Shown: in pieces, positions 1 to 64,000 of the stretch | Layout of the letters: each line of letters opens with the position of its first letter | How positions within the stretch are numbered: the stretch's first letter is position 1 | DNA from: Alphaproteobacteria bacterium | Lineage (GTDB): Bacteria; Pseudomonadota; Alphaproteobacteria; Acetobacterales; Acetobacteraceae | DNA length: 64,000 nucleotides | NCBI GenBank assembly: GCA_017307285.1 | Contig: JAFKFI010000050.1 | Location: forward strand, 1 to 64,000 | Direction of reading: 5' to 3' | Made by a program: the position numbers and the translations under genes | Notes under the pieces: model-generated | What the model was told of the DNA's origin: nothing | The model's database searches: none | Seen by the model: the letters and a program-made list of their open reading frames with translations, nothing else

Positions 1-69
1 GGCGCGGCGGGCATGGCCTGGCACGAGGGTGGCGCGCGCCTCGGCCGAGGTCAGCGCAGCGTTGCTCAT
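1..69 (-). CDS. Hypothetical protein, N-terminal 23 residues only
   Basis: An ATG at 69 on the minus strand opens a frame that stays open to the window edge, giving 23 residues rich in Ala and Arg. A purine-rich AGGGGGGCG lies just upstream and is a plausible ribosome binding site. It follows the small minus-strand ORFs at 185-1344 in the same direction and may be the next gene of that run. Too little is visible to assign a family. Confidence 0.4.
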   Translation of the reverse strand, partial: MSNAALTSAEARATLVPGHARRA

Positions 70-184
70 CGCCCCCCTGGCATGTCGGCCGACCTCGCCC
101 GCGAGCTCGCCCATCCGCCCGGATCGGCGCGATCCCCTCGGCCGACAGGCTCACCGCTCGCCCGATCTCCCTCGCCCGGATCGG

Positions 185-271
185 CTATCCTCCGGCGATC
201 ATCCGGGCGAGCTGGCTCACCAGCACGATCGCCAGCAGGTCGGTCGCGAAGATCAGCAGCAGCAGGCGCAT
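185..271 (-). CDS. 28-residue single-pass membrane peptide
   Basis: The minus-strand ATG at 271 gives a 28-residue peptide that is almost wholly one hydrophobic helix (MRLLLLIFATDLLAIVLVSQ and a short tail). It overlaps the end of the 253-636 ORF by 19 bases, the tight packing seen in translationally coupled genes. No strong ribosome binding site is visible. The frame is open further upstream to 535, but that part is low-complexity Arg/Pro/Gly and looks like read-through. Function unknown; a small membrane subunit or toxin-like peptide is possible. Confidence 0.35.
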   Translation of the reverse strand: MRLLLLIFATDLLAIVLVSQLARMIAGG

Positions 272-636
272 GGGGTCTCTCGGGGTCCGCCTCGGGGTGC
301 TCTCGATCGAGGGTCCGCTCCCGCCCGGCGTCCGAGCTCGCCGGCCCCTTGCCCCGTCCGGCCGCTCCGGCGGGTGCTGGGCGGCTCCGGCGCCTCTCGG
401 CAGGGGGGATACGGCCAACCGCCTGTTTTTCGCCTCAGAGCCCTCTCCGCCCCGCGTTCGCGGGGTCTCGGTGCGGCTCTCGGCCCCCTGGGGTCGGGTG
501 CCCCGTCCTCCGGGGGCGGGGCGGCCCCCAACCATGCCACCACCTTGCCGTCGCGCCAGATCCGCACGATCCGCCCGGCCGGGTCGCGGTCGAGCCGCAC
601 CCGGCCGAGCTGGCCGGCGCGCGCGCCGCCCCTCAC
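253..636 (-). CDS. Hypothetical protein, 127 aa
   Basis: A GTG at 636 overlaps the TGA of the preceding ORF (633-635) in a GTGA arrangement, which supports translational coupling. The first 35 residues look protein-like (GRVRLDRDPAGRIVRIWRDG). The rest is Pro/Arg/Gly-rich low complexity of uncertain reality. I recognise no family. Its place in a chain of short overlapping genes suggests an accessory operon. Confidence 0.35.
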   Translation of the reverse strand: MRGGARAGQLGRVRLDRDPAGRIVRIWRDGKVVAWLGAAPPPEDGAPDPRGPRAAPRPRERGAERALRRKTGGWPYPPCREAPEPPSTRRSGRTGQGAGELGRRAGADPRSRAPRGGPRETPCACCC

Positions 637-833
637 GCCGTCACCAGGTCGCGTTCGTCGTCGTCCTCGTCGGGCTCCGGCTCGCGGTCGGGATCGGGGT
701 CAAGCGCGTCGAGCGCGTCGATCGCCGCCTCGGCGATCGCCAGCAGCAGGGCGCGCAAGGTGGGATCAGGCGCGGCGGCGCGCGGGGCTGCTCGCATCGG
801 CGGTCTCGGGGGCTGGGGGGTGGGACAGAGCAA
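633..833 (-). CDS. Small acidic-tailed hypothetical protein
   Basis: The minus-strand ORF encodes 66 residues. A more likely start is the internal ATG at 797, giving 54 residues: a hydrophobic helix (LRALLLAIAEAAIDALDALD) and a very acidic tail of Asp/Glu. It overlaps the end of the larger 766-1344 gene and ends in the GTGA junction with the next ORF, so it sits in a coupled chain. No family is recognised. Confidence 0.4.
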   Translation of the reverse strand: MLCPTPQPPRPPMRAAPRAAAPDPTLRALLLAIAEAAIDALDALDPDPDREPEPDEDDDERDLVTA

Positions 834-1344
834 GAACGGGTGTCGCGCCGGAGCGCAGAAGCGGGGGTATGGAAACTGCGGCGCGCCGCTGCGCCTGGGC
901 TTTCGCGGCTTCGTGGCGGCTTCTCCATCGCTCGATGCGCAGGGTCACCAGCTCGGCCGCCGCCAGCAGGTCGGCGTCGTCGGCGCCGGCGCGGTGCGCG
1001 TGCAGGTATTCCGCAAGCTCGCTGATGGCGTCGAGCAACTTCGCTGTCGCGCGTCGCGTGCGCCCGTCGCGGATCGGCGGCAGCGCCGCGCGCAGCGTGT
1101 GCAGCTCGTGCGCGGCGAGCGTCACTGCCCGCTGCGTCGGATCGGCCCCGGCCGGCGTCGCCACGGCCGCCGTCGCCGGCGGGAACAACTCGCCCGCGCG
1201 TTTACGCTCGCGCGCCGCCTCGCGACGCTCGGCCGGGTCGCGGATCGACGCCGCCAGTGCGGCCTGCGCCGCCGAATGCACCCGCGCCAGCCGCTCGCCG
1301 CGCCGGGTGTTCTGCTGCAGGTGCAGCGAGAGCCGGGTTTTCAT
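766..1344 (-). CDS. Hypothetical Ala/Arg-rich helical protein, 192 aa
   Basis: First gene of the minus-strand run at the left edge, starting at the ATG at 1344. It is 192 residues, mostly predicted helix, rich in Ala, Arg, Glu and Leu, with a low-complexity C-terminus. No catalytic motif, signal peptide or membrane segment is visible. Competing plus-strand ORFs over the same region (13-1455) have Ser/Arg-rich compositions typical of GC-rich shadows, so the minus strand is preferred. The company of tiny overlapping ORFs suggests plasmid- or island-derived DNA, but no mobility gene is visible. Confidence 0.5.
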   Translation of the reverse strand: MKTRLSLHLQQNTRRGERLARVHSAAQAALAASIRDPAERREAARERKRAGELFPPATAAVATPAGADPTQRAVTLAAHELHTLRAALPPIRDGRTRRATAKLLDAISELAEYLHAHRAGADDADLLAAAELVTLRIERWRSRHEAAKAQAQRRAAVSIPPLLRSGATPVLALSHPPAPETADASSPARRRA

Positions 1345-1472
1345 GCGCTTTCGGGTGTGCTCGGCGGATGGTTTCGAACCTGTGAAAGAAGCCGGATCGT
1401 GCCCTGCGTTTGTTGCGGATGTATCCCTTCTGCGGCATTCACCTGCCTAGATTGATGATCCGGGAGACCTCG

Positions 1473-1847
1473 ATGGACCGAGATGTGGACGCTCTCAGGC
1501 GCATGTATGACTGCTTCAACGCCAGAGATATCGACAGCGTCCTTGCCATGCTCGCCGATGACGTCACCTGGGCCAATGGAATGGACGGCGGCTACGTCCA
1601 CGGCCGCCAGGCCGTGCGGGAATACTGGACGCGCCAATGGGCCATCGTCAGTCCGCACGTCGAGCCCGTGAGTTTTGACAAGGCGGCGGACGGATCGGTG
1701 GTCGTTGAGGTCCAACAGTCGGTTCGCGACCTCGGGGGCCGGCCCATACAGGATCAAGTGCACGGGCTGCGGGACAAGGTGGTCAGGCACGTGTTCCGCT
1801 TTCAGCAAGGCAAGGTCATCCGCTTCGACATTCCAGACGCCTCATAG
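1473..1847 (+). CDS. SnoaL/NTF2-like family protein
   Basis: A 124-residue protein of the nuclear transport factor 2-like (SnoaL) fold. It has the usual opening helix (VDALRRMYDCFNARDIDSVLA), then the DDVTWANG stretch and the HGRQAVREYW helix, and ends on beta strands. The frame is open from 1410, but the ATG at 1473 is preferred because CGGGAG lies 7 bases upstream and the fold begins there. Such proteins act as small-molecule isomerases, hydrolases or binding proteins; the substrate cannot be told. It stands alone upstream of tRNA-Ser. Confidence 0.75.
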   Translation: MDRDVDALRRMYDCFNARDIDSVLAMLADDVTWANGMDGGYVHGRQAVREYWTRQWAIVSPHVEPVSFDKAADGSVVVEVQQSVRDLGGRPIQDQVHGLRDKVVRHVFRFQQGKVIRFDIPDAS

Positions 1848-1924
1848 ATGCCGTCGAAGCGATGGACGTAGCTGTGTGAAAGAGGTACGTCGGCGCTCCA
1901 ACCGCCTACATTTGCTCTCCGGCG

Positions 1925-1937
1925 CTGGCGCTAAGTG
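1925..1937. repeat. 13-bp direct repeat, left copy
   Basis: CTGGCGCTAAGTG occurs here, 17 bp before tRNA-Ser, and again exactly at 2505-2517 just before the phosphofructokinase gene. The two copies enclose the tRNA and the gene-free stretch after it. Possibly a duplication scar. Confidence 0.5.
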
Positions 1938-1954
1938 CCTGAGATGTCTTTAGA

Positions 1955-2041
1955 GGATGGGTGGCCGAGCGGTCTAAGGCAGCGGTCTTGAAAACCGCCA
2001 GGGGTGCAAGCCCCTCGTGGGTTCGAATCCCACCCCATCCG
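1955..2041 (+). tRNA. tRNA-Ser (UGA anticodon)
   Basis: An 87-base class II tRNA. The acceptor arm GGATGGG (1955-1961) pairs with CCCATCC (2034-2040), with G2041 as discriminator. The D arm is GTGGCCGAGCGG, and the anticodon loop CTTGAAA has TGA at 1989-1991, closed by GCGGT/ACCGC. The long variable arm (CCAGGGGTGCAAGCCCCTCG) contains the stem typical of tRNA-Ser. The T arm is GTGGGTTCGAATCCCAC. CCA is not encoded. It reads UCA and related serine codons. Confidence 0.97.
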
Positions 2042-2544
2042 AATCCCTACCCTCACCCAGCACAATTCTAGCGGATCCGACGCACTCCACCGTCCCCTTC
2101 TCCGATCCCGTCGAACCGCTCCGCAAAGCAAGCCATGAACTCGCCGCCGAGCTCGTGCGCAGGCGCATCGCTGGGCCGCCGAGCACCGCGCCGCACTGCT
2201 GGGCGCGGAGCGGCCGATGCCATCCCGGATGTCCTTGATGTTGGCCGTCACCCCGCGATGCACGTCGTCCAGGATCGTGGCCACTGTGGAGGCAGGGCTG
2301 GAACACCTCTTGCCCTGCGATCGGCTGAAAGCGCCGGCAGAGCCTCCGGGGGCCGTTCCCGCCGAGGGAAGCGGTCGTTGGGCCGTGTACTATGAGCACG
2401 ACTTGCCGGTCGTACTTTCGCATGGCCGCCGCGGAGGGACGGGATGAAGCCGCCGGCGCACCTTTGAATGGGCTCGTTGCGGGTTGCCTATCGAAAGAAC
2501 TATTCTGGCGCTAAGTGAGGTTATTCGGCCGCTCAGGAGCTGAT
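2042..2544. other. Gene-poor stretch after tRNA-Ser
   Basis: About 500 bases between the tRNA 3' end and the phosphofructokinase start. Several ORFs of 70-150 codons cross it in different frames, but none has a recognisable domain, a ribosome binding site or a consistent composition. One minus-strand segment (VHRGVTANIKDIRDGIGRSA, near 2200-2260) looks somewhat protein-like and could be a decayed remnant. The right end carries one copy of the 13-bp repeat. Confidence 0.5.
2505..2517. repeat. 13-bp direct repeat, right copy
   Basis: Second copy of CTGGCGCTAAGTG, 27 bp upstream of the phosphofructokinase ATG; see the copy at 1925-1937. Confidence 0.5.
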
Positions 2545-3825
2545 ATGCGCCCGAAAAACGCGTTCTACGCCCAATCCGGCGGCGTCAGTGCTGTGATCAA
2601 TGCGTCGGCTTGCGGTGTGCTGGAAACCGCGCGCCGGCACCCCACACAGATCGCAAAAGTCTATGCTGGCCGTAATGGCATCATTGGCGCACTGACAGAA
2701 GACCTGATCGATACCAGCGTCGAGTCGGAAGCTGCGGTTGCCGCCCTCAAGCACACGCCCGGCGCCGCATTCGGCTCCTGTCGCTATAGGCTCGGATCGC
2801 TTACCGAACAGCGCGCACAGTTCGACCGCCTAATCGAAGTGTTCCGCGCGCATGACATCGGTTTCTTTTTCTACAATGGAGGTGGAGACTCCCAGGACAC
2901 CACTTGGAAAGTGAGCCAGATGGTGCAAGGCCTGGAAGATCCGGTCGTATGTATCGGAATTCCCAAGACGATCGACAATGATCTAGTCATTACAGATTGT
3001 TCGCCTGGGTTTGGTTCCGTGGCGAAATACCTTGCTTTGTCGCTTCGGGAGGCGGCCTTCGATGTCGCAGCGATGAAGCGCACCTCCACCAACGTGTTTG
3101 TCCTTGAAGTGATGGGGCGTCACGCCGGCTGGATGACCGCCGCTTGTGGCCTAGCCGCAGACCATGAAGGGGATGCGCCACATCTTCTGCTGCTGCCCGA
3201 GGTCCCGTACAACGAGGAGCGAGTTCTCGCCAAGATCCAAGAAGCTCTGCGAAGACATGACCATTGTGTTATCGCGGTATCAGAAGGAATTAAGCGGCCG
3301 AACGGGGAGTTCTTCTCGGCCGGGGCGAAGGACGCCTTCGGACACGCTCAGCTCGGAGGGGTCGCGCCACTCATCGCGGACTTGATACGCAAGAAGCTGG
3401 GCTGCAAATGTCACTGGGCCGTTCCCGATTACCTGCAGCGGTCGGCGCGGCACATCGCATCCGCGACCGATGTCGAGCAGGCGTACGCGGTGGGCTGCGC
3501 GGCGGTACAGATGGCACTAGCGGGACGAAATGCCGTGATGCCGGCAATCCGCAGGCTCAGCGACGAGCCCTATAGCTGGGATACTGTGGAAGCGCCTCTC
3601 TGCGATGTGGCCAATCAGGAGAAGTTACTGCCTCCAGAGTTTATCAGCGCCGACGGGTTTGGCATTACCGAGGCGGCCCGCCGGTATCTGGCGCCCCTAA
3701 TCGTCGGTGAGGCTTATCCGCCGTTCAAGAATGGATTGCCTGATTATGTGAGATTGCGAAACGCGCCGGTGTCCAGAAAGCTGCCGGCCACTGTATTGCA
3801 AGGATGGGATGGTGAACGTTCGTAA
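2545..3825 (+). CDS. pfp: Pyrophosphate-type 6-phosphofructokinase
   Basis: A 426-residue phosphofructokinase of the long group that opens with NAFYAQSGGV, as in PPi-dependent enzymes of methanotrophs and other proteobacteria. Expected reaction: reversible PPi + fructose 6-phosphate to fructose 1,6-bisphosphate + Pi, in the cytoplasm. Visible motifs are GGGDSQDT (about 112-119, phosphoryl-donor loop), PKTIDNDL (140-147, catalytic Asp) and GRHAGW (substrate binding). Classic PPi enzymes have GGDD and TIDGDL, so donor specificity is inferred from overall similarity and is not certain. The ATG at 2545 is preferred over GTG 2515 because AGGAG lies just upstream. Base composition is visibly less GC-rich than the right half of the window. 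It precedes the convergent FixK-like gene. Confidence 0.85.
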   Translation: MRPKNAFYAQSGGVSAVINASACGVLETARRHPTQIAKVYAGRNGIIGALTEDLIDTSVESEAAVAALKHTPGAAFGSCRYRLGSLTEQRAQFDRLIEVFRAHDIGFFFYNGGGDSQDTTWKVSQMVQGLEDPVVCIGIPKTIDNDLVITDCSPGFGSVAKYLALSLREAAFDVAAMKRTSTNVFVLEVMGRHAGWMTAACGLAADHEGDAPHLLLLPEVPYNEERVLAKIQEALRRHDHCVIAVSEGIKRPNGEFFSAGAKDAFGHAQLGGVAPLIADLIRKKLGCKCHWAVPDYLQRSARHIASATDVEQAYAVGCAAVQMALAGRNAVMPAIRRLSDEPYSWDTVEAPLCDVANQEKLLPPEFISADGFGITEAARRYLAPLIVGEAYPPFKNGLPDYVRLRNAPVSRKLPATVLQGWDGERS

Positions 3826-3871
3826 CCGTTGCAAATTGGACAACCGCTGCCTCTGCAGCTCGTGGCAACCG

Positions 3872-4573
3872 TCATTCCCCCGCGAGTGCCGCGAGGGCGT
3901 CTCCGTCCTTTATGGCGATCAGTGAGCGGTTGATCGCAATGATGGCCTCACGCTGCATTTGGGTGAGCATTCGGCAGACCGTCTCTGTGGTCAGCCCGAG
4001 ATAGTCGGCCACGTCAGCTCGGCTCATCGGCAGCTCGATGCAAGGGCCAGAGGCGTCCGTCCGATGCGCCATCTCCAGAAGAAATCGGGCGATGCGCTCG
4101 GAAGCGGTCATTCGGCCGAGTGCGAGCACCCGTGCTTGCTCCGAGCGAAGCCTTTTTGCCGACATGGTCCGCAACCGGCGCGCAAAGTCCATATTGCGAT
4201 CGGCATAGGCTTCGAGGCTGCAGCGCAGGTAGCGGCGCAGGATCGCGGGACCAACCGCCTCCATGCCGAACGTGTGTTCGTTCAGCGCCTCCAACCCGAA
4301 GAAATCGCCGGGGAACAGGAATGCCCCGATCTGTCGCCGCCCATCGCTCATCAGGCGGACGGTTCTTAAGCAGCCGCTGATGACGAGGAAGCTATAGTCG
4401 GCCGGATCGGCCTGCGCGACCAGCACAGCGTCCCGCCCGGCACGAACGACGCTGGCGCGGATGCCCGCGAACTCCGGGCAGCGGGCTTTCACCAGGCCGG
4501 CCGGGCCTGACTCAACGACGCGCAACAGGGCTGCATTGCCGGTCGTAGGGCTCGGCTGCAAGTCGGTCAGCAT
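3872..4573 (-). CDS. fixK: Crp/Fnr-family regulator, FixK-like
   Basis: A 233-residue cytoplasmic transcription factor. It has an N-terminal cyclic-nucleotide-like beta roll (about 25-130, with FLFPGDFFGLEAL), a dimerisation helix, and a C-terminal winged helix whose recognition region is SRADVADYLGLTTETVCRML. FNR-type proteins carry an N-terminal cysteine cluster for a 4Fe-4S centre; here only one Cys lies in that region, so it resembles FixK and probably does not sense oxygen itself. The start at 4573 has GGGGGAG a few bases upstream; the frame runs back to 4615 without a better site. It is divergent from fixJ (gap about 100 bp). Five FixK/FNR-like boxes in the next 19 kb are its likely targets. 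Confidence 0.85.
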   Translation of the reverse strand: MLTDLQPSPTTGNAALLRVVESGPAGLVKARCPEFAGIRASVVRAGRDAVLVAQADPADYSFLVISGCLRTVRLMSDGRRQIGAFLFPGDFFGLEALNEHTFGMEAVGPAILRRYLRCSLEAYADRNMDFARRLRTMSAKRLRSEQARVLALGRMTASERIARFLLEMAHRTDASGPCIELPMSRADVADYLGLTTETVCRMLTQMQREAIIAINRSLIAIKDGDALAALAGE

Positions 4574-4640
4574 TTCTCCCCCAACACTGAACGGCTGCCG
4601 TAGCATTACGAGCAAGCAAATGTCGGTAAACTCCGTTACA

Positions 4641-4652
4641 CTCCGTACGGAG
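4641..4652. promoter_or_regulatory. Palindrome between fixK and fixJ
   Basis: CTCCGTACGGAG is a perfect 12-base palindrome in the 102-bp divergent gap, with an extra half-site CTCCGT at 4631-4636. Its position suits an operator controlling fixK, fixJ or both; the binding protein is unknown. Confidence 0.45.
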
Positions 4653-4675
4653 ATCTACGTACATCGGAGGCTGGC

Positions 4676-5311
4676 GTGAGCTCGGGAACCGTCCACGTGG
4701 TCGACGACGATGCTTCCATCCGGGATTCGCTCCACGTCCTCCTGGAAGCATCCGGCTTCTCCGTTATGACCTACAAAACCGCGACGGAGTTTCTGATCGC
4801 AGCGCCGTTCATCGCCGGGGGCTGTGTTGTGACGGACATTCGGATGCCCCACCTGAGCGGGTTGGAGCTGCAGGAGCGCCTATCCTCGCGCGAAGTTCGT
4901 CTCCCGGTCATCGTGATGACCGGACAGGGTGACGTGCCTCTTGCGGTGCGCGCTATGAAAGCGGGCGCGGTCGACTTTCTGGAAAAGCCCTTCGAAGACG
5001 AACAGCTCATTGACGCGGTGGAACGCGCGCTGCAACAGAGCCGGACGGCCGAGGAATCGGAGCGCCTCGCTGCCGCCGCGACACGCAAGCTCTCGGAGCT
5101 GACGCCACGCGAGCGCGAGGTCTTTGAGCTGCTGATCGCCGGGCTGTCCACGAAGGCGATCGCGAACCGACTCAGCGCCAGCCCGCGCACGATCGAAGTC
5201 CATCGCGCGCGAGTCTTCGGCAAGCTCGATGCGGACACCCTGCCGGAAATCGTCCGCATCGCGCAAGCGGCGGGCGTACCGCCAATGAAGGAGACGCCGG
5301 TTGTCGAGTGA
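4676..5311 (+). CDS. fixJ: FixJ-family two-component response regulator
   Basis: A 211-residue response regulator. Residues 5-120 form the receiver, with DDD at 10-12, phospho-acceptor Asp54 (VVTDIRMP), Thr82 and Lys104 (LEKPFED). A LuxR-type helix-turn-helix occupies about 140-200 (LTPREREVFELLIAGLSTKAIANRLSASPRTIEVHRARVF). It starts at GTG 4676 with CGGAGG upstream. It overlaps the kinase gene that follows by 11 bases, so the two form one operon and a cognate pair. In rhizobia FixJ activates fixK; the divergent fixK-like gene here fits that wiring, though direct control is inferred. Confidence 0.9.
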   Translation: MSSGTVHVVDDDASIRDSLHVLLEASGFSVMTYKTATEFLIAAPFIAGGCVVTDIRMPHLSGLELQERLSSREVRLPVIVMTGQGDVPLAVRAMKAGAVDFLEKPFEDEQLIDAVERALQQSRTAEESERLAAAATRKLSELTPREREVFELLIAGLSTKAIANRLSASPRTIEVHRARVFGKLDADTLPEIVRIAQAAGVPPMKETPVVE

Positions 5312-6815
5312 AGGCACGTCGACCCCGCCGTATGTTCCGCCCGACCACGCGCGTTTCTGGCTCGGCACATTGACGGAATCGGCGGATGCGGGCTTTGTCG
5401 GCGCCGATCTGCGAGGCATCATCATCACCTGGAACCCCGGTGCGGAACGGATATTTGGCTACGCCCCCGCGGAAATATTGGGCCGCCCCATAGGCGTGCT
5501 GATCCCATCGGACAAACAGGCGGAAGAAGCTGCAAGCCTCGCTCGCATCGGGGCCGGCGAGACCCTGCGACTCGAGACGGAGCGGTTGTGCAAGGGCGGT
5601 CGCAGGACGCCGGTCTCGCTGACGATGGCGCCGGTGCTGAACGAGCGAGGCCATGCGATCGGAATTTCCGTCATCGCCCGCGATATGCAAAGGACGTTTC
5701 TGATCAACGCGGAAAACTTGCGCCGTGAGGCGGTCCTGCGCTCAATCCTCGACACAGTGCATGAGGCGCTCATCATCATCGGCGATGATGGACTGATAAG
5801 GTCGTTCAGCGGCACCGCAGAACGTCTGTTTGGCTATCCTTCGGAGGAGGTGATCGGGCACGACGTGAGCGTCCTCGTTTCCGAACCGCACCGAGAAAGG
5901 CAGGTGGCGTACATCGCGCGGTATCTTCAGACGGGCGAACGCCACATCGCCAGTATCGCGCGCGTCGTCGCCGGCCAGCGCAAGGACGGTAGCACGTTTC
6001 CGATGGAACTGTCGGTTGGCGAAATCGCCCTTCCTGGAGTCCGGCAGTTCACGGTGTTCATTCGCGACCTCTCGGAAAGTCAAGACCGCGAGCGCCGGCT
6101 GGCCGAGCTGCGGTCGGAGCTCGTCCATGTCTCGCGCCTGAACGACCTTGGCCAGATGGTGTCGACCCTCGCCCACGAGGTTGCACAGCCACTCACTTCC
6201 CTTGCCAATTATCTCAATGGTAGCCGCCGGCTATTGACAGCCGGCAAGGCGGAAGCGGCCGAGCAGGCGCTCGAGCGTGCTGCGGAACAGGCAAGCCGTG
6301 CGACCCGCATTGTCCAGAGCCTGCGGGATTTCGTGCGCCGGGGGGAAACGGAGAAGCGGTCAGAGGATCTGCGCAAGACCATCGAGGAGGCAAGCGCGCT
6401 TGCCATGCTCGGCATCGCGCACAAGCTCACGCTCGAGCTGCGGGTTAGCCCCGATGCCCGCCAAGCCGTGATCGACAAGGTGCAGATCCAGCAGGTCCTG
6501 TTCAACCTGATCCGCAATGCCGCGGAGGCGATGACGGGCGACGGAATGGTTTCGATAACGGTTATGCGCGTCGGCGAAATGGCTGAGATCAGCGTTGCCG
6601 ATACCGGCCCCGGGCTAGGCGAGGAGGTCGGGGCCAGGCTCTTTCAACCCTTCGTGACCAGCAAGCCGAACGGCATGGGGGTGGGTCTCTCCGTCTGCCG
6701 AACCATCGTCGAGGCACATGGTGGCCAAATATGGGCCGATCCCGCTCCGCTCCAGGGCGCCTTGTTCAAGTTCACCGTTCCGCTCCCGGCAGGCGATTCG
6801 GCAAAGACTGACTGA
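5301..6815 (+). CDS. FixL-like PAS sensor histidine kinase without haem histidine
   Basis: A 504-residue kinase with two PAS domains (about 20-130 and 142-262), a HisKA helix with phospho-acceptor His292 (AHEVAQPL) and a C-terminal HATPase domain (N-box IRNAAEAM; DTGPGLG; GMGVGLSV). The second PAS is FixL-like (ASIARVVAGQRKDGSTFPM), but the position of the FixL haem-ligating His is Gln201 (codon CAG at 5901) in EPHRERQVAYIARY, while the nearby conserved Arg is kept (Arg221). No membrane segment is visible, so it is probably cytoplasmic. It starts at TTG 5301, overlapping fixJ by 11 bases, with AAGGAGA 7 bases upstream. It likely phosphorylates the upstream FixJ; the signal is unknown. Confidence 0.85.
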   Translation: MSSEGTSTPPYVPPDHARFWLGTLTESADAGFVGADLRGIIITWNPGAERIFGYAPAEILGRPIGVLIPSDKQAEEAASLARIGAGETLRLETERLCKGGRRTPVSLTMAPVLNERGHAIGISVIARDMQRTFLINAENLRREAVLRSILDTVHEALIIIGDDGLIRSFSGTAERLFGYPSEEVIGHDVSVLVSEPHRERQVAYIARYLQTGERHIASIARVVAGQRKDGSTFPMELSVGEIALPGVRQFTVFIRDLSESQDRERRLAELRSELVHVSRLNDLGQMVSTLAHEVAQPLTSLANYLNGSRRLLTAGKAEAAEQALERAAEQASRATRIVQSLRDFVRRGETEKRSEDLRKTIEEASALAMLGIAHKLTLELRVSPDARQAVIDKVQIQQVLFNLIRNAAEAMTGDGMVSITVMRVGEMAEISVADTGPGLGEEVGARLFQPFVTSKPNGMGVGLSVCRTIVEAHGGQIWADPAPLQGALFKFTVPLPAGDSAKTD

Positions 6816-6820
6816 TGCGC

Positions 6821-6834
6821 CTGACATGGATCAA
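6821..6834. promoter_or_regulatory. FixK/FNR-like box upstream of receiver gene
   Basis: CTGACATGGATCAA fits the TTGAT-N4-ATCAA pattern apart from C at position 1 and C at position 5. It lies 82 bp upstream of the receiver-only gene at 6917 and just after the kinase stop. Confidence 0.55.
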
Positions 6835-6916
6835 TGCGATCCCCGAAACTGCAACCTACGTCCTGGCATTCTCCATCGTCCCCGCAACTTAGTGATGGTC
6901 GGCGGATTCAACGTGA

Positions 6917-7282
6917 ATGCAAGACGACCTGCAGAGTGCCGTGGGCGTGATCGATGACGACCCGGCCGTCCTGGACTCCTTCCGTTTCATGCTCGAGGTG
7001 GCCGGCCATCGCGTCTTGACCTTTCGCTCGGCGCTCGAGTTTCTTGCACACACGTCCGACCTGCCCTGCTGCCTCATCCTGGACCAGCAGATGCCGGACC
7101 TGACGGGGCTCGAGCTCGTGGCTCGTCTACGTTCGGACGGCATAGTGCTGCCGATCCTGCTCGTAACGGCCTGGCCTTCACCCGCCATCGTTACTCGCGC
7201 GGCCGAACTCGGCATCGAGGGCGTCCTCGAGAAGCCGCCCGGCGAGGGCGATATCCTGAGCTTCGCGGCGGCCTACCTTTAG
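6917..7282 (+). CDS. Receiver-only response regulator
   Basis: A 121-residue stand-alone CheY-like receiver, with the acidic pocket at VIDDDP (11-16), phospho-acceptor Asp56 (LILDQQMPD), the VTAWPS switch region and the Lys of EKPP. No output domain follows, so it may act as a phosphate sink, a competitor of FixJ (as FixT-like small inhibitors do in rhizobia) or a partner for another protein. It starts at ATG 6917 with no strong ribosome binding site. A FixK-like box lies upstream, which suggests feedback from the FixK level. Confidence 0.8.
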   Translation: MQDDLQSAVGVIDDDPAVLDSFRFMLEVAGHRVLTFRSALEFLAHTSDLPCCLILDQQMPDLTGLELVARLRSDGIVLPILLVTAWPSPAIVTRAAELGIEGVLEKPPGEGDILSFAAAYL

Positions 7283-7292
7283 GTACGCCGGA

Positions 7293-7306
7293 TTGACATA
7301 GATCAG
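7293..7306. promoter_or_regulatory. FixK/FNR-like box upstream of RND operon
   Basis: TTGACATAGATCAG matches TTGAT-N4-ATCAA at eight of ten positions. It lies in the 97-bp gap before the adaptor gene, 73 bp upstream of its ATG at 7380. Confidence 0.6.
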
Positions 7307-7379
7307 TCCGGCGCCGCGAGCGGCCGCCTAAACCGGCGCATGTGCGCGGCACGCAGCGCGCGAAGGACGGGAGTGCTCC

Positions 7380-8477
7380 ATGCGAGCCTTGGTGTACGCC
7401 ACGGCGTGGCTGGCGGCCGTCATGTTGTCTGCCAGCGCGCAGACGCCCGTGCCAGCACGCGTCGGCACAGTTATCGCGCAGGAACGCCCAATTGTGCGCG
7501 GCGAGGAATTTGTCGGGCGCATCGAGGCGGTCGAGCGGGTTGATGTGCGGGCGCGCGTGACCGGCTATCTCGACGCTGTCCTGTTCAAGGAGGGGGACAC
7601 CGTCAAGGAAGGCGCTCCACTGTTTCGTATCGAGCAGGACCCCTTCCAAGCCGCCGTGCAGCAGGCGCAGGGCGCGCTTTTGCGGGCCCAAGCGGACTAC
7701 ACCAACGCGACCCTGCAGGCGCAGCGGGCGGAGGAGCTGGTTAAGACGAACGTGACGTCGGCTGCCGAGCGGGACCGGAAGGTGGCGGAACAGAAGAAGG
7801 CACAGGGCGACGTCATTACAGCCAGTGCCAATCTTAAAACCGCGCAGATCAATCTCGGGTACGCCGATATCACGGCGCCCATCTCGGGCATGGTGGGACG
7901 TGCGCGCGCGACGAGGGGCAACGTCGTCGGTCCGGATAGCGGCGTGCTCACCACGATTGTTAGCCAAGACCCCATGTACGTCGTCTTCCCGGTCAGCCAG
8001 CGGGACTTCCTGCGGCTCGAAGGCGAACGGGAGAAGCTCGGTGAGCATCTCGTGGTGAAGCTCGTCTTCTCCGACGGACAGACCTATGCCCAAACGGGCA
8101 AGATCGACTTCATCGATGTGACCGTGGACCGTGCGACCGATTCTGTCACGGTCCGCGCCGACGTCCCCAACCCCGCCGGCAAGCTGATCGATGGGCAGCT
8201 CGTGCGCGTGCTCGTCGAAGGCGACCAGCCCGACCTGCGCATCCTCATCCCGCAATCGGCGCTGATCGCCGATCAGCAAGGGGTCTACGTCTTCGTCGTC
8301 GAGGACGGCAAGGCGGTGGTGCGGCGCCTCAAGACTGGCGGCGAGAATGGCAGCGACATCATCGTCGAGAGCGGGCTGAAGCCGGGCGAGCAGGTGATCG
8401 CCGAGGGGATGGAAACGCTGCGGCCCGGGGCGCCCGTCTCGCCCAGCCCGACGCAGCCCGCGCTGAACCGGAGCTAG
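7380..8477 (+). CDS. RND efflux periplasmic adaptor subunit
   Basis: A 365-residue membrane-fusion protein of the AcrA/MexA family. An N-terminal signal peptide ([20 protein letters not shown]) lacks a lipobox Cys, so it is probably secreted rather than lipid-anchored. The barrel-sandwich ([27 protein letters not shown]), helical hairpin (about 85-140), second lipoyl half ([15 protein letters not shown]) and C-terminal beta-barrel are in the expected order. It bridges the inner-membrane pump encoded directly downstream (gap 3 bp) to an outer-membrane channel. No TolC-type gene is in the window, so the channel must come from elsewhere. A FixK-like box upstream suggests low-oxygen induction. 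Confidence 0.92.
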
Positions 8478-8480
8478 GCC

Positions 8481-11400
8481 GTGCTCTCCGCGATCTTCGT
8501 CAACCGGCCGCGCCTGGCAGGCGTCATCGCGATCGTCACCACGATCGCCGGCCTCGTCTCGCTGCTCGCCATCCCGATCGCGCAATACCCCGACATCGTG
8601 CCGCCGCAGGTCTCCGTCACCACGTCCTATCCCGGCGCGTCCTCGGCGGTGGTGGAGGCCACCATCGCCCAGCCGATCGAAAGCCAAGTGGTCGGGGTCG
8701 ACAAGGCAATCTACATGAAGTCGGTCTCGGGCGATGACGGCAGCTACAACCTTGTGGTCTCCTTCGAGCTCGGCACAAACCCCGATATCAACACGGTCAA
8801 CGTCAACAACCGCGTGCAGGTCGCGCTGGCCAAGCTTCCCGAGGATGTGCGGCGTCAGGGCGTCACGGTCAAAAAGAAGTCGTCGGCGCTGCTCGGCGTG
8901 CTGGCGATCTACTCGCCGAAGCGGACGAAGGACGAGCTGTTCGCCTCCAACTACACGACGATCAACCTGCTGGACCGCATCAAGGCGACGCCGGGCGTGG
9001 GCGACGCCTATCTGTTCGGGCCGCAGGACTACGCGGTCCGCGCCTGGATTCGCACGGATCGGCTCACCGGCCTAGGGCTCACGAGCGGCGACATCGTCAG
9101 GGCGATCCAGAGCCAGAACGTGCAGGCCGCGGTCGGGCGGATTGGCGCGCGGCCGATGTCGAACGACCAGCAACTTCAGCTCAACATCCAGACCAAGGGA
9201 CGGCTCACCTCGCTGGCCGAGTTCGAGAAGATCATCATTCGCACCAATCCTGACGGATCGGTGCTGCGGCTCGGCGATGTCGCGCGGCTCGAACTTGGCG
9301 CCTCCAATCTGGATAAAGCGACGCGGCTCAACGGCGCGCCTGCGACACTCGTGGCGCTCTACCAAGCGCCGGGCGCCAACGCGCTGAGCACGATCGCCGC
9401 GATACGCGCGCTGATGGACGACGCGGCGAAGGACTTTCCCGACGATCTTGCCTGGAAAATCACCTACGACCCGACGACCTTCGTCACCGCGACGATTCAC
9501 GAGGTGCAGAAGACGCTGATCGAGGCGTTCGTCCTGGTGGTGATCGTCGTCTTCCTGTTCCTCGGCAATCTGCGCGCGACCCTGATCCCGACGATCGCCG
9601 TGCCGGTGAGCCTGATCGGCACCTTCGTGGTGCTTAATGCCATAGGTTACTCAGCCAACACCGTCTCGCTGCTCGCCGTGGTGCTGGCAATCGGGATCGT
9701 GGTCGACGATGCCATCGTCGTCGTCGAGGCGGTCGAGGCGGAGATGGAGCAGAACCCTGCGCTGACACCCGCCCAGGCGACGATCAAGGCGATGGGCAAC
9801 ATCACCGCGCCGATCGTCGCGATCACGATGGTGCTGCTTTCGGTGTTCGTGCCGGTCGCCTTCATCCCCGGCATCTCGGGCGAGCTCTTCCGGCAATTCG
9901 CGGTCACGGTCGCGGTGGCGATGTTCCTTTCCGCGATCAACGCGCTCACCCTGTCGCCCGCGCTCTGCGCGCTGCTGCTGCGCCCACATCACGGCCCCCG
10001 GCGCGCAATCATGGGCCGGGTGATGGGCGGGATCGACTGGGTGCGCGCCCGCTACGGCGCGGCGGTCGCGCGGCTCGTCCGTATTGCCGCCATCGGGCTC
10101 GCGATGGTCGCCGTCGCGCTGTTCGGCACCGCGAGCCTAGCCAGGATCACGCCCACTGGATTTCTCCCCGAAGAGGACCAGGGCGCGTTCTTCGTCATCG
10201 TGCAACTCCCCGCCGGCGCCTCGCTCGGGCGCACCACCGAGGTCGTGCGGCAGGTCGAGGACATTCTCAAGCAGGAGGCCGCTGTCGAGGACTACAGCTC
10301 CACGATCGGGCTCAACTTCATCGACAACTACGCACAGCCCAATTCGGCGTTCGTCATCGTCTCGCTCAAACCCTTCGAGCAACGGACCGGACACGATGCC
10401 TCGGCCCCGGCGCTGATCGCGCGCCTCGGCGACAAGTTCCGCGCTATCCGGGGCGGGCGCGCCGTGCCGCTGGCGCCGCCGCCGATCATCGGCCTCGGTC
10501 AGGGCGGCGGGTTCAGCTACGTGCTGCAGGACTATACCGGCGGCAACCCGCGTGCGCTCGCGCAGGTTCTCCGTGGGCTGCTGGTGGCGGCGAACCAAGA
10601 CCCAAAGCTGACGCGGGTGTTCAGCACCTTCTCGGCCGACACGCCATCGGTCTATCTCGATATCGACCGCGACAAGGCGCAGGTGCTTGGCGTCGATGTC
10701 AGCAGCATCTTCCAGGCGCTGCAGACCTCGCTCGGCGGGTTCTACGTCAATGACATGAACCTGTTCGGCCGGACCTGGCAGGTGCAGGTGCAGGCGGAGG
10801 CCGAGGATCGGCGCTCGATCGACGATATCTACCGCATCAACGTGCGCAGCGCGGACGGCAAGATGGTGCCGCTGCGCAGCCTTGTCGAAGTCCGCATCGC
10901 ACTCGGGCCGCAGGCGCTCATCCGCTACGACAACCGGCTCGCCGTCACGGTGCAGGGCAGTCCAGCCCCGGGCGTCTCGTCCGGCCAGGCGCTCGCGGCG
11001 ATGGACCAGGTTGCGCGCGAGGCGTTGCCGAAGGGCTATCGCGGTGCATGGACGGACATCTCGTTCCAGGAGAAGCGCGCCGAGGGCAAGACGACGATCA
11101 TCCTCGGCTTTGCCCTGCTCTTCGCCTACCTGTTCCTGGTCGGGCTCTACGAGAGCTGGACCATTCCCGTCTCGGTGCTGCTCTCCGTCACCGTCGGCGT
11201 GCTCGGCTCCTTCCTCGGCATCGTGCTGTTCGGGTTGACGCTCGACCTTTACGCGCAGATCGGCATGGTGGTGCTGATCGGGCTCGCGGCGAAGAATGGC
11301 ATCCTGATCGTGGAGTACGCGAAGGAGCGGCGCGAGCGCGGCGTCCCGCTGCTGGAAGCCGCCACCGAGGGCGCGCGGCTGCGGTTCCGCCCCGTGATGA

Positions 11401-11654
11401 TGACGTCGTTCGCCTTCATCCTCGGCCTCTATCCGCTGGTGGTCGCCGAGGGGCCGTCGATGCTCGCGCGCAAGAATGTCGGCACGCCGGTCTTTGCCGG
11501 CATGATTTTCGCCTCGTTCCTCGGCATCTTCGCGATCCCGCCGCTCTACGTCTTTTTCCAGCGCATTCGTGAGCGCCTACGCCCCTCGGCGCGGCCACGC
11601 CCCATCGAGGCGGAGGCGGAAACGCCGCGTCTCACCGGGGGACACACCGCATGA
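8481..11654 (+). CDS. RND multidrug efflux permease (HAE-1 type)
   Basis: A 1057-residue inner-membrane proton-driven exporter of the AcrB/MexB type, near the usual 1040-1050. It opens with the family N-terminus ([34 protein letters not shown]). TM4 carries the proton-relay Asp pair ([16 protein letters not shown]) and TM10 the partner Lys ([16 protein letters not shown]); two large periplasmic loops lie between TM1-2 and TM7-8. It starts at GTG 8481 with CCGGAGC upstream, three bases after the adaptor gene, so they form an operon. Its stop overlaps the ATG of a tiny exported-peptide gene. Substrate not predictable. Confidence 0.93.
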
Positions 11655-11809
11655 CACGCCCGATGCTGCTCGCATCCGTGCTGTCGCTCATCGGGCTGCA
11701 TCATTCGGCGGGCGCGGCGAATGTCGAGATCCCCAAGGAACGGACGTACATCCTGCACTGCTCGGCGATTGCCGTCCCGATCTACGCTGGGCCACCCGGC
11801 TCCAAGTGA
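11651..11809 (+). CDS. Small exported peptide coupled to RND pump
   Basis: A 52-residue ORF whose ATG overlaps the permease stop in an ATGA junction, suggesting translational coupling. It has a signal-peptide-like start ([23 protein letters not shown]), leaving a mature part of about 29 residues ([20 protein letters not shown] and a short tail) with one Cys. I recognise no family. The link to the pump suggests an exported accessory factor, but a non-coding chance ORF cannot be excluded. Confidence 0.45.
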
Positions 11810-11846
11810 ACAGGCGCCCCGGTGTGGCGGGGCCGCCGGCGACCGG

Positions 11847-12698
11847 TTAACGCCCCTTGCCGCCGTTTCGTGCGGCCGGCCAGGCACGTTCGGGGACGAA
11901 TTTGTACGGATATTCCGGTTCGGTGTAGCCGTGCGGCTCCTGGCGCTTGGGCAGCTTCACCTTGTCGCGCGGAACCGCCTCGTACGGGATGTGACGAAGG
12001 AGGTGCGAGATGACGTTGAGGCGTGCGCGCCGCTTGTCATCGGAACGGACGACGTACCAGGGTGCCCATGCCGTGTCGGTCGCCTTGAACATCTCGTCCC
12101 TCGCGCGCGAGTAATCATACCAGCGGCTGTAGGACTTCAGGTCCATCGGCGACAGCTTCCAGATCTTCCTGCCGTCGTCGATCCGCCCCTCGAGGCGGCT
12201 CGTCTGCTCGGCCTCAGTGACCTCCAGCCAATACTTGATGAGGGTGACGTCGGACTCGATCATCGCCTTCTCGACGCCGGGGATCATGGCGAGGAACTTC
12301 TGCGCCTGCTCCTCGGTGCAAAATCCCATCACGCGTTCTACACCGGCACGGTTGTACCAACTCCGATCGAAGATCACGATTTCACCTGCCGCAGGCAGAT
12401 GCGGGATGTACCGCTGCGCGTACATTTGAGACTTCTCGCGCTCGGTCGGCGCCGGAAGCGCCACAACACGGAAAACACGTGGGCTGACACGCTCGGTGAT
12501 CGCCTTGATGACCCCGCCCTTCCCTGCCCCGTCCCGGCCCTCAAACACGATGCAAATCTTGGCGCCTTTGTGAACGATCCATTGCTGGAGCTTGACGAGC
12601 TCGACATGGAGCGCCGCGAGCTCGCGCTCGTAGTCCTTGCGTTTCAGTCGCCCATTCGGCTCATCGTCGATTCGGCTTTCCGTGCGCTTCGACTTCAT
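11847..12698 (-). CDS. ppk2: Polyphosphate kinase 2 family protein
   Basis: A 283-residue single-domain PPK2. It transfers phosphate between polyphosphate and nucleoside diphosphates (or monophosphates, depending on class) in the cytoplasm. Motifs are Walker A EGRDGAGKGG, DRSWYNRAGVERVMGF as the Walker B/lid region, and SPMDLKSYSRWYDYSRARDEM. The length fits class I enzymes. It follows the coiled-coil gene at 12722 on the same strand with a 23-bp gap, probably sharing the promoter near 13290 with its FixK-like box. It may regenerate ATP or GTP from polyphosphate when respiration stops. Confidence 0.92.
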   Translation of the reverse strand: MKSKRTESRIDDEPNGRLKRKDYERELAALHVELVKLQQWIVHKGAKICIVFEGRDGAGKGGVIKAITERVSPRVFRVVALPAPTEREKSQMYAQRYIPHLPAAGEIVIFDRSWYNRAGVERVMGFCTEEQAQKFLAMIPGVEKAMIESDVTLIKYWLEVTEAEQTSRLEGRIDDGRKIWKLSPMDLKSYSRWYDYSRARDEMFKATDTAWAPWYVVRSDDKRRARLNVISHLLRHIPYEAVPRDKVKLPKRQEPHGYTEPEYPYKFVPERAWPAARNGGKGR

Positions 12699-12721
12699 GT
12701 CCTGAGCCTCTCACCGGCGGC

Positions 12722-13237
12722 CTATGCGTCGGGCGCGTTCTTGGGCCAGGAGAAGAACAGCCCGATATCGCCAGGCCGTCCTTCCTTGTAGTTCAGAATG
12801 CGCGCCGAGAACTGGAAGCCACCCGGCTTCAGGTTGGTCTTCCAATAGTCGTACACGACGCGCCCACCGGCCGGAAGTGTCGCAATCCATGCCGGTTCCG
12901 CGTCGGCCTGCGGCTCCTTCGGCCTGTTGATCGGAGGCAGGTCGGCATTGATGATGGCGCGCCCGCTATCCGAGCAGAAGGTGCTCGGAAACGAGGTGAG
13001 CTGCAGCTCCGTCTCGCCACGGTCGAAGGCGCGCCGAATGCGGTCGAGCACGACGCGGACCTTGTCTTCATCGAGCTGAAAATCCTCGAGCCGCTTCTTG
13101 AATGCGGCCAGTTCCTCGCGCTCCCGTTGCTTGAGCTGCTCCTCCGCCTCCCGCTCCTGCCGCCGCCGCGCCTCACGCTCAGCGAACAGCGACGCGAGAG
13201 ACAATCCCAAGTCCGACGTGCCCGACATTGGACGCAC
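12722..13237 (-). CDS. Hypothetical protein with N-terminal coiled coil
   Basis: A 171-residue protein. Residues 15-60 form a highly charged coiled coil (EREARRRQEREAEEQLKQRE), and the rest is a mixed domain ending NYKEGRPGDIGLFFSWPKN. No signal peptide or catalytic motif is visible. The start could be GTG 13237 or ATG 13228; both have purine-rich sequence upstream. It is the first gene of a probable two-gene operon with ppk2 and lies 51 bp from a FixK-like box. Its function may be linked to polyphosphate, by context only. Confidence 0.7.
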   Translation of the reverse strand: MRPMSGTSDLGLSLASLFAEREARRRQEREAEEQLKQREREELAAFKKRLEDFQLDEDKVRVVLDRIRRAFDRGETELQLTSFPSTFCSDSGRAIINADLPPINRPKEPQADAEPAWIATLPAGGRVVYDYWKTNLKPGGFQFSARILNYKEGRPGDIGLFFSWPKNAPDA

Positions 13238-13287
13238 CCTGCTATCCTAAACCGGCAAGAGTTTTCCATCTGGGCGCCGCGCCCTCA

Positions 13288-13301
13288 CTGATCTGTATCA
13301 A
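13288..13301. promoter_or_regulatory. FixK/FNR-like box upstream of ppk2 operon
   Basis: CTGATCTGTATCAA matches TTGAT-N4-ATCAA at nine of ten positions. It lies in the 103-bp gap between the divergently placed 12722-13237 gene start and the end of the patatin gene, so it should serve the minus-strand ppk2 operon. Confidence 0.7.
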
Positions 13302-13340
13302 CAGGGATTGGTCCGAAGGCGGCTCGATCCAGCGATTCCG

Positions 13341-14591
13341 TCACCGACCTACCTCCCCGGTCAGCGTTTCGTATCCGTCGGGTTGCGCAAAGATTGGCGG
13401 CCTCTTGTGCCACACCGGGCCGTGGTGGCCTTGCGCATATCCATACTCGAACAACGCCTGCATGTAGGCTGTATCGAAATTCTGCTTGTGTGGCGCTGTG
13501 AAGTCTTGTCCGATATAGGCCAGGTTGTAATCCACGCCGTCGCGTTGTGACGTAAAATAGATCCGCACTACGTCGTTGTACCCACTATAGTGGATCATCG
13601 TTGCGATTGCTCGGCCGGTGATACTTAGCAGCCGCCGGTCGGTGGAAGCCCATTCGGGGTCCAGGCGTGCGTTGCGGATTACGTAAGCGGTGCGCTGGCG
13701 CGCATGCTCTTTCGCACGCAAATTTACCGCTTCGCCTACGGCGCTAGGAATCAGGAAGGTCTGGGCCACTGCCCCACCGTCAACATGCATTTCCTGGTAT
13801 TGATGCCCATCGAGCTCGACGTCGATCAGCACGGGAGGAAAGGCGCCGGGGACGGACGCCGACGCAAGCAGGAGTTTGCGGAACAGATCCAGTGCGCCGG
13901 GGCGGCCGCTCGCAGCGATCGCACCGATATTCCAGATCACTGGACGTTGTGCGTCGAGATTGGTCGTGCCGATCAGCAGCAGGCGCCCCCGCTGATACTC
14001 CCGCGCGATCTCGTCGAGCATCCGCTCATTCGCGTATCGCGATATCAGGCGAAATAGAGGATCGGTGCCGGCCAGCGCATCGCTGAACACCGCGCTCGGG
14101 ACCCATCGTTCCTCGTACACATCGGCCGGACCAATCGTCGTGTAGACCTCCCGCAGTTGCGCATCATACGACGGACCGAGAAAGGCGAACGGTGCGATCA
14201 GAGAGCCGGTGCTGATGCCGGTGACGAGCTTGAACTCCGGCCGGGTCCCCACTTCCGACCACCCCACCAGCAGCCCCGCGCCGAATGCGCCGTTATCAGA
14301 GCCGCCTGAGAGCCCGAGATAGCTGGCGGGCGCCAACACGCTCGACGGATTCGCTGCCCGCTCGCGCTCCAACGCCGCCCGCGCCTCCCGCACCATCGCG
14401 GGGCCGTCGGTATCGGCCCAGAACCGGGCATTCGGAATACCGAGCGGCTGTGCGCGCTGGGCTGCCTCGGTGGGTACGGCGGCCAAGCGAGCGGGAGCCG
14501 CACACCCCGCCATCCCTCCGAGCAGGAACAGCGCCGCTACCGCTCGCCACCGGGTGGGGCGCAACGTCAGCCAAATGAACGTGTCGCTCAT
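13341..14591 (-). CDS. Patatin-like phospholipase lipoprotein
   Basis: A 416-residue patatin-fold lipid acyl hydrolase. A lipoprotein signal ends in the lipobox GMAGC (Cys30), so it is probably membrane-anchored in the periplasm. The oxyanion loop is GLSGGSDNGAFGAG (93-106), the nucleophile elbow GISTG (Ser127), and the catalytic Asp lies in VDGGAV (Asp271). These make the Ser-Asp dyad complete. The ATG overlaps the acetate kinase stop (ATGA), making it the last gene of the DUF3141-pta-fabI-ackA operon. A role in releasing fatty acids from membrane lipid during the same stress is inferred from position. Confidence 0.85.
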   Translation of the reverse strand: MSDTFIWLTLRPTRWRAVAALFLLGGMAGCAAPARLAAVPTEAAQRAQPLGIPNARFWADTDGPAMVREARAALERERAANPSSVLAPASYLGLSGGSDNGAFGAGLLVGWSEVGTRPEFKLVTGISTGSLIAPFAFLGPSYDAQLREVYTTIGPADVYEERWVPSAVFSDALAGTDPLFRLISRYANERMLDEIAREYQRGRLLLIGTTNLDAQRPVIWNIGAIAASGRPGALDLFRKLLLASASVPGAFPPVLIDVELDGHQYQEMHVDGGAVAQTFLIPSAVGEAVNLRAKEHARQRTAYVIRNARLDPEWASTDRRLLSITGRAIATMIHYSGYNDVVRIYFTSQRDGVDYNLAYIGQDFTAPHKQNFDTAYMQALFEYGYAQGHHGPVWHKRPPIFAQPDGYETLTGEVGR

Positions 14592-15784
14592 TCTCCCGCG
14601 CCGGTCTCGAAAGCGTGGAGAGTATCGAATGTGTGCTGTGCGATCATGCGCTCCTCGTCGGTGGGGATTACCCAGGCCGAGACGCGGGATCTTTCAGCGC
14701 TGATGCGGCCGGCTCCGGCTTCGTTTCGAGCGGCGTCCGGCTCAAGACCGAGCCAGGCACAGCCCGTCATGACGCTGGCGCGCGTCATAGGATCGTTCTC
14801 GCCGATGCCGGCGGTAAAGACGAGCGCGTCGACCCCACCGAGCGCGGCGGCCATCGAGCCGATCTCGCGCACGATACGGTTGACGAAAAGCGCGATCGCC
14901 TCGGCAGCGCTCGCGTCAACGGAAGCGCGCAGCGTGCGCATGTCGGACGATATGCCGGACACGCCGAGCAGACCGGAGCGATGATATATGAGATCCTCGA
15001 TCGCTCGCGCATCCATGCCTTGCTCGTCCATCAGGTAGAGCAAGACGCCCGGATCGATCGCGCCGCAACGTGTGCCCATCATCAGCCCGTCGGCAGCGGT
15101 GAATCCCATCGTGCTTGCCACGCTGCGACCGTCTAACACCGCGCAGAGACTTGCGCCGTTGCCGAGATGCGCGATCACCACGCGCCCGCCGGCAAGCTCG
15201 GGCGCGACGGCGCGCAGGCGGGAGGAGACGAACTCGTATGACAATCCATGAAAGCCGTAACGGCGAACACCCGCCTCGGAAAACGCGCGGGGGATCGCGA
15301 AGGCCTGTGCGACCCAAGGCTGCGAGAAGTAGAAAGCGGTATCGAAGCACGCCACCTGAGCGATGTGCGGCGCGGCATCGGCGATCACCCGGATCGGCGC
15401 AAGGTTGTGCGGCTGATGCAGCGGCGCGAGCGACACAAGCGCGCCGAGTGCGTCGACAACGCCGGGTTCCACCCGCAAAGGGGCGGCAAACCGCGTTCCG
15501 CCATGCACGACGCGATGGCCGATGGCCGTCACTCGTGCTCCGCCGAGCAATTCCTGGCACGTCCGCAGGATCTGCAGCGTTGCCGCCGCGTGATCCAGCT
15601 CATTCGCCTTCCAGCCTTGCTCGGCAAGCGTTCGGCCCGCCGCGTCCGAAACCTTCAACTTCGGTGCGACCCCGATCGCCTCGATCTGACCGCGCAGCCG
15701 CAGCGGCAGATCGTCGCCGGCTCCGTAGATCGCGAATTTGATGCTCGACGATCCGGCATTGAGCACGCCGAGGCAGCCCTGCAT
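14588..15784 (-). CDS. ackA: Acetate kinase
   Basis: A 398-residue acetate/propionate kinase: acetyl phosphate + ADP to acetate + ATP. The family start (VLNAGSSSIKFAIY, Asn9), TAIGHRVVHGG, the HLGNGASLCA phosphate loop, DGLMMGTRCGAIDPG and FTAGIGEN are all present, so the enzyme looks intact. The ATG at 15784 is chosen because the family N-terminus starts there; the frame runs back to 15916 inside fabI. It lies 19 bp after fabI and its stop overlaps the patatin ATG. Together with phosphoketolase (23329) and Pta it forms the ATP-yielding acetate branch. Confidence 0.95.
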   Translation of the reverse strand: MQGCLGVLNAGSSSIKFAIYGAGDDLPLRLRGQIEAIGVAPKLKVSDAAGRTLAEQGWKANELDHAAATLQILRTCQELLGGARVTAIGHRVVHGGTRFAAPLRVEPGVVDALGALVSLAPLHQPHNLAPIRVIADAAPHIAQVACFDTAFYFSQPWVAQAFAIPRAFSEAGVRRYGFHGLSYEFVSSRLRAVAPELAGGRVVIAHLGNGASLCAVLDGRSVASTMGFTAADGLMMGTRCGAIDPGVLLYLMDEQGMDARAIEDLIYHRSGLLGVSGISSDMRTLRASVDASAAEAIALFVNRIVREIGSMAAALGGVDALVFTAGIGENDPMTRASVMTGCAWLGLEPDAARNEAGAGRISAERSRVSAWVIPTDEERMIAQHTFDTLHAFETGAGE

Positions 15785-15803
15785 CGTTCTGGTCCTGAGC
15801 CGT

Positions 15804-16583
15804 TCAGGCGACGATATTCGCGCCGCCGTCGACATAGACGGTGCCGCCAGTGACCCGCCGCGCGAATGGCGTCGCGAGATAGGCGCAGGTGAAGCCGACA
15901 TCCATGATGTCCACAAGCTCCCCGATCGGCGACTTCTGTGCCGCTTCGTTGAGCAGCAGCTCGAAATCCTTGAGTCCCGACGCGGCGCGCGTCTTCAGCG
16001 GCCCTGGCGAGATAGCGTGGACCCTGATGTCCGAGGGGCCGAGCTCGAACGCGAGATAGCGGCACGCCGCCTCCAACGCCGCCTTCACTGGTCCCATCAC
16101 GTTGTAGTTCGGAACGACGCGATTGGCTCCGTAGTAGCTCATGGCGAACATCGTTCCCCCCTGGCTCATCAGCGGCGCGGCAAGCCGGGCCATGCGGATG
16201 AAGGAGTGGCAGGAAACGTCCATCGCCTTCGCGAATCCCTCGGCCGAGCAGTCGAGCAGGCCGCCCTGCAAATCTTCTTTCGGAGCAAAGGCGATCGAGT
16301 GGACGAGGATGTCGAGCTTGCCCCATTCGGCGCCGATGCGTTCAAACACCGCTTCGAGCTGTCCAGGCGCTGCGACATCCAGCGGGGCGGTGATCGTCGC
16401 CTCCAGCTCCTTGGCGAGCGGTTCGACGTACGGACGGGCCTTCTCGTTCAGCCATGTGATCGCCAGCTCCGCGCCGGCGGTGCGAAACGCCTTGGCGCAG
16501 CCATACGCAATCGAATGCTCGTTCGCGACGCCGACGACGAGCGCCCTGTGGCCGGTAAGCACGGGGCGGATTTGATCGCTCAT
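15804..16583 (-). CDS. fabI: Enoyl-ACP reductase (NADH), FabI type
   Basis: A 259-residue classical FabI. It reduces trans-2-enoyl-ACP in the last step of the fatty-acid elongation cycle. Visible are the cofactor loop GVANEHSIAYGCA (18-30), HSIAFAP (95-101), the catalytic Tyr-x6-Lys (Tyr160, Lys167 in NYNVMGPVKAAL) and ISPGPLKTRAASG. Its presence inside an acetate-forming operon is unusual: the housekeeping copy normally sits elsewhere. A role as an electron sink (fatty-acid synthesis consuming NADH) is inferred. The upstream pta frame overlaps this gene by 242 bases. Confidence 0.93.
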   Translation of the reverse strand: MSDQIRPVLTGHRALVVGVANEHSIAYGCAKAFRTAGAELAITWLNEKARPYVEPLAKELEATITAPLDVAAPGQLEAVFERIGAEWGKLDILVHSIAFAPKEDLQGGLLDCSAEGFAKAMDVSCHSFIRMARLAAPLMSQGGTMFAMSYYGANRVVPNYNVMGPVKAALEAACRYLAFELGPSDIRVHAISPGPLKTRAASGLKDFELLLNEAAQKSPIGELVDIMDVGFTCAYLATPFARRVTGGTVYVDGGANIVA

Positions 16584-17553
16584 GTGAATGCCCTATCGGA
16601 TTGCGGCGGCGGCGGCGGCGCGCATCCGCGACAAGTACCGCGACGGCGCAGGATGCCAGCCGGGTGATCTCGGAATCGGCGCGGCTCGTCAGGATGATCG
16701 GCACGCGCGCGCCGAGAATGATGCCGGCCGCATCCGCGCCCGCCAAAAATGTGAGGCTCTTGGCGAGCATGTTGCCCGCTTCGAGATCGGGGACGACAAG
16801 CACGTTGGCGCGGCCTGCCACAGGTGACTTGATCTGCTTGATCGCCGCCGCCTCTATGCTGATCGCGTTGTCGAGCGCGAGCGGTCCGTCGAGCACCGCC
16901 CCAGTGATCTGCCCGCGATCGGCCATCTTGCAGAGCGCAGCGGCCTCGATGGTGGACGGCACCTTGGGGTTTACCGTCTCCGTCGCGCTGAGGATCGCGA
17001 CCCGCACCTCCGGCGCGCCAAGCGCGTGCGCGAGGTCGATCGCGTTCTGCACGATGTCGATCTTCTCCTCGAGGCTGGGTGCGATATTCACCGCCGCGTC
17101 AGTGATGATGAGCGCCTGATCGTGTCCCGGCACATCCATGACGAAGCAGTGGCTGATGCGCCGCGCCGTGCGAATGCCGGTCTCGCGTGCCACGACGGCG
17201 CCCATCAGCTCATCGGTGTGCAGGCTGCCCTTCATCAGCGCTTCGGCGCGCCCGGCGCGGACGAGCTCGACGGCCTTCGCTGCGGCATCATGGCTGTGCG
17301 AGGCCTCGACGCGCTCGAACGGCGCAAGATTGACCTCGGCGAGTCGGGCCACCGCTTCGATCTTCGCAGGCGGCGCGACCAGGATCGGAGTGATCAAACC
17401 GAGCCGAGCCGCCTCGATCGCGGCTTGCAGCGGCACTGCGTTGCAGGGATGGGCGACGGCGGTGACGATCGGCGGCCGCGCTCTGGCCGCCGCGATCAGC
17501 CGCTCGTACTTGTCATGCGGCGCGCGCGGTGTGGCGGAGCTGGCGTCAGGCAT
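16342..17553 (-). CDS. pta: Phosphate acetyl/butyryltransferase, C-terminus frameshifted
   Basis: A single-domain phosphotransacetylase (acetyl-CoA + Pi to acetyl phosphate + CoA). The family domain covers residues 15-312 (VMDVPGHDQALIITDAAVNIAP; LDGPLALDNAIS; GARVPIILTSRADS). After VLVADA the frame enters six Arg codons made of (CGC)6 and then runs out of frame through the first 242 bases of fabI, adding about 85 Arg-rich shadow residues. In the neighbouring frame the same repeat reads Ala codons and stops at TAG (16593-16595), 9 bp before the fabI ATG, as expected for a normal gene end. A one-base slip in the repeat is likely. The start overlaps the DUF3141 stop by 8 bases. Confidence 0.85.
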   Translation of the reverse strand: MPDASSATPRAPHDKYERLIAAARARPPIVTAVAHPCNAVPLQAAIEAARLGLITPILVAPPAKIEAVARLAEVNLAPFERVEASHSHDAAAKAVELVRAGRAEALMKGSLHTDELMGAVVARETGIRTARRISHCFVMDVPGHDQALIITDAAVNIAPSLEEKIDIVQNAIDLAHALGAPEVRVAILSATETVNPKVPSTIEAAALCKMADRGQITGAVLDGPLALDNAISIEAAAIKQIKSPVAGRANVLVVPDLEAGNMLAKSLTFLAGADAAGIILGARVPIILTSRADSEITRLASCAVAVLVADARRRRRRNPIGHSHERSNPPRAYRPQGARRRRRERAFDCVWLRQGVSHRRRGAGDHMAEREGPSVRRTARQGAGGDDHRPAGCRSAWTARSGV

Positions 17554-19720
17554 GCGCCGGCTCTTTGCGGGCGGCGGCCGGTGTCTCGGCCTCGAACAAC
17601 GGTTCGATCTCCTGGAGACGGCGGCGGCCTTCCGAGTCGAGCGGACCGGTGGCGCCGACTACCCGGCGCAGCGCTTCCAAGGCGGCGCGACGTGGCGCCT
17701 GCTCGCGCGGCAGCAATTGGGGGATCGCCCGGATCGCCCGCCGCTCGTCGAGCCGGACAAGCAGATATTGCGTCCGTAGCACGTCCTTGAGCTGCGTCAG
17801 CGAGAGCCGACGGTCGGCGGGTTGCGCGGCGCGCACTGCCTGGATCATCCCAAACCCGCGCTCATCGGCGGTGCCGCCCGGAAGGCGGACATAGATTAGA
17901 GCGCGCAGCGCCGCCTCGGCAATCCCCCCGTGCTCGAACTGCATCTCGAGTTCGGCGCACAGCCTCGCCTTCGTGGCTTCGCGCGCGAGATCGTGCTCGA
18001 TGCGGCGCGGCGCGAGCGGCACCTGCGGACCGAGCCCAAAGGCGGCTTGAAGCACCGGCGAGCCGTAGGTATTGAGGAAGAACCACTCCATCCAGGCGTC
18101 GCGCGTTCGCCCGCAGAGATCGAGCCATGACGTGATCTGCTCCGATGCCGCCCTCTCCATCTCGACGAACGGATTGTCTGCCGGCACCGGCTTGCGATTG
18201 GCGCGCACTTGCCCCGCTAGCGATTTGACCGGCTGCATCGCCGGATTGTGGTCCGAGAAGAGCGCGAAGCGCAGCCTGTTAGGATGCAGCCGCCGCTGCA
18301 GCTCGGCGCCCTGCTCGGTCGTCAGTGCGCGCACCGTGGGGGCGGCCAGCGTGCGATAGAGGCCGAGCGCGGACTCTGAGACGCGCGCCGCGGTCGCGAA
18401 GCGGAGATCGTCCTCGGGCGTATTGCCGCCAAGCGCACGGATATGATTGAGGGTCCGGGTTTCGAGGCGGAACAGGTATTTTCCCTGGATAAGCTCGGGA
18501 TGCTCGATCCCCGGCTCGACCTCAGTGATGACCGCCTCGTAGAGCCCCGGCGGAAGCACATTGATCATCTCCATGCAGGCCGCGAATTCGCCATGCTCCT
18601 TGGTCGCGACCTTGCCGGAGACGAAGATGCCCAGATGCCCGATTGTCTGGTGCAGCGTGTAAACCACCGTCTGGCCATTTTCCACGATCTCCCGCTCGTG
18701 TTCGTAGAGATCGGTGATCCAGCCGAGCGCCTGCTGGGGTGGCGTGATGTTGTCGCCCCATGAGCAGAACACGATGATCGGCGAACGGATGTTGCGCAGA
18801 TCGACGCGCAGCCCGTCGGAGGTGCGGATCTCGCCGGTCGCGAGCTTGTTGCCGACGAACAGATTGTCGGCGATCCACTGCATTTCCGCGGCGTTCAGCA
18901 GCACCGGATTGCCCCACCACGCCTCGAAGTCGAGAAAGCGCCCGGCCTCCTGATCGATGTTGGCGTAGACGTTGTACGGCTTCTGCCAATACGTGTTGGC
19001 CAGATTGAGCGATTCGAAGTTCGCGACCAGGTCGGCACCGTCGAAGATGCCGTTGCCGACATCGCCGGTGAACGCGGTCAGCCATGTGCCGCCCAGCACA
19101 CCGCCCAGGTAGCGCATAGGGTTCTTGCCGCGCACCCCGGCCCAGTAGGAGAGCGGCGAGCCCGCGAGCATGATCGGCCCGACGAGTTCCGGCCGCATCG
19201 CTGCCATCATCATGATCTGCCAACCCGCCTGACAGTTGGCGACGATCACCGGTTTGCCATCGGCCTCGGGATGCAGTGCCGCGACTTCCTCGACGAACAC
19301 CGCCTCCGCGCGGCAGACATCCTCGATCGTCTGTCCGGGAACCGGCTCCGGAAGAAAGCCGACGAAGTAGCAGGGGTGCCCGGCGGCAAGTGCCACGCCG
19401 ATCTCGCTCTCCTGCTTCATCCCGCCAATGCCCGGCCCGTGACCCGCGCGCGGATCGACCACGATGAAGGGCGGCTTGCTGAGGTCCACCTGCACGCCCT
19501 CTGGCGGCCGGATGCGGACCAGAAGGTAATTGACGGGACGCGGCAGGGTACGACCATCGCGGATGAGCTCAGTCCCGAACATCAGCACGTTCGGCACCTT
19601 GCTCGCCTTCTGCACGAGATAGTGGTTGCCGCGCTCGCGCAGCACATCGAGCAACAGGACCGAACGCTGGCACGCATCGATCCAGTAGTCGCACATCGCC
19701 TGCAAGCCATTCAGCAACAT
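17546..19720 (-). CDS. DUF3141 alpha/beta-hydrolase-fold protein
   Basis: A 724-residue DUF3141 protein, a family related to poly(3-hydroxyalkanoate) synthases. The N-terminal half holds an alpha/beta-hydrolase core: PPFIVVDPRAGHGPGIGG, then the nucleophile elbow VANCQAGWQ with Cys in the PhaC-like position, and GDNITPPQQALGWI and the HQTIGHLGIFVSG His region. The C-terminal third is helical and unassigned. The ATG at 19720 is preferred over GTG 19804 because AGGAGC lies just upstream. It is the first gene of the five-gene operon and about 100 bp downstream of a strong FixK-like box. Whether it polymerises, hydrolyses or transfers acyl groups is unknown. Confidence 0.85.
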   Translation of the reverse strand: MLLNGLQAMCDYWIDACQRSVLLLDVLRERGNHYLVQKASKVPNVLMFGTELIRDGRTLPRPVNYLLVRIRPPEGVQVDLSKPPFIVVDPRAGHGPGIGGMKQESEIGVALAAGHPCYFVGFLPEPVPGQTIEDVCRAEAVFVEEVAALHPEADGKPVIVANCQAGWQIMMMAAMRPELVGPIMLAGSPLSYWAGVRGKNPMRYLGGVLGGTWLTAFTGDVGNGIFDGADLVANFESLNLANTYWQKPYNVYANIDQEAGRFLDFEAWWGNPVLLNAAEMQWIADNLFVGNKLATGEIRTSDGLRVDLRNIRSPIIVFCSWGDNITPPQQALGWITDLYEHEREIVENGQTVVYTLHQTIGHLGIFVSGKVATKEHGEFAACMEMINVLPPGLYEAVITEVEPGIEHPELIQGKYLFRLETRTLNHIRALGGNTPEDDLRFATAARVSESALGLYRTLAAPTVRALTTEQGAELQRRLHPNRLRFALFSDHNPAMQPVKSLAGQVRANRKPVPADNPFVEMERAASEQITSWLDLCGRTRDAWMEWFFLNTYGSPVLQAAFGLGPQVPLAPRRIEHDLAREATKARLCAELEMQFEHGGIAEAALRALIYVRLPGGTADERGFGMIQAVRAAQPADRRLSLTQLKDVLRTQYLLVRLDERRAIRAIPQLLPREQAPRRAALEALRRVVGATGPLDSEGRRRLQEIEPLFEAETPAAARKEPAHA

Positions 19721-19819
19721 CGGAGCTCCTGCTTCGCCGTGGACCCGCCGGCTGTCGGCAGGCGAAGACGCCGGCGAGACGACGCGCATCCACCCTCCCG
19801 GCACGCGAAAGCGGCCTCA

Positions 19820-19833
19820 TTGATCTAACTCAA
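19820..19833. promoter_or_regulatory. FixK/FNR-like box between divergent operons
   Basis: TTGATCTAACTCAA matches TTGAT-N4-ATCAA at nine of ten positions. It lies between the acetate operon (minus strand, from 19720) and the DUF3300 gene (from 19857) and could serve either or both. Confidence 0.65.
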
Positions 19834-19856
19834 TTGAGCGTCGGCAAAATGGCGCG

Positions 19857-21422
19857 ATGCTATTCGCCATGAGAGCAAGCCGAACGTGGCTCGGATGCGC
19901 CTCGCGGCTCGCCGCGAGTTGCCTGATGCTTCATGCCGGCATCTTGCCTATGGCCAGCGCGCAGCCCGCCCCGCCCCCCGGTGCCGCGGCAGCCCCGACC
20001 GCGCAAGCGGGTTCGGCCTTCACAATCCAGCAGATCGACGCCCTGCTCGCGCCGATCGCGCTCTATCCCGACACGCTGCTGACGCAGATGCTGATCGCCT
20101 CCACCTTTCCCTTGCAGGTCGTGGCTGCGGCGCGCTGGCTGAAAGAGCCTGGGCATGCGGACCTGAAGGGAGACGCGCTGACCAAGGCGCTCGAGCCGCT
20201 CGACTGGGACCCAAGCGTGAAGTCGCTCATCCCCTTTCCGCAGGCACTCTCACAACTGGATAACAATCTCGAATGGACCCAGCAGGTCGGCTACGCCTTT
20301 GCCAACCAGCAAAAGGAAACGATGGACAGCATCCAGCGTCTGCGGCGCCAAGCTCAAGCGGAAGGCAATCTCAAATCCACTCCGCAGCAGGTGGTGCTTA
20401 CCGAGGGGACCGACGGCGCGGTCTCTGCCGCTGGCGCGTCAACGGGCGCGGGCGCTTCGTCAAGCAATACGATTGTCATTCAGCCCGCCGACCCAGACGT
20501 GGTCTACGTGCCGAGCTATAACCCGGCGAGTGTGTATGGCACCTGGCCCTATCCCGCCTATCCGCCGGTGGCAGCCTACCCCGCTCCGGTCTACATGCCC
20601 GGGACGGCACTGATGAGCGGGCTCGTCTTCGGAGCAGGTGTCGCGATCACTGCGGGGCTTTGGGGGTGGGCCGGCAGCAACTGGAACAACGGCAGCGTCA
20701 ACATCAATGCGAACCGCTGGAACAACATCAACGTCAACCGGGCGCGGACCGCTGCCAATACCTGGAGCCCGTCGCTCAACCGGGCCGGCGGGCGAACGCC
20801 AGCCAACCTGAGCCGGCCGCCGGCGGGGCCAGTCGGCCGTCCTGGGCGGAACAATGGCTTGCCGGCGAACGCAATAGGGCGACAGAGCGTCGGCGTTGCT
20901 CCCGGACTCGTGGACCGACCCCGTCCCCCGTCAGGAGCCGGCAATCTGCCGAACCGTCCCAATCTCAGCCCCGGAAGCCGTCCGGGCGGCGGCCAAGTTC
21001 AACGGCCCAGCGGAGGTCAAGGCCAGCGGCCGGGAGCCGGCCAGGGTCAACGGCCTGGCGGCGGTCAGGTCCAGCGCCCCGGCGGGGGCCAGGTTCACCG
21101 CCCTGGGGCCACACCCGGCCAGTTGCCGGCCCGTCAGCCGGGTCAAGGCGGCAGGCCGGGACCGAGTGCCGGGAACTTGCCACGCCAGCAGCCGGGTGGC
21201 TTCGGCGGACAAAGACCAAATCAGGGCGCTTTCGGCGGCATCGGCGAGGGCAATCGCGCGGCGGCTTACGGACAGCGAGGGATGCAGAGCAGGCAATTGG
21301 GCGGCGCGCAGCAGTTCGGCGGGCGCGGCGGCGGCGGCTTCCAAGGTGGAGGCGCGCCGCGTGGCGGCGGGGGAGGATTTAGGGGCGGTGGTGGCGGCGG
21401 TCGTGGCGGCGGACGACGATAG
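19857..21422 (+). CDS. DUF3300 exported protein with Gly-rich tail
   Basis: A 521-residue exported protein. A signal peptide (to about residue 35, ending PMASA) precedes the DUF3300 domain (about 55-270: QIDALLAPIALYPDTLLTQML ... DPDVVYVPSYNPASVYGTWPY). A short hydrophobic stretch (ALMSGLVFGAGVAITAGLWGW) follows. The C-terminal 220 residues are low complexity, with five octapeptide-like repeats of the form GxGQxQRP around 375-415, and the tail is nearly all Gly and Arg. The start may be ATG 19857 or 19869. It is directly followed by DUF2950, a frequent partner, and shares the FixK-like box with the divergent acetate operon. Function unknown; probably envelope-associated. Confidence 0.85.
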   Translation: MLFAMRASRTWLGCASRLAASCLMLHAGILPMASAQPAPPPGAAAAPTAQAGSAFTIQQIDALLAPIALYPDTLLTQMLIASTFPLQVVAAARWLKEPGHADLKGDALTKALEPLDWDPSVKSLIPFPQALSQLDNNLEWTQQVGYAFANQQKETMDSIQRLRRQAQAEGNLKSTPQQVVLTEGTDGAVSAAGASTGAGASSSNTIVIQPADPDVVYVPSYNPASVYGTWPYPAYPPVAAYPAPVYMPGTALMSGLVFGAGVAITAGLWGWAGSNWNNGSVNINANRWNNINVNRARTAANTWSPSLNRAGGRTPANLSRPPAGPVGRPGRNNGLPANAIGRQSVGVAPGLVDRPRPPSGAGNLPNRPNLSPGSRPGGGQVQRPSGGQGQRPGAGQGQRPGGGQVQRPGGGQVHRPGATPGQLPARQPGQGGRPGPSAGNLPRQQPGGFGGQRPNQGAFGGIGEGNRAAAYGQRGMQSRQLGGAQQFGGRGGGGFQGGGAPRGGGGGFRGGGGGGRGGGRR

Positions 21423-22379
21423 ATGATGAGGCGCAGATGGCCCCTGATTGCGTGTCTGGTGCTGGCCTCCCCTCTTGCGTGGCGCCCCGTTCCGCCGGCG
21501 AGTGCCGCGGAGCAAACCGGATTCAAGACGCCGGATGATGCCGTCGCGGCCTTGGTCGGAGCGCTGCGAAGTGACGATCGGGAAGCTTTGGCCAATGTGC
21601 TCGGGCCTGGTAGCGAGAACCTGGTGCACTCCGGCGACCCGGTGAAGGACCATCAGGAGGCGCAACGCTTTCTCGATGCTTACGGCGAGCGTCATACGCT
21701 CGTTCCCGAAGGACAGGACCGGATCTCCCTCCATGTTGGCGCGAACGATTGGCCGCTGCCGATCCCGCTGGTGCGCCACGACGGGAAATGGGTGTTCGAG
21801 TCACACGAAGGTGCACAGGAAATCGTGGATCGACGGATCGGTCGCAATGAGATCGCCGCGATCCGTTTCGCGTTAGCCTATGTGGACGCGCAGCGCGCCT
21901 ATTTCGACCTCTTCAAGGACGTAACCGGCAAGGGCCGGTACGCCATGCGTCTCGCCAGCACCCCCGGAAACTATGACGGTCTCTACTGGCCGCCCAACCC
22001 GGGCATTCCTGAAAGCCCGTTCGGCCCGCTGGTCCAGAGCGCGGTCGAGGAGGGCTATCCGGGCCAGGTCGAAGCTGGGAAGCAGATCCCTTACCAGGGC
22101 TACTATTACCGCGTCCTCACCGGACAGGGCCCTAACTCACCCGGCGGCGCGAGGAGCTACATGCACGGCGGCCTCATGACTGGCGGCTTCGGGCTGATCG
22201 CCTGGCCCGCGACGTACGATGCGTCGGGCATCATGACGTTTGTTGTCGACCAGGATGGGGTCGTGTTCCAGAGAGATCTCGGCGCCGACACGGGCGCGCG
22301 CGCGTCTGCGATCAAATCCTTCGATCCGGGACTCGACTGGACGCGCGTCGTGGTCGGGTCGGAGGCCAGCTCGCATTGA
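21423..22379 (+). CDS. DUF2950 exported protein
   Basis: A 318-residue periplasmic protein of the DUF2950 family. A signal peptide ends near PPASAAEQ, followed by the family opening GFKTPDDAVAALVGALRSDD, then ESHEGAQEIVDRRIGRNEIAAIRFALAYVDAQRAY and the conserved QGYYYRVLTGQGPNSPGGARSYM / GGFGLIAWPATYDASGIMTFVV blocks. It starts immediately after the DUF3300 stop, so the pair is cotranscribed. No enzymatic role is known to me; the constant pairing suggests a joint envelope function. Confidence 0.88.
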   Translation: MMRRRWPLIACLVLASPLAWRPVPPASAAEQTGFKTPDDAVAALVGALRSDDREALANVLGPGSENLVHSGDPVKDHQEAQRFLDAYGERHTLVPEGQDRISLHVGANDWPLPIPLVRHDGKWVFESHEGAQEIVDRRIGRNEIAAIRFALAYVDAQRAYFDLFKDVTGKGRYAMRLASTPGNYDGLYWPPNPGIPESPFGPLVQSAVEEGYPGQVEAGKQIPYQGYYYRVLTGQGPNSPGGARSYMHGGLMTGGFGLIAWPATYDASGIMTFVVDQDGVVFQRDLGADTGARASAIKSFDPGLDWTRVVVGSEASSH

Positions 22380-22414
22380 CCTGATGCGAGCGGACCTCCT
22401 GGGGGCGTGAACCG

Positions 22415-22699
22415 CTATTGCGGCGGATTGGGCGCCTGGCGCTGCGCACCCGCGCGGTAACCCGACTCGTACGCCGAGGTTTGGCTCTTCTTGGCCTGGT
22501 CGTAGAGCAGGCCGCCGGCCAGGCCGGCGGCCGCGCCAATCCCGGCGCCGAGCCCTGCATTGCCGGCGATCGCGCCGATGACCGCGCCGCCAGCGGCGCC
22601 GATGCCGGTACCGGACATCGCGCGCTGCTCGGTCGGCGAGAGATTGGAGCAGCCCGCAACGGAAAGCCCCAGCACGGCAGCGATGGTGAGCTTACGCAT
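22415..22699 (-). CDS. Glycine-zipper lipoprotein
   Basis: A 94-residue lipoprotein. The lipobox is SVAGC near residue 16, then a classical glycine-zipper hairpin (GIGAAGGAVIGAIAGNAGLG, then AGIGAAAGLAGGLL), and a short polar tail. Such proteins insert or pack in the outer membrane. The ATG at 22699 has GGAGGAGG four bases upstream; the longer frame to 22813 is rejected. It follows the Rap1a-like gene by 17 bp on the same strand and is convergent with DUF2950. Confidence 0.82.
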   Translation of the reverse strand: MRKLTIAAVLGLSVAGCSNLSPTEQRAMSGTGIGAAGGAVIGAIAGNAGLGAGIGAAAGLAGGLLYDQAKKSQTSAYESGYRAGAQRQAPNPPQ

Positions 22700-22716
22700 C
22701 GACCTCCTCCCGCTGC

Positions 22717-23109
22717 TCATTTCGACCTCCCGCAGGGATATTTCTGCGCCAGATAGAGGAACATTCCGTCGACGGCCGGCTGGTTCAGGCGCGACGGCTC
22801 GGCGTTGGCCCATGCCGTGAAATCCGCCAGCTCCTTGCCGCTCGCCGGCCGCGGGGTGGGCAGACAGAAGAGCTTGCGCGCACGACGCTGACTCTCGTGC
22901 GCCTCTTCCACGATCACCGCGCCTTCCGCATAGCCGTGGCAGTAATTTACCGCCGCGGTCATCATCGGATCGTCCTGCGCCGGTGAGCAGATGGCGATCA
23001 GGTCACGCACCGTTGTCGGAGGGAACTGTGCCGCTGTGAGCGCAGCCTTCGCTGGAAGTCCACCGCTGATCGCCAGCATTCCGGCGGCCACGAGGAACGG
23101 CAAACGCAT
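22717..23109 (-). CDS. Rap1a/Tai-like exported protein
   Basis: A 130-residue secreted protein with a signal peptide (MRLPFLVAAGMLAISGGLPAKA). The mature part has the Rap1a/Tai pattern: a first Cys (IAICSP), CHGYAEG, FCLPTP, then a helix and a closing LAQKYPCG, giving four Cys for two likely disulfides. The family includes immunity proteins of type VI effectors, but many members are orphan envelope proteins, and no effector gene is nearby. The ATG at 23109 has AGGAGG six bases upstream. It is first of a two-gene unit with the glycine-zipper lipoprotein. Confidence 0.65.
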   Translation of the reverse strand: MRLPFLVAAGMLAISGGLPAKAALTAAQFPPTTVRDLIAICSPAQDDPMMTAAVNYCHGYAEGAVIVEEAHESQRRARKLFCLPTPRPASGKELADFTAWANAEPSRLNQPAVDGMFLYLAQKYPCGRSK

Positions 23110-23223
23110 CCTAAGCCTCCTCAAAATTGGACGTTACGCTGCCAACGCCCGGAACGGGTGCTATGAAACGAACAAAAGCAACCGCTCACGACCCTTTCTG
23201 CACAGGCACGATTGGGTTGCGCA

Positions 23224-23237
23224 TTGAGATAAATCAA
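23224..23237. promoter_or_regulatory. FixK/FNR-like box upstream of phosphoketolase operon
   Basis: TTGAGATAAATCAA matches TTGAT-N4-ATCAA at nine of ten positions. It lies in the 219-bp gap between the divergent Rap1a-like gene and the phosphoketolase, 91 bp upstream of the latter's ATG. Confidence 0.7.
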
Positions 23238-23328
23238 TGCGCCCAGCGGTTTGCCCTGATACGGCGCGGGAAACGAAATCGCGGCGTTCAGCCCCGGGCG
23301 ACGGCGCGGCGGGTCACAGGAGTTCCTC

Positions 23329-25734
23329 ATGCCGGACGTTCTTTCTCGCGACCAGCGCTCGCTGATTGACGCGTACTGGCGCGCGGCCAACTATCTCTCG
23401 GTCGGCCAGATTTATCTCTACGACAATCCTCTTCTGAAGCAGTCCCTGACGAAGGAGCACATCAAGCCGCGCCTCCTCGGACATTGGGGAACCACGCCCG
23501 GCTTGAATTTCATCTACGCCCATCTGAACCGGCTTATCACCAGCCGCGACCTGGACATGATCTACATCACCGGTCCCGGACACGGCGGCCCCGCGCTGGT
23601 CGCCAATGCCTACCTCGAGGGAACGTACAGCGAGGTCTATCCGAACATCTCGCAGGATGAAGAAGGCATGAAGCGCCTCTTCACGCAGTTCTCCTTCCCT
23701 GGCGGCATTCCGAGCCATGTCGCACCGGAGACGCCCGGCTCGATCCACGAGGGCGGGGAACTCGGGTACGCTATTTCCCATGCCTTCGGCGCCGCGTTCG
23801 ACAACCCCGACCTGATCGTCGCCTGCGTGGTGGGCGACGGAGAGGCTGAGACGGGGCCGCTGGCCACCAGCTGGCACTCGAACAAGTTTCTCAATCCGGC
23901 GACCGATGGGGCCGTGCTGCCGATCCTCCATCTCAACGGATACAAGATCGCCAACCCGACCGTGCTCGCGCGGATTAGCCATGACGAGCTCGAACATCTG
24001 TTCCGCGGCTATGGCTATACACCGTATTTCGTCGAGGGTGACGACCCCGGTACGATGCACGAGCTTATGGCGGCGACGCTCGATGCGGTGATGGACGAAA
24101 TCCAGCGCATCAAAGCCGTGGCGAAGCGAAGCGACTCTCCGGAACGCCCGCTTTGGCCGATGATCGTGTTCCGCACTCCGAAGGGATGGACCTGTCCGAA
24201 GGAGATCGACGGCAGGCGCACGGAGGGCTACTGGCGCGCGCACCAGGTACCGATGGGCGAAATGCACGAGAACCCGGCGCATGTGCGGATTCTCGAGGAA
24301 TGGATGAAGAGCTATCGGCCGGAGGAGCTGTTCGACCGCACTGGTCGGCTTCGCCCCGAGCTCGCCGGGCTTGCGCCCCGCGGCGCACGGCGGATGAGCG
24401 CCAATCCGCACACCAACGGCGGCGCCCTGCTACGCGATCTGCGGCTGCCGGATTTCCGCGACTACGCGATCAACGTGACGTCACCCGGCTCCGCGACGGC
24501 GGAGGCGACCCGGGTGATGGGCGCGTTCCTCCGCGATGTGCTAACGCTGAATGCCGAGGCGCGCAATTTCCGCCTGTTCAGTCCGGACGAAAACAACTCG
24601 AACCGGTGGCAGGACGCGCTGGAAGTCACCAACCGCGCTTGGATGGCCGAGATCGAGCCGTGGGACGACCATCTCGCTCCCGAAGGACGCGTGATGGAGA
24701 TGCTGAGCGAGCATCAATGCCAGGGCTGGCTCGAAGGCTATCTGCTGACCGGCCGGCACGGCTTCTTCTCGTGCTACGAGGCATTCATCCACATCATCGA
24801 TTCGATGTTCAACCAGCATGCCAAATGGCTGAAGGTGTGCAACGAGATTCCGTGGCGCCGGTCGATCGCCTCGCTGAATTATCTCCTCTCAAGCCATGTA
24901 TGGCGGCAGGACCACAACGGCTTCAGCCATCAAGACCCGGGCTTCATCGATCACGTGGTCAACAAGAAGGCAGAGGTCGTGCGCGTCTATCTGCCGCCGG
25001 ATGCCAATTGCCTGCTCTCGGTCACTGACCATTGCCTGCGCAGCCGCAACTACGTGAACGTCGTCGTCGCCGGCAAGCAGCCAGCGCCGCAGTGGCTCAG
25101 CATGGACGATGCGGTGAAGCACTGCACCGCCGGCCTCGGCATCTGGGAATGGGCCAGCAGCGATCGGGGCGGCGAGCCGGACGTGGTGATGGCGTGCTGC
25201 GGCGATGTCCCCACGCTGGAGACGCTGGCCGCCGTCGATCTGTTGCGGCAACACGCGCCGGAGCTGAAGGTCCGTGTGATCAACGTCGTCGATCTCATGA
25301 AGCTGCAGCCGCCGAGCGAGCACCCGCACGGGCTCCCGGATCGCGACTTCGACGCGCTGTTCACGACGGACAAGCCGATCATCTTCGCCTTCCACGGCTA
25401 TCCGTGGCTGATCCACCGGCTGACCTATCGCCGGAACGGACACGGGAACTTGCATGTGCGTGGCTACAAGGAGGAAGGGACGACCAGCACGCCGTTCGAC
25501 ATGTGCGTGATGAACGACCTCGACCGGTATCATCTCGTGGAGGACGTGATCGACCGCGTGCCGAATCTCGCGGTGCGGGCCGCCTACGCCAAGCAGGCGA
25601 TCCACAACAAGCTCATCGAGCACAAGGAATACATTGCTCGCCACGGCGACGATATGCCCGAGGTCGTTGGATGGTCCTGGGGACAAGTGACGGCTGGGCC
25701 GGCGGTGCGCTCGACGGAGGGCGACAATGTGTGA
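23329..25734 (+). CDS. xfp: Phosphoketolase (first copy)
   Basis: An 801-residue thiamine-diphosphate phosphoketolase that splits xylulose 5-phosphate (often also fructose 6-phosphate) with phosphate into acetyl phosphate and an aldose phosphate. Signatures are [15 protein letters not shown] at the start, [25 protein letters not shown], the ThDP/Mg loop [14 protein letters not shown] with [20 protein letters not shown] and [17 protein letters not shown]. It starts at ATG 23329 with CAGGAG upstream. It heads the operon xfp-HAD-GH65-MFS-glgP and sits under a FixK-like box. A second copy lies at 42066 (clearly homologous over its whole length). Confidence 0.95.
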
Positions 25735-25764
25735 ACAGCCGAGCGCGAGGAGGCGCGGCCCGCG

Positions 25765-26493
25765 ATGAGCGAGGGACCTCTCGCGGCGATCTTTGATGTG
25801 GACGGCGTGCTGGTCGATTCTCCGCACGAGCGCGCGTGGCGCGAGGCGCTGGCGGGCTTCGCCGACCCGGCGCGCTTCACGACTGCCTTCTACCAGGAAT
25901 ATGTCGCGGGCAAGCCCCGGATGGAGGGAGCGCGGGCGGTGCTGGAGCGGCTTGGCGGTCCTGGCATGGTCGCGCGCACGAACGAATACGCGGTCGCGAA
26001 GCAGGCGCTGATCGACCGGCTGATCGAGGAGGGAAGCTTCGAGGCATTCCCGGACGCGGTGCGCCTCGTCGCCAGGCTGCACGAGGCCGGACTCAAGCTC
26101 GCACTTGCATCGTCATCCCGCAATGTCGGCGCGATGCTGCGCCAAATACGGCTGCCGGATGGTCGCGCGCTGTTGCCGCTGTTCGCCGCCGATCTCAGCG
26201 GCCGCGAGGTGCCGCACGGCAAGCCGGACCCAGCGCTGTTCCTGCTCGCGGCCGAGGCATTGGGGATTGTTCCGGCGCGTTGCCTGGTCGTCGAGGACGC
26301 GCCGGCAGGCGTTCGTGCCGCGCGGAACGGCGGAATGACGGCTCTCGGCATCGCGCGGCTCGGGGACGAAATCCTGCTGCGGGAGGCGGGCGCCGATCTC
26401 GTGCTCACCAGCCTGGACAAATTGGATGTCGGTGCGCTGGCGAGCGGCGCGCTGCGTGCCTATCCCGCTTCGGAGGACGCACCGCATGCTTGA
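25765..26493 (+). CDS. pgmB: HAD-superfamily beta-phosphoglucomutase-like enzyme
   Basis: A 242-residue HAD subfamily IA protein. The nucleophile motif is FDVDGVLVDS (Asp11 and acid/base Asp13), the helical cap carries FYQEYVAGKPRMEGARAVLERLG, motif II is ALASSSRN, and motif III/IV are HGKPDPALFLLAAEALG and CLVVEDAPAGVRAARNGGM. This is the beta-phosphoglucomutase pattern: beta-glucose 1-phosphate to glucose 6-phosphate. The assignment is strengthened by the GH65 phosphorylase gene, which overlaps its end by 8 bases and would supply beta-glucose 1-phosphate. Confidence 0.88.
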   Translation: MSEGPLAAIFDVDGVLVDSPHERAWREALAGFADPARFTTAFYQEYVAGKPRMEGARAVLERLGGPGMVARTNEYAVAKQALIDRLIEEGSFEAFPDAVRLVARLHEAGLKLALASSSRNVGAMLRQIRLPDGRALLPLFAADLSGREVPHGKPDPALFLLAAEALGIVPARCLVVEDAPAGVRAARNGGMTALGIARLGDEILLREAGADLVLTSLDKLDVGALASGALRAYPASEDAPHA

Positions 26494-28771
26494 GGCACTG
26501 CAACCAACGCCCGAGCCCGGTTGGGTTCTAACTCATGATGGCTACAGCGTGCTGACCGAGAGTGCCGTCGAATCCCGCTTTGCCTTCGGCAACGGATTCC
26601 TGGGTATGCGGGCGGCTCGTTCGGTCAGCCGTGGCCCGACCTGGACGAGCTGGCTCGGCTACATCCGCTGGTCATCATGGCCGCGCTGCTATCTTGCCGG
26701 CCTGTTTGACATCCCCAACACCGATCCGCCTGTGCCTGCCCTGGTGCCGATTGCCGATTGGTGTCGCGTGCGCGTGCTGCTCGATGACGTACCGCTGCTC
26801 GGGCATGAAGGCGAGATACTTCTCGGCACCCGTACGCTCGATATGCGACGGGGCGCGCTGCTCTCGTCCTGGACGCATCGCACGCCCGCCGACATTACCG
26901 TCACGGCCCGCGAACTACGCTTACTCTCGCTCGCGGACCGTGCGGCGGGGCTGCAACTACAGCGGCTCTCCTTAGACCGAGATGGCGTTGAGGTGCGGAT
27001 CGAGGCGACCTTCGGCCTCGCCGGCCTCGGAATGGAACCGCTGCGGCTTGAGGACAACCTCGGCGCCTGGCGCACTGAGGGCACGGGGAAGTCGGTCGCT
27101 ATGATGGGCGCCGCAACGCTGCGGCTTGATGGCGAGCAGCTGAGGCCCGAGCGCCCATTCCCGCTACGGAGCGTCTGGCGATGGCGTTCGGTCGCGGGAC
27201 AGGTCGCCGAGCTCGACCGGCTTGTCGCCGTGGCGCGCGCCGACGCGCCAGACGAGGATCCGGTGCCCCACGCCCGCGCGGCGTTGGAACGCAGCCGCTC
27301 GCTCGGCTGGCGCGGGGTACTGGCGGCGCACGAGGCGGCGTGGAGTGCGCGCTGGACTGCGGGGGGCGTGGAGATCGAGGGCGACGACGAGCTGCAACGG
27401 GCAGTACGCTTCGCTGTCTACCATCTCACCAGTGCGGCCAATCCGGAGGACGAGCGCGTCTCGATCGGCGCCCGCGGCCTTACCGGGGATGCCTATTTCG
27501 GCCACGTGTTCTGGGACACCGAGATCTACCTGCTTCCCTTCTACACCGCGACCTGGCCGGAAGCGGCGCGGTCTCTGCTGATGTACCGCTTCCACACGTT
27601 ATCCGGCGCGCGCGCTAAGGCCGCGCGGTCGGGCTACAAGGGCGCGCTCTACGCCTGGGAGTCCGCCGATACCGGCGTGGAGACTACACCCGAGAGCGTG
27701 CTCGGCTCCGATGGCAAGCCGGTCGAGATCCTTACCGGAAAAATGGAGCACCACATCAGCGCCGACGTTGCCTACGCGGTCTGGCAGTACTGGCAAGCAA
27801 CAGGCGATGACGATTTCTTCGTGCGCGCCGGAGCGGAAATCGTGCTCGAAACCGCGCGGTTCTGGGCATCTCGCGCAGTGCCCGAGTCGGATGGGCGACG
27901 CCATATCCGCCATGTCATCGGCCCGGACGAGTACCACGAGGACGTCGACGACAACGCATTCACCAACATGATGGCGCGGTGGAATCTCGCGCGCGGGCTC
28001 GAAACGGTAGAGATGCTCCGCTCCCGTTGGCCGGGCCGAGCCGCGGCACTGGAGGAGAAGCTTGAGCTCGGCTCCGAGGAGCTCGCCGACTGGCGTGACG
28101 CGACGGAGCGCATGGCGACGGGTCTTGACCCGGCAAGCGGTCTCTATGAGCAGTTCGCGGGCTTCCATGCTCTGGAGGCGCTGGACGTCGCGGCTTACGC
28201 CCACCACAAAGTGCCGATCGACGTCGTCATTGGCCGCGAGCGCACGCAGGGCGCGCAGGTGGTGAAGCAGGCGGATGTCGTGGCGCTGATCGCGCTGTTG
28301 CCCGAGGCGTTCCCAGGAGCGATGGCCAAGATCAACTTTCACCATTACGAGCCTCGCTGCGCGCACGGCAGCTCGCTGAGCGCGGCGATGCACGCACTCG
28401 TCGCGGCGCGCCTCGGGAATCCGGAGATCGCACTGCGCTATCTGCGTGAGACCGCGGCGCTCGACCTCGATCCCGATCCGAACAGCGCGGGCGGCATCCG
28501 CATCGCGGGGCTCGGTGGGTTATGGCAGGCGGTGGTCCTTGGGTTCGGCGGTATCGATCTCACAGGCGAGGCGCCGCGCATCGACCCCCATCTGCCGCCC
28601 GGGTGGCAGTCGCTATCGTTCCGCATTTGCTGGCGTGGGCGACGGATCGCGGTGCGCGTGACCGGAGACACGGTCGGGGTTGGGCTTGTGTCCGGCGGCG
28701 CGATGGAGATCGTGATCGCAGGCAAAACGTGCGAGCTCGAACCAGGCGCGACGGTAGAGGTGCCACGCTAG
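26486..28771 (+). CDS. GH65 disaccharide phosphorylase
   Basis: A 761-residue glycoside hydrolase family 65 protein (maltose, trehalose or kojibiose phosphorylase group): alpha-glucobiose + Pi to beta-glucose 1-phosphate + glucose. It has the N-terminal beta-sandwich domain (ESRFAFGNGFLGMRA), then the (alpha/alpha)6 barrel with GHVFWDTEIYLLPFY, the general-acid Glu region VIGPDEYHEDVDDNAFTNMM and the phosphate-site QVVKQADVVALI. It starts at ATG 26486, overlapping the HAD stop, with CGGAGG upstream. Substrate cannot be set from sequence; trehalose or maltose from glycogen are the natural candidates. Confidence 0.9.
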   Translation: MLEALQPTPEPGWVLTHDGYSVLTESAVESRFAFGNGFLGMRAARSVSRGPTWTSWLGYIRWSSWPRCYLAGLFDIPNTDPPVPALVPIADWCRVRVLLDDVPLLGHEGEILLGTRTLDMRRGALLSSWTHRTPADITVTARELRLLSLADRAAGLQLQRLSLDRDGVEVRIEATFGLAGLGMEPLRLEDNLGAWRTEGTGKSVAMMGAATLRLDGEQLRPERPFPLRSVWRWRSVAGQVAELDRLVAVARADAPDEDPVPHARAALERSRSLGWRGVLAAHEAAWSARWTAGGVEIEGDDELQRAVRFAVYHLTSAANPEDERVSIGARGLTGDAYFGHVFWDTEIYLLPFYTATWPEAARSLLMYRFHTLSGARAKAARSGYKGALYAWESADTGVETTPESVLGSDGKPVEILTGKMEHHISADVAYAVWQYWQATGDDDFFVRAGAEIVLETARFWASRAVPESDGRRHIRHVIGPDEYHEDVDDNAFTNMMARWNLARGLETVEMLRSRWPGRAAALEEKLELGSEELADWRDATERMATGLDPASGLYEQFAGFHALEALDVAAYAHHKVPIDVVIGRERTQGAQVVKQADVVALIALLPEAFPGAMAKINFHHYEPRCAHGSSLSAAMHALVAARLGNPEIALRYLRETAALDLDPDPNSAGGIRIAGLGGLWQAVVLGFGGIDLTGEAPRIDPHLPPGWQSLSFRICWRGRRIAVRVTGDTVGVGLVSGGAMEIVIAGKTCELEPGATVEVPR

Positions 28772-28807
28772 CCCGCGCTCGGAGCCAGGTGCGCCGAGGC
28801 GGGCAGG

Positions 28808-30028
28808 ATGCACGGGATACTCTCTCATCGGAGCCATTACGCACTCGACGGCGTGAACTTTTTCGTCGCAGCCATGCAGACGGGCTTCGGCGTCTTCGTG
28901 ACCGTCTATCTCGTCCAGAATGGCTGGGGTGCGGAGGCGATCGGCTTCGCTCTCACGCTCAGCACCGTCTCCAGTCTCGTAAGTCAGCTTCCGACGGGAG
29001 CGTTGATCGATCATCTCGCCGACAAGCGCCGCGCCGTCCAGGCCGGTGTCGCCGGCGTGGGGGCTGCCGCGCTCCTGCTCGCGCTCAGTGCGGCCCGGCC
29101 CGGCGTCTATCTCGCGCAGGTCCTGCAGGGGCTGACGAGCTCGCTTATCGCCCCAGGCATCGCTGCGATCAGCCTCGCCGCCGTCGGGCATGCTGGATTG
29201 TGCGAACGGATCGGCCGCAACGCCCGTTTCGCCTCAATCGGCAGCGGCCTCACCGCCGGGGTGATGGGGATTGCGGGGTCCTATTTTGAGCCTGTGGCGA
29301 TCTTCTGGCTCACTGCGGCGCTCGCCCTGCCAACGCTGCTGTTCGTCTCGCGCGTCGATCATCCGCGCACGGCCGAGATCACGCTCGCGGGCTCGGAGCT
29401 GGACGAAGGCCGGCCAAGCTGGGATGGATTGAAGGGCCTGATTCTAGATCGGCGATTGCTTGTGTTCGCGCTCTGCATCGTGCTCTTCTTTGCCGCGAGC
29501 GCCGCGATGTTGCCGGGTGTGGCAGCGCGCGTGACCAAGCGGTACGCAGACTTCGCTCCGCTGATCGTTGCCGGAACGATGCTTCTGCCGCAGGCCGTAG
29601 TGGCCGGCATTTCACCCTGGGTCGGTCGGACGGCTGAGCACGTCGGTAGGCGACCACTGCTGCTCCTGGGCTGGGGATTGGTGCCGCTCCAAGGCGTGCT
29701 CTACGCCACACTGCCCGGCGCCTACGCCCTTCCGATCTGCCTCGTGCTCAACGGCATCAGCGGTGCCGTCTTCGGCGTAATGATGACGGTGGTGGCCGCG
29801 GACCTGACCCGCGGTACCGGGCGGTTCAACCTGACGCTTGGCGCGCTAGGTGTTGCCATTTCGATCGGAGCGTCATTGAGTACGCTATTGGGTGGCCTGA
29901 CCGCCGCTACGCTCGGCGGTGCAGCGGCATTTCTCTTTTTGGCGTTGCTTGGGCTGCTCGGCGCCGTGCTTCTGTGGATCGGGCTGCCAGAAACCAAGCT
30001 GGTTGCCAGTGATTCAGCAGGAACTTAG
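28808..30028 (+). CDS. MFS transporter
   Basis: A 406-residue major facilitator with about 12 hydrophobic segments. The loop 2-3 motif region is PTGALIDHLADKRRAVQ, and the N- and C-terminal halves are joined by a polar loop (LAGSELDEGRPSWDGLKGL, about 195-215). It resembles drug/sugar-type MFS permeases without a specific signature. It lies between the GH65 and glycogen phosphorylase genes (gaps 36 and 25 bp), so sugar or end-product transport is plausible, but substrate is unknown. Confidence 0.85.
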   Translation: MHGILSHRSHYALDGVNFFVAAMQTGFGVFVTVYLVQNGWGAEAIGFALTLSTVSSLVSQLPTGALIDHLADKRRAVQAGVAGVGAAALLLALSAARPGVYLAQVLQGLTSSLIAPGIAAISLAAVGHAGLCERIGRNARFASIGSGLTAGVMGIAGSYFEPVAIFWLTAALALPTLLFVSRVDHPRTAEITLAGSELDEGRPSWDGLKGLILDRRLLVFALCIVLFFAASAAMLPGVAARVTKRYADFAPLIVAGTMLLPQAVVAGISPWVGRTAEHVGRRPLLLLGWGLVPLQGVLYATLPGAYALPICLVLNGISGAVFGVMMTVVAADLTRGTGRFNLTLGALGVAISIGASLSTLLGGLTAATLGGAAAFLFLALLGLLGAVLLWIGLPETKLVASDSAGT

Positions 30029-30053
30029 CGCGCTTTGACAAGCCGAGGAAGCG

Positions 30054-32552
30054 ATGGACGCAGACGCAGGGGACGACGGCGACACCAAGATGCCGACCGA
30101 ACTGCTCACCAAATATGGCTGTGGGCCGGTGCGGTTCACCGGGCATCACGACGCGCTCTATGAGCGCCATCTGATGTTCGACTTCGCGACCGATCCGGCG
30201 GCGGTCGGCGCGCGGGAGCGATACGAGGCCGTCGCGCGGTCGGTGCGGGACGTTCTATCGCAGCGATGGATACGCACGGAGCAGATCTATACCCGCGAGA
30301 ACGCGAAGCGCGTGTACTATCTGTCGATGGAGTTCCTGATCGGCCGCTCGCTCGCCAACAGCCTCATGAACATGCTGCTTGATCCGCTCGCGAGTCGGCT
30401 CGCCGCGGAGAAAGGGCTCGAGTGGATCGCCCTGCTCGAGGAGGAGGCCGATGCCGGACTGGGGAATGGCGGTCTCGGCCGGCTCGCGGCGTGCTTTCTC
30501 GACTCGATGGCGACGATGCAGCTCCCCGCGATGGGCTACGGGCTGAGATACGAATACGGCATCTTCCGGCAGTCGATCCAGAACGGCTGGCAGCAGGAGC
30601 ATCCGGACAACTGGCTGCGCCGTCCCGACCCTTGGGAAGTCGCCAAGCCGCTCGAGCAGGTGGAGATCAGGCTCGGATGCTCCTTTGAGGTGCGCGGCGG
30701 CACGCTCGGGGTGCGGTCCGGCGAGCCCTCTACGCTCCTTGGCATCCCATATGACCGTCCTGTCGTCGGTTACGGCGGGAACACGATCAACACGCTCCGG
30801 CTCTGGGCCGCGGCGGCACCCGACGTATTCGACTTCCAGGCGTTCAGCGCGGGCGAGTTCGTCAGCGCGCTCGCCGAACGGCTCTCGGCCGAATCGCTGA
30901 CCCGCGTTCTCTATCCGGATGACTCGACAAGTCTCGGCCAGGGACTTCGCTTCGTTCAGGAATACTTCCTTGTCGCCTGCTCGCTCGCCGATCTCGTGCG
31001 GCGCTTCCGGAAAAGCAACGCCGATTGGAATACGCTGCCCGACAAGGTGGCGATCCAACTCAACGACACACATCCCAGCCTCGCCGTGCCCGAGCTCATG
31101 CGCGTCCTGCTAGACGAGGCGGGTCTCGGCTGGGAGCAAGCCTGGGATCTCACACGGCGGACGCTGGCTTACACCAATCACACCCTGCTTCCCGAGGCGC
31201 TGGAGAAATGGCCGGTGGCCTGGTTCAGGGTCATGCTGCCGCGTCACCTCGAGATCATCTACGAGATCAATCGTCGCCTGCTCGCTGATGTACGCTCGCA
31301 GTTCCCGAATGACGAGGGTCGCATCGGACGCACAAGCCTTGTCGAGGAAGGCGCAGTCCCGAAGATCCGGATGGCCAATCTGGCCATCGTCGGCTCGCAC
31401 AGCACGAACGGGGTCGCCGCGATCCATTCGAGCCTTCTGCGTACCCAGACGGTCAAGGACCTAGCAGAAATCTTCCCAAACCGCTTCAACAACAAGACGA
31501 ACGGCGTGACGCCGCGGCGCTGGCTCAAGCTTGCCAATCCCAATCTCGCCCGCGTTGTGACGGACGCGATCGGGGATAGCTGGATCACCGACCTGGCCGA
31601 GCTCGAACGGTTGCGCCCGCTTGCCGACGATGCGGCCTTCCGTGGCGCGATCCGTAGGGCGAAGCATGAGGCGAAATCGGCATTCTCCGACTGGCTGCGT
31701 GCGACATCGGGCATCGTCGTGGACCCAGCCGCGATTTTCGACAGCCAGGTGAAGCGCATTCACGAGTACAAGCGTCAGACGCTGAACGGGCTCCGCGTGG
31801 CGGCGCTCTACAACAGACTCAAGGAAGATCCCGGTCTGGACATCGCGCCGCGAGTCTTCTTCTTCGCTGGCAAGGCGGCGCCCGCCTACCATCTGGCGAA
31901 GGTCATTATCAAATTCCTCAACGTCCTCGCGGTAACAATTGATGAGGATCCACGCGTGGGCGGCCGGATCAAGGTCGTGTTCCTGCCGGAGTACAACGTC
32001 TCGCTCGCCGAACGCCTGATTCCCGCCTCCGACGTCTCCAACCAGATCTCCACGGCGGGATACGAAGCGAGCGGCACCAGCAATATGAAATTCATGATGA
32101 ACGGCGCTCTTACCATAGGCACGAGGGACGGCGCGACGATCGAGATGGCCGAGGCGGCCGGGAAGGACAACTTTTTCCTGTTTGGCCTGACCGCCGAGCA
32201 AGTTGCGGAGAGCCGCGGTTGGTACAATCCGTACTGGCATTACGACCATGAGCCGGAAACGCGAGCCGCGCTGGATCTGATCCTCTCGGATCACTTTGGC
32301 CATCACGAGCCAGGTGCATTGCGGCCGCTCTCGGACAGCCTCCTTCGAGACGGTGATCACTACATGCATCTCGCCGATTTCGCTTCGTATCTCGACGCAG
32401 ATCGAAAGCTGCTGGAGCTCTATGCCGAGCCAGAAGCGTGGTCGCGGAAGGTCATTGCGAACGTAGCCAGTTCGGGGTGGTTTTCGAGCGACCGGAGCAT
32501 CGCCGAGTACGCTCACGATATCTGGGATCTCAAACCTTGTGCGATCCCGTAG
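30054..32552 (+). CDS. glgP: Glycogen/starch phosphorylase
   Basis: An 832-residue GT35 phosphorylase: alpha-1,4-glucan + Pi to alpha-glucose 1-phosphate. The N-terminal half has YYLSMEFLIGRSLANSLMN and DAGLGNGGLGRLAACFLDSMATM; the C-terminal half has QLNDTHPSLAVPELMR, KRIHEYKRQTLNGL and the PLP-lysine region EASGTSNMKFMMNGALTIGT. The length fits bacterial enzymes. It is the last gene of the phosphoketolase operon, so glycogen would be released without spending ATP and fed to the acetate branch. Confidence 0.95.
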   Translation: MDADAGDDGDTKMPTELLTKYGCGPVRFTGHHDALYERHLMFDFATDPAAVGARERYEAVARSVRDVLSQRWIRTEQIYTRENAKRVYYLSMEFLIGRSLANSLMNMLLDPLASRLAAEKGLEWIALLEEEADAGLGNGGLGRLAACFLDSMATMQLPAMGYGLRYEYGIFRQSIQNGWQQEHPDNWLRRPDPWEVAKPLEQVEIRLGCSFEVRGGTLGVRSGEPSTLLGIPYDRPVVGYGGNTINTLRLWAAAAPDVFDFQAFSAGEFVSALAERLSAESLTRVLYPDDSTSLGQGLRFVQEYFLVACSLADLVRRFRKSNADWNTLPDKVAIQLNDTHPSLAVPELMRVLLDEAGLGWEQAWDLTRRTLAYTNHTLLPEALEKWPVAWFRVMLPRHLEIIYEINRRLLADVRSQFPNDEGRIGRTSLVEEGAVPKIRMANLAIVGSHSTNGVAAIHSSLLRTQTVKDLAEIFPNRFNNKTNGVTPRRWLKLANPNLARVVTDAIGDSWITDLAELERLRPLADDAAFRGAIRRAKHEAKSAFSDWLRATSGIVVDPAAIFDSQVKRIHEYKRQTLNGLRVAALYNRLKEDPGLDIAPRVFFFAGKAAPAYHLAKVIIKFLNVLAVTIDEDPRVGGRIKVVFLPEYNVSLAERLIPASDVSNQISTAGYEASGTSNMKFMMNGALTIGTRDGATIEMAEAAGKDNFFLFGLTAEQVAESRGWYNPYWHYDHEPETRAALDLILSDHFGHHEPGALRPLSDSLLRDGDHYMHLADFASYLDADRKLLELYAEPEAWSRKVIANVASSGWFSSDRSIAEYAHDIWDLKPCAIP

Positions 32553-32642
32553 TTGCGATCCACCAGCACACTTTGGGTCCCGATTCGTGCTTTGCCGCAG
32601 CATAACAGCTGAGGTAAGGGTTAGGTTCGGTTTGCACGCGAG

Positions 32643-33077
32643 ATGACATTGATGCGTATCGCCCCATCTGCCGCCGCCTGCCTGTTGATTGCCTGCCTCG
32701 CGGGTTGCGGGCGACCTCCGCCGCCCCCGACTACGGTGCGGCCAGCGAACTCGCATTCCGCCTTCGACGGGGTGTATCGAGCAACAGTGACCGTCAGCAA
32801 GGTGAGTTCAGCGGCAGCGGGTTCGCCAGCCTGGTGCGAGACGCAGGAGCATACATCTCTCAACGTCACGATGAACCGGTTCAGCTTGGCGGTGCCGCAC
32901 CCGAACGTGCCAGGCAACCCGACGGTAAATTTCGAGGTGGCGATCGCGCCGGACGGCTCGTTCCATACGCAGAGCGTCGATGGCACGACCATGTTCACAG
33001 GGCAGGTTGACGGTGCCCATCTCCAAGGCTCCATCAGCGGCGTGGGCTGCGAATACGTGGTCTCGGCCGACAGGTAA
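32643..33077 (+). CDS. Hypothetical lipoprotein, 144 aa
   Basis: A lipoprotein signal (MTLMRIAPSAAACLLIACLAGC) gives lipidation at Cys22, followed by a Pro-rich linker (GRPPPPPTTV) and a beta-rich domain of about 100 residues with two further Cys (WCETQE and GVGCEYV) that may form a disulfide. The FDGVYRATVTV ... GQVDGAHLQGSISG pattern resembles small periplasmic beta-barrel domains of unknown function. It stands alone between glgP and the debris that follows. Confidence 0.65.
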   Translation: MTLMRIAPSAAACLLIACLAGCGRPPPPPTTVRPANSHSAFDGVYRATVTVSKVSSAAAGSPAWCETQEHTSLNVTMNRFSLAVPHPNVPGNPTVNFEVAIAPDGSFHTQSVDGTTMFTGQVDGAHLQGSISGVGCEYVVSADR

Positions 33078-33410
33078 TATGCCATTGGAAAATCGGGCAG
33101 CGGCGACAAGACCTCTGAGCCGTCTACGCGGCCTAGTAGGCAACGTTCCGCGAAGCTTCCGATGCTGCGTGACGCCAACACTCCTGGATGTCCCGTCTGT
33201 AGCCTTGGCGCAGCGACCGCACTGTGCAGCGGAGCCGAGCGAGGCATAGCTCGCGGGAAAGATCACCGGCGAGCCGAAGCAGAATTTTGCGCTGGCGGAC
33301 GCCGCGGAAGTCGATCGGGCAGTGGAGGCGCGCAAGACCACCGGCGCCACGGTGCTCGTCCCCTGACTTGCCTGTAACCGGTTCCGCTGCCGAAATCTCA
33401 GGAGGGAACC
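33078..33410. other. Non-coding stretch with gene debris
   Basis: After the lipoprotein stop, no ORF with consistent coding signs is present. The only recognisable content is the C-terminal piece of a quinone oxidoreductase (33250-33366). The sequence AGGAGGGAACC at 33400-33410 is a good ribosome binding site for the broken TauD gene that follows. Confidence 0.6.
33250..33366 (+). pseudogene. Remnant of quinone oxidoreductase C-terminus
   Basis: The frame ending at TGA 33364-33366 reads 38 codons: LAGKITGEPKQNFALADAAE and then VDRAVEARKTTGATVLVP. The last part is the characteristic C-terminus of zinc-independent NADPH:quinone oxidoreductases (medium-chain dehydrogenase family; usually ALEARKTTGSTVL-P). 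A TAG lies directly upstream in frame and nothing of the remaining protein of about 300 residues is present, so it is a fragment. Confidence 0.6.
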
Positions 33411-33721
33411 ATGAGCGACAACACGATCGAGTTCGCAAGCTGACGCCCACCATCGGCGCCGAGACATTCGGCGTCGATCTCGCCGGTCCGCTCGGCCGCA
33501 CGCGTCCCGAGATCGGGCGCAAGGCGCTGTTCGTCAATCGCGGCTTCACGACGCGCATCGCGCAGCTCGCGAAATCCGAGAGCGACGCGCTGCTCGAGAT
33601 GCTGTTCCGTCACGTCGAGCTGACCGCATTCAGTTGCCGCTTCAAGTGGCGGGCCAACTCAGTCGCGTTCTGGGACAATCGCGCCGCGCAGCGCTTCCGC
33701 TCTGCCCAAATGTCCATGTAA
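33411..33721 (+). pseudogene. Broken TauD/TfdA-like dioxygenase
   Basis: ATG 33411 with a good ribosome binding site reads MSDNTIEFAS and stops. Shifted by one frame, the sequence continues as KLTPTIGAETFGVDLAGPL, the N-terminus of TauD/TfdA alpha-ketoglutarate dioxygenases. It then jumps straight to the C-terminal part (GRKALFVNRGFTTRIAQL ... FKWRANSVAFWDNRAAQ), losing the middle of about 120 residues including the HxD iron motif, and ends early. It therefore has a frameshift, an internal deletion and a truncation. The ancestral gene oxidised a sulfonate or similar substrate. Confidence 0.8.
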
Positions 33722-33753
33722 CCCGATCTGCGAACGCGCCAGGAGACGATCCG

Positions 33754-33836
33754 ATGGCCGAGGGAGAATCACGCCGGACAGCCTGGATGATGGTGGCCCT
33801 GCTATTCTGCTTCATGCTGATCAACTTTGCCGACTC
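33754..33836 (+). pseudogene. Start of an MFS transporter gene
   Basis: ATG 33754, with AGGAG a few bases upstream, reads MAEGESRRTAWMMVALLFCF then MLINFADS, the opening of an MFS permease through its first membrane helix (families with MLINFADK). After residue 28 the similarity stops abruptly and the frame enters unrelated sequence. The rest of the transporter is gone. Confidence 0.6.
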
Positions 33837-33878
33837 GCTCCCAGGTTCAGCGATCCCTTACGGGACGGCGGCCACAAC

Positions 33879-34124
33879 ATGCGGGCAATTGGACTGCATA
33901 TGTTGGCCGCCGCGATCGAGAAGAAGGAGCTCAACCGAGCTACGTTGTGGGACGACATGAAGCAGCTCTGGGAAGATTATCGCCGCGAGCTAGATGCCGC
34001 TCGGGACCGGTTCGACTTCCTGGTGCCGGTGGAGCTTCTGGTCCCGTCGGATGCCCACAATGAACGCTCTGTGCAGCAGTTCGAGATGTCAGTGGTCGAC
34101 ATCTGCGCCGCCCGCAACAACTAA
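33879..34124 (+). CDS. Orphan ORF, 81 aa, possible fragment
   Basis: The ORF reads as a normal helical, charged protein (EKKELNRATLWDDMKQLWED ... RFDFLVPVELLVPSD) with codon use like a real gene, but it has no convincing ribosome binding site and begins at the point where the MFS remnant breaks off. It may be the 3' end of a larger gene whose start was deleted. I do not recognise the family. A GC-rich hairpin 29 bp after the stop could be its terminator. Confidence 0.4.
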   Translation: MRAIGLHMLAAAIEKKELNRATLWDDMKQLWEDYRRELDAARDRFDFLVPVELLVPSDAHNERSVQQFEMSVVDICAARNN

Positions 34125-34152
34125 TGCCGCAAAATATCTGCCGAAATAAGAT

Positions 34153-34174
34153 GGGGCGGACCAGTGCCCGCCCC
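34153..34174 (+). terminator. GC-rich hairpin after orphan ORF
   Basis: GGGGCGG (34153-34159) and CCGCCCC (34168-34174) form a 7-bp stem with an 8-base loop. There is no T-run after it on the plus strand, so intrinsic termination is uncertain. Confidence 0.35.
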
Positions 34175-34343
34175 AAAGCAACGGAACGCTTGTCCCTTAA
34201 TCGGCAGACGGGGAATCCCTTGTCTCCATTGGGCCGCCAGCCTTCTTCGCCCGATGCTACCGTTCCCGGTCGGCGACGCTGAAATTAAGGCGCTTGTTCG
34301 GGCCGACCGGCTCCGCTGCCAGCGGAAGCCTAACCGTCCTCGG

Positions 34344-35132
34344 TCATCGCGGCCACTGCCGTATCGCCAGCAATCCCCCATCGATCGGCAGCATGACGCC
34401 CGTCACCCAGCGGGCCTCGTCGCTCGCCAGATAGACCGCCGCATAGGCAACGTCCCATGCCGTGCCCTCGGTCTGCATCGGCACCATCTGTCGCCGGCGC
34501 TCCCGCCCCTCGGGGCCGAGGCGCGCGACCAGCGGCGTGTTCACCGTGCCGACGATGAGCGCGTTGGCGCGGATGCCCTTGGTCGCGTAGTCGGCCGCGA
34601 TGGACAGGGTGAGTCCCTGCAAGCCGGCCTTCGACGCCGTGTAGGCGACGGCGCCCTGCGCGCCCGCGAGCCCGATGGTCCCGGCCAGCGAGGAGACGTT
34701 GACGATCGCGCCGCCGCCGCTCGCCAACATACGAGGGATACAGAAGCGGCAGCACAGCAAGGCCGAGGTCAGGTTGGTGTCGATGATGCGGCTCCAATCG
34801 TCGAGGTCGACGGTCTCCGCCGTTCCGCCGCGCCCGCCCGTGCCGACATTGTTGTGCAGGATGTCGAGCCGCCCGAAGCGCTCCACGGCGAAGGCCGCCA
34901 TCGCCTCGGCCGCGTCGGGCCGCGAGACATCGGCGGCGAACGGCTCGGCATCGCCCCCCTCGCCTCGGATCTGCTCGGCGAGCGCCGCGGCGCGATCCTG
35001 GCTGCGGTTGACCAGGACCACCTTGGCGCCCTCGCGCGCGAACAGGATGGCGGTCGCCGCGCCGTTGCCGACGCCCTCGGCTTGCGAAGCCGCTCCCGTG
35101 ACGATGGCGACCTTGCCGGTCAGGCGCCCCAT
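34344..35132 (-). CDS. SDR-family oxidoreductase
   Basis: A 262-residue short-chain dehydrogenase/reductase. The cofactor loop is TGAASQAEGVGNGAA (slightly longer than the usual TGxxxGxG), then NNVG (94-97), catalytic Ser in NVSSLAG and the YTASK Tyr/Lys pair. VNRS after strand 2 has no acidic residue, which would favour NADP(H), though this is weak evidence. It starts at ATG 35132 with GGGGGAA upstream. It is divergent from the cupredoxin gene. Substrate unknown. Confidence 0.87.
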   Translation of the reverse strand: MGRLTGKVAIVTGAASQAEGVGNGAATAILFAREGAKVVLVNRSQDRAAALAEQIRGEGGDAEPFAADVSRPDAAEAMAAFAVERFGRLDILHNNVGTGGRGGTAETVDLDDWSRIIDTNLTSALLCCRFCIPRMLASGGGAIVNVSSLAGTIGLAGAQGAVAYTASKAGLQGLTLSIAADYATKGIRANALIVGTVNTPLVARLGPEGRERRRQMVPMQTEGTAWDVAYAAVYLASDEARWVTGVMLPIDGGLLAIRQWPR

Positions 35133-35217
35133 GCTGTTTCCCCCGTGATGTTCCGACCGACCCTATAGCGTCCGGAATGGCTGTTGAAGCCGGCGAGGTT
35201 TCGCGACACGCTGCCTC

Positions 35218-35640
35218 ATGCGCCGCTTGCTGGCCGCTCTCCTTCTCGCTCTCCCGCCGGTCGCCGGTTGGGCGCAGCGCAGTGCGCCGCCGCCGCACGG
35301 CCTGTCGGTTGGCCCGCAGACCATCACCATCCGGCTCTCAAGCTTCGCCTTCGAGCCGGACCACCTGCGCTTGCGGGCTGGCGTGCCGGTTCGGCTGCGG
35401 CTGGTGAACGAGAGCGACGGCGGGCACGATTTCAGCGCGCCCGGCTTCTTCGCCGCGAGCGCCTATTTCGCCGGCTCGGCGCCGCCGCCTGGCGGCACGA
35501 TCGATGTCGCCGGCAAGTCGGCCGCCGAAATCTCCATCGTGCCGCAACGGCCCGGCAGCTATCGGGTCGAATGCACGCATTTCCTCCATAGTCTGTTCGG
35601 GATGACCGCGACCATCGATGTGGTCGGCGCGTCGCCCTAG
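35218..35640 (+). CDS. Cupredoxin-domain exported protein
   Basis: A 140-residue periplasmic protein with signal peptide MRRLLAALLLALPPVAGWA. The cupredoxin fold follows (TITIRLSSFAFEPDHLRLRAGVPVRL). The type-1 copper ligands are visible: His in GGHDFSAPGFF and the Cys-His-Met cluster in VECTHFLHSLFGMTA. The C-terminal loop spacing fits plastocyanin-like single-domain proteins. It is followed after 14 bp by the isomerase gene, probably in one transcript, though no functional link is obvious. An electron-transfer or copper-binding role is likely. Confidence 0.8.
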   Translation: MRRLLAALLLALPPVAGWAQRSAPPPHGLSVGPQTITIRLSSFAFEPDHLRLRAGVPVRLRLVNESDGGHDFSAPGFFAASAYFAGSAPPPGGTIDVAGKSAAEISIVPQRPGSYRVECTHFLHSLFGMTATIDVVGASP

Positions 35641-35654
35641 CGAGGGACAAAGAG

Positions 35655-36284
35655 ATGGCCGAGCCCAAGACCGTCACCGTCTACAGCGACTACAAGAGCC
35701 CATACGCCTATCTCGCCAAGGATCTCGCCTATGCGCTGGAGACGGAGTTCCCCGGCCGGCTCGAGTGGCTGCCCTACGTGCTGGATATCCCAAGCTATCT
35801 CGGCAGCGCCGAGCTCGACGCCGAGGGCCGCGTCGCCCGGGCCGAGCGCAACGCGCATCAATGGCGGCGGGTGCGCTATTCCTACATGGATTGCCGGCGC
35901 GAGGCGCGGAAGCGCGGCCTGACCATCCTCGGCACCCGCAAGATCTGGGATTCCGCGCCGGCGGCAATCGCGATGCTGTTCGCCAAGCGACAGGGCGACG
36001 CGGTGTTCCGCGGATATCACGACCGGGTCTTCGATCGCTTCTGGAGACGCGAGCTCGACATCGAGGATAGCGCCGTCCTCCTTGCCGTGCTCGCGGAGGC
36101 GGGCGCCGACACCGCTGGCCTCATGGACTTCCTCGCCGACGAAGGCCGCCGCGAGCTCGACGCGATCCATGAGGCCGCGCACGAGGCCGGGGTGTTCGGC
36201 GTGCCCAGCTTCGTCATCGATGGCGAGCTGTTCTGGGGCCGCGAGCATCTGCCGGTGATCCGCGATATTCTCCGCGCCGGCTGA
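35655..36284 (+). CDS. 2-hydroxychromene-2-carboxylate isomerase-like DsbA-fold protein
   Basis: A 209-residue DsbA/kappa-GST-fold protein. The active-site stretch is YSDYKSPYAYLA, with Ser in place of the DsbA cysteines, as in 2-hydroxychromene-2-carboxylate isomerases and kappa GSTs. The cis-Pro region is GVFGVPSFVIDGELFWGREHL. Such enzymes use glutathione for isomerisation in aromatic degradation, but no other genes of such a pathway are adjacent, so the true substrate is open. RBS AGGGACAAAGAG precedes the ATG. Confidence 0.82.
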   Translation: MAEPKTVTVYSDYKSPYAYLAKDLAYALETEFPGRLEWLPYVLDIPSYLGSAELDAEGRVARAERNAHQWRRVRYSYMDCRREARKRGLTILGTRKIWDSAPAAIAMLFAKRQGDAVFRGYHDRVFDRFWRRELDIEDSAVLLAVLAEAGADTAGLMDFLADEGRRELDAIHEAAHEAGVFGVPSFVIDGELFWGREHLPVIRDILRAG

Positions 36285-36294
36285 ACCGGCCGGG

Positions 36295-36468
36295 TCAGGA
36301 GCGCCCTGCCCGCCCGGAGCGATTGCCGATCAGCCCAAGGACAACCGCGGCCAGGGTCGCGAGCACCGCGATGTACAGCAGCCATTTGAACAGGTGCAGG
36401 ACCGCGCCGAGGATGGCGAAGGCGATCCACACGAGCACGATGAAGATCAGGATCGAACGGAGTGACAC
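36295..36468 (-). CDS. Small two-helix membrane protein, 57 aa
   Basis: A GTG at 36468 opens a 57-residue ORF with two hydrophobic helices (RSILIFIVLVWIAFAILGAV and LLYIAVLATLAAVVLGLIG) and a basic tail (NRSGRAGRS). AAGAGG lies close upstream. The hydrophobic pattern and fit between two genes argue for a real gene. It resembles small DUF-type inner-membrane proteins; function unknown. It lies downstream of the DUF2891 gene on the same strand (41-bp gap). Confidence 0.6.
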   Translation of the reverse strand: MSLRSILIFIVLVWIAFAILGAVLHLFKWLLYIAVLATLAAVVLGLIGNRSGRAGRS

Positions 36469-36508
36469 ATCCTCTTCCCCCGAGTTGACGGCTCGCGCCT
36501 GAAGCCAG

Positions 36509-37522
36509 TCACCCGGCGGGCGCCGCGTCGAGCGCCAGCAGCGCGAAGGTGGCGAGCCAGTGCTCTGCCATGTAGTCGCCCTTCACATTGGCCAGGCTGG
36601 CGTCGAGATGCGACCGGGCGGCCGCCTCCGCGCGCGGCCGCCTTGGATCGTTCGGAGCAAACGTCGCCGCGAGCGAGCGCCAGCACCAGGCTCGGCTGAG
36701 ATTGAGGCCGTCGAGATGCACGATCTTGCCATCGCCGCGGTCGCTGACGATAGCGGGATGGAAAAGCGTCACGGGCTCGCCCCGCGCGAGACGCGGCAGG
36801 AAGCGGTCCAGCCACGGCGCGAACGCCTCGGCGGGCAGCACCCGCCTCATGCACTCGGCCTCGACCAGCGCGGAGGAGAGAAAATCCTCGCCGCTCGGCT
36901 CCCACCCCTGACAATCGGCATCGCCGCCATACCACGCGTCGGCCTTCAGGCGTGCGGCGTCCGCCAGTTCAGGGTTCGGCGCGGCGTCCGCGTATTCGAG
37001 CGCGAGCGCCAGGGCGAACGCGGTGTTGGTGTGGGTGCCGGCGCGGATCGGATAGGTCGCTTTCGGCAGGAATGCGAGAAATCGCACGACGAAGGCCTCG
37101 GCCAGGGGCCGCAGCACCTCCGCCGCCGCGGCATCATACCGCGCGAGTTCGGCCGCCAGCATGAGCAGCCACGCCCAGCCATAGGGCCGCTCGAATCCCC
37201 CGCGCATCGGCCCATCCAGATAGGCGAGCTCTCCGGCGACGTTCTCGCCCGTCAGATGCGTCGCGAACAACTCTCCGATCTCGCCCGAGACAGGCAGTTC
37301 CGGAAACCGTCGGCGAACGCGGGCGAGCAGCCAATAGCCATGCACGCAGGAGTGCCAGTCGAGGCTGCCGTAGAACACCGGATGCAGCGTCCGAGGCGAT
37401 AGCAGATCCCCCGGCCCCGCCAGCACATGATCGAGCTTGTTGGGATATTCGCGGACCACGTGGCCCAGCGCGACCCGCGCGAGATCGTCGGCAAGCTTCG
37501 CGGTGAGGACCGGGGCGGCCAT
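36509..37522 (-). CDS. DUF2891 family protein
   Basis: A 337-residue DUF2891 protein, a cytoplasmic all-helical fold likely of the (alpha/alpha) toroid type. Conserved blocks are HPVFYGSLDWHSCVHGYWLLARV, FERPYGWAWLLMLAAEL, GTHTNTAFALALALEYA, CQGWEPSGEDFLSSALVEAECM, DGKIVHLDGLNLSRAWCWRSLA and GDYMAEHWLATFALLAL. The His/Trp/Glu-rich surfaces resemble carbohydrate-acting toroid proteins, but no activity is established to my knowledge. It is divergent from the first glycosyltransferase gene. Confidence 0.85.
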   Translation of the reverse strand: MAAPVLTAKLADDLARVALGHVVREYPNKLDHVLAGPGDLLSPRTLHPVFYGSLDWHSCVHGYWLLARVRRRFPELPVSGEIGELFATHLTGENVAGELAYLDGPMRGGFERPYGWAWLLMLAAELARYDAAAAEVLRPLAEAFVVRFLAFLPKATYPIRAGTHTNTAFALALALEYADAAPNPELADAARLKADAWYGGDADCQGWEPSGEDFLSSALVEAECMRRVLPAEAFAPWLDRFLPRLARGEPVTLFHPAIVSDRGDGKIVHLDGLNLSRAWCWRSLAATFAPNDPRRPRAEAAARSHLDASLANVKGDYMAEHWLATFALLALDAAPAG

Positions 37523-37658
37523 GCCGTCGAGACTGCTCGATTCCGTGCGGCTCGACCAGTGGTCACGTCTGTGGGAGGCGATGCTGTGACTTTTGTCGAT
37601 TGCCGCCTACAATGGCCCGCACGAAGCAGGCGCGGATCGTTTGGACGGAGGATCATTG

Positions 37659-38645
37659 GTGCGTCGCGATTCGGATATCTCCGTGGTCATCCCGATGTAC
37701 AATCGGGCCGATCTGATGATCGAGACCCTGGAGGCCGTGCTGTCCCAGACGATGCCGCCGGCGGCGGTCATCGTGGTGGACGACGGGTCCACCGAGGAGG
37801 AAGTCGCCAAGCTGCAACGGTTCGGCGCTGCGATCCAGATTGTTCGCCAGCACAATCAGGGCGTGCAGCGTGCGCGAAACGTCGGCATTCAGCGTGCCAC
37901 GACCTCCTGGGTCGCGCTGTGCGACACCGACGATGTGTGGCAGCCGGATTGGCTCGAACGGATCGTCGCGCTGAGGTCGGCCGATCCGGGCATTGATTTC
38001 ATCTTCGGCAATTTCCGAATTCTGCGCGATGACGTGATCGCGGAAGGCACCAAGTTCGACGATGCGCCCGCGGGGTACTGGGAGGCGGTAGGCGTCGAGC
38101 GGATGCCGGAGGGCTGGGCTTTCGGCTCATCGCTCGCGGGTTCGACCTTTCGCTGGCATCCGATGTTCCCCTCGGCAATGGCCTTCTCGAAGGAGCTTCT
38201 CGCACGCACCGGCGCGTTCGATCCGAAGCTCAATGGCCGCAGCAACGAGGACGGCGAATTCACCCTGCGACTGCTCTACCAGGCGCGGGCCGGGGCGATC
38301 CCCGAGGCGCGCGTCACCATCCGCAAGCATGGCGAGAACTTCTCGCGCGACCGGCTGCAAAACCTGATCGACGAGGTCTGGAGCCTCGATTTCGTCAAGC
38401 GCAACCACCCGGAGGCGCGGCCGTATGCCGGGATCATCGACCAGGAAATCGTCAAGCGCAGGATCGCCGCGGCGAACCTCGCCTTCGTCGCGCACGACCA
38501 CGACCTGGCGCGCCGGCTCATCAAGAGCGTCGCCTGGAAGCAGCGCCCGCTGAAGCTTCACCTCAAGCGCCTGGTCGCCGCTTTGCCCGACCCCGTCGCC
38601 ATCCCGGCGAACGATTTTCTGCAGAGAATAGCCGAGCGCGGGTAA
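37659..38645 (+). CDS. Family 2 glycosyltransferase (tandem copy 1)
   Basis: A 328-residue GT-A glycosyltransferase. The nucleotide-sugar core holds DISVVIPMYNRADLMIETLEAVLSQ, the VDDGS motif, GVQRARNVGI and the metal-binding LCDTDDVW (DxD). The C-terminal half is specific to this pair. There is no membrane segment. GTG 37659 is preferred because GGAGG lies 8 bases upstream; the frame is open from 37593. It is followed by a close paralogue (38804) sharing most residues along the whole length. Probably decorates a surface glycan; sugar unknown. Confidence 0.85.
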   Translation: MRRDSDISVVIPMYNRADLMIETLEAVLSQTMPPAAVIVVDDGSTEEEVAKLQRFGAAIQIVRQHNQGVQRARNVGIQRATTSWVALCDTDDVWQPDWLERIVALRSADPGIDFIFGNFRILRDDVIAEGTKFDDAPAGYWEAVGVERMPEGWAFGSSLAGSTFRWHPMFPSAMAFSKELLARTGAFDPKLNGRSNEDGEFTLRLLYQARAGAIPEARVTIRKHGENFSRDRLQNLIDEVWSLDFVKRNHPEARPYAGIIDQEIVKRRIAAANLAFVAHDHDLARRLIKSVAWKQRPLKLHLKRLVAALPDPVAIPANDFLQRIAERG

Positions 38646-38731
38646 AGCCGACGGCTGTCGCCCGCACCTAGCAGGCCGACGTTCACCCGACGATGGGTAC
38701 GGCTATCTCTGCCCCTTCCGACCAACATAAA

Positions 38732-38760
38732 TTGAGACTGAATGTTGTAAATAATTTTAT
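38732..38760 (+). promoter_or_regulatory. Candidate sigma-70-like promoter in AT-rich patch
   Basis: TTGAGA (38732-38737) and TTTTAT (38755-38760) are separated by 17 bases inside a markedly AT-rich stretch (38725-38775) in otherwise GC-rich DNA. It lies 44 bp upstream of the preferred start of the second glycosyltransferase. Confidence 0.5.
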
Positions 38761-38803
38761 AACGTCTCATTCTACGGCTCTTACGCCGCGTGGTGAGGTC
38801 ATC

Positions 38804-39796
38804 TTGGTACCCGTTGCCGCTCAGGAGTTCGCTGTCGTGATTCCGCTGTTCAATCGGGAGTCGCTCGTGGTTCAGACGCTCGAATCGGTCCTGCGGCAGT
38901 CGCTTGCCGCTGCCGAGGTGATCGTGGTCGATGACGGCTCCACCGATGGGTCGCGCGAGGCTGTGGCTCGCTTCGGCGAACGAGTGACACTGATCTCGAA
39001 TGGCAAGCAAGGGGTCCAGGCGGCCAGGAATGCCGGAATGGCGCTCGCACGGGCCTCGTGGATCGCGTTGTGCGACAGCGACGACCTGTGGGAGCCGACC
39101 TGGCTGGAACAGGTCGCGCGTCTCAGAAGCGCCGAGCCGGAGGTCGATTTCGTGTTCGGCAACTTCCGTCATCTGCGCGAGGACGGTCTTGGCAGGTCCA
39201 CGAAGTTCGATGACGCACCCCCCGGCTACTGGTATCGAACGGGGCGGCGGGAGCGACCGGAAGGCTGGGTGTTCGACACCTGCATCGCGGGCGAGACGTT
39301 CCGCTGGCACCCCATCTTCCCCTCGGCGACGGCCTTTTCCAAGCAGCTTGTCAGCCGGGCCGGCGCCTTCGACCTGTCCCTAGCCGGCAAGCGCAACGAG
39401 GATGGCGAGTTCACCATCCGGCTGCTGTACGAAGCCAGGGCGGCGGCGATCCCTCAGCCGCTCGTCGCGATCCGCAAGCACGGCGAGAGCGTCTCGTCCG
39501 ACCAGCTGAAGCTGTTGATCGACGAGATATGGATGCTTGATTTCGTCAAGCAGAACCACCCCGCGGCCCGGCCGTACCACGCGATGATCGATCGGGAGAT
39601 CGTCCGAAGGACGATCGCCGGGGCGAACCTCGCCTTCGTTGCCCAGGACCACGAGCTCGCGCGGAAGCTCATCAAGAGCGTCGGGTGGAGACAGCGCCCG
39701 ATGAGACTTCACCTGAAAAACCTGGTTTCCGCGTTGCCCGGCCCGATCGCGGTGCCGGCCAATGATCTGCTGCAGCGGCTCGCCGAGCGCCAATAG
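38804..39796 (+). CDS. Family 2 glycosyltransferase (tandem copy 2)
   Basis: A 330-residue GT-A enzyme, paralogue of the preceding gene, with EFAVVIPLFNRESLVVQTLE, VDDGSTDGS, GVQAARNAGMALA and LCDSDDLW. Shared long blocks include FRWHP.FPSA.AFSK, KRNEDGEFT.RLLYEARA and LDFVKQNHP.ARPY. The frame is open from ATG 38693, but TTG 38804 (GGTGAGG upstream) gives a protein matching the paralogue's N-terminus and leaves the AT-rich promoter patch outside the gene. The copies differ in the middle loop, so acceptor or donor may differ. Confidence 0.85.
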   Translation: MVPVAAQEFAVVIPLFNRESLVVQTLESVLRQSLAAAEVIVVDDGSTDGSREAVARFGERVTLISNGKQGVQAARNAGMALARASWIALCDSDDLWEPTWLEQVARLRSAEPEVDFVFGNFRHLREDGLGRSTKFDDAPPGYWYRTGRRERPEGWVFDTCIAGETFRWHPIFPSATAFSKQLVSRAGAFDLSLAGKRNEDGEFTIRLLYEARAAAIPQPLVAIRKHGESVSSDQLKLLIDEIWMLDFVKQNHPAARPYHAMIDREIVRRTIAGANLAFVAQDHELARKLIKSVGWRQRPMRLHLKNLVSALPGPIAVPANDLLQRLAERQ

Positions 39797-39876
39797 GTGC
39801 CGCCAGGGCGCAACCATTCCGCTCCTTTGCCAACCTGGACCCACCCGGATAGCGTTGGCGCCGAGGAGGGTCCCGG

Positions 39877-41988
39877 ATGACGCCTGATCGAAGTGAGATT
39901 CGCGGCTCGGTGTGCCCGCATGATTGCCCGTCCACCTGCGCGCTGGAGGTCGAGGTGATCGCCGACGCGGAGAGCGGCCGCGGGCGGATCGGCGCGGTGC
40001 GGGGCGCGGCGGCGAACAACTACACGTCGGGAGTGATTTGCGCCAAGGTCGCGCGCTACCGCGAACGCATCCACCATCCCGACCGCCTCACCGTCCCGCT
40101 GCTGCGCACCGGCCCGAAAGCCTCCGGCCAGTTCCGCGAAATCGGCTGGGACGAGGCGCTGGATCGGGTCGCCGGCGCGTTCGCCGAAACATCGGCGCGG
40201 CATGGCTCGGAAGCGGTGTGGCCATTCTATTTCGCCGGCACGATGGGGCTCGTGCAGCGCGACGGGATCAACCGGCTGCGGCACGTGATGCGCTACTCGC
40301 GTCAGCGCATGACGATCTGCACGGCGGTGTGCGAGGCCGGCTGGATGGCTGGCGCCGGCCGCTTCACCGGCACCGACCCGCGCGAGATCGCCAAGTCTGA
40401 CCTGGTGATCGTGTGGGGTGGCAACCCGGTCCATACCCAGATCAACCTGATGACCCACATCACGCGGGCGCGGAAGGAGCGCGGCGCGCGGTTCGTGGTC
40501 GTCGACCCCTACCGCACCGCGACCGCGGCCGTCGCCGACGAGCACGTGATGCTGCGGCCCGGCACCGATGGCGCGCTGGCCTGCGCGATGATGCACGTCG
40601 CCTTCCGCGACGGCTATGCCGACCGCGACTACATGGCGCACTACACCGATAGCCCGGCGGAACTGGAGGCGCATCTCCGGACCCGCACGCCGGAATGGGC
40701 GGCCGGGATCACCGGCCTACCGGTGCACCAGATCGAGGAGTTCGCACGGACCTACGGCACCACGCAGCGCGCCTATATCCGCGTTGGCTATGGCTTCTCG
40801 CGGATGCGCAACGGGGCGGCCAACATCCACGCGGTGAGCTGCCTCCCCGCCGTCACCGGCGCGTGGCAGCACGAGGGCGGCGGCGCGTTCTGGAACAATC
40901 GCGGCATCTATCGCTGGAACAAGACGCTAATCGAAGGCTGGGACAAGCGCGATCTCCGCATCCGCGAGATGGACATGAGCCGCATCGGCGCGGTGCTGAC
41001 CGGGGACCGGCGCGAACTCGGCGACGGCCCGCAAGTCCACGCCATGCTGATCCAGAACCAGAACCCGGCGGTGGTCGCGCCTGACAGCAACCGGGTCCAT
41101 CGCGGCTTGCTGCGCGACGATTTGTTCGTCTGCGTGCACGAGCAGTTCATGACCGAGACGGCCAGGATGGCCGACGTGGTGCTGCCGGCGACCATGTTCA
41201 TGGAGCACGACGACCTCTATCAGGCGGGCGGGCACGGGCACATCCAGATCGGCCCCAAGCTGATCGACCCGCCGGGCGAGTGCCGCTCCAACCACGAGGT
41301 GCTTCAGGGTCTCGCCGCCCGGCTCGGCGCCAAGCATCGCGGCTTCGAGATGACGGCGATGGAGCTGATCGACGCCACCCTGATCGCCTCGGGCTGGCCC
41401 GACGCCAAGACGGTGCTGGAGCGCCGCTGGGTCGACGCGCAGCCCTCCTTCGAGGATTCGCATTTCCTCAGCGGCTTCGCCCATCCGGACAAGCGGTTCC
41501 ATTTCGCCCCCGACTGGAGCCGTATCGGCCCAGATCACGCGCGGATGCCGAAGCTGCCGGACCATTTTGCGATCATCGATGAGGCCGGGCCGGATCGGCC
41601 GTTCCGGCTCGTCGCGGCGCCGGCGCGCAATTTTCTTAACACCAGCTTCACGGAGACACCGGGCTCCCGCAGGCGCGAGGGCCGGCCGACCGCGCTCGTT
41701 CATCCCGACGACGCGGCGCGCCTTGGCGTCGTGGAGGGCTCGCGGGTGCGGCTCGGCAACGAGCGCGGCCAGGTGGTGGTCCACGCGAAGCTGTTCGACG
41801 GTGTGCAGCCCGGCGTGGTGATCGTGGAAAGCGTCTGGCCGAACGCCGATTTCGAGGGCGGCATCGGCATCAACGCACTCACCAGCGACGACCCCGCCCC
41901 GCCCTTCGGCGGAGCCGTGTTCCACGACACGGCGGTATGGATGGAAGCCGTCGCCGCCGAGCTCGCCCTGCCGGAGGCCGCCGACTGA
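39877..41988 (+). CDS. Molybdopterin-dependent oxidoreductase
   Basis: A 703-residue member of the DMSO reductase/formate dehydrogenase family. The N-terminal 4Fe-4S motif is CPHDCPSTC with a distal Cys at GVICAK. Molybdopterin-binding blocks are [21 protein letters not shown] and [11 protein letters not shown]; the C-terminal dinucleotide-binding barrel is [32 protein letters not shown]. The Mo ligand may be the Cys of [11 protein letters not shown]. There is no twin-arginine signal, so it is probably cytoplasmic. GAGGAGGG precedes the ATG. It sits 77 bp upstream of the second phosphoketolase; the substrate is unknown. Confidence 0.85.
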
Positions 41989-42065
41989 CGGCTATTTCAT
42001 CGCCGCGCGGCTTCCCAGCCAATCTTCCGCGTGCAAGCTCTCCCCGCAATCGCGGAGGTGTGCTG

Positions 42066-44414
42066 ATGACCGATGCTCTCGATCCCGACCTTCTCGCCCG
42101 CACGAACGCCTGGTGGCGCGCGGCCAACTACATCTCGGTGGGCCAGGTCTATCTGCTGGACAATCCGCTGCTCCGCGAGCCGCTCAGGATCGAGCACGTC
42201 AAGCCCCGCCTGCTCGGGCATTTCGGCACCGTGCCGGGGCTGAACTTCGTCTATGTCCACCTCAACCGGCTGATCCGGCAGCACGACCTCAACGTCATGT
42301 ATGTCTGCGGCCCAGGCCACGGCGCACCTGGCATCCTCGCCAACACCTGGCTGGAGGGCACCTACAGCGACGTCTACCCGGCCGTCCCGCGCGACGAGGA
42401 AGGGCTGCGAAAGCTGTTCCGCCAGTTCTCCTTCCCCGGCGGCATCCCGAGCCATTGCGCGCCCGAGACGCCGGGCTCCATCCACGAAGGCGGCGAGCTC
42501 GGCTACGCGCTGTCGCACGCCTACGGCGCCGCGTTCGACAACCCCGACCTCATCGTCGCCTGCGTGGTGGGCGACGGCGAGGCTGAGACCGGGCCGATGG
42601 CGACCTCCTGGCACTCCAACAAGTTCCTCAACCCGAAGACCGACGGCACCGTGCTGCCGATCCTGCACCTCAACGGCTACAAGATCGCCAACCCCACCAT
42701 CCTCGCCCGCATCAGCCATGAGGAGCTGACGAAACTGTTCGAGGGCTGCGGCTACACGCCCTATTTCGTCGAGGGCGACGATCCCGAGACCATGCATCGG
42801 CTGATGGCGCGAACGCTCGACGAGGTGCTGGCGCAAATCCGCCTGATCCGGCAGAGCCCCGAGGAGCGGCCGCGCTGGCCGATGATCGTGCTGCGCAGCC
42901 CCAAGGGCTGGACCGGCCCGAAATTCGTCGACGGCAAGAAGACCGAGGGCTTCTGGCGCTCCCACCAAGTGCCGATCGCCGACATGAGCAAGCCGGGGCA
43001 CTTGGCGCAGCTCGAGGAATGGATGCGCAGCTACCGGCCCGAGGAATTGTTCGACGAGCTGGGGCGCCCGCGTCCCGAGATCGTCGACCTGGCACCTGTC
43101 GGGCAGCGGCGCATGAGCGCCAACCCGCACACCAACGGGGGAGAACTCCGCCGCGACCTGCGGCTGCCCGACTTCACCTCCTACGCCGTCCCGGTCGAGC
43201 ATCCCGGCGGCACGGAGGCCGAAGCCACCTTCGTGATGGGCACCTTCCTGCGCGACATGATGCGCATGAACGAGGCGGAGAAGAACTTTCGCCTGTTCGG
43301 CCCCGACGAGACCGCGTCCAACCGCCTGCAGGCGGTGTTCGAGGCGACCGATCGCGTCTGGGAGGCCGATCTCGTGCCCTATGACGAGCATCTCGCCCGC
43401 GAAGGGCGGGTCATGGAAATTCTCAGCGAGCACACCTGCCAGGGCTGGCTGGAGGGCTATCTGCTCACTGGGCGGCACGGGCTGTTCAGCTGCTACGAGG
43501 CGTTCATCCATATCGTCGATTCGATGCTCAACCAGCACGCCAAATGGCTGAAGAGCAGCGACGAGATCCCGTGGCGCCGTCCCATCGCCTCGCTCAACTA
43601 CCTGCTGACCTCGCATGTCTGGCGGCAGGACCATAACGGCTTCAGCCACCAGGACCCCGGCTTCCTCGACTACGTGATGAACAAAAAGGCCGACACGGTG
43701 CGGGTCTATCTGCCGCCGGACGCCAACACGCTACTGTATGTCACCGACCATTGCCTTCGGGGCTGGAACCGCATCAACGTCATCGTCGCGGGCAAGCAGC
43801 CCCAGCCGCAATGGCTCAGCATGGACGCGGCCGTGCGCCATTGCGGCGCCGGCATCGGCATCTGGGAGTGGGCCAGCAACGACCGCGGCGGCGAGCCCGA
43901 CGTGGTGATGGCCTGCGCCGGCGATGTCCCCACCCTGGAGACCCTCGCCGCCGTCGATCTGCTGCGGCGACACCTCCCCGACCTGCGCGTGCGCGTCGTC
44001 AACGTGGTCGACCTGATGACCTTGATCCCCGACTACGCGCATCCGCACGGCCTATCGGACCCCGATTTCGACGCGCTGTTCACCCGCGACAAGCACGTGA
44101 TCTTCGCCTTCCACGGCTACCCGACCCTGATCCACCGCCTCACCTACAAGCGCACCAACCACGAAAACTTCCACGTGCGGGGTTATCAGGAGGAGGGCAC
44201 CACGACGACGCCGTTCGACATGGTGGTACTCAACGGGCTGGATCGGTTTCACCTGGTCGGCGCGGTGATCGACCGCCTGCCCCAACTCGGCCCGGCGGCC
44301 GCCTATGCCAAGCAGGCGATCCGCGACAAGCTGATCGAGCACCGGACCTGCATCGCCGCGCATGGCAAGGATCTGCCGGAGGTGGCGGACTGGCACTGGC
44401 CCCAATCCGACTGA
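42066..44414 (+). CDS. xfp: Phosphoketolase (second copy)
   Basis: A 782-residue phosphoketolase with all family blocks: [50 protein letters not shown] with [21 protein letters not shown] and [20 protein letters not shown] 42066 has GGAGG at the right distance; the longer frame from 41937 overlaps the upstream gene and is rejected. It is collinear with and very similar to the copy at 23329. It lacks the FixK-like box and the glycogen-degrading neighbours, so it may be the constitutive or differently regulated form. A hairpin repeat follows the stop. Confidence 0.95.
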
Positions 44415-44421
44415 CCAGAGT

Positions 44422-44474
44422 GGCGGACTGAAGTCCGCCCTACTCCGCGCGTAGGGCGGAATTCATTCCGCCTC
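44422..44474. repeat. Paired hairpin repeat (REP-like)
   Basis: Two perfect 8-bp stem hairpins lie side by side: GGCGGACTGAAGTCCGCC (44422-44439) and GGCGGAATTCATTCCGCC (44455-44472). The second, with flanks, recurs exactly over 25 bp at 57050-57074. It lies between convergent genes and its right part overlaps the last codons of the TetR gene. It may act as a bidirectional terminator or REP element. Confidence 0.7.
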
Positions 44475-45108
44475 GGTCGTCGATGCTAATCGCGTCGAGC
44501 ATGGCACCGAGCAGCGTGTCGGCATCATTGCCCGGCGGCAGTGCGCCAAGCAGACCGCCCAGCCGATTGTCGATCAGCAGCACGGAGAAGCCGTGCACGA
44601 GCGACCACAAGGCGGTCGCGCGGGCGATGGTCTGGACCGCCTCTGCGCCACCCTCGGATGGCTGGGCCTGGGCAATGGCGGCGCGCAACGCCTGCCCGGC
44701 CGCCGCCGTTGCATCCCGCAGCGCCGGGCGCGATTGGTCGAGCCGCTCGCTGCGGAACATCAGCGAGAACAGGCTGGGACAAGCCCGGGCGAACCCCACA
44801 TAGGCCTCGCCCATCGCGGTCAAACGCGCATTCGGCTCGTCGCCCGCTGCCTCCATCGCCGCCTCGAAGGCGGCGGCGAGCCGGATGAAGCCGACCGCCG
44901 CCAGCTCGCTGAGCAGGCCCGTAAGGTCGCCGAAATGATGCGCCGGCGCCGCGTGCGACACCCCGGCCGCCCGCGCGACCGCGCGCAGGGTCAGCGCCGG
45001 GATGCCGCCCTCCTCTAGCAGCTTCTCGGCGGCGGCGAGCAGCGACTCCCGGAGCGCGCCGTGATGATAGCTGGATGATCGGGAACCACGGTCCGCGGCA
45101 GTGCTCAT
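44440..45108 (-). CDS. TetR/AcrR-family repressor of carotenoid oxygenase operon
   Basis: A 222-residue TetR regulator. The N-terminal HTH is LTLRAVARAAGVSHAAPAHHFGDLTGLLSELA (about 39-70), preceded by YHHGALRESLLAAAEKLLEEGG; the helical ligand domain fills the rest. The last residues (MNSALRAE) are encoded inside the REP-like repeat, so the C-terminus may be extended by it. It is divergent from the carotenoid oxygenase gene, with two copies of a 19-bp imperfect palindrome in the gap; it probably represses both itself and the oxygenase operon. The ligand is unknown, perhaps an apocarotenoid or aromatic. Confidence 0.87.
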   Translation of the reverse strand: MSTAADRGSRSSSYHHGALRESLLAAAEKLLEEGGIPALTLRAVARAAGVSHAAPAHHFGDLTGLLSELAAVGFIRLAAAFEAAMEAAGDEPNARLTAMGEAYVGFARACPSLFSLMFRSERLDQSRPALRDATAAAGQALRAAIAQAQPSEGGAEAVQTIARATALWSLVHGFSVLLIDNRLGGLLGALPPGNDADTLLGAMLDAISIDDRGGMNSALRAE

Positions 45109-45113
45109 GTTCG

Positions 45114-45132
45114 ATCTTGACGATGGAAAGAT
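45114..45132. promoter_or_regulatory. Candidate TetR operator 1
   Basis: ATCTTGACGATGGAAAGAT, 5 bp upstream of the tetR start codon. It shares 15 of 19 positions with the reverse complement of the site at 45169-45187. No clear Shine-Dalgarno is present for tetR, and CATAAT lies just upstream on the minus strand, so the message may be leaderless or nearly so. Confidence 0.55.
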
Positions 45133-45168
45133 TATGTTGACGGCGCCTCGGCCTTGGTGATACGCCTT

Positions 45169-45187
45169 ATCTTGTCAGTGTCAAGAT
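45169..45187. promoter_or_regulatory. Candidate TetR operator 2
   Basis: ATCTTGTCAGTGTCAAGAT is a near-perfect palindrome (ATCTTGxCAnTGxCAAGAT), 17 bp upstream of the oxygenase ATG and downstream of a possible -35 (TTGACG at 45138-45143). A typical place for repression. Confidence 0.65.
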
Positions 45188-45204
45188 TAGCTATCGGGAG
45201 GCGT

Positions 45205-46596
45205 ATGATGGACAGCACCAACCGCGCGCTCACAGGCAATTTCGCGCCGATCAGCTTCGAGGCTGACGCGCCGCATCTGCCCGTCCTCGGCGAGCTGCCG
45301 CGTGGGCTGAACGGCACGCTCTACCGCAACGGCCCCAACCCGCAATTCCCGCCGGCCGATCCGGCGCAACACCACTGGTTCGTCGGCGACGGCATGGTCC
45401 ACGCCTTCACCATCGCGGATGGCCGTGTGTCCTACCGCAACCGCTGGATCCGCACGGGAAAATTCCTCGCCGAGGCCGAGGCCGGCCGCCCGCTCGGCAC
45501 TGGCTTGGGACCGCCACCCGAGGGCGTGCCGGACAGCGGCGTGGCCAACACCAACATCCTACTGCACTCCGGCCGCCTCCTCGCCCTGGAGGAAGGCCAC
45601 CTTCCCATCGAGCTCGACCCCCGCTCGCTCGCCACGCGCGGCGCGCAGGATTTCGGCGGCGCCATCGAAGGTCCGTTCACCGCCCATCCCAAGATCGACC
45701 CCATCACCGGCGAGCTGGTGTTCTTCGGCTACTCCTCCGGCGGCCCGCTGGTGCCGCGCATGACCTACGGCACGCTCGACCGCGCCGGCCGCGTCACCCG
45801 CTTCGAGGCGTTCGAGGCGCCTTATTGCAGCATGGTGCATGACTTCGCTGTGACCGACCGGCACGTGCTGTTCCCCATCCTGCCGCTCACCGGCAGCCTG
45901 CCGCGCGCCATGAACGGCGGACCGCCCTTCGCCTGGGAACCAGAACTCGGCGGCCATATCGGCCTCGTTCGCCGCAGCGAGGGCATCGCCTCGCTGCGCT
46001 GGTTCCGCGCCGAGAGCTGCTACGTGTTCCACGTGCTGAACGCCTGGGAGGACGGGGACAAAATCGTCGCCGACGTGATGCAGTACGACGCCCCGCCGCT
46101 CTTTCCGCTGGCGGACGGAACCATGCCCGAAGCCGACCGCTCGGCGCGGCTGGTGCGCTGGACGCTCGACCCGAACGCCGGCACGGACGCGTTCTCGCGC
46201 GCCCAGCTCGATGACCTTCCGGGTGAATTTCCGCGCCTCGACGAGCGCCGGGCCGGCCTCAAGAACCGCTTCGGCACGTTCGTCGCGCGGAGCGAGCCAG
46301 AGGGATCGCCGGACACCATCGCATGGTTCGATCTCGCCGCCGGGCGTCGCACCCTCTACACCCTGCCGGCCGGCGACGCCGCCTCGGAGCCGGTGTTCGT
46401 GCCGCGCGGCCCGGATGCGGCGGAGGGCGATGGTTGGCTGCTCACGATGGCGTGGCGCGCCGCCGAGAACCGTAGCGATCTCATCGTCCTCGACACGGAT
46501 GGCGTCGATCGCGGCCCGGTGGCGACCGTGCAGCTCGCGCATCGCGTCCCGTTCGGCTTCCACGGCAATTTCGTCGCCGCGGAGAACCTGCCATGA
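45205..46596 (+). CDS. Carotenoid oxygenase family protein
   Basis: A 463-residue non-haem iron dioxygenase of the carotenoid cleavage/lignostilbene dioxygenase family. The seven-bladed propeller's four iron-binding His are visible in the order TAHPKIDP, SMVHDFAVT, VFHVLNAWEDG and FGFHGNFVA. The opening LPRGLNGTLYRNGPNPQF and DGMVHAF are family hallmarks. The ATG at 45205 (or 45208) has GGGAGG upstream. Its stop overlaps the ATG of the membrane protein gene. Substrate (apocarotenoid or stilbene) is not predictable. Confidence 0.92.
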   Translation: MMDSTNRALTGNFAPISFEADAPHLPVLGELPRGLNGTLYRNGPNPQFPPADPAQHHWFVGDGMVHAFTIADGRVSYRNRWIRTGKFLAEAEAGRPLGTGLGPPPEGVPDSGVANTNILLHSGRLLALEEGHLPIELDPRSLATRGAQDFGGAIEGPFTAHPKIDPITGELVFFGYSSGGPLVPRMTYGTLDRAGRVTRFEAFEAPYCSMVHDFAVTDRHVLFPILPLTGSLPRAMNGGPPFAWEPELGGHIGLVRRSEGIASLRWFRAESCYVFHVLNAWEDGDKIVADVMQYDAPPLFPLADGTMPEADRSARLVRWTLDPNAGTDAFSRAQLDDLPGEFPRLDERRAGLKNRFGTFVARSEPEGSPDTIAWFDLAAGRRTLYTLPAGDAASEPVFVPRGPDAAEGDGWLLTMAWRAAENRSDLIVLDTDGVDRGPVATVQLAHRVPFGFHGNFVAAENLP

Positions 46597-47153
46597 ACAT
46601 CCTGCTCGGCCTCGCGCCATTCATCGCCTTCTTCGTTCTTGCCCGCTCGATCGGCGCGACGGCCGGCCTTTGGGCGGCAGCGGCGATCGCGGCGGCGCTG
46701 CTGGTGCGCGCCCGGCTGCGCGGCCAAACCGAGGTGAAGGTGCTCGAGGCCGGCGCCGCCGTGCTGTTCGTCGGCCTCGCAGTGATCGCCTCGTTCCTGC
46801 GGCCGGATTGGTCGGTGTTCGCGGTCCGCGTATTCGTCGATCTCGGCTTGGTCGCGATCACGCTCGGTTCGATCCTCATCGGCCGCCCCTTCACGCTGCA
46901 ATACGCCCGCGAGCAGGTGCCGCAAGAGCGGTGGACTCACCCGCTCTTCCTCGCCGCGAACCGGCGGATCAGCGCGGTCTGGGCCTTCGCGTTCGTCGTG
47001 GAGACCGCCTGTAGCGCGCTGATCGCCTGGGTTCCCGGCGTTCCGGCAGCGCTCCCGCTGGTCGCAAACGTGCTGGCTCTGCTGGGCGCCGTCATCTTTA
47101 CCGCGGAGTATCCCAGGCGACTTCGAGCGAGGAGCGCGATCGTCAATCAATAA
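46593..47153 (+). CDS. Hypothetical membrane protein of oxygenase operon
   Basis: A 186-residue integral membrane protein with about five hydrophobic helices (LLGLAPFIAFFVLARSIG; GLWAAAAIAAALLVRARL; VLEAGAAVLFVGLAVIASFL; FVDLGLVAITLGSILIG; ISAVWAFAFVVETACSALIA; LVANVLALLGAVIF). Its ATG overlaps the carotenoid oxygenase stop (ATGA), so translation is coupled. I do not recognise a named family with certainty; intracellular septation A-like membrane proteins look broadly similar. It may help import or retain the oxygenase substrate. Confidence 0.75.
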   Translation: MNILLGLAPFIAFFVLARSIGATAGLWAAAAIAAALLVRARLRGQTEVKVLEAGAAVLFVGLAVIASFLRPDWSVFAVRVFVDLGLVAITLGSILIGRPFTLQYAREQVPQERWTHPLFLAANRRISAVWAFAFVVETACSALIAWVPGVPAALPLVANVLALLGAVIFTAEYPRRLRARSAIVNQ

Positions 47154-47222
47154 GGGGGCAATGGCGGGACCCGGACAGAGCGGGTATTCTCGGAGCCATC
47201 GCAGCTCCGGGAGCTCATCACC

Positions 47223-48149
47223 ATGCCGGTATGCAAATGCTGCGGCGGCCACGCCGAATTCTTCTTGTGCGTCGACAGCTCGCGAACCTGCGAGGACCGT
47301 CACCAGCCACCCTTTCCGCCGAGCGGGATCGGCGTCGACTATGCGCGTTGCGATACGTGCCAGTTTATTTTCACCGAGTACCTCGACAGTCTGACCGAAG
47401 GCGAGATTGGCTCTCTCATCTACAACTCGGAATACATAAGGGCCGATCCCGAATTCGCGGAGATTCGGCCTGCGCTGGTTGCCGACATGCTGGTCGACTT
47501 GTTTGGGGCGCACCGAACTGCCATCGAGGCACTCGACTATGGCGGCGGTGCCGGCCTGCTCGCGAGATTGGCGCAGGAGCGCGGCTTCGCACGGTATGAC
47601 AGCTTCGACCCGTTCTTCGGCGATGAGAACGGCCCCGACCGACAATACGAACTCGTGACGGCGTTCGAGGTCGTCGAGCACAGCCGCGACCCGCTGGCGA
47701 CGTTCCAGGAAGCGCTGTCCTATGTGAGGCCGGACGGGGTTCTGTTCTTCACGACGCAACTCCAGCCCTCCGACGTCGGGCCGAACTGGTGGTACATCGC
47801 GCCTCGCAATGGCCATGTGTCGCTGCATTCGGCGCATAGCTTGCGAGCACTTGCGCAACGGTGCGGGGCTCGGGTGATCTCGCTGTCCGATGCTGCGCAT
47901 ATCGTATATCGCAAGGCGCGCTCGCCGATCGTGCGGCTGATCCTGCGCGACAGTGCGCGGGCCGCGCTCTACAACGCCTCGCTGCATGGCCGGGCGGCAT
48001 TTTCCGCGACCCTCGAACTGGCACGATGCGGGTTTTTCAACGTGGCGTTACATCCGAGAAACATGGCGCGGCTCGCCCTGACCGCGTCCGGCTCTCCGGC
48101 CTGGGCTCGGCACCGGGCGCGCCAGCGCCAGCTTGGCGAACGGCCGTAG
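47223..48149 (+). CDS. Class I SAM methyltransferase with N-terminal Cys cluster
   Basis: A 308-residue protein. The N-terminus carries a zinc-type cluster (CKCCGG ... ARCDTCQFIF), as in sugar C-methyltransferases and related proteins of surface-glycan loci. The SAM domain follows: ALDYGGGAGLLARLAQ (motif I), DSFDPFF, YELVTAFEVVEHSRDP and the motif-III strand GVLFFTTQL. The C-terminal 90 residues are helical and hydrophobic. It is followed by an FkbM methyltransferase and a glycosyltransferase in the same direction, so glycan modification is likely. Confidence 0.82.
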   Translation: MPVCKCCGGHAEFFLCVDSSRTCEDRHQPPFPPSGIGVDYARCDTCQFIFTEYLDSLTEGEIGSLIYNSEYIRADPEFAEIRPALVADMLVDLFGAHRTAIEALDYGGGAGLLARLAQERGFARYDSFDPFFGDENGPDRQYELVTAFEVVEHSRDPLATFQEALSYVRPDGVLFFTTQLQPSDVGPNWWYIAPRNGHVSLHSAHSLRALAQRCGARVISLSDAAHIVYRKARSPIVRLILRDSARAALYNASLHGRAAFSATLELARCGFFNVALHPRNMARLALTASGSPAWARHRARQRQLGERP

Positions 48150-48295
48150 GCCGTATAGAGATGCAGGCCCGAACGGGACTGGCGATCCGGAGGATGGATG
48201 GTGAGCGCAGCGCGCTGGATAGGGCCAGCAGACCCGGAGCGGATCATTCCCGGCGTGGCGAACGCGCGCTCATGCTTGAATGAGTTGCCGGTCAG

Positions 48296-49078
48296 GTGAC
48301 GGCGGGCGGCCTCAAGCGCGCCATCGAAGGGCTCGCCGGCCTTGCCGGTATCGAAATTGTCCCGAAATGGCGTGCACCGACCCTCGCGATGGCCCGGAAG
48401 CTATCCCTGCTTTTCGACCATCTGGCGATTTCGAGCGTGATCGATATCGGCGCGAACGAAGGCCAGTACAGGAATTTCCTGCGAAACCAGGTCGGCTTCA
48501 CGGGGGCGATCTTCTCGTTCGAGCCCGATCCCGACCTGTCCGACAAGCTCATGCGCCGCGCGGCCGAGGACGCCAAATGGCGCGTGTTCCCATTCGCTCT
48601 TGGACCGGCGGAGGGCGTGCAGCTCTTCAACCGAATGGGCGACAAGCAGTTCAACTCTTTTCACGAGCCAAGCCCTGATCAGCCCGTTCACGTTAGGATG
48701 CAGAACCGAGTGGTCAGCACCGTCCCGGTGACAGTGCGCACGCTTGATGGTGTGGCGGCTGAACTGGGCGAGCTTGGACCCGTCTACGTGAAGATCGACA
48801 CGCAGGGTTTCGACCTCGAGGTTCTGAAGGGCGGCCGCAATGTCATCCGCTCCGCCCTCGCCCTGCAAACCGAAGTATCGTTGCGCCCGGTCTATAGCGG
48901 CAGCCCCAGTTTCGCGGAATCGATCGCGGCGTTTCAGGCGGAGGGTTTTGCGATCGCGGACCTGTTCATCGTGGCTTCCGACGGGCAGATGCGGGCCGTG
49001 GAATTCGACTGCGTCATGGTCCGCGACCCCGACGCAACGGTCGCGCACACCGGCGCAACGAGCCTGGCGACTGGATGA
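48296..49078 (+). CDS. FkbM-family methyltransferase
   Basis: A 260-residue SAM-dependent O-methyltransferase of the FkbM type. Motif I is VIDIGANEGQYRNFL, then FSFEPDPDL, and the family hallmarks VYVKIDTQGFDLEVLKGG and LQTEVSLRPVYSG are complete. It starts at GTG 48296. FkbM enzymes methylate hydroxyl groups of sugars or polyketides; here the neighbours point to sugars. It is followed after 49 bp by a glycosyltransferase. Confidence 0.87.
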   Translation: MTAGGLKRAIEGLAGLAGIEIVPKWRAPTLAMARKLSLLFDHLAISSVIDIGANEGQYRNFLRNQVGFTGAIFSFEPDPDLSDKLMRRAAEDAKWRVFPFALGPAEGVQLFNRMGDKQFNSFHEPSPDQPVHVRMQNRVVSTVPVTVRTLDGVAAELGELGPVYVKIDTQGFDLEVLKGGRNVIRSALALQTEVSLRPVYSGSPSFAESIAAFQAEGFAIADLFIVASDGQMRAVEFDCVMVRDPDATVAHTGATSLATG

Positions 49079-49127
49079 AATATGCGGGCGCGGACGCGGC
49101 CGTCCCTCGCAGGAGCCGTGAGGCAAG

Positions 49128-50360
49128 ATGCGCTGTCTGGTGATCACGTCGATCGCCCCGCCCGTCCCGGGAAGGGATGCCCATGCGGCCTACAAACGGC
49201 TCGGAATGTTTGTCAGAACCATGCTGCGCATGGGCGGCAGAATCGAATTCCTCCACTTTGTCTTGGAGAGATTCATGCCTTCGCTGCAGGCGCGTGATCG
49301 TCTCGTCCATGATGCATCGGAATATTGGGGCGCTCCGGTAGAAGTGTCGGTGGCGCCCATCGGACCGCGTCCCGAGTCACTCTGGAACCACTACGGCGCG
49401 GGCATATTCACGATCTTTGACCAGCCCGACTTTGCCCCATTCTCGGGCACGCCGCAGGTCGCCGCCGTGCGGGATTGCCTGGACCGCAAGCCGGACCTGG
49501 TGCTCGTGCAGTACCTGGCGGCGATGTGTCCTCTCCTGCGATGCGGCGGGGCATTGCCTCCGACGGTTTTCGATCTCGACAATCTCGTTCACATGATGCG
49601 CCTGCGTTCGGCGTTTCATCCGCCGATCTGGCCAGGCAAGCTCGTCTACGCGGCGCACGCCCCGGCGATTCTTGCCGCCGAGGGCCGCGGTGCAGCGCGG
49701 GCGCGTGCCACTTGTGTCTGTTCTGAGCTTGACCGCCGGCATTTGCGGCGCCTGGGGCTGCGCTCGAATATTGTTGTCGTCCCCAATGCCGTCCCGATTC
49801 CGGCGAGAACGGCAGGCCGGCCGGCGGAGAAGACGCTGATGTTTATCGGCGTATACGACTATCCGCCGAACGTCGAAGCCGTCGAGTGGCTCATTGGACG
49901 AGTATGGCCGAGGGTTCGCCAGCGTGTGCCCGATGCGCGCTTACTGATCGCCGGCCGCGGAGGCGAGCACCAGCCGGTTTTTCAGCAGCTGGTCCCCGGC
50001 GTGGAGTTCCTCGGTTTCGTTCCCGACCTCGACGCGCTCTACGCCCGCACCCGCGTCGTCTGCTGCCCGCTGAAGGTGGGCGCCGGAACCCGGACCAAGC
50101 TCATCGAGGCGGCGGCGTACGGCAAGCCGATGGTCTCGACCCGGCTCGGCGCGGAGGGGCTCGAGTTCGTGCCTGATCGGGAAATCCTGCTCAGGGACGC
50201 TGACGGAGAATTCGCGGATGCCTGCGTCCGGCTTCTCGAGGACGACGCATTGGCCGACAGGCTGGGGTCCGCCGCGCGCGAACGGATGGCTTCGATCTAC
50301 GACATGGCGAAGATCGAAGGGCGGATCGCCGGCCTGATGCGGGAGGCGCTACCGCCCTGA
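49128..50360 (+). CDS. GT-B glycosyltransferase (family 4-like)
   Basis: A 410-residue GT-B fold enzyme. The N-terminal acceptor domain opens with MRCLVITSIAPPVPGRDAHAAYKRL; the C-terminal donor domain has TLMFIGVYDYPPNVEAVEWL, LLIAGRGGEHQP, VEFLGFVPDLDALYARTRVV and the nucleotide-sugar block PLKVGAGTRTKLIEAAAYGKPMVST. This arrangement is usual in polysaccharide and LPS biosynthesis. It ends 3 bp before the convergent SDR gene. Sugar specificity unknown. Confidence 0.88.
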   Translation: MRCLVITSIAPPVPGRDAHAAYKRLGMFVRTMLRMGGRIEFLHFVLERFMPSLQARDRLVHDASEYWGAPVEVSVAPIGPRPESLWNHYGAGIFTIFDQPDFAPFSGTPQVAAVRDCLDRKPDLVLVQYLAAMCPLLRCGGALPPTVFDLDNLVHMMRLRSAFHPPIWPGKLVYAAHAPAILAAEGRGAARARATCVCSELDRRHLRRLGLRSNIVVVPNAVPIPARTAGRPAEKTLMFIGVYDYPPNVEAVEWLIGRVWPRVRQRVPDARLLIAGRGGEHQPVFQQLVPGVEFLGFVPDLDALYARTRVVCCPLKVGAGTRTKLIEAAAYGKPMVSTRLGAEGLEFVPDREILLRDADGEFADACVRLLEDDALADRLGSAARERMASIYDMAKIEGRIAGLMREALPP

Positions 50361-50363
50361 CCC

Positions 50364-51104
50364 TCACACGTGCTGGCCGCCGTTGATGTGGATTTCGGCG
50401 CCGTTGATGTAGGACGAGGCGTTGGTGCACAGGAAGAAGATCGTCTCCGCCACCTCCGCCGGCTGGCCGAGGCGGCGCATCGGGATATCGTGGTCGACGA
50501 TCGTGCTGGTGCCGGGCGACAGGATGGAGGTGTCGATCTCGCCCGGCGCGATGGCGTTCACTCGCACGCCATATTGGCCGAAATCATGCGCCATCTCCCG
50601 CGTGAGCGCCGCGAGTGCGGCCTTCGACGTGGCATAGGCCATCCCGGCGAAGGGATGCACGCGGGAGCCCGCGATGCTGGTGACGTTGACGATCGAGCCT
50701 TGCGCGGCGCGCAGCTCAGGAAACAGTCCGCGCGCCAGCAGCGCGGTCGAGAACATGTTGACGCGGAATACGTGCTGCAGCAGAGCGGCGTCCGTCTCCA
50801 GGGCGCCGAGACGTGAGCCGTCGGCGCCCTTGGGCGAGATCGCCGCGTTGTTGACCAGCGCGTCGAGTTTCCCGTGATCGAGGCGGGAGCGGATGTCCTC
50901 GATTGCGGCGGGCATCGCCTCGATATCGGCGAGGTCCATCTGCACGTGATTGCGCTCGCCGCCCTCCCACGGGCACTCCGCCGGGAAGCCGTGGCGCGAG
51001 ACGGTCAGCACGCGCCAGCCGGCCTGGGCGAAGCGCTTGACCGTCGCATGGCCGATGCCCCGGCTCGCGCCGGTCAGCAGCAATGTCCGCTGATAGTGCT
51101 CCAT
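50364..51104 (-). CDS. SDR-family oxidoreductase
   Basis: A 246-residue classical short-chain dehydrogenase. Cofactor loop TLLLTGASRGIGHATVK, then NNAAIS, catalytic Ser in NVTSIAG, and Tyr/Lys in MAYATSKAALAALTREMAHDF; it ends INGAEIHINGGQHV. VLTVSRHG after strand 2 has Arg, which favours NADP(H). The ATG at 51104 is preferred because the Rossmann strand begins right after it; the frame extends to 51245 without domain content. It is divergent from the next SDR gene. Substrate unknown. Confidence 0.88.
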   Translation of the reverse strand: MEHYQRTLLLTGASRGIGHATVKRFAQAGWRVLTVSRHGFPAECPWEGGERNHVQMDLADIEAMPAAIEDIRSRLDHGKLDALVNNAAISPKGADGSRLGALETDAALLQHVFRVNMFSTALLARGLFPELRAAQGSIVNVTSIAGSRVHPFAGMAYATSKAALAALTREMAHDFGQYGVRVNAIAPGEIDTSILSPGTSTIVDHDIPMRRLGQPAEVAETIFFLCTNASSYINGAEIHINGGQHV

Positions 51105-51238
51105 CGCCCGCGATCCCCGATCTTGCCGGCAAGCATATAGCAAGCCACGGCCCGCCTCGCGCCCGGTTTCCTGTTTCTCTCGCTGGCCGACCGGGCCATG
51201 CTGCGCCGACGCGGCCCGCCATCTCAGAGGAAGTTTCG

Positions 51239-51949
51239 ATGTCATTCACGAGCAAAGTCATCATCGTCACCGGCGCGGCCGGCAATGTCGGCAGCGCGGT
51301 CATTCGCCTGCTGGCCGAGCGCGGCGCGCGGGTGGCGGCGGTCGACGCGGTCAAGCAGCCGCTCGACGCCTTGGTCGCCTCGCTGCCCGATCCCGGCCGC
51401 CACTTGGCGCTGTCCGGCTACGACCTGCTGGACCCCGCCGCTTGCGCCGCGATCGCCGAGCGGGTCGGCCGCGAGCTCGGCCGGATCGACGGGGTGGTGA
51501 ACACCGTGGGCGGCTTCGCGATGGGCTCGCTCGCCGAATCGGGGCCGGAGCTGTGGGACCACATGTTCGGCCTCAACCTCAAGACCGCGCTCAATCTCTA
51601 TCGGGCGGTGGTGCCCTCGATGCGCGAGGCCCGCGCGGGAAGCCTCGTCGCCATCGGCGCCGCTGCCGCGCTGCGCGCTCCCGACGGTCTCGCTGCCTAC
51701 GCCTCGTCCAAGAGCGCTGTGCTGCGCTTGACCGAGAGCCTGGCGGACGAGCTGAAGCGCGACGGCGTGCGGGTGAACGCCGTGCTGCCCGGCACCATCG
51801 ACACGCCGCAGAACCGCGCCGCGATGCCCGACGCTGACCCGTCGCTCTGGGTCAAGCCGACCGAGGTGGCCGAGGCCATCCTGTTTCTGCTGTCCGACGC
51901 GGCGAGCGGCGTCACCGGCGCGCTCCTGCCGGTCGGCGGCCGCAGCTAG
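51239..51949 (+). CDS. SDR-family oxidoreductase
   Basis: A 236-residue short-chain dehydrogenase: IIVTGAAGNVGSAVIRLL, VVNTVGGF in place of NNAG, catalytic region LVAIGAAAALRAPDGLAAYASSKSAVLRL, and the closing VTGALLPVGG. The usual catalytic Ser is replaced by Ala/Gly-rich sequence near SLVAIGAAAAL, so activity may be altered or the protein may act in another role. ATG 51239 has AGAGGAAG upstream. It is followed by an FAD monooxygenase after 17 bp, suggesting one transcript. Confidence 0.85.
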   Translation: MSFTSKVIIVTGAAGNVGSAVIRLLAERGARVAAVDAVKQPLDALVASLPDPGRHLALSGYDLLDPAACAAIAERVGRELGRIDGVVNTVGGFAMGSLAESGPELWDHMFGLNLKTALNLYRAVVPSMREARAGSLVAIGAAAALRAPDGLAAYASSKSAVLRLTESLADELKRDGVRVNAVLPGTIDTPQNRAAMPDADPSLWVKPTEVAEAILFLLSDAASGVTGALLPVGGRS

Positions 51950-51966
51950 CGGACGAGACCAGGCGC

Positions 51967-53181
51967 ATGGCCGACCGGACAGTCACCTGCTGCATCGCCG
52001 GCGGCGGTCCGGCGGGCATGATGGCGGGGTTCTTGCTGGCGCGCGCCGGGGTCGAGGTGCTGGTGCTGGAGAAGCACGCGGATTTCCTGCGCGACTTCCG
52101 CGGCGACACGATCCATCCCTCGACCCTGCAGGTGATGCACGAGCTCGGCCTGCTCGACGAATTCCTCCGCTTGCCGCACCAGAAAGCCGAGCAACTGAGC
52201 GGGCAGGTCGGCGACACCGTGCTGCGGATCGCCGATTTCCGGCACTTGCCGACCACGTGCAAGTTCATCGCCTTCATGCCGCAATGGGATTTTCTCGATT
52301 TCCTTGCCGGCCATGCCGAACGCCTGCCCCGCTTCGGCCTGATGCGGCGCGCCGAGGCGAGAGAGTTGATCGAGGAGGACGGGCGCGTCGTCGGCTTGCG
52401 CGCGAGCACGCCCGACGGCGCGCTCGACATCCGCGCCGATCTCGTCATCGGGGCGGACGGGCGACATTCGACCGTCCGCGCCAAGGCGGGACTGGTCAGC
52501 CACCAGCTGGGCGCGCCGATCGACGTTCTGTGGCTGCGCCTGTCGCGCCATGACGGCGATCCGAACGAGACCTTCGGGCGGTTCGATACCGGCCGGCTCG
52601 CGGTCCTGATCAATCGCGGCGACTATTGGCAGCTCGGCTACGTCATCCCGAAAGGCGGGTTCGACGAGTTGCGGCAGGCGGGACTTGCCACCCTGCAATC
52701 CCGGCTCGCCGCCCTCGTGCCCTTCCTCGCCGACCGGGTGGGTGCGCTCGACACATGGGACAAGGTGAACCTGCTGACCGTCGCGGTGGACCGGTTGGAG
52801 CGGTGGCACCGCCCGGGGCTGCTGTGCATCGGTGACGCGGCGCACGCCATGTCGCCGGTCGGCGGCGTCGGGATCAATCTGGCCATCCAGGATGCCGTGG
52901 CGACGGCGAACATCCTTGCCGGGGCGCTGCGCGAGCAGCGGCTGAGCGAGACCGATCTCGCCCTCGTCCAGCGGCGGCGCGAGTTTCCCGCGCGGGCGAC
53001 GCAGCGGCTGCAGATCGCCATCCAGAACCGCGTCATCACCCGCGTGCTGGGCTCCTCGGGCACGCTCTCCGCGCCGTTGCCGCTGCGGCTGGCGGCCGCC
53101 ATTCCCCTGTTTCGGCGCCTCCCGGCGCGGCTGATCGGAATGGGCGTGCGGCCGGAGCACGTTCGCGCATCGGCGGCCTAG
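51967..53181 (+). CDS. FAD-dependent aromatic-type monooxygenase
   Basis: A 404-residue group A flavoprotein monooxygenase (PHBH/UbiH fold). Motifs are GxGxxG-like CIAGGGPAGMMAGFLLA, the second FAD motif LVIGADGRHSTVR, and LLCIGDAAHAMSPVGGVGINLAIQDA. It would hydroxylate an aromatic or polyketide-like substrate with NAD(P)H and oxygen. It is cytoplasmic and lies downstream of an SDR in the same direction; the pair may act on one compound. It is followed by a non-coding region with two stem-loops. Confidence 0.85.
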   Translation: MADRTVTCCIAGGGPAGMMAGFLLARAGVEVLVLEKHADFLRDFRGDTIHPSTLQVMHELGLLDEFLRLPHQKAEQLSGQVGDTVLRIADFRHLPTTCKFIAFMPQWDFLDFLAGHAERLPRFGLMRRAEARELIEEDGRVVGLRASTPDGALDIRADLVIGADGRHSTVRAKAGLVSHQLGAPIDVLWLRLSRHDGDPNETFGRFDTGRLAVLINRGDYWQLGYVIPKGGFDELRQAGLATLQSRLAALVPFLADRVGALDTWDKVNLLTVAVDRLERWHRPGLLCIGDAAHAMSPVGGVGINLAIQDAVATANILAGALREQRLSETDLALVQRRREFPARATQRLQIAIQNRVITRVLGSSGTLSAPLPLRLAAAIPLFRRLPARLIGMGVRPEHVRASAA

Positions 53182-53242
53182 CGCGGCGCCCGGCCGGAGT
53201 CTTCTCCCTCGGATGCGGCGGATGACGGTCGATGCTGCGCCA

Positions 53243-53287
53243 AATACGATGGTATTGCGGTTGTGCAAGACGATTTTTTCTCGTCTT
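53243..53287 (+). promoter_or_regulatory. Two stem-loops before peptide-binding protein gene
   Basis: AATAC-GATG-GTATT (53243-53256) is followed by AAGACGA-TTTTTTC-TCGTCTT (53267-53287), a perfect 7-bp stem with a T-rich loop. They could end the monooxygenase transcript or sit in the leader of the binding-protein gene. A T-run after the stem is lacking. Confidence 0.4.
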
Positions 53288-53417
53288 ATCCGCGCATGAG
53301 CACAACTCGTGACGCGCAATCGCGTCGGGCGTCCAGTGAAGGCTTGCTTATCGTCAAAAGATCGTGAAAATTACGCAAACCGTGCCCCGGATGGGGCGCA
53401 GCCAGGGATCCCTTTCG

Positions 53418-55001
53418 ATGTCGTACCGCCTTCTCGGGCTCGTTGCAGCTTTGAGCCTTGCGGCCTTGGCCGGATCGGCCAGCGCGTCCGCAGCCGTTTT
53501 CCGTTGGGCGAACGATGGCGACGTGAGCTCGATGGACCCTTATACGCGCAACGAGACGGTCCAGCTCTCGTTTCTCGCGAACATCTATGAGCCGCTGATC
53601 CGGCGCAACAAGGAGCTCGGTCTCGAGCCCTCGCTGGCCGTCAAGTGGGAGCAGACCAGCCCGACCGTTTGGCGCTTCCATCTCCGCGAGGGCGTGAAAT
53701 TCACCGACGGAACGCCGCTCACCGCCGACGACGTGGTGTTCTCCTTGGGGCGGGTGAAGTCGCCCAACTCGGTGCTGCGCGCCACCCTGGGCTCGGTCAA
53801 GGAGGCCCGCAAGGTCGACAACCTGACCGTGGATTTCGACACCGGCAAGCCCGATCCGATCCTGCCGCAGGAACTCACCACCTTCGGCATCATGAGCAAG
53901 GCCTGGGCCGAGAAGAACAACGCCGTCGAGCCGGTCAATCTCAGCTCCGGGCAGGAGAACTACGCGATCCGCCATGCGATGGGCACCGGCCCCTATGTCC
54001 TGGTGAGCCGCGAGCCCGACCGGCGGACCGTCATCGAGGCCAATCCGAACTGGTGGGACAAGCGCGAGGGCAACGTCACCCGCTCGGAGTTCAACGTGAT
54101 CTCCAACGCCTCGACGCGCGTCGCCGCGCTGCTGTCGGGCGAGATCGACATGATCTACTCGGTGCCGCCGCAGGATATGGACCGGATCAAGCACACCGAG
54201 GGTCTCAAGCTCATCACCGGGCCGGAGCTGCGCACCATCTTCCTCGGCATGGACCAGTGGCGCGACGAACTCTTGCGCTCCAACATCAAGGGCAAGAACC
54301 CGCTCAAGGACGTGCGGGTGCGCGAGGCCTTCGCGCTGGCGATCGACGAGGCGGCCATCGCGTCCCGCATCATGCGCGGCCAGGCGCATCCCACCTGGCA
54401 GATGTGGGGTCCCGGCGTCAACGGCTTCGACAAGGCGCAGAACGAGCGGCCCAAGGCCGATCCGGCCAAGGCCAAGCAGCTGCTCGCCGAGGCCGGCTAC
54501 CCGAACGGCTTCAGCATGAGCATGGACTGCCCGAACGACCGCTACGTCAACGACGAGGCGATCTGCACGGCCGTGGTGGCGATGCTGGCGCGGATCGGTG
54601 TCAAGGTCGACCTGACCGCCCAGACAAAAATCCGCTTCTTCAGCAAGATCGCGGCACCCGCCTACGATACGGATTTCTACATGCTCGGCTGGACCCCGGC
54701 GACCTACGACGCGCACAACGCGCTCTACAATCTGATCGCCACCCGCAAGCTGCCACAGGGCGAGGTGAACTATGGCGGCTATTCCAATCCCCAGATGGAC
54801 GACCTGATCGCGAGCATCGGTGTGGAGGCGGACCCGGCCAAGCGCGACGCGATGATCCATCAGGCGACCGCGATCCTGCAGAAGGATTTCGGCTATATCC
54901 CGCTGCACCAGCAGATGATCGCCTGGGCGGCGCGGAAGAACATCGAGCTCGTGCAGATGGCCGACAACTATTTCCCGCTGCGCTTCGTGAAGGTGAAATA
55001 G
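53418..55001 (+). CDS. ABC transporter substrate-binding protein, peptide type
   Basis: A family 5 extracellular solute-binding protein (DppA/OppA type), 527 residues from ATG 53418. The signal peptide is MSYRLLGLVAALSLAALAGSASASA. Typical blocks are NIYEPLIRRNKELGLEPSLAVKWE, FHLREGVKFTDGTPLTADDVVFSLGRV, MGTGPYVLVSREPDRRTVIEANPNWW and NPLKDVRVREAFALAIDEAAIASRIM. The frame opens at GTG 53364, which would add 18 residues before the signal; the ATG gives a better signal peptide. No permease or ATPase genes are near, so it is an orphan that must share a transporter or act as a sensor. Confidence 0.88.
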   Translation: MSYRLLGLVAALSLAALAGSASASAAVFRWANDGDVSSMDPYTRNETVQLSFLANIYEPLIRRNKELGLEPSLAVKWEQTSPTVWRFHLREGVKFTDGTPLTADDVVFSLGRVKSPNSVLRATLGSVKEARKVDNLTVDFDTGKPDPILPQELTTFGIMSKAWAEKNNAVEPVNLSSGQENYAIRHAMGTGPYVLVSREPDRRTVIEANPNWWDKREGNVTRSEFNVISNASTRVAALLSGEIDMIYSVPPQDMDRIKHTEGLKLITGPELRTIFLGMDQWRDELLRSNIKGKNPLKDVRVREAFALAIDEAAIASRIMRGQAHPTWQMWGPGVNGFDKAQNERPKADPAKAKQLLAEAGYPNGFSMSMDCPNDRYVNDEAICTAVVAMLARIGVKVDLTAQTKIRFFSKIAAPAYDTDFYMLGWTPATYDAHNALYNLIATRKLPQGEVNYGGYSNPQMDDLIASIGVEADPAKRDAMIHQATAILQKDFGYIPLHQQMIAWAARKNIELVQMADNYFPLRFVKVK

Positions 55002-55076
55002 CCCCCCTCCCCTTGCCCCGGCCGCGCCGGGCAAGGATGATGCGAGCCAAGGAAACGCCGTTCGCGGAGCCGCGCG

Positions 55077-55745
55077 ATGAATGTCCTCGCCCCTGCCCGG
55101 GCCAGGCTGTCGGTCGAGATCGTGCACGACCTGGTCTGTCCGTGGTGCTTCCTCGGGGTGCGTCGTCTGACGCGAACCTTACGCCGGCGGCCCGACCTGC
55201 TGTTCGACCTCTCCTGGCGCCCCTTCCTGCTCAATCCCGACATGCCGCGCGCTGGGATGCCGCGGCCGGACTACGTGATCCGCAAGTTCGGCGGCGAGGA
55301 TCGGGCGCGTCGACTCTACGCCTCGATCACCGAGATCGGCCGGGTGGAGGGCGTGCAATTTCGCTTTGACCGCATCCGCCGCACGCCGAGCAGCGTGGAC
55401 GCGCACCGGCTGGTGCGCTGGGCCGCCCGCTTCGGTCGCGCGAGCGAGACGGCCGAGGCGCTGTTCTCGGCGCATTTCACCGATGGGCTCGACATCGGCG
55501 ATACCGAGGTGCTGGCGGCGATCGGCCATGCGGTCGGCCTGGACGCCGCCGCGGCGCGTCGTCACCTCGCCGGCGACGAGGGCGTCGACGTGATCCACGC
55601 CGACAATCTCCGCGCTCATCGGCTGGGGATCAATGGCGTGCCCTGCTTCGTCATCGCCGGCCGGCACGCCATCGCCGGCGCGCAGGAGCCCGAGGTGATC
55701 GAGCGGTTGCTGGACGTGGCCGCGGTGGAGGCGGCGGACATCTGA
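55077..55745 (+). CDS. DsbA-family oxidoreductase, FrnE-like
   Basis: A 222-residue FrnE-type DsbA-fold protein. The active site is IVHDLVCPWCFLGVRRL (CPWC), followed by SWRPFLLNPDMPRAGMPRPDY, a helical insertion, and the cis-Pro region GINGVPCFVIAGRHAIAGAQ. There is no signal peptide, so it is cytoplasmic, as usual for FrnE proteins, which are thought to act on disulfides or in oxidative stress. It lies 75 bp after the binding-protein gene. Confidence 0.87.
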   Translation: MNVLAPARARLSVEIVHDLVCPWCFLGVRRLTRTLRRRPDLLFDLSWRPFLLNPDMPRAGMPRPDYVIRKFGGEDRARRLYASITEIGRVEGVQFRFDRIRRTPSSVDAHRLVRWAARFGRASETAEALFSAHFTDGLDIGDTEVLAAIGHAVGLDAAAARRHLAGDEGVDVIHADNLRAHRLGINGVPCFVIAGRHAIAGAQEPEVIERLLDVAAVEAADI

Positions 55746-55776
55746 GCTTCATCCCCGCCGCGCAACGGAGGGAACG

Positions 55777-57009
55777 ATGATGGACAACGAGATCGCTTGG
55801 CCTGGGGACAATCAGGGCATGGCGCGCCGCAGGGTGCTGCGGGGAGCCGCCGGGCTGACCGTGGCCGCGGCGGCTGCCCCGATCGCGGCCCTGGCGCAAC
55901 CGAACGCCAGTGCCAGCCGTGCCACGCCGCCGAGCGTCGTCAGCAACCCGCCGCGCCAGTGGGGACGCGGGGCGCCGCCGAATATCTATCCCGACCCCGA
56001 CATCATCGTGGTCGACGATGCCTTCAAGCAATACCTGCTCGGGATCACCCCGGTTCACCGGATCTGGACGGGCTTTCTCTGGGCCGAGGGCCCCGCTTGG
56101 TCGAGCCAGGGCCAGTACCTGGTGTTCAGCGACGTACAGGCCAATACGCAGTATCGCTTTCTCTGGGACGACCGGCGGGTCACGACGTTCCGCAAGCCGT
56201 CGTTCAACAGCAACGGCAACTCGTTCGATTTCCAGGGCCGCCAGCTCTCGACCGAGGACTTCCACCGCCGCGTCGTCCGTTGGGAGCATGACGGGACGAT
56301 GACGGTGATCGCCGACAGCTTTGAGGGCAAGGGGCTGAACTCGCCCAACGACCTCGTGCCGCACCCCGACGGCAGCATCTGGTTCACCGATCCACCCTAT
56401 GGCGACTCGCTTTCCGAGGGGCATCCGGACGAGGCTGGCGGCCCGACCAACCCGCAAGGCGTGCTCAACCCGCGCACCGGCGCGCCCGATGCCGGGGTAA
56501 TCGGCGGGCGCAAGCGCGAGCTGCCGGCTAACACCTATCGCTGGGACCCGAGCGGTCGGCTCGACGTGGTGGTGCCGGGCGAGCAGGTGCCCGATCCCAA
56601 CGGCCTATGCTTCTCGCCCGACTACAAGACTTTGTACCTGATCAGCACCGGCAAGGGTCCGGGCGACACCGAAGGCGGCAAGGGCGTGATCTATGCCTTC
56701 GATGTGCAGGGCCAGAAGCTCGCCGATCAGAGGGTGTTCACCGATATGATGGTGGACGGCGTGCATTGCGGGCCGGACGGGATGCGCGCCGACGTGTCCG
56801 GCAATCTGTGGTGCGCCTCCAACGCGCCGCTTGGCTATGCCGGCGTCCTGGTGTTCACGCCGCAGGCCAAGCTGCTGGGCCGCATCCGCCTGCCGGAGGT
56901 GTGCGCGAACCTCGCCTTCGCCGGACCGAAGCGCAACCACCTCATCATGTGCGCCAGCCAGTCGCTCTACATGCTGCAGGTGCAGACGCAGGGCGCCGCA
57001 CCCGGGTAA
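55777..57009 (+). CDS. SMP-30/gluconolactonase family protein with Tat signal
   Basis: A 410-residue beta-propeller lactonase-like protein. A twin-arginine signal (MARRRVLRGAAGLTVAAAAA) starts at residue 15, so it is exported folded. Propeller blocks include WAEGPAWSSQGQYLVFSDVQ (metal-binding Glu), NGNSFDFQGRQLSTEDF, LNSPNDLVPHPDGSIWFTDPPYG (Asn/Asp of the active site), DPNGLCFSPDYKTLYLIST and DGMRADVSGNLWCASNAPLGY. It would hydrolyse a sugar lactone or similar ester in the periplasm. GGAGGGAACG precedes the ATG. A REP-like repeat follows. Confidence 0.87.
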   Translation: MMDNEIAWPGDNQGMARRRVLRGAAGLTVAAAAAPIAALAQPNASASRATPPSVVSNPPRQWGRGAPPNIYPDPDIIVVDDAFKQYLLGITPVHRIWTGFLWAEGPAWSSQGQYLVFSDVQANTQYRFLWDDRRVTTFRKPSFNSNGNSFDFQGRQLSTEDFHRRVVRWEHDGTMTVIADSFEGKGLNSPNDLVPHPDGSIWFTDPPYGDSLSEGHPDEAGGPTNPQGVLNPRTGAPDAGVIGGRKRELPANTYRWDPSGRLDVVVPGEQVPDPNGLCFSPDYKTLYLISTGKGPGDTEGGKGVIYAFDVQGQKLADQRVFTDMMVDGVHCGPDGMRADVSGNLWCASNAPLGYAGVLVFTPQAKLLGRIRLPEVCANLAFAGPKRNHLIMCASQSLYMLQVQTQGAAPG

Positions 57010-57024
57010 CGGGCGCCGACGCGA

Positions 57025-57074
57025 AATGAATTCCGCGCTACCCCGTGGCCGTAGGGCGGAATTCATTCCGCCTC
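57025..57074. repeat. Inverted repeat of the same REP-like family
   Basis: AATGAATTCCGC (57025-57036) pairs with GCGGAATTCATT (57056-57067), with an inner CTAC/GTAG stem, forming a long hairpin. Positions 57050-57074 are identical over 25 bp to 44450-44474. It lies between the convergent SMP-30 and VOC genes. Confidence 0.7.
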
Positions 57075-57095
57075 CACGGACCCCGGAGGGAGCAG

Positions 57096-57506
57096 TTACG
57101 GCGCGACGTAGACCATCCAGGAGACTCCGAAGCGGTCGGCTACCATGCCGAATTGCGACGAGAAGAAGGTCTTGCCGAGCGGCATCTGCACCTGTCCGCC
57201 GTCCGACAAGGCGGCGAACACGCGTTTGGCCTCGGCATCGTCGGCGGCGGTGAGCGACAAGGCGAAGCCCTGGAAGCTCGCCTTCCCTTGGCAATGCCCG
57301 TCCGATACCAGCACCATCGTCTCGCCGATCTGCACGCTGGCGTGCATCACTTTGTCCTCGGCGCCGGGCGGGATCGAGCCGGGCGGCGGATCGGGCATCT
57401 CCTTGAAGCGCATGAGCATCGTCACCTCGGCACCGAGAGCGCGCCGGTAGAAATCGATCGCCTCCTCGGCGCGGCCGTCGAAGAACAGATAAGGCTGGAC
57501 TTGCAT
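57096..57506 (-). CDS. VOC-family protein, PhnB-like
   Basis: A 136-residue glyoxalase/bleomycin-resistance superfamily protein of the PhnB type: VQPYLFFDGRAEEAIDFYRRALGAEV, KVMHASVQIGETMVLVSDG, GFALSLTAADDAEAKRVFAALSDGG and the end FGMVADRFGVSWMVYV. The length matches the family. These proteins bind a metal or small molecule; the actual reaction is not known for most. It is divergent from the TetR gene at 57651, with a palindromic operator in the gap that may control it. Confidence 0.87.
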   Translation of the reverse strand: MQVQPYLFFDGRAEEAIDFYRRALGAEVTMLMRFKEMPDPPPGSIPPGAEDKVMHASVQIGETMVLVSDGHCQGKASFQGFALSLTAADDAEAKRVFAALSDGGQVQMPLGKTFFSSQFGMVADRFGVSWMVYVAP

Positions 57507-57622
57507 CGGCGTATCCTCTCCAGGCGGTGGGACAATCCGCGCGCCGGGTCACGACGCGACCGGCGGGAATGCGCGGCGACGTCGCTATTGTGAACGCCGT
57601 CCACAAGTTCTATCAATGCTTA

Positions 57623-57635
57623 TGGACAGTGTCCA
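57623..57635. promoter_or_regulatory. Candidate TetR operator
   Basis: TGGACAGTGTCCA is a perfect palindrome around a central G, 15 bp upstream of the tetR ATG. A further half-site GTCCAC lies at 57599-57604; with CTTATGGAC it makes a second, larger inverted repeat (GTCCACAAG / CTTATGGAC). Confidence 0.6.
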
Positions 57636-57650
57636 CATCAAGGAACGGTG

Positions 57651-58292
57651 ATGCGGGCGAGCAGCGCCCCGCCGGCTCGCCGCACCTATCGCCACGGCGA
57701 CCTGCGGCGGGCGCTGATCGATGCGGGGGTCGAGCTGGCGCGCGGCGGCGGGCCAGATGCGGTGGTGCTGCGCGAAGCCACGCGACGCGCGGGTGTCGTG
57801 CCGAACGCCGCCTATCGGCATTTTTCCAGCCGGCAGGAATTGCTGGGCGCGGTGCGCTCGGCGGCTCTGTCGGCGCTGGCCGTCGCGATGGAGACCGAGC
57901 TCGCCGGGCTGGGCAGCGCGGAGGACCCGGCCGATCTCGCCCGCGCCAACCTGCGGGCGATCGGCACCGGCTATCTGCGGTTCGCCCTGGCCGAGCCGGG
58001 GCTGTTCCGCACCGCCTTCGCGGTGCCCCGCGAGCCGGGAGGTAGCGCCGATCCCGACAAGGTGGGCAAGAGCGGCCTCGATCCGTTCGAGCTGCTCGGC
58101 GCGGCCCTCGACCGGCTGGTCGCCGCCGGCGTGCTGCCGGAAGCGCGCCGCGCCGGCGCCGAATACCTGGCCTGGTCGGCGGTGCATGGTCTCGCCATGC
58201 TCGTCCTCGACGGACCGCTGCGAGGCCTCGCCCCGGCCGAGACGGCGAGCATAGGCGAGCGTCTGTGCGACATGGTGGAGAAGGGCTTGTAG
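57651..58292 (+). CDS. TetR/AcrR-family regulator
   Basis: A 213-residue TetR protein. The HTH is PDAVVLREATRRAGVVPNAAYRHFSSRQELLGAV (about 35-68), after TYRHGDLRRALIDAGVELARGG. The C-terminal domain is of the WHG type common in proteobacterial TetRs (LAWSAVHGLAMLVLDGPL). ATG 57651 has AGGA at the right distance; GTG 57648 directly precedes it. The palindrome at 57623 suggests autoregulation, perhaps with the divergent VOC gene. Ligand unknown. Confidence 0.87.
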   Translation: MRASSAPPARRTYRHGDLRRALIDAGVELARGGGPDAVVLREATRRAGVVPNAAYRHFSSRQELLGAVRSAALSALAVAMETELAGLGSAEDPADLARANLRAIGTGYLRFALAEPGLFRTAFAVPREPGGSADPDKVGKSGLDPFELLGAALDRLVAAGVLPEARRAGAEYLAWSAVHGLAMLVLDGPLRGLAPAETASIGERLCDMVEKGL

Positions 58293-58365
58293 CAGCGACT
58301 GTTCGCTTGACATTGTTACCTTGGTCAGTTAAATATATTGACAATCACTACGGGACGAATGTACG

Positions 58366-59316
58366 GTGAGTTGGCAGGATCAGGGTCGGCAGGAACATGG
58401 ATGGTTCGGCAACGGCACCGGCTCTCACGCTGGCAGCAGCCTCTTCGCGCGTGGAGGGCTCGGCCAGCGCATCGACGCAATCGCCCACGGCGCGGTCGCG
58501 TCTCTTCCACCGGCGCTGCGGCGGCGCGGGGAAGCGCAGCGTGACGCGGGCATCTCGGCAAGACTGACCGAGGTCATGGCTGCCTGGGTCCGAGGCGCGA
58601 AACTTGATAAGGCGACTTTCGCCGAGCGGTTCTTCGGACGCGCACCCGACGACCCGATTGTCGCCAAGCTCCGCCGCGCTGCGCAGGGCGCCGACATGGC
58701 CCAGAGCCACGCCGAACTGCGCGACGCCGCTGGCCAACTCGCCGACGCCAAGCAGGCCATCGGCCTCGATCAATGGCCCCGGTTCCTGGCTGATGCACAG
58801 GATCGCGCCCGCGATCCGGCTACCATCGCGGCTGTCGAGGAGAGCCATAAGCCGCCGGACTTGCGCAAGGACGCGATCCGTCCCGCTTATCCAGTCGAGA
58901 CCGCATTCGAGATTGCGGCAGCCGGCCTCCTAGGAGGCCCAGCCGCGGCAGCGCGCACGGCGGGTAGCGCGGTTTTGCGGCAAGTCGTACGCGGACAGCG
59001 CGCAAGACCTCCCCAAGCCGCGATCAGTGCTGACCGGCGGATTCACATTCTGGATGGCGATAGCACGGGTGGTGGTCATCGACCCGGCGTCGGTACTCCG
59101 GGCAAGAGCGAATTCCCGGTCGGCTGGTCCGACGATAAGATAATCAACGCGATCGAGACCGTCGCCAACGACCCCGCTGCCATCCGCACACTCCAGCCGA
59201 ATGGACGGCTCAGGGTGGAGGGAACTAGCGGCGGCATCGATATCCGCGTCATCATTGACCGCGATGGGAAGTCAATCTGGACGGCACACCCGGTTAATAT
59301 GCCACGCAATCCTTGA
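58366..59316 (+). CDS. Polymorphic toxin with C-terminal EndoU nuclease domain
   Basis: A 316-residue protein ending in a bacterial EndoU ribonuclease domain (about 227-312). The catalytic set is in place: His227 (HILDGD), His238 (GGGHRPGVG), Lys247 (PGKSEFP) and Thr306 (WTAHPVN). The N-terminal 180 residues are helical and unassigned, followed by a hydrophobic pre-toxin-like stretch (AFEIAAAGLLGGPAAAARTA, 180-199). There is no signal peptide, PAAR, RHS or filamentous repeat, so how it is delivered is unclear. It starts at GTG 58366 behind an AT-rich promoter-like stretch (TTGACA near 58306-58310 and 58339-58343). Two immunity-type genes follow. EndoU toxins cleave RNA, often tRNA. Confidence 0.8.
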   Translation: MSWQDQGRQEHGWFGNGTGSHAGSSLFARGGLGQRIDAIAHGAVASLPPALRRRGEAQRDAGISARLTEVMAAWVRGAKLDKATFAERFFGRAPDDPIVAKLRRAAQGADMAQSHAELRDAAGQLADAKQAIGLDQWPRFLADAQDRARDPATIAAVEESHKPPDLRKDAIRPAYPVETAFEIAAAGLLGGPAAAARTAGSAVLRQVVRGQRARPPQAAISADRRIHILDGDSTGGGHRPGVGTPGKSEFPVGWSDDKIINAIETVANDPAAIRTLQPNGRLRVEGTSGGIDIRVIIDRDGKSIWTAHPVNMPRNP

Positions 59317-59328
59317 GGAAGAGCCGAA

Positions 59329-59598
59329 ATGATTGATCATGCTCACCCTGACCAATTGCACCAACTCTTTACCAGCCTGCTGCACGAGCTTTCAGCCGCC
59401 TGGCCGAAACAAGATCTCGAGTATGTGCTCGAGGAGATTGATCACGGGGAGTATGAGGACGCCTTGGAGAACTTGATCGCGCTCGGCTTGCGGAATGGCA
59501 GAGGATTCGGACCCGATGGCACTCGGCAGGTCGAGGCTTTGGCCGCGGCAATGGGGATGGAGAACTCGTCATTCGTCGGGCAGCTTCGGAAGACTTGA
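59329..59598 (+). CDS. Putative immunity protein, MafI-like
   Basis: An 89-residue all-helical acidic protein: LFTSLLHELSAAWPKQDLEY, then LEEIDHGEYEDALENLIALG and an amphipathic C-terminus. The EIDHGEYEDALENL segment resembles MafI/CdiI-type immunity proteins that neutralise EndoU and other nuclease toxins. It starts 12 bp after the toxin stop with GAGGAAGAG upstream, as expected for the cognate immunity protein, which must be made with the toxin. Family assignment is from the motif by eye. Confidence 0.7.
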   Translation: MIDHAHPDQLHQLFTSLLHELSAAWPKQDLEYVLEEIDHGEYEDALENLIALGLRNGRGFGPDGTRQVEALAAAMGMENSSFVGQLRKT

Positions 59599-59645
59599 GG
59601 GTAAACACAAAGGGGCGTCCTACGCCGGTAGCTCGGGAAACCGAT

Positions 59646-59978
59646 GTGACGACGGAAAACGAAATCCTTCTGCATCGTGTTTGCCTCTCTGCAAAGCGCG
59701 CCTTGAGCGGTCAGACGCCCGCGACGCTTCGCGCTTATTCGTTCGCCATCGATCGGGACAGGAAGATCGTTCGTCTACGGGCGCACTTCGCCGAATCCCC
59801 GTCTGATGACGCGCTGGATCTCATCTCCGTCGTAGACACGGAAATCTTCAGCGACTTTCCGGACCTGTTCGAGACCGAGACCGAGATACAGGTCTCACCG
59901 GCAGGTACCCCGCCGTCGTTCTTGTCAGGCGGCATCGCCTATTTGCGGGAGGGCGAGCCCGGAACGTGCTGCTCGTGA
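59646..59978 (+). CDS. Second putative immunity-type protein
   Basis: From GTG 59646 the ORF gives 110 residues: MTTENEILLHRVCLSAKRAL then LRAYSFAIDRDRKIVRLRAHFAE, SVVDTEIFSDFPDLFETETE and a short tail. The length, the acidic second half and the VVDTEI.SDFP pattern are reminiscent of small immunity proteins found in toxin-immunity arrays. It lies 47 bp after the first immunity gene and is convergent with mfd. It might protect against a different toxin, or remain from one that was lost. The frame is open from 59595 but without a better start. Confidence 0.55.
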   Translation: MTTENEILLHRVCLSAKRALSGQTPATLRAYSFAIDRDRKIVRLRAHFAESPSDDALDLISVVDTEIFSDFPDLFETETEIQVSPAGTPPSFLSGGIAYLREGEPGTCCS

Positions 59979-59989
59979 TCCGCGGCGCG

Positions 59990-62900
59990 TCACGCGGCCT
60001 TCGCCTGCCCCGCGATCTGCGTCAGGCTGCCGAGGATGTCGCGGGCGAATCTCAGCCGGGTCGCCACATCCATCTCGCGCACCAGCGCCAGCTTGTGGTC
60101 CGGCCGCAGCCGCACCAGCCCGCCCTTGGTGGAGAGCCAGGCGACCAGCCCAGCGGGATTGCGGAACGCATTGCCCCGGAAGCTCAGCACCATGCCCTTC
60201 GGCCCGGCCTCCAGCTTCTCCACCCCGGCCTCGCGGCAGGCGCGCTTGAGGGCGACGACCTGCAGGAGATTGTCCACCTCCCCAGGCAGCTCGCCGAAGC
60301 GGTCGACCAGCTCGGCCGCCATCGCCTCGGTCTCGGCGTCTGACGCAAGCCCACCGATCCGCCGATAGAGCCCGAGCCGCACCGGCAGGTCGCGCACATA
60401 GGCCTCGGGGATCAGCACCGGCAATCCAAGGCTGATATTCGGCGTCCAGTCGCGGTCCTCCGAGCGGCGGCGGCCCTCGCTCGCGCGCAACTCCGCGACC
60501 GCGTCCTCCAGCATCTGTTGGTAGAGCTCGATGCCAACCTCGCGGATGTGGCCCGATTGCTCGTCGCCAAGCAGGTTGCCGGCGCCGCGAATGTCGAGGT
60601 CGTGCGAGGCCAGAGTGAAGCCGGCGCCAAGCGCGTCGAGCGTCTGCATCACCGTGAGCCGCTTCTCGGCGGCGACCGACAGGCGATGGTTCTGCGGCCA
60701 GGTGAGATAGGCGTAGCCGCGCTGCTTGCCGCGTCCCACCCGCCCGCGCAGCTGGTAGAGCTGCCCGAGTCCGAACATGTCGGCGCGGTGGATCAGCAGA
60801 GTGTTCACCGCCGGCATGTCGAGGCCGCTCTCAACGATGTTGGTGGAGAGGAGAATATCGTACTTGCCGTCGCCGAACTCCGTCATCACCCGTTCGAGCT
60901 CGGTCGGCGCCAGCCGCCCATGCGCCTGCGCCATGCGCGCCTCGGGGACGATCTCGCGCAGGCGTTCGGCCATCCGGCCCAGATCCTCGATGCGCGGCAC
61001 CACGCAGAAGATCTGTCCGCCGCGGAACCGCTCGCGCTGGATCGCCTCGCGCACCACCACGCTATCGAACGGCATGATGAAGGTGCGCACCGCCAGCCGA
61101 TCCACCGGCGGCGTGGCGATCAGGCTCATCTCGCGAACCCCGGTCAGCGCCAGCTGCAAGGTGCGCGGGATCGGCGTCGCGGTCAGCGTCAGCACATGCA
61201 CGTCCGATTTCAGCGCCTTCAGCCGTTCCTTGTGCGCCACGCCGAAATGCTGTTCCTCGTCGACGATCAGCAGGCCGAGATCGGCGAATTCGATCGACTT
61301 GGCGAGCAGCGCGTGCGTGCCGACGACGATATTGACCGAGCCGTCGGTGAGCCCCCTTCGTACCTCGGCCGCTTCCTTGGCCGAGACCATGCGCGAGAGC
61401 TGCGCCACGCGCACCGGCAAACCGGCGAAGCGCGCCGAGAAAGTGCGGAAATGCTGGCGCGCCAGCAACGTAGTCGGCACCACGACGGCCACCTGGGCGC
61501 CCGACATCGCGGCGATGAAGGCCGCCCGCAGCGCCACCTCGGTCTTGCCGAAGCCAACGTCGCCGCAGATCAGCCGGTCCATCGGCCGGCCTGAGGCAAG
61601 GTCCTCCAGCACATCGGCGATGGCGCGGGACTGGTCCTCGGTCTCGGCGAAGGGGAAGCGAGCGCAGAACTCGTCCCAGCTCCCCTCTGCCGGCGCCATG
61701 CTGGCCGCATCGCGGACGCGCCGCGCGGCGGCAATCCGGATCAGCTCGCCCGCCATGTCGCGGATGCGCTGTTTCATCCGCGCCTTGCGGGTCTGCCAGC
61801 CGGCGCCGCCCAGCTTGTCGAGCGCCACCCCGCCGCCCTCGGAGCCGAAGCGCGACAGCATCTCGATATTCTCAACCGGCAGGAACAGCTTGTCGTCCCC
61901 GTCGTAGAGCAGCCGCAGGCAGTCATGCGGCGCGTCGTTCACCGACAGGGTGACGAGCCCGTCATAGCGGGCAATCCCGTGGTCCTGATGCACCACGAGG
62001 TCGCCCTCGGCGATCTCGGTGGCCTCCGCGATGAACTGGTCCGCCCGCTTGCGCCGGCGCGGCGGGCGGCTGATGCGCTCGCCGAGCAAATCCTGCTCGC
62101 CCACCAGCGCGATCCGCTCGGCGACGAAGCCGCGCTCGACTCCCAGCGTCACCAGCGAGATCGCGCCCGCCGGCTTGCGCCGTACCGCCGCCCAGCTGTC
62201 CTCCTGGGCGACGTCCTGGAAGCCGTGCTCGCGCAAGAGATGCGCCAGCCGCTCGCGCGAGCCGCGCGTCCAGGCGGCGATCACGAGCCGCCTGCCCTCG
62301 TCCGCCCAACGTGACGCCGCACCGCGCAGCTGGTCGAACACGCTCGTCCCCGGTGCGGCGCTGGCTTGCGCGAAAATCGGCCCCGGCCGTCCGCCACCCT
62401 CCACGCCCACGGCGTCATCCGGCTTGCCGAACGGGCTGAGCGCGAAAAGGGGGCCGCCCGCGAGCATCGCGTCCCAGCCCTTGCGGTCAAGATAGAGCCT
62501 ATCGGGCGGCAGCGGCCGATACGGTACCTCGCCTTCGCGCGGCACCGCTTTTCGCGCGGCGTAGTGGTCGGCGATCATCTCGAGCCGCGCCGTCAGGACT
62601 TCCTCGGCCTGATGGTCGAGGCTCACCGAGGCGCCGGGCAGATAGTCGAGCAGCGTCTCCATGCCCTCATGGAACAGCGGCACCCAGTGTTCCATACCGG
62701 GATGCCGCCGCCCGTCGGAGATCGACTGGTAAATCGGGTCCTCGGCGGCTTTGGGGCCGAACAGCTCGCGCCACTCGGTGCGGAAGCGGCCGATCGAGTC
62801 CTTGTCGAGCGGCACCTCGGAGACCGGGCGCAGGGTAAGCCGGGTCAGCCGCTCGGCGCTGCGCTGGGTGCCGGGGTCGAAGGCGCGGATGCTCTCGACG

Positions 62901-63433
62901 GTATCGCCGAACAGGTCGAGCCGCACCGGGTCGGGCTCGCCGGCCGGGAAGATGTCGATGATCCCGCCGCGCGTCGCGTATTCGCCGGGCTCCATCACGG
63001 TGCCGGCGCGGACATAGCCGTTGGCCTCCAGGAATTCTGCCAGCGCCTCGGGCCGCACGGTGCCGTTGACCTTCAGCGCCATACTGGCGCCCTCGAACGT
63101 GCGGCGCGGCGGGATGCGCTGCACCAGGGCGTTCACCGTCGTCAGCACGATGCGCGGCCGGTCGGGCTTTTCCAGGAGACGCGCCAGAGTGGCGATGCGC
63201 TCGGAAACCAGCGCCGGGTTGGGCGAGACGCGGTCGTAGGGCAGGCAGTCCCAGGCCGGGAAGCGCAGGATTTCCGCCTCGGGCGCGAAGAACGCCAGCG
63301 CCTCGGCGAGCCGCGCCATGCGGGCATCGTCGCGCGTGGCGTGCAGCACTGGGCCGGCGAACTCGGCCCGGCGGCGGGCCAGAAGCAGCGCGTCGAACCC
63401 CTCCGGCGCGCCGTAGAGCGGGACCGCGCTCAT
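59990..63433 (-). CDS. mfd: Transcription-repair coupling factor
   Basis: A 1147-residue Mfd, the usual length. It removes stalled RNA polymerase and recruits UvrA. The UvrB-like N-terminus has [17 protein letters not shown]; the RNA-polymerase-interaction domain [19 protein letters not shown]; the RecG-like motor has Walker A [17 protein letters not shown], DEEQ box [22 protein letters not shown] and the [34 protein letters not shown] motif VI; the TRCF C-terminal domain closes. ATG 63433 overlaps the sdhE stop (ATGA). Confidence 0.96.
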   Translation of the reverse strand: [1147 protein letters not shown]

Positions 63434-63702
63434 CGCCCCGCCGCCGCCTGGATGCGCCGCAGCATCGGGCTGTCGAACTCGTCGGGGATGGCCTCGCGGC
63501 CGCACAGCCAGTCGGCGAGCGCCACGTCCGGCAGCTCCAGCACCTCCTCGAGCGCGTCGAGCTCGGCGTCGGTCAGCGTGGCGATCCGGGCGGACACGAA
63601 GCCGCCGACGAGAAGATCGTTCTCATGCGTGCCGCGATGGGTGGCGCGGAACAACAGGCGGCGTCGCCTCGCGTCTAGCGGGGCGTGTTCTGGCTTGCTC
63701 AT
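63430..63702 (-). CDS. sdhE: Succinate dehydrogenase assembly factor (SdhE)
   Basis: A 90-residue SdhE/Sdh5 family protein that helps attach FAD to SdhA. The family helix bundle is recognisable, with the RGxxE motif as RGTHE (ATHRGTHENDLLVGGFV), then LTDAELDALEEVLELPDVALADWLCG. The sdhE-mfd pair with a divergent recG is a common alphaproteobacterial arrangement. The gap to recG is only 33 bp, so the two promoters must overlap the gene starts or lie very close. Confidence 0.9.
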   Translation of the reverse strand: MSKPEHAPLDARRRRLLFRATHRGTHENDLLVGGFVSARIATLTDAELDALEEVLELPDVALADWLCGREAIPDEFDSPMLRRIQAAAGR

Positions 63703-63735
63703 GGGCGGGGTGTCATATAGCCGCCGGTTCCCCGG

Positions 63736-64000
63736 GTGTCAGCCTTGCAACACGATCCGCTCGCCGCCGTTTTCGCGCCCCTGACCTCGCTCCGAGGCAT
63801 AGGCCCGGCCGTGGCGAAGCTCATCGCCCGCGCGGCGGGAGGCGACCGGGTGATCGACCTGTTGTTTCATCTCCCCGAATCCTATCTCGACCGCCGCGAC
63901 CGGCCGACCATCGCGCGGGCCGTGCCGGGCCGGATCGCCACCCTCGAGGTGGAGGTGGTGCGCCACGATGCGCCGGCCCGGCCACGCCAGCCGTGGAAGA
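63736..64000 (+). CDS. recG: ATP-dependent DNA helicase RecG, N-terminal part
   Basis: From GTG 63736 the frame is open to the window edge (88 codons). It shows the RecG wedge-domain start: LAAVFAPLTSLRGIGPAVAKLIAR (helix-hairpin-helix-like) followed by VIDLLFHLPESYLDRRDRPTIARAVPG, the latter a RecG hallmark. RecG remodels stalled replication forks and Holliday junctions. The gene is cut by the window; a TTG at 63745 is an alternative start. It is divergent from sdhE. Confidence 0.88.
   Translation, partial: MSALQHDPLAAVFAPLTSLRGIGPAVAKLIARAAGGDRVIDLLFHLPESYLDRRDRPTIARAVPGRIATLEVEVVRHDAPARPRQPWK

Follow-up and report, generated by a model that had tools for sequence, protein, structure and literature searches.

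How bacteria counted as aerobes supply ATP once oxygen is gone is the question that this locus raises, and its genes offer a testable answer. The window, by which we mean the whole 64,000-nucleotide stretch analysed (contig JAFKFI010000050.1, Acetobacteraceae), contains two operons on either side of a DUF3300/DUF2950 gene pair. We consider it likely that this block is a low-oxygen energy module under FixK/FNR-type control. Gene content and gene order, the boxes, the partial conservation of these features and the linkage to phosphorylases are read from the sequence; the flux, its direction, the response to oxygen and the role of the PPi-dependent phosphofructokinase (PPi-PFK) and PPK2 are what we infer. 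The genes of the block were as follows:

13341..14591, minus strand: patatin-like protein, ending the minus operon (PF01734, 47.8 bits; cut-off, 27.7)
14588..15916, minus strand: acetate kinase, ackA (TIGR00016, 342.8; cut-off, 293.4; PF00871)
15804..16583, minus strand: enoyl-ACP reductase, fabI (NF005717, 452 bits; cut-off, 337)
16342..17553, minus strand: phosphate acyltransferase, pta, phosphate-butyryltransferase-like (NF008852, 507.9 bits; cut-off, 413)
17546..19804, minus strand: DUF3141 protein, PHA-synthase-like, first gene of the minus operon (PF11339, 869.4 bits)
19857..21422, plus strand: DUF3300 protein (PF11737, 250.3 bits)
21423..22379, plus strand: DUF2950 protein (PF11453, 330.1 bits)
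22415..22813, minus strand: glycine-zipper protein (PF13436)
22717..23124, minus strand: Rap1a-domain protein (PF18602)
23329..25734, plus strand: phosphoketolase XFP1, opening the plus operon (NF003619, 1522.8 bits; cut-off, 962; tree)
25765..26493, plus strand: beta-phosphoglucomutase (bPGM)-like HAD protein (best solved relative, beta-phosphoglucomutase 4uw9)
26426..28771, plus strand: GH65 protein (PF03632, 376 bits; 3wiq, 411.4 bits)
28808..30028, plus strand: MFS transporter between GH65 and glgP (PF07690)
30054..32552, plus strand: second glycogen phosphorylase, glgP (TIGR02093, 1058.9; cut-off, 552.9)

Family scans upheld the two flanking operons and the identities of Pta, AckA, phosphoketolase, GH65 protein and GlgP given in the original prediction. 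Its gene list was real but incomplete, leaving fabI, DUF3141, the patatin-like gene and the MFS transporter unnamed. The minus operon runs DUF3141-pta-fabI-ackA-patatin, and the plus operon phosphoketolase-bPGM-like-GH65-MFS-glgP. The phosphoketolase has XFP_N, XFP and XFP_C domains and passed the subfamily score; a second phosphoketolase lies at 41937-44414 of the window. The beta-phosphoglucomutase assignment agrees with the best solved relative, but the protein did not reach the NCBIfam thresholds (TIGR02009, 130.3 of 153.35; TIGR01990, 98.1 of 189.4). The GH65 protein is, from its sequence, probably an alpha-glucobiose phosphorylase. Its closest relative among the solved structures listed, which contained no trehalose phosphorylase, was kojibiose phosphorylase 3wiq, with which Trp-Glu-Thr, presumably the +1 subsite residues of the GH65 kojibiose phosphorylase, aligned identically. 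The bPGM-GH65 pair may resemble Rv3400/Rv3401 of Mycobacterium tuberculosis.

The original prediction also placed every step from glycogen and an alpha-glucobiose to acetate within the block. This did not hold: the path there is incomplete, as alpha-phosphoglucomutase, glucose-6-phosphate isomerase, glucokinase and a debranching enzyme were each absent from the block genes scanned. A glucose-6-phosphate isomerase gene lies on another contig of the same genome, and a separate glgP-glgC-glgA-glgX cluster (glgA and glgX named by eye) holds a glgX-like gene. Fermentation of reserves to acetate fits the gene content. The link to glycogen is backed by the dedicated second glgP, which shares 47% identity with the glg-cluster copy.

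In the proposed scheme, GlgP and the GH65 protein would split stored glucan and alpha-glucobiose with phosphate, sparing activating ATP, and the products would enter the hexose phosphate pool through the bPGM-like protein, the isomerase and presumably a phosphoglucomutase encoded elsewhere in the genome. Acetyl phosphate would then be released by phosphoketolase from fructose 6-phosphate or xylulose 5-phosphate, with no NADH formed, and acetate kinase would convert it to acetate and ATP. Pyrophosphate and polyphosphate, put forward originally as extra phosphate sources, may contribute. A Pta-type transacylase could also direct acetyl phosphate to acetyl-CoA, which FabI and the PHA-synthase-like DUF3141 protein may use as a reducing sink or store.

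The minus operon requires a closer reading. The true start of ackA probably lies inside the annotated ORF, in which the domain begins at residue 48-51, and that of DUF3141 probably about 80 bp inside its own; Pta has an unusual C-terminal extension running into fabI. Phosphoketolase and AckA can be linked without Pta, so an additional acyl-CoA role, involving DUF3141 and FabI, is probable for the minus operon. It could even be chiefly an acyl-CoA/PHA module, interconverting acyl phosphate and acyl-CoA and depositing or reducing C4 units, with acetate not the main product; we regard this as possible but doubt it. In favour of this reading, the best solved relative of Pta was phosphate butyryltransferase 7vg9 (228.3 bits), as against 158.2 for a "possible phosphate acetyl/butaryl transferase" and at most 64.9 for phosphotransacetylase or phosphate acetyltransferase entries. 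DUF3141 retains Cys191, Asp351 and His390, which were invariant in ten sequences, and fabI was present in 56 of 84 DUF3141 loci. In the consulted part of PMC6127331, the lxa locus contains Pta/Ptb plus an acetoacetyl-CoA reductase, and that of PMC10888616 describes induction of pta and two ackA genes in a Bradyrhizobium diazoefficiens mutant of the PHA regulator phaR. However, the model passed by Pta, NF008852, is named phosphate acetyltransferase, and the kinase scored 342.8 as an acetate kinase, over the cut-off, versus 63.2 at best as a butyrate kinase. The acetyl phosphate made by phosphoketolase can moreover be used directly by AckA, and 10 of the 24 tree rows outside the window's phosphoketolase clade have ackA no more than 2 kb from XFP.

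The promoter regions of the two operons and that of the PPK2 unit each contain a putative box of the FixK/FNR type:

13288..13301: candidate FixK/FNR palindrome CTGATCTGTATCAA, in front of the unit formed by the gene at 12722 and PPK2
19820..19833: candidate FixK/FNR palindrome TTGATCTAACTCAA, between DUF3141 and DUF3300
23224..23237: candidate FixK/FNR palindrome TTGAGATAAATCAA, core of a 24-base palindrome GCGCATTGA-N6-TCAATGCGC; first base 105 bp upstream of the phosphoketolase start

Searching the window for TTGAYN4RTCAA with at most one mismatch yielded 10 boxes, seven of them in the 4256 bases that are intergenic by our own gene boundaries. These seven include boxes in five consecutive promoter regions between 6.8 and 23.3 kb. 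The 59 other permuted patterns gave a mean of 0.32 intergenic matches, and the two highest (6 and 4) are similar in letters to the real one. Using the narrower pattern TTGATN4ATCAA (at most one mismatch), 70 sites were found in the genome, six of them in these 64 kb versus 0.79 expected. Counting against the signal, two of the five window boxes in these promoter regions (6821 and 7293) have two mismatches to this narrower pattern.

The box also precedes DUF3141 elsewhere. In 28 of 79 loci, representing 11 of 42 genus-level groups, it stood no more than 500 bases ahead of the DUF3141 match (the 79 are drawn from 80 loci, omitting L130, which begins inside the gene). Each of 19 permuted palindromes occurred in at most two of the 79. 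The 51 upstream stretches lacking a box at that threshold count against the proposed module.

Several genes outside the two operons were also identified:

2515..3825, plus strand: PPi-PFK (NF010675, 608.8 bits; cut-off, 273; solved PPi-PFK 3k2q, 598.9 bits)
3872..4615, minus strand: FixK-like CRP/FNR regulator (best solved relative, FixK2 4i2o, 141.3 bits)
4676..5311, plus strand: FixJ-type response regulator (NF006900, 255.6 bits; equivalog cut-off of 255 reached)
5301..6815, plus strand: FixL-like PAS-PAS histidine kinase, with Gln201 at the haem-histidine column
6917..7282, plus strand: stand-alone receiver domain (by eye), with a box-like site at 6821-6834 in front
11847..12698, minus strand: PPK2 polyphosphate kinase (PF03976; TIGR03707, 356.9; cut-off, 301.8)
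12722..13237, minus strand: conserved protein upstream of PPK2, without a Pfam match

The FixJ-, FixL- and FixK-like genes adjoin the PPi-PFK gene, and the four-gene set CRP-REC-HK-RR is also present at L249. The FixK-like regulator fails the FixK equivalog cut-off (NF050806, 176.7 of 300), and the kinase is below that for FixL (457.9 of 850). In 26 of 29 relatives, the position of its Gln201 is taken by His, which serves FixL as haem ligand; of the remaining three sequences, one shows a gap, one has Asp where the alignment is poor and one does not cover the position. This counts against oxygen sensing of the FixL type. PPi-PFK and PPK2, which the original prediction had counted within 13341-32552, pass the cut-offs for those identities but lie outside that span by about 9.5 kb and 0.6 kb, respectively. 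The PPi-PFK gene was the single PF00365 (PFK-family) match found in the genome. No class I FBPase was found in the genome, but the presence of a GlpX-type FBPase means that gluconeogenesis need not depend on PPi-PFK alone. Proteins similar to that at 12722..13237 occurred in 19 of 84 DUF3141 loci.

Phosphoketolase serves normal sugar use in acetic acid bacteria. The operons might likewise support aerobic sugar overflow, with no special part for low oxygen. The MFS transporter and GH65 protein would suit sugar uptake, of 249 family genomes, 84 gave XFP matches (E ≤0.001; a few are weak), and most other family XFP loci lacked a box in front. Specifically, at up to one mismatch, two of the seven family XFP loci of at least 82% identity (window included) had a box within 500 bp. 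A relative of the phosphoketolase operon, in G253, carries one; in G002 and G114 it instead precedes what looks like a longer operon, with none within 500 bp of XFP, and none was found for the XFP loci of G117, G075 and G152. At the same threshold, a box preceded XFP in only two of another 24 loci from the family (L210-L233), and L122, L168, L183 and L199 showed none there. These absences also count against the proposed module. We nevertheless consider aerobic overflow unlikely, given the boxes, the FixLJ/FixK-like neighbours, the boxes preceding DUF3141 elsewhere and the published FixK dependence of XFP. Perfect TTGAYN4RTCAA sites also occur near ackA-XFP or XFP in some other loci (e.g., L305, L309, L312 and L317; no control count). 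The low-oxygen use put forward originally gains independent support from the boxes, the Fix-like genes and published FixK/FixK2 dependence.

Phosphate starvation would be another trigger. The orfA-pta-ackA genes of Sinorhizobium meliloti are reportedly under PhoB, phosphorolysis and PPK2 handle phosphate, and in Rhodobacter sp. CZR27 a DUF3141 operon has ugp and Na/Pi genes in its vicinity. On the other hand, in a word search of the part seen of one PhoB paper, pta and ackA appeared only in the reference list. Pho-box-like sites were not in excess: two were found versus 2.6 expected, neither in the block. We judge a PhoB-controlled module very improbable.

The block looks clustered by more than chance, judging from the recurrence of its parts in other genera. 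The recurring pieces include XFP-bPGM-GH65, XFP-glgP-ackA and glgP beside DUF3141-pta-ackA-fabI, and DUF3300-DUF2950 recurs with DUF3141 or with PPK2 and pta. The complete plus operon, glgP included, was not found in the close relatives seen. In the nearest ones with visible downstream DNA (G002 and G075), glgP is absent from the XFP-bPGM-GH65 operon. This counts against the module and would suit unrelated operons that are neighbours by chance, which, given the pieces recurring across genera, we judge very improbable. All six of the closest plasmid relatives of the window glgP are near phosphoketolase, ackA or DUF3141. As a control, six distant glgP loci were inspected, and in one (Caballeronia) DUF3300, DUF2950, ppk2 and pta likewise lay no more than 15 kb away. 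This blurs the simple contrast between near and far glgP relatives, yet it favours the block as a unit.

Of 16 genes sampled from the window's phosphoketolase clade, 14 have a glycan phosphorylase (GH65, GT35 or GH94) no more than 3 kb away, compared with 4 of 24 outside the clade, in a sampling that is partly biased. Most parts of the system are known; the coupling of phosphorylases to one phosphoketolase branch is apparently new. We tentatively suggest that one phosphoketolase lineage might be a dedicated glycan-phosphorylase partner, wired to GH65, GT35/GlgP or GH94 in different Alphaproteobacteria and FixK/FNR-controlled at least in the window's relatives. If upheld in an unbiased survey, the pairing would serve as a rule by which to predict modules of this kind, and engineers of non-oxidative glycolysis would gain naturally paired enzymes.

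Among known systems, the phosphoketolase-acetate kinase route of Synechococcus elongatus likewise draws ATP from sugar phosphates via acetyl phosphate and serves anaerobic dark survival; in the portion of PMC10365998 seen, control is by ATP inhibition of the enzyme and no glycan-phosphorylase operon is described. The lxa locus of Burkholderia cenocepacia is similarly one large low-oxygen block with Pta/Ptb and a phosphofructokinase, but phosphoketolase, GH65 and glgP were not seen for it in the excerpted PMC6127331. A universal stress protein, an lxa feature, was not found among the window ORFs scanned with Pfam, a set omitting several short ORFs. We also drew on parts of PMC9104464, PMC3050613, PMC4999443, PMC3759415, PMC9733578, PMC5127829 and PMC2908626.

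In the FixLJ-FixK2 regulon of B. diazoefficiens, a FixK-type box likewise governs phosphoketolase and acetate kinase (partial texts of PMC9104804 and PMC6515984), and FixL-, FixJ- and FixK-like genes are present here too. According to the former, phosphoketolase and acetate kinase (bll2518, bll2517) are FixK2-dependent; in Rhodopseudomonas palustris, as far as the source was seen, phosphoketolase was FixK-dependent in one of six conditions. Unlike in B. diazoefficiens, the window XFP is followed by the bPGM-like, GH65, MFS and glgP genes, ackA is in the other operon with DUF3141, pta and fabI, and the FixL-like protein lacks the haem histidine. The closest arrangements found were XFP-glgP-glgX of Azospirillum brasilense p3 and XFP-glucoamylase-CBS/BON-glgP-ackA of Rhizobium sp. 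NXC24. Although neither had a GH65 or bPGM match in the stretches examined, both combine phosphoketolase with the same glgP subfamily as the window.

Genes of the window, which lies on contig 109 of a 5.68-Mb draft genome, were assigned to a minus and a plus operon because of their strand and spacing.

2515-3825: PPi-dependent phosphofructokinase (PPi-PFK)
11847-12698: PPK2
13341-14591, minus operon: patatin
14588-15916, minus operon: acetate kinase
15804-16583, minus operon: FabI
16342-17553, minus operon: Pta-type transacylase
17546-19804, minus operon: DUF3141 protein
Between the operons: DUF3300, DUF2950, glycine-zipper and Rap1a-domain proteins
23329-25734, plus operon: phosphoketolase (XFP1)
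Between XFP1 and glgP, plus operon: beta-phosphoglucomutase-like HAD protein (bPGM), then GH65, then MFS transporter
30054-32552, plus operon: glgP

The best-supported reading of this block is a low-oxygen module that converts reserves to acetate and ATP. Phosphorolysis of the reserves would save ATP and the phosphoketolase step would form no NADH, both being known enzymology. The original prediction had placed PPK2 and PPi-PFK within 13341-32552, and both fall outside it. Nor does the block hold every step, as had been claimed: alpha-phosphoglucomutase, glucose-6-phosphate isomerase, glucokinase and debranching enzyme were absent from the block genes scanned. A glucose-6-phosphate isomerase gene is present elsewhere in the genome. 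PPi-PFK was the sole PFK-family gene found in the genome as a whole. The full three-acetyl-phosphate cycle requires transketolase, transaldolase and FBPase; a GlpX-type FBPase is present in the genome. Another contig carries a classical glgP-glgC-glgA-glgX cluster (glgA and glgX named by eye from translations), which makes the window glgP an additional copy (47% identity to the classical one).

A serious rival is that the minus operon serves an acyl-CoA or PHA branch: DUF3141, FabI and Ptb-like genes are present, and they suggest a side branch in that direction.

FixK/FNR-type palindromes (boxes) bear on the low-oxygen reading. Allowing up to two mismatches to TTGATN4ATCAA, the window contained 22 sites vs 8.5 expected. 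With up to one mismatch, six of 70 genome-wide sites fell in the window vs 0.79 expected (Poisson chance 0.00017, which ignores composition), four of them intergenic (13288, 19820, 23224 and 33811). The broader FixK pattern TTGAYN4RTCAA, with up to one mismatch, gave 10 window sites, 7 of which were intergenic by gene boundaries that we set (the same four plus 6821, 7293 and 53344). Over the other 59 permuted patterns, the mean was 0.32 intergenic sites; the two highest, with 6 and 4, both resemble the true pattern in letters. Sites occurred in five consecutive promoter regions: those of a stand-alone receiver, an HlyD-AcrB pump, the 12722-PPK2 unit, the divergent DUF3141/DUF3300 genes and the phosphoketolase, the last site being the core of a 24-base palindrome. 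At the threshold used, no box was found in the 20 kb surrounding the classical glg cluster.

PPi-PFK is adjoined by genes for a FixK-like regulator, a FixJ (barely over the cut-off) and a FixL-like kinase (5301-6815). The kinase has Gln at a column occupied by His in 26 of 29 relatives; among the remaining three, one has a gap, one has Asp where the alignment is poor, and one sequence falls short of the column. In FixL this His is the haem ligand, so the sensor may lack the usual mode of haem binding.

DUF3141 operons were surveyed in named genomes using the best 80 of 575 confirmed matches and four plasmid loci. Among the matches listed, the top named relative was a MAG, 'uncultured Acetobacteraceae bacterium' (69%), from which the window probably belongs to the Acetobacteraceae. 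The 84 loci contained matches to pta (55), fabI (56), ackA (49) and the 12722-like protein (19) and, more rarely, to PPK2 (13), XFP (4), DUF3300 (3) and glgP (1). A box lay within 500 bases of the DUF3141 match start in 28 of 79 upstream stretches, leaving 51 without one, and in 11 of 42 genus-level groups of our own naming; Bradyrhizobium contributed 13 of the 28. None of 19 permuted palindromes exceeded 2/79. The phosphoketolase box starts 105 bp upstream in the window and 92 bp upstream in a relative, G253. In two further genomes, boxes precede DUF2254-XFP-bPGM-GH65 (G002) and, as a perfect box, AraC-2-hydroxyacid dehydrogenase-XFP (G114). No box was seen for XFP in G117 (whose contig starts 885 bp upstream), G075 or G152, nor within 500 bp upstream of XFP in loci L122, L168, L183 and L199; further XFP loci of the same family had one within 500 bp in 2 of 24 cases.

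Several features of these genes were also recorded. Cys191, Asp351 and His390 of the DUF3141 protein were kept in 10/10 aligned sequences and resemble the Cys/Asp/His catalytic triad of PHA synthases. The pta frame continues ~80 residues beyond the point where its relatives end, with an Arg-rich overlap with fabI; the extension could reflect loss of the stop codon, a shift in frame or an error in the sequence. ORF 12722-13237 encodes a small conserved protein with no Pfam match, whose relatives near DUF3141 (19/84 loci) are often beside PPK2. The DUF3300 and DUF2950 genes of the 19857-23124 region recur in Rhodobacter sp. CZR27, where they are divergent from DUF3141-pta-ackA-fabI, and in Caballeronia sp. 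Sq4a, where ppk2, pta and a glycine-zipper gene accompany them. An EndoU nuclease domain protein (58366-59316) looks like a toxin, with the small matchless ORF that follows (59595-59978) as a possible partner.

In a tree of 40 phosphoketolases, XFP1 grouped with close family members, Azospirillum and Rhizobiales in a clade of 16 rows (support 100/99). The second phosphoketolase of the window, XFP2, was placed elsewhere; within 39877-44414, it overlaps a molybdopterin oxidoreductase gene whose best model, formate dehydrogenase alpha, scored far under the cut-off, and a similar oxidoreductase lies ~7 kb from bPGM-GH65 in L080. Where DNA was fetched, a phosphorylase lay within 3 kb of XFP in 14/16 clade rows vs 4/24 others (Fisher 1.3e-5, ignoring relatedness; three clade rows are Rhizobium near-copies). 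Clade phosphorylases comprised two types of GH65, glgP and GH94; the four linked rows outside had one GH94, one GH65 and two weak glgP-like matches (28-30%). The contig of L209, one of the two clade exceptions, stops after bPGM, and in the other, L084, GH65 genes lie 6.6 kb off; several rows outside the clade are also on short contigs. The count is biased because a number of rows came via glgP, GH65 or DUF3141 searches. When the count was restricted to fetched loci that appeared in an XFP search, linkage was 10/12 vs 5/29 (Fisher 1.3e-4), including eight plasmid loci (L318-L325) absent from the tree and sorted by identity (at least 76%, inside; less, outside). Linkage counts follow the DNA seen, not the tree labels, which marked L209 as linked and L093, L298 and L303 as unlinked. 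Outside the clade, ackA lay within 2 kb of XFP in 10/24 rows.

Similarly, glgP or GH94 adjoined plasmid XFP of at least 76% identity in 6/6 records examined (L282, L284, L286, L122, L320 and L321), a sample of 25 listed, the remainder mostly Sinorhizobium. Six examined below 76% included one with an alpha-glucan phosphorylase (Leptolyngbya) and three with ackA (L323, L324 and L325). Plasmid glgP at 71-77% had XFP, ackA or DUF3141 nearby in 6/6 records, three being near-copies. Among six distant plasmid glgP loci examined of 569, one from Caballeronia had pta, ppk2, DUF3300 and DUF2950 no more than 15 kb away; the other five matched none of XFP, ackA, pta and DUF3141. The GH94 protein beside phosphoketolase in L122, L168, L183, L199, L286, L320 and L321 (Rhizobiaceae and relatives) has ~1300 residues where measured.

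Counterparts of the individual parts, and of their FixK control, are already known. Neither this specific operon nor a phosphoketolase clade linked to phosphorylases of three families had a precedent in the literature searched, which is weak evidence of absence; judged by title, none of the papers found to combine at least four of phosphoketolase, acetate kinase, glycogen phosphorylase, low oxygen and FNR dealt with such an operon. A predicted FixK regulon includes phosphoketolase and HlyD (PMC2908626), and Synechococcus survives anaerobically in the dark via phosphoketolase and acetate kinase (PMC10365998). In a fixK mutant of R. palustris, phosphoketolase Rpal_1869 was down 9.4-fold under one of the six listed conditions and shifted by roughly twofold at most under the rest (PMC3050613). 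The lxa locus includes Pta/Ptb and phosphofructokinase (PMC6127331), as the window has a Pta-type transacylase and PPi-PFK. Finally, B. diazoefficiens has a phosphoketolase-acetate kinase pair, bll2518-bll2517, with a box at -89 and an approximately tenfold drop without FixK2 (PMC9104804); the window likewise has a box ahead of its phosphoketolase.

Follow-up and report, generated by a model that had tools for sequence, protein, structure and literature searches.

A DUF3141-pta-fabI-ackA operon in its alphaproteobacterial form and its probable link to FixK/FNR-type control

Genes for acyl-chain enzymes stand among genes for acetate formation in the 64-kb window analysed here (the whole stretch of DNA, from a member of the Acetobacteraceae), which raises the question of what these enzymes do at this locus and under which conditions they are made. 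In the initial annotation, the order DUF3141-pta-fabI-ackA-patatin was described as held together by overlaps or very short gaps, and it was proposed that acyl-chain synthesis may serve as an electron and carbon sink, rather than for membrane growth, with oxygen limitation as the setting.

Operon layout and the pta reading frame

On the minus strand, the DUF3141, pta, fabI and ackA genes succeed one another at overlaps or operon-like spacing, as judged from Pfam and NCBIfam matches and ORF coordinates (Table 1). DUF3141 and pta overlap by 8 nt, ackA and the patatin gene overlap by 4 nt, and a gap of 19 nt separates fabI from ackA. The gene calls and the spacing therefore bear out the order given in the initial annotation, and this operon-like spacing suggests that DUF3141-pta-fabI-ackA may be a co-transcribed unit. 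The patatin gene, however, had been wrongly placed within 15804-19720 and lies outside that segment.

Table 1. Positions of the genes and candidate regulator-binding sites discussed, with the basis of each assignment.
Feature	Position in window	Strand	Basis or remark
FixK-like CRP/FNR regulator	3872..4615	-	best PDB match FixK2 4i2o, E 3.9e-40
FixJ response regulator	4676..5311	+	NF006900 255.6 bits, barely over the cut-off of 255
FixL-like sensor kinase	5301..6815	+	best PDB match FixL heme PAS, E 1e-35
ppk2, polyphosphate kinase 2	11847..12698	-	TIGR03707 over cut-off
171-aa conserved protein	12722..13237	-	no Pfam/NCBIfam match
Patatin-like lipoprotein (predicted)	13341..14591	-	Pfam PF01734; lipobox-like LLGGMAGC
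ackA, acetate/propionate family kinase	14588..15784 (about)	-	Pfam PF00871; TIGR00016 over cut-off
fabI2, second enoyl-ACP reductase, PRK07533 subfamily	15804..16583	-	FabI equivalog NF005717 452 bits, cut-off 337
pta, small phosphate acetyltransferase, PRK11890 type	16593..17553	-	NCBIfam NF008852 507.9 bits, cut-off 413
DUF3141 protein, 724 aa	17546..19720	-	Pfam PF11339, 870 bits, 563/582 positions
FixK/FNR-type box TTGATCTAACTCAA	19820..19833		TTGA-N6-TCAA pattern; centre lies ~106 nt upstream of the ATG of DUF3141
DUF3300-DUF2950 pair, divergent from DUF3141	19857..22379	+	Pfam; neighbourhood comparison
FixK/FNR-type box TTGAGATAAATCAA	23224..23237		TTGA-N6-TCAA pattern; centre ~98 nt upstream of xfp
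xfp, phosphoketolase (acetyl phosphate producer)	23329..25734	+	Pfam XFP domains; NF003619 1523 bits

The single-frame pta ORF of the window continues to 16342, which is 242 nt inside fabI and would add about 85 residues if real. Comparison of C-termini revealed that the pta genes of about 40 relatives stop about 10 residues past an AARR motif, after a short conserved tail, and where fabI comes next after pta in these relatives the pta stop mostly falls 4-20 nt ahead of fabI. Set against this short tail in about 40 relatives, the pta of the window is shifted in frame over its final ~8 codons, the shift lying at a CGC repeat and stemming from either an assembly error or a genuine frameshift. 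It touches the extreme C-terminus only and leaves the conserved domain (residues 11-317) intact. Two further Pta matches in the genome both lie within open frames of about 800 aa, which would fit fusions to malic enzyme rather than a stand-alone Pta. A second ackA is also present in the genome (L137, 1832-3892; G000:C139), where it immediately follows what reads as a universal stress protein gene.

The class of this Pta bears on a possible four-carbon branch, in which FabI2 would convert enoyl-CoA from PHB breakdown to butyryl-CoA, the PTA/PTB-type enzyme and the kinase would yield butyrate and ATP, and the DUF3141 protein would handle the hydroxybutyryl pool. The small PTA/PTB-type Pta reaches 269-313 bits on butyryltransferase models, below their cut-offs, and a fused enoyl-CoA hydratase (PhaJ)-Pta occurs in the same cluster in Burkholderia (PMC8231600), but among the NCBIfam models the protein exceeded the cut-offs for phosphate acetyltransferases only and the kinase belongs to the acetate/propionate family. 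We consider such a branch very improbable.

Related loci and published counterparts

A scan of genome contigs yielded 75 DUF3141 loci, mostly from Acetobacteraceae, Reyranella and other Alphaproteobacteria, and gene-order counts were limited to the 61 loci with enough downstream sequence. The exact order DUF3141-pta-fabI-ackA is kept in 32 of these and a same-strand fabI lies downstream of DUF3141 in 45; therefore, the arrangement is not a product of chance. DUF3141-fabI alone was found at seven loci and the order DUF3141-fabI-pta-ackA at three, and ppk2 comes next after ackA at five. Patatin was downstream of the operon at none of the 61 loci, so that it was rejected as a conserved operon part and is regarded as a local extra. 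Because of its lipobox-like sequence, the patatin-like protein probably acts outside the cytoplasm, and as a probable lipoprotein that is not conserved in the operon it makes the patatin step of the sink idea doubtful; the initial view of patatin as a working part of the operon is thus not supported. The conserved 171-aa protein encoded between the patatin gene and ppk2 turns up again in several relatives, close to DUF3141 or ppk2.

The operon is already known: it is the alphaproteobacterial form of the published orfA(DUF3141)-pta-ackA-fabI, with DUF3141-pta-ackA-fabI annotated on S. meliloti pSymA and present on a plasmid of Rhodobacter as well. The pSymA operon comprises the same four families, with DUF3141 first and close spacing, and a phosphoketolase gene lies a few kb from the operon in S. 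meliloti too; identity to the S. meliloti proteins is 61% for FabI and about 54% for DUF3141. In contrast to S. meliloti, where fabI is last, it is third here, and patatin and ppk2 follow the operon here. The Burkholderia sensu lato and Herbaspirillum clusters likewise contain a PHA-synthase-like gene adjoining pta, ack and fabI, with phaC-pta-ack-fabI clusters (groups D1/D2) described in Burkholderia (PMC8231600) and phaC2 in an operon with pta-ackA in Herbaspirillum (PMC8222739). The first gene of the Burkholderia clusters was classed as phaC and has 2-24% identity to the S. meliloti ORF (PMC8231600), whereas the first gene here is DUF3141. Expression of pta and ackA was increased more than 100-fold in NGR234 bacteroids (PMC3732241). 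The operon thus recurs across Alphaproteobacteria, and homologues of its pta and ackA are strongly upregulated in root-nodule bacteria.

A second enoyl-ACP reductase linked to DUF3141

FabI2 exceeded the curated FabI equivalog cut-off and carries the Tyr-X6-Lys motif as YNVMGPVK. A search for a second, housekeeping fabI, as called for in the initial annotation, found a housekeeping-type gene over the cut-off (G000:C141), flanked by what read as aroC and pdxH. This separate copy rules out that the operon fabI is the only one in the genome, and the proposed electron and carbon sink survives on copy number. FabI alone makes no chain, and no further fab or pha gene lies inside the operon. Among 200 genomes of the order, with DUF3141 scored as present at a match over 400 bits, operon-type FabI occurred in 39 of the 42 genomes with DUF3141 versus 17 of the 158 without it, an association whose p value (1.6e-24) overstates the evidence because related genomes are not independent. 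DUF3141 was located within 7 kb of 24 of the 58 operon-type fabI genes.

It is conceivable that FabI2 is a plain spare reductase, serving membrane lipids under stress or resistance to FabI inhibitors, and that its linkage to pta-ackA reflects shared timing. The canonical FabI motifs, the full equivalog match and the 43% identity to the genome's own housekeeping FabI would suit such a role. However, the linkage to DUF3141 is very strong and includes the loci with DUF3141-fabI alone, and FabI2 belongs to a distinct subfamily, being 76-88% identical to the operon FabIs of most relatives. We therefore regard a spare reductase as somewhat unlikely; it concerns the role of FabI2 and is compatible with low-oxygen control.

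A PhaC-like DUF3141 protein

The AlphaFold (AF2) model of the DUF3141 protein (pLDDT 86) contains a PhaC-like alpha/beta-hydrolase domain at about residues 30-390, followed by a helical C-terminal half. Its top PDB match was the PHA synthase PhaC (Z 22.8, 3.1 Å over 310 residues), and PhaC structures in general matched at Z 21-23 and 3-4 Å over about 300 residues, with lipases next at 19; Foldseek placed PhaC near the top too. A sequence search against the PDB gave no match, and the likeness to PhaC came from the fold search. The triad Cys163-Asp323-His362 is invariant in 55 sequences and in another set of 35, and in a profile comparison the Cys and Asp aligned with those of the genome's own PhaC, although the score was weak (E 0.0024, probability 12%). 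The earlier comparison of DUF3141 with PHA synthases that have a Cys nucleophile is thus supported by the predicted PhaC-like fold and the invariant triad.

Despite the shared fold and Cys-Asp-His triad, the DUF3141 protein was not filed as a PHA synthase, because it is without PhaC_N (its Pfam match is DUF3141 only), failed the curated models (22 bits versus 622.65 for TIGR01838) and has an added helical C-terminal half. Unlike in PhaC, the Cys lies in NCQAG and the GxCxG lipase box is absent, the sequence being ANCQAGW here and GNCQAGW in the consensus, with the small residue Ala at +2. Elsewhere in the genome there are two PhaC genes that have PhaC_N, and a third match is partial. No tested activity of a DUF3141 protein was found in the literature.

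FixK/FNR-type boxes and nearby regulators

The pattern TTGA-N6-TCAA occurs just twice in the window, at 19820 and 23224, and both boxes fit the FixK2 consensus TTG(A/C)-N6-(T/G)CAA (PMC9104804). Upstream of DUF3141, the pattern was present at 25 of 71 loci, compared with 1.2 expected from the same loci, and none of the other patterns tried was found there in the 71 loci, the looser TTG-N8-CAA form excepted. After the removal of similar upstream sequences, the box remained at 23 of 62 DUF3141 loci versus 30 of 257 neighbouring genes (p 1e-5), and some of these neighbours could share the regulon in view of their high rate; about 63% of the non-redundant relatives are without the exact box. Genome-wide, the strict FixK pattern occurs at nine places, most of them within coding sequence, so that the pattern alone does not define a regulon.

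A FixL-FixJ-FixK-like trio is encoded 12-16 kb from the operon; the genome encodes two clear CRP/FNR members, one of them the FixK-like protein of this trio. Neither the boxes nor the trio had been mentioned in the initial annotation, and both lend evidence to oxygen limitation as the setting. In the PAS domain of the FixL-like kinase (5718-6086), Gln occupies the position aligned with the proximal heme His; oxygen sensing by this kinase is doubtful because the usual heme histidine is missing. Ligand sensing by the kinase may have been lost or altered. Subunits of cbb3 oxidase, considered as a sign of micro-oxic respiration, were dropped because none exceeded the cut-off in this genome.

A FixK/FNR-type arrangement has a precedent in Bradyrhizobium diazoefficiens, in which the phosphoketolase-acetate kinase unit (xfp-ackA) is FixK2-dependent and has a box (PMC9104804). 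This unit, bll2518-bll2517, thus places acetyl-phosphate genes behind a FixK2 box, but no DUF3141, pta or fabI is listed in that transcription unit, unlike in the operon here. Taken together, these comparisons suggest, with a probability that we put at roughly 0.6, that the known operon is wired in this alphaproteobacterial form to a FixK/FNR-type activator; because of this wiring, it is probably made at low oxygen.

Alternatively, the operon could belong to a PhoB-controlled response to phosphate starvation, in which acetyl phosphate handled by Xfp, Pta and AckA would save or recycle phosphate and set the phosphorylation of response regulators, with oxygen being secondary. In S. meliloti, co-transcription of ORF-pta-ack-fabI and its induction by PhoB have been reported (cited in PMC8231600 and PMC5789663); moreover, ppk2 adjoins the operon in the window, and pta, ackA and phaC2 of Herbaspirillum respond to phosphate (PMC8222739). 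The S. meliloti operon, reported as PhoB-controlled (PMC8231600), differs from the one here in that it has no FixK-type box immediately upstream. FixK-type sites are enriched in the related loci, whereas the PHO-like repeat TGTCA-N6-TGTCA was found upstream in none of the 71; this search is powerless, however, because a pattern this crude fails to pick up the published S. meliloti operon as well. Control by PhoB in place of FixK/FNR seems to us quite unlikely.

Proposed working of the operon

If the operon is wired to a FixK/FNR-type activator, the FixK-like protein would bind both boxes (19820 and 23224), thereby switching on the operon and xfp, and Xfp, Pta and AckA would form ATP as an oxygen-limitation module. 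The best reading of the gene families and their linkage is that DUF3141 and FabI2 may constitute a linked acyl branch beside this ATP module. FabI2 would reduce an enoyl thioester with NADH, the acyl groups presumably being derived from acetyl-CoA, and the DUF3141 protein, to judge from its predicted fold and invariant triad, could transfer or polymerise an acyl or hydroxyacyl group via a thioester at Cys163. Patatin would be a local extra in this scheme. More specifically, and only tentatively, since we judge it unlikely as it stands, DUF3141 and FabI2 could form a dedicated low-oxygen two-enzyme system with an acyl or polyester product, in which NADH is reoxidised while Xfp, Pta and AckA make ATP. 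If this is true, bacteria that are regarded as respirers would have, in the DUF3141-FabI2 system, a route resembling fermentation. A definite low-oxygen hypothesis, with two named proteins to assay, follows from the conservation of the FixK-type box and the close linkage of DUF3141 to FabI2.

Two further observations concern the surroundings of the operon. The DUF3300-DUF2950 pair recurs in the vicinity of DUF3141, both in Rhodobacter CZR27 and in several relatives, and such genes have been reported to be induced in symbiosis (PMC4653623). In addition, the window contains genes for a diphosphate-dependent phosphofructokinase, a GH65 protein, a carbohydrate phosphorylase and a second phosphoketolase (2515-3825, 26426-32552 and 41937-44414), which read as a cluster of phosphate-bond-saving sugar metabolism.
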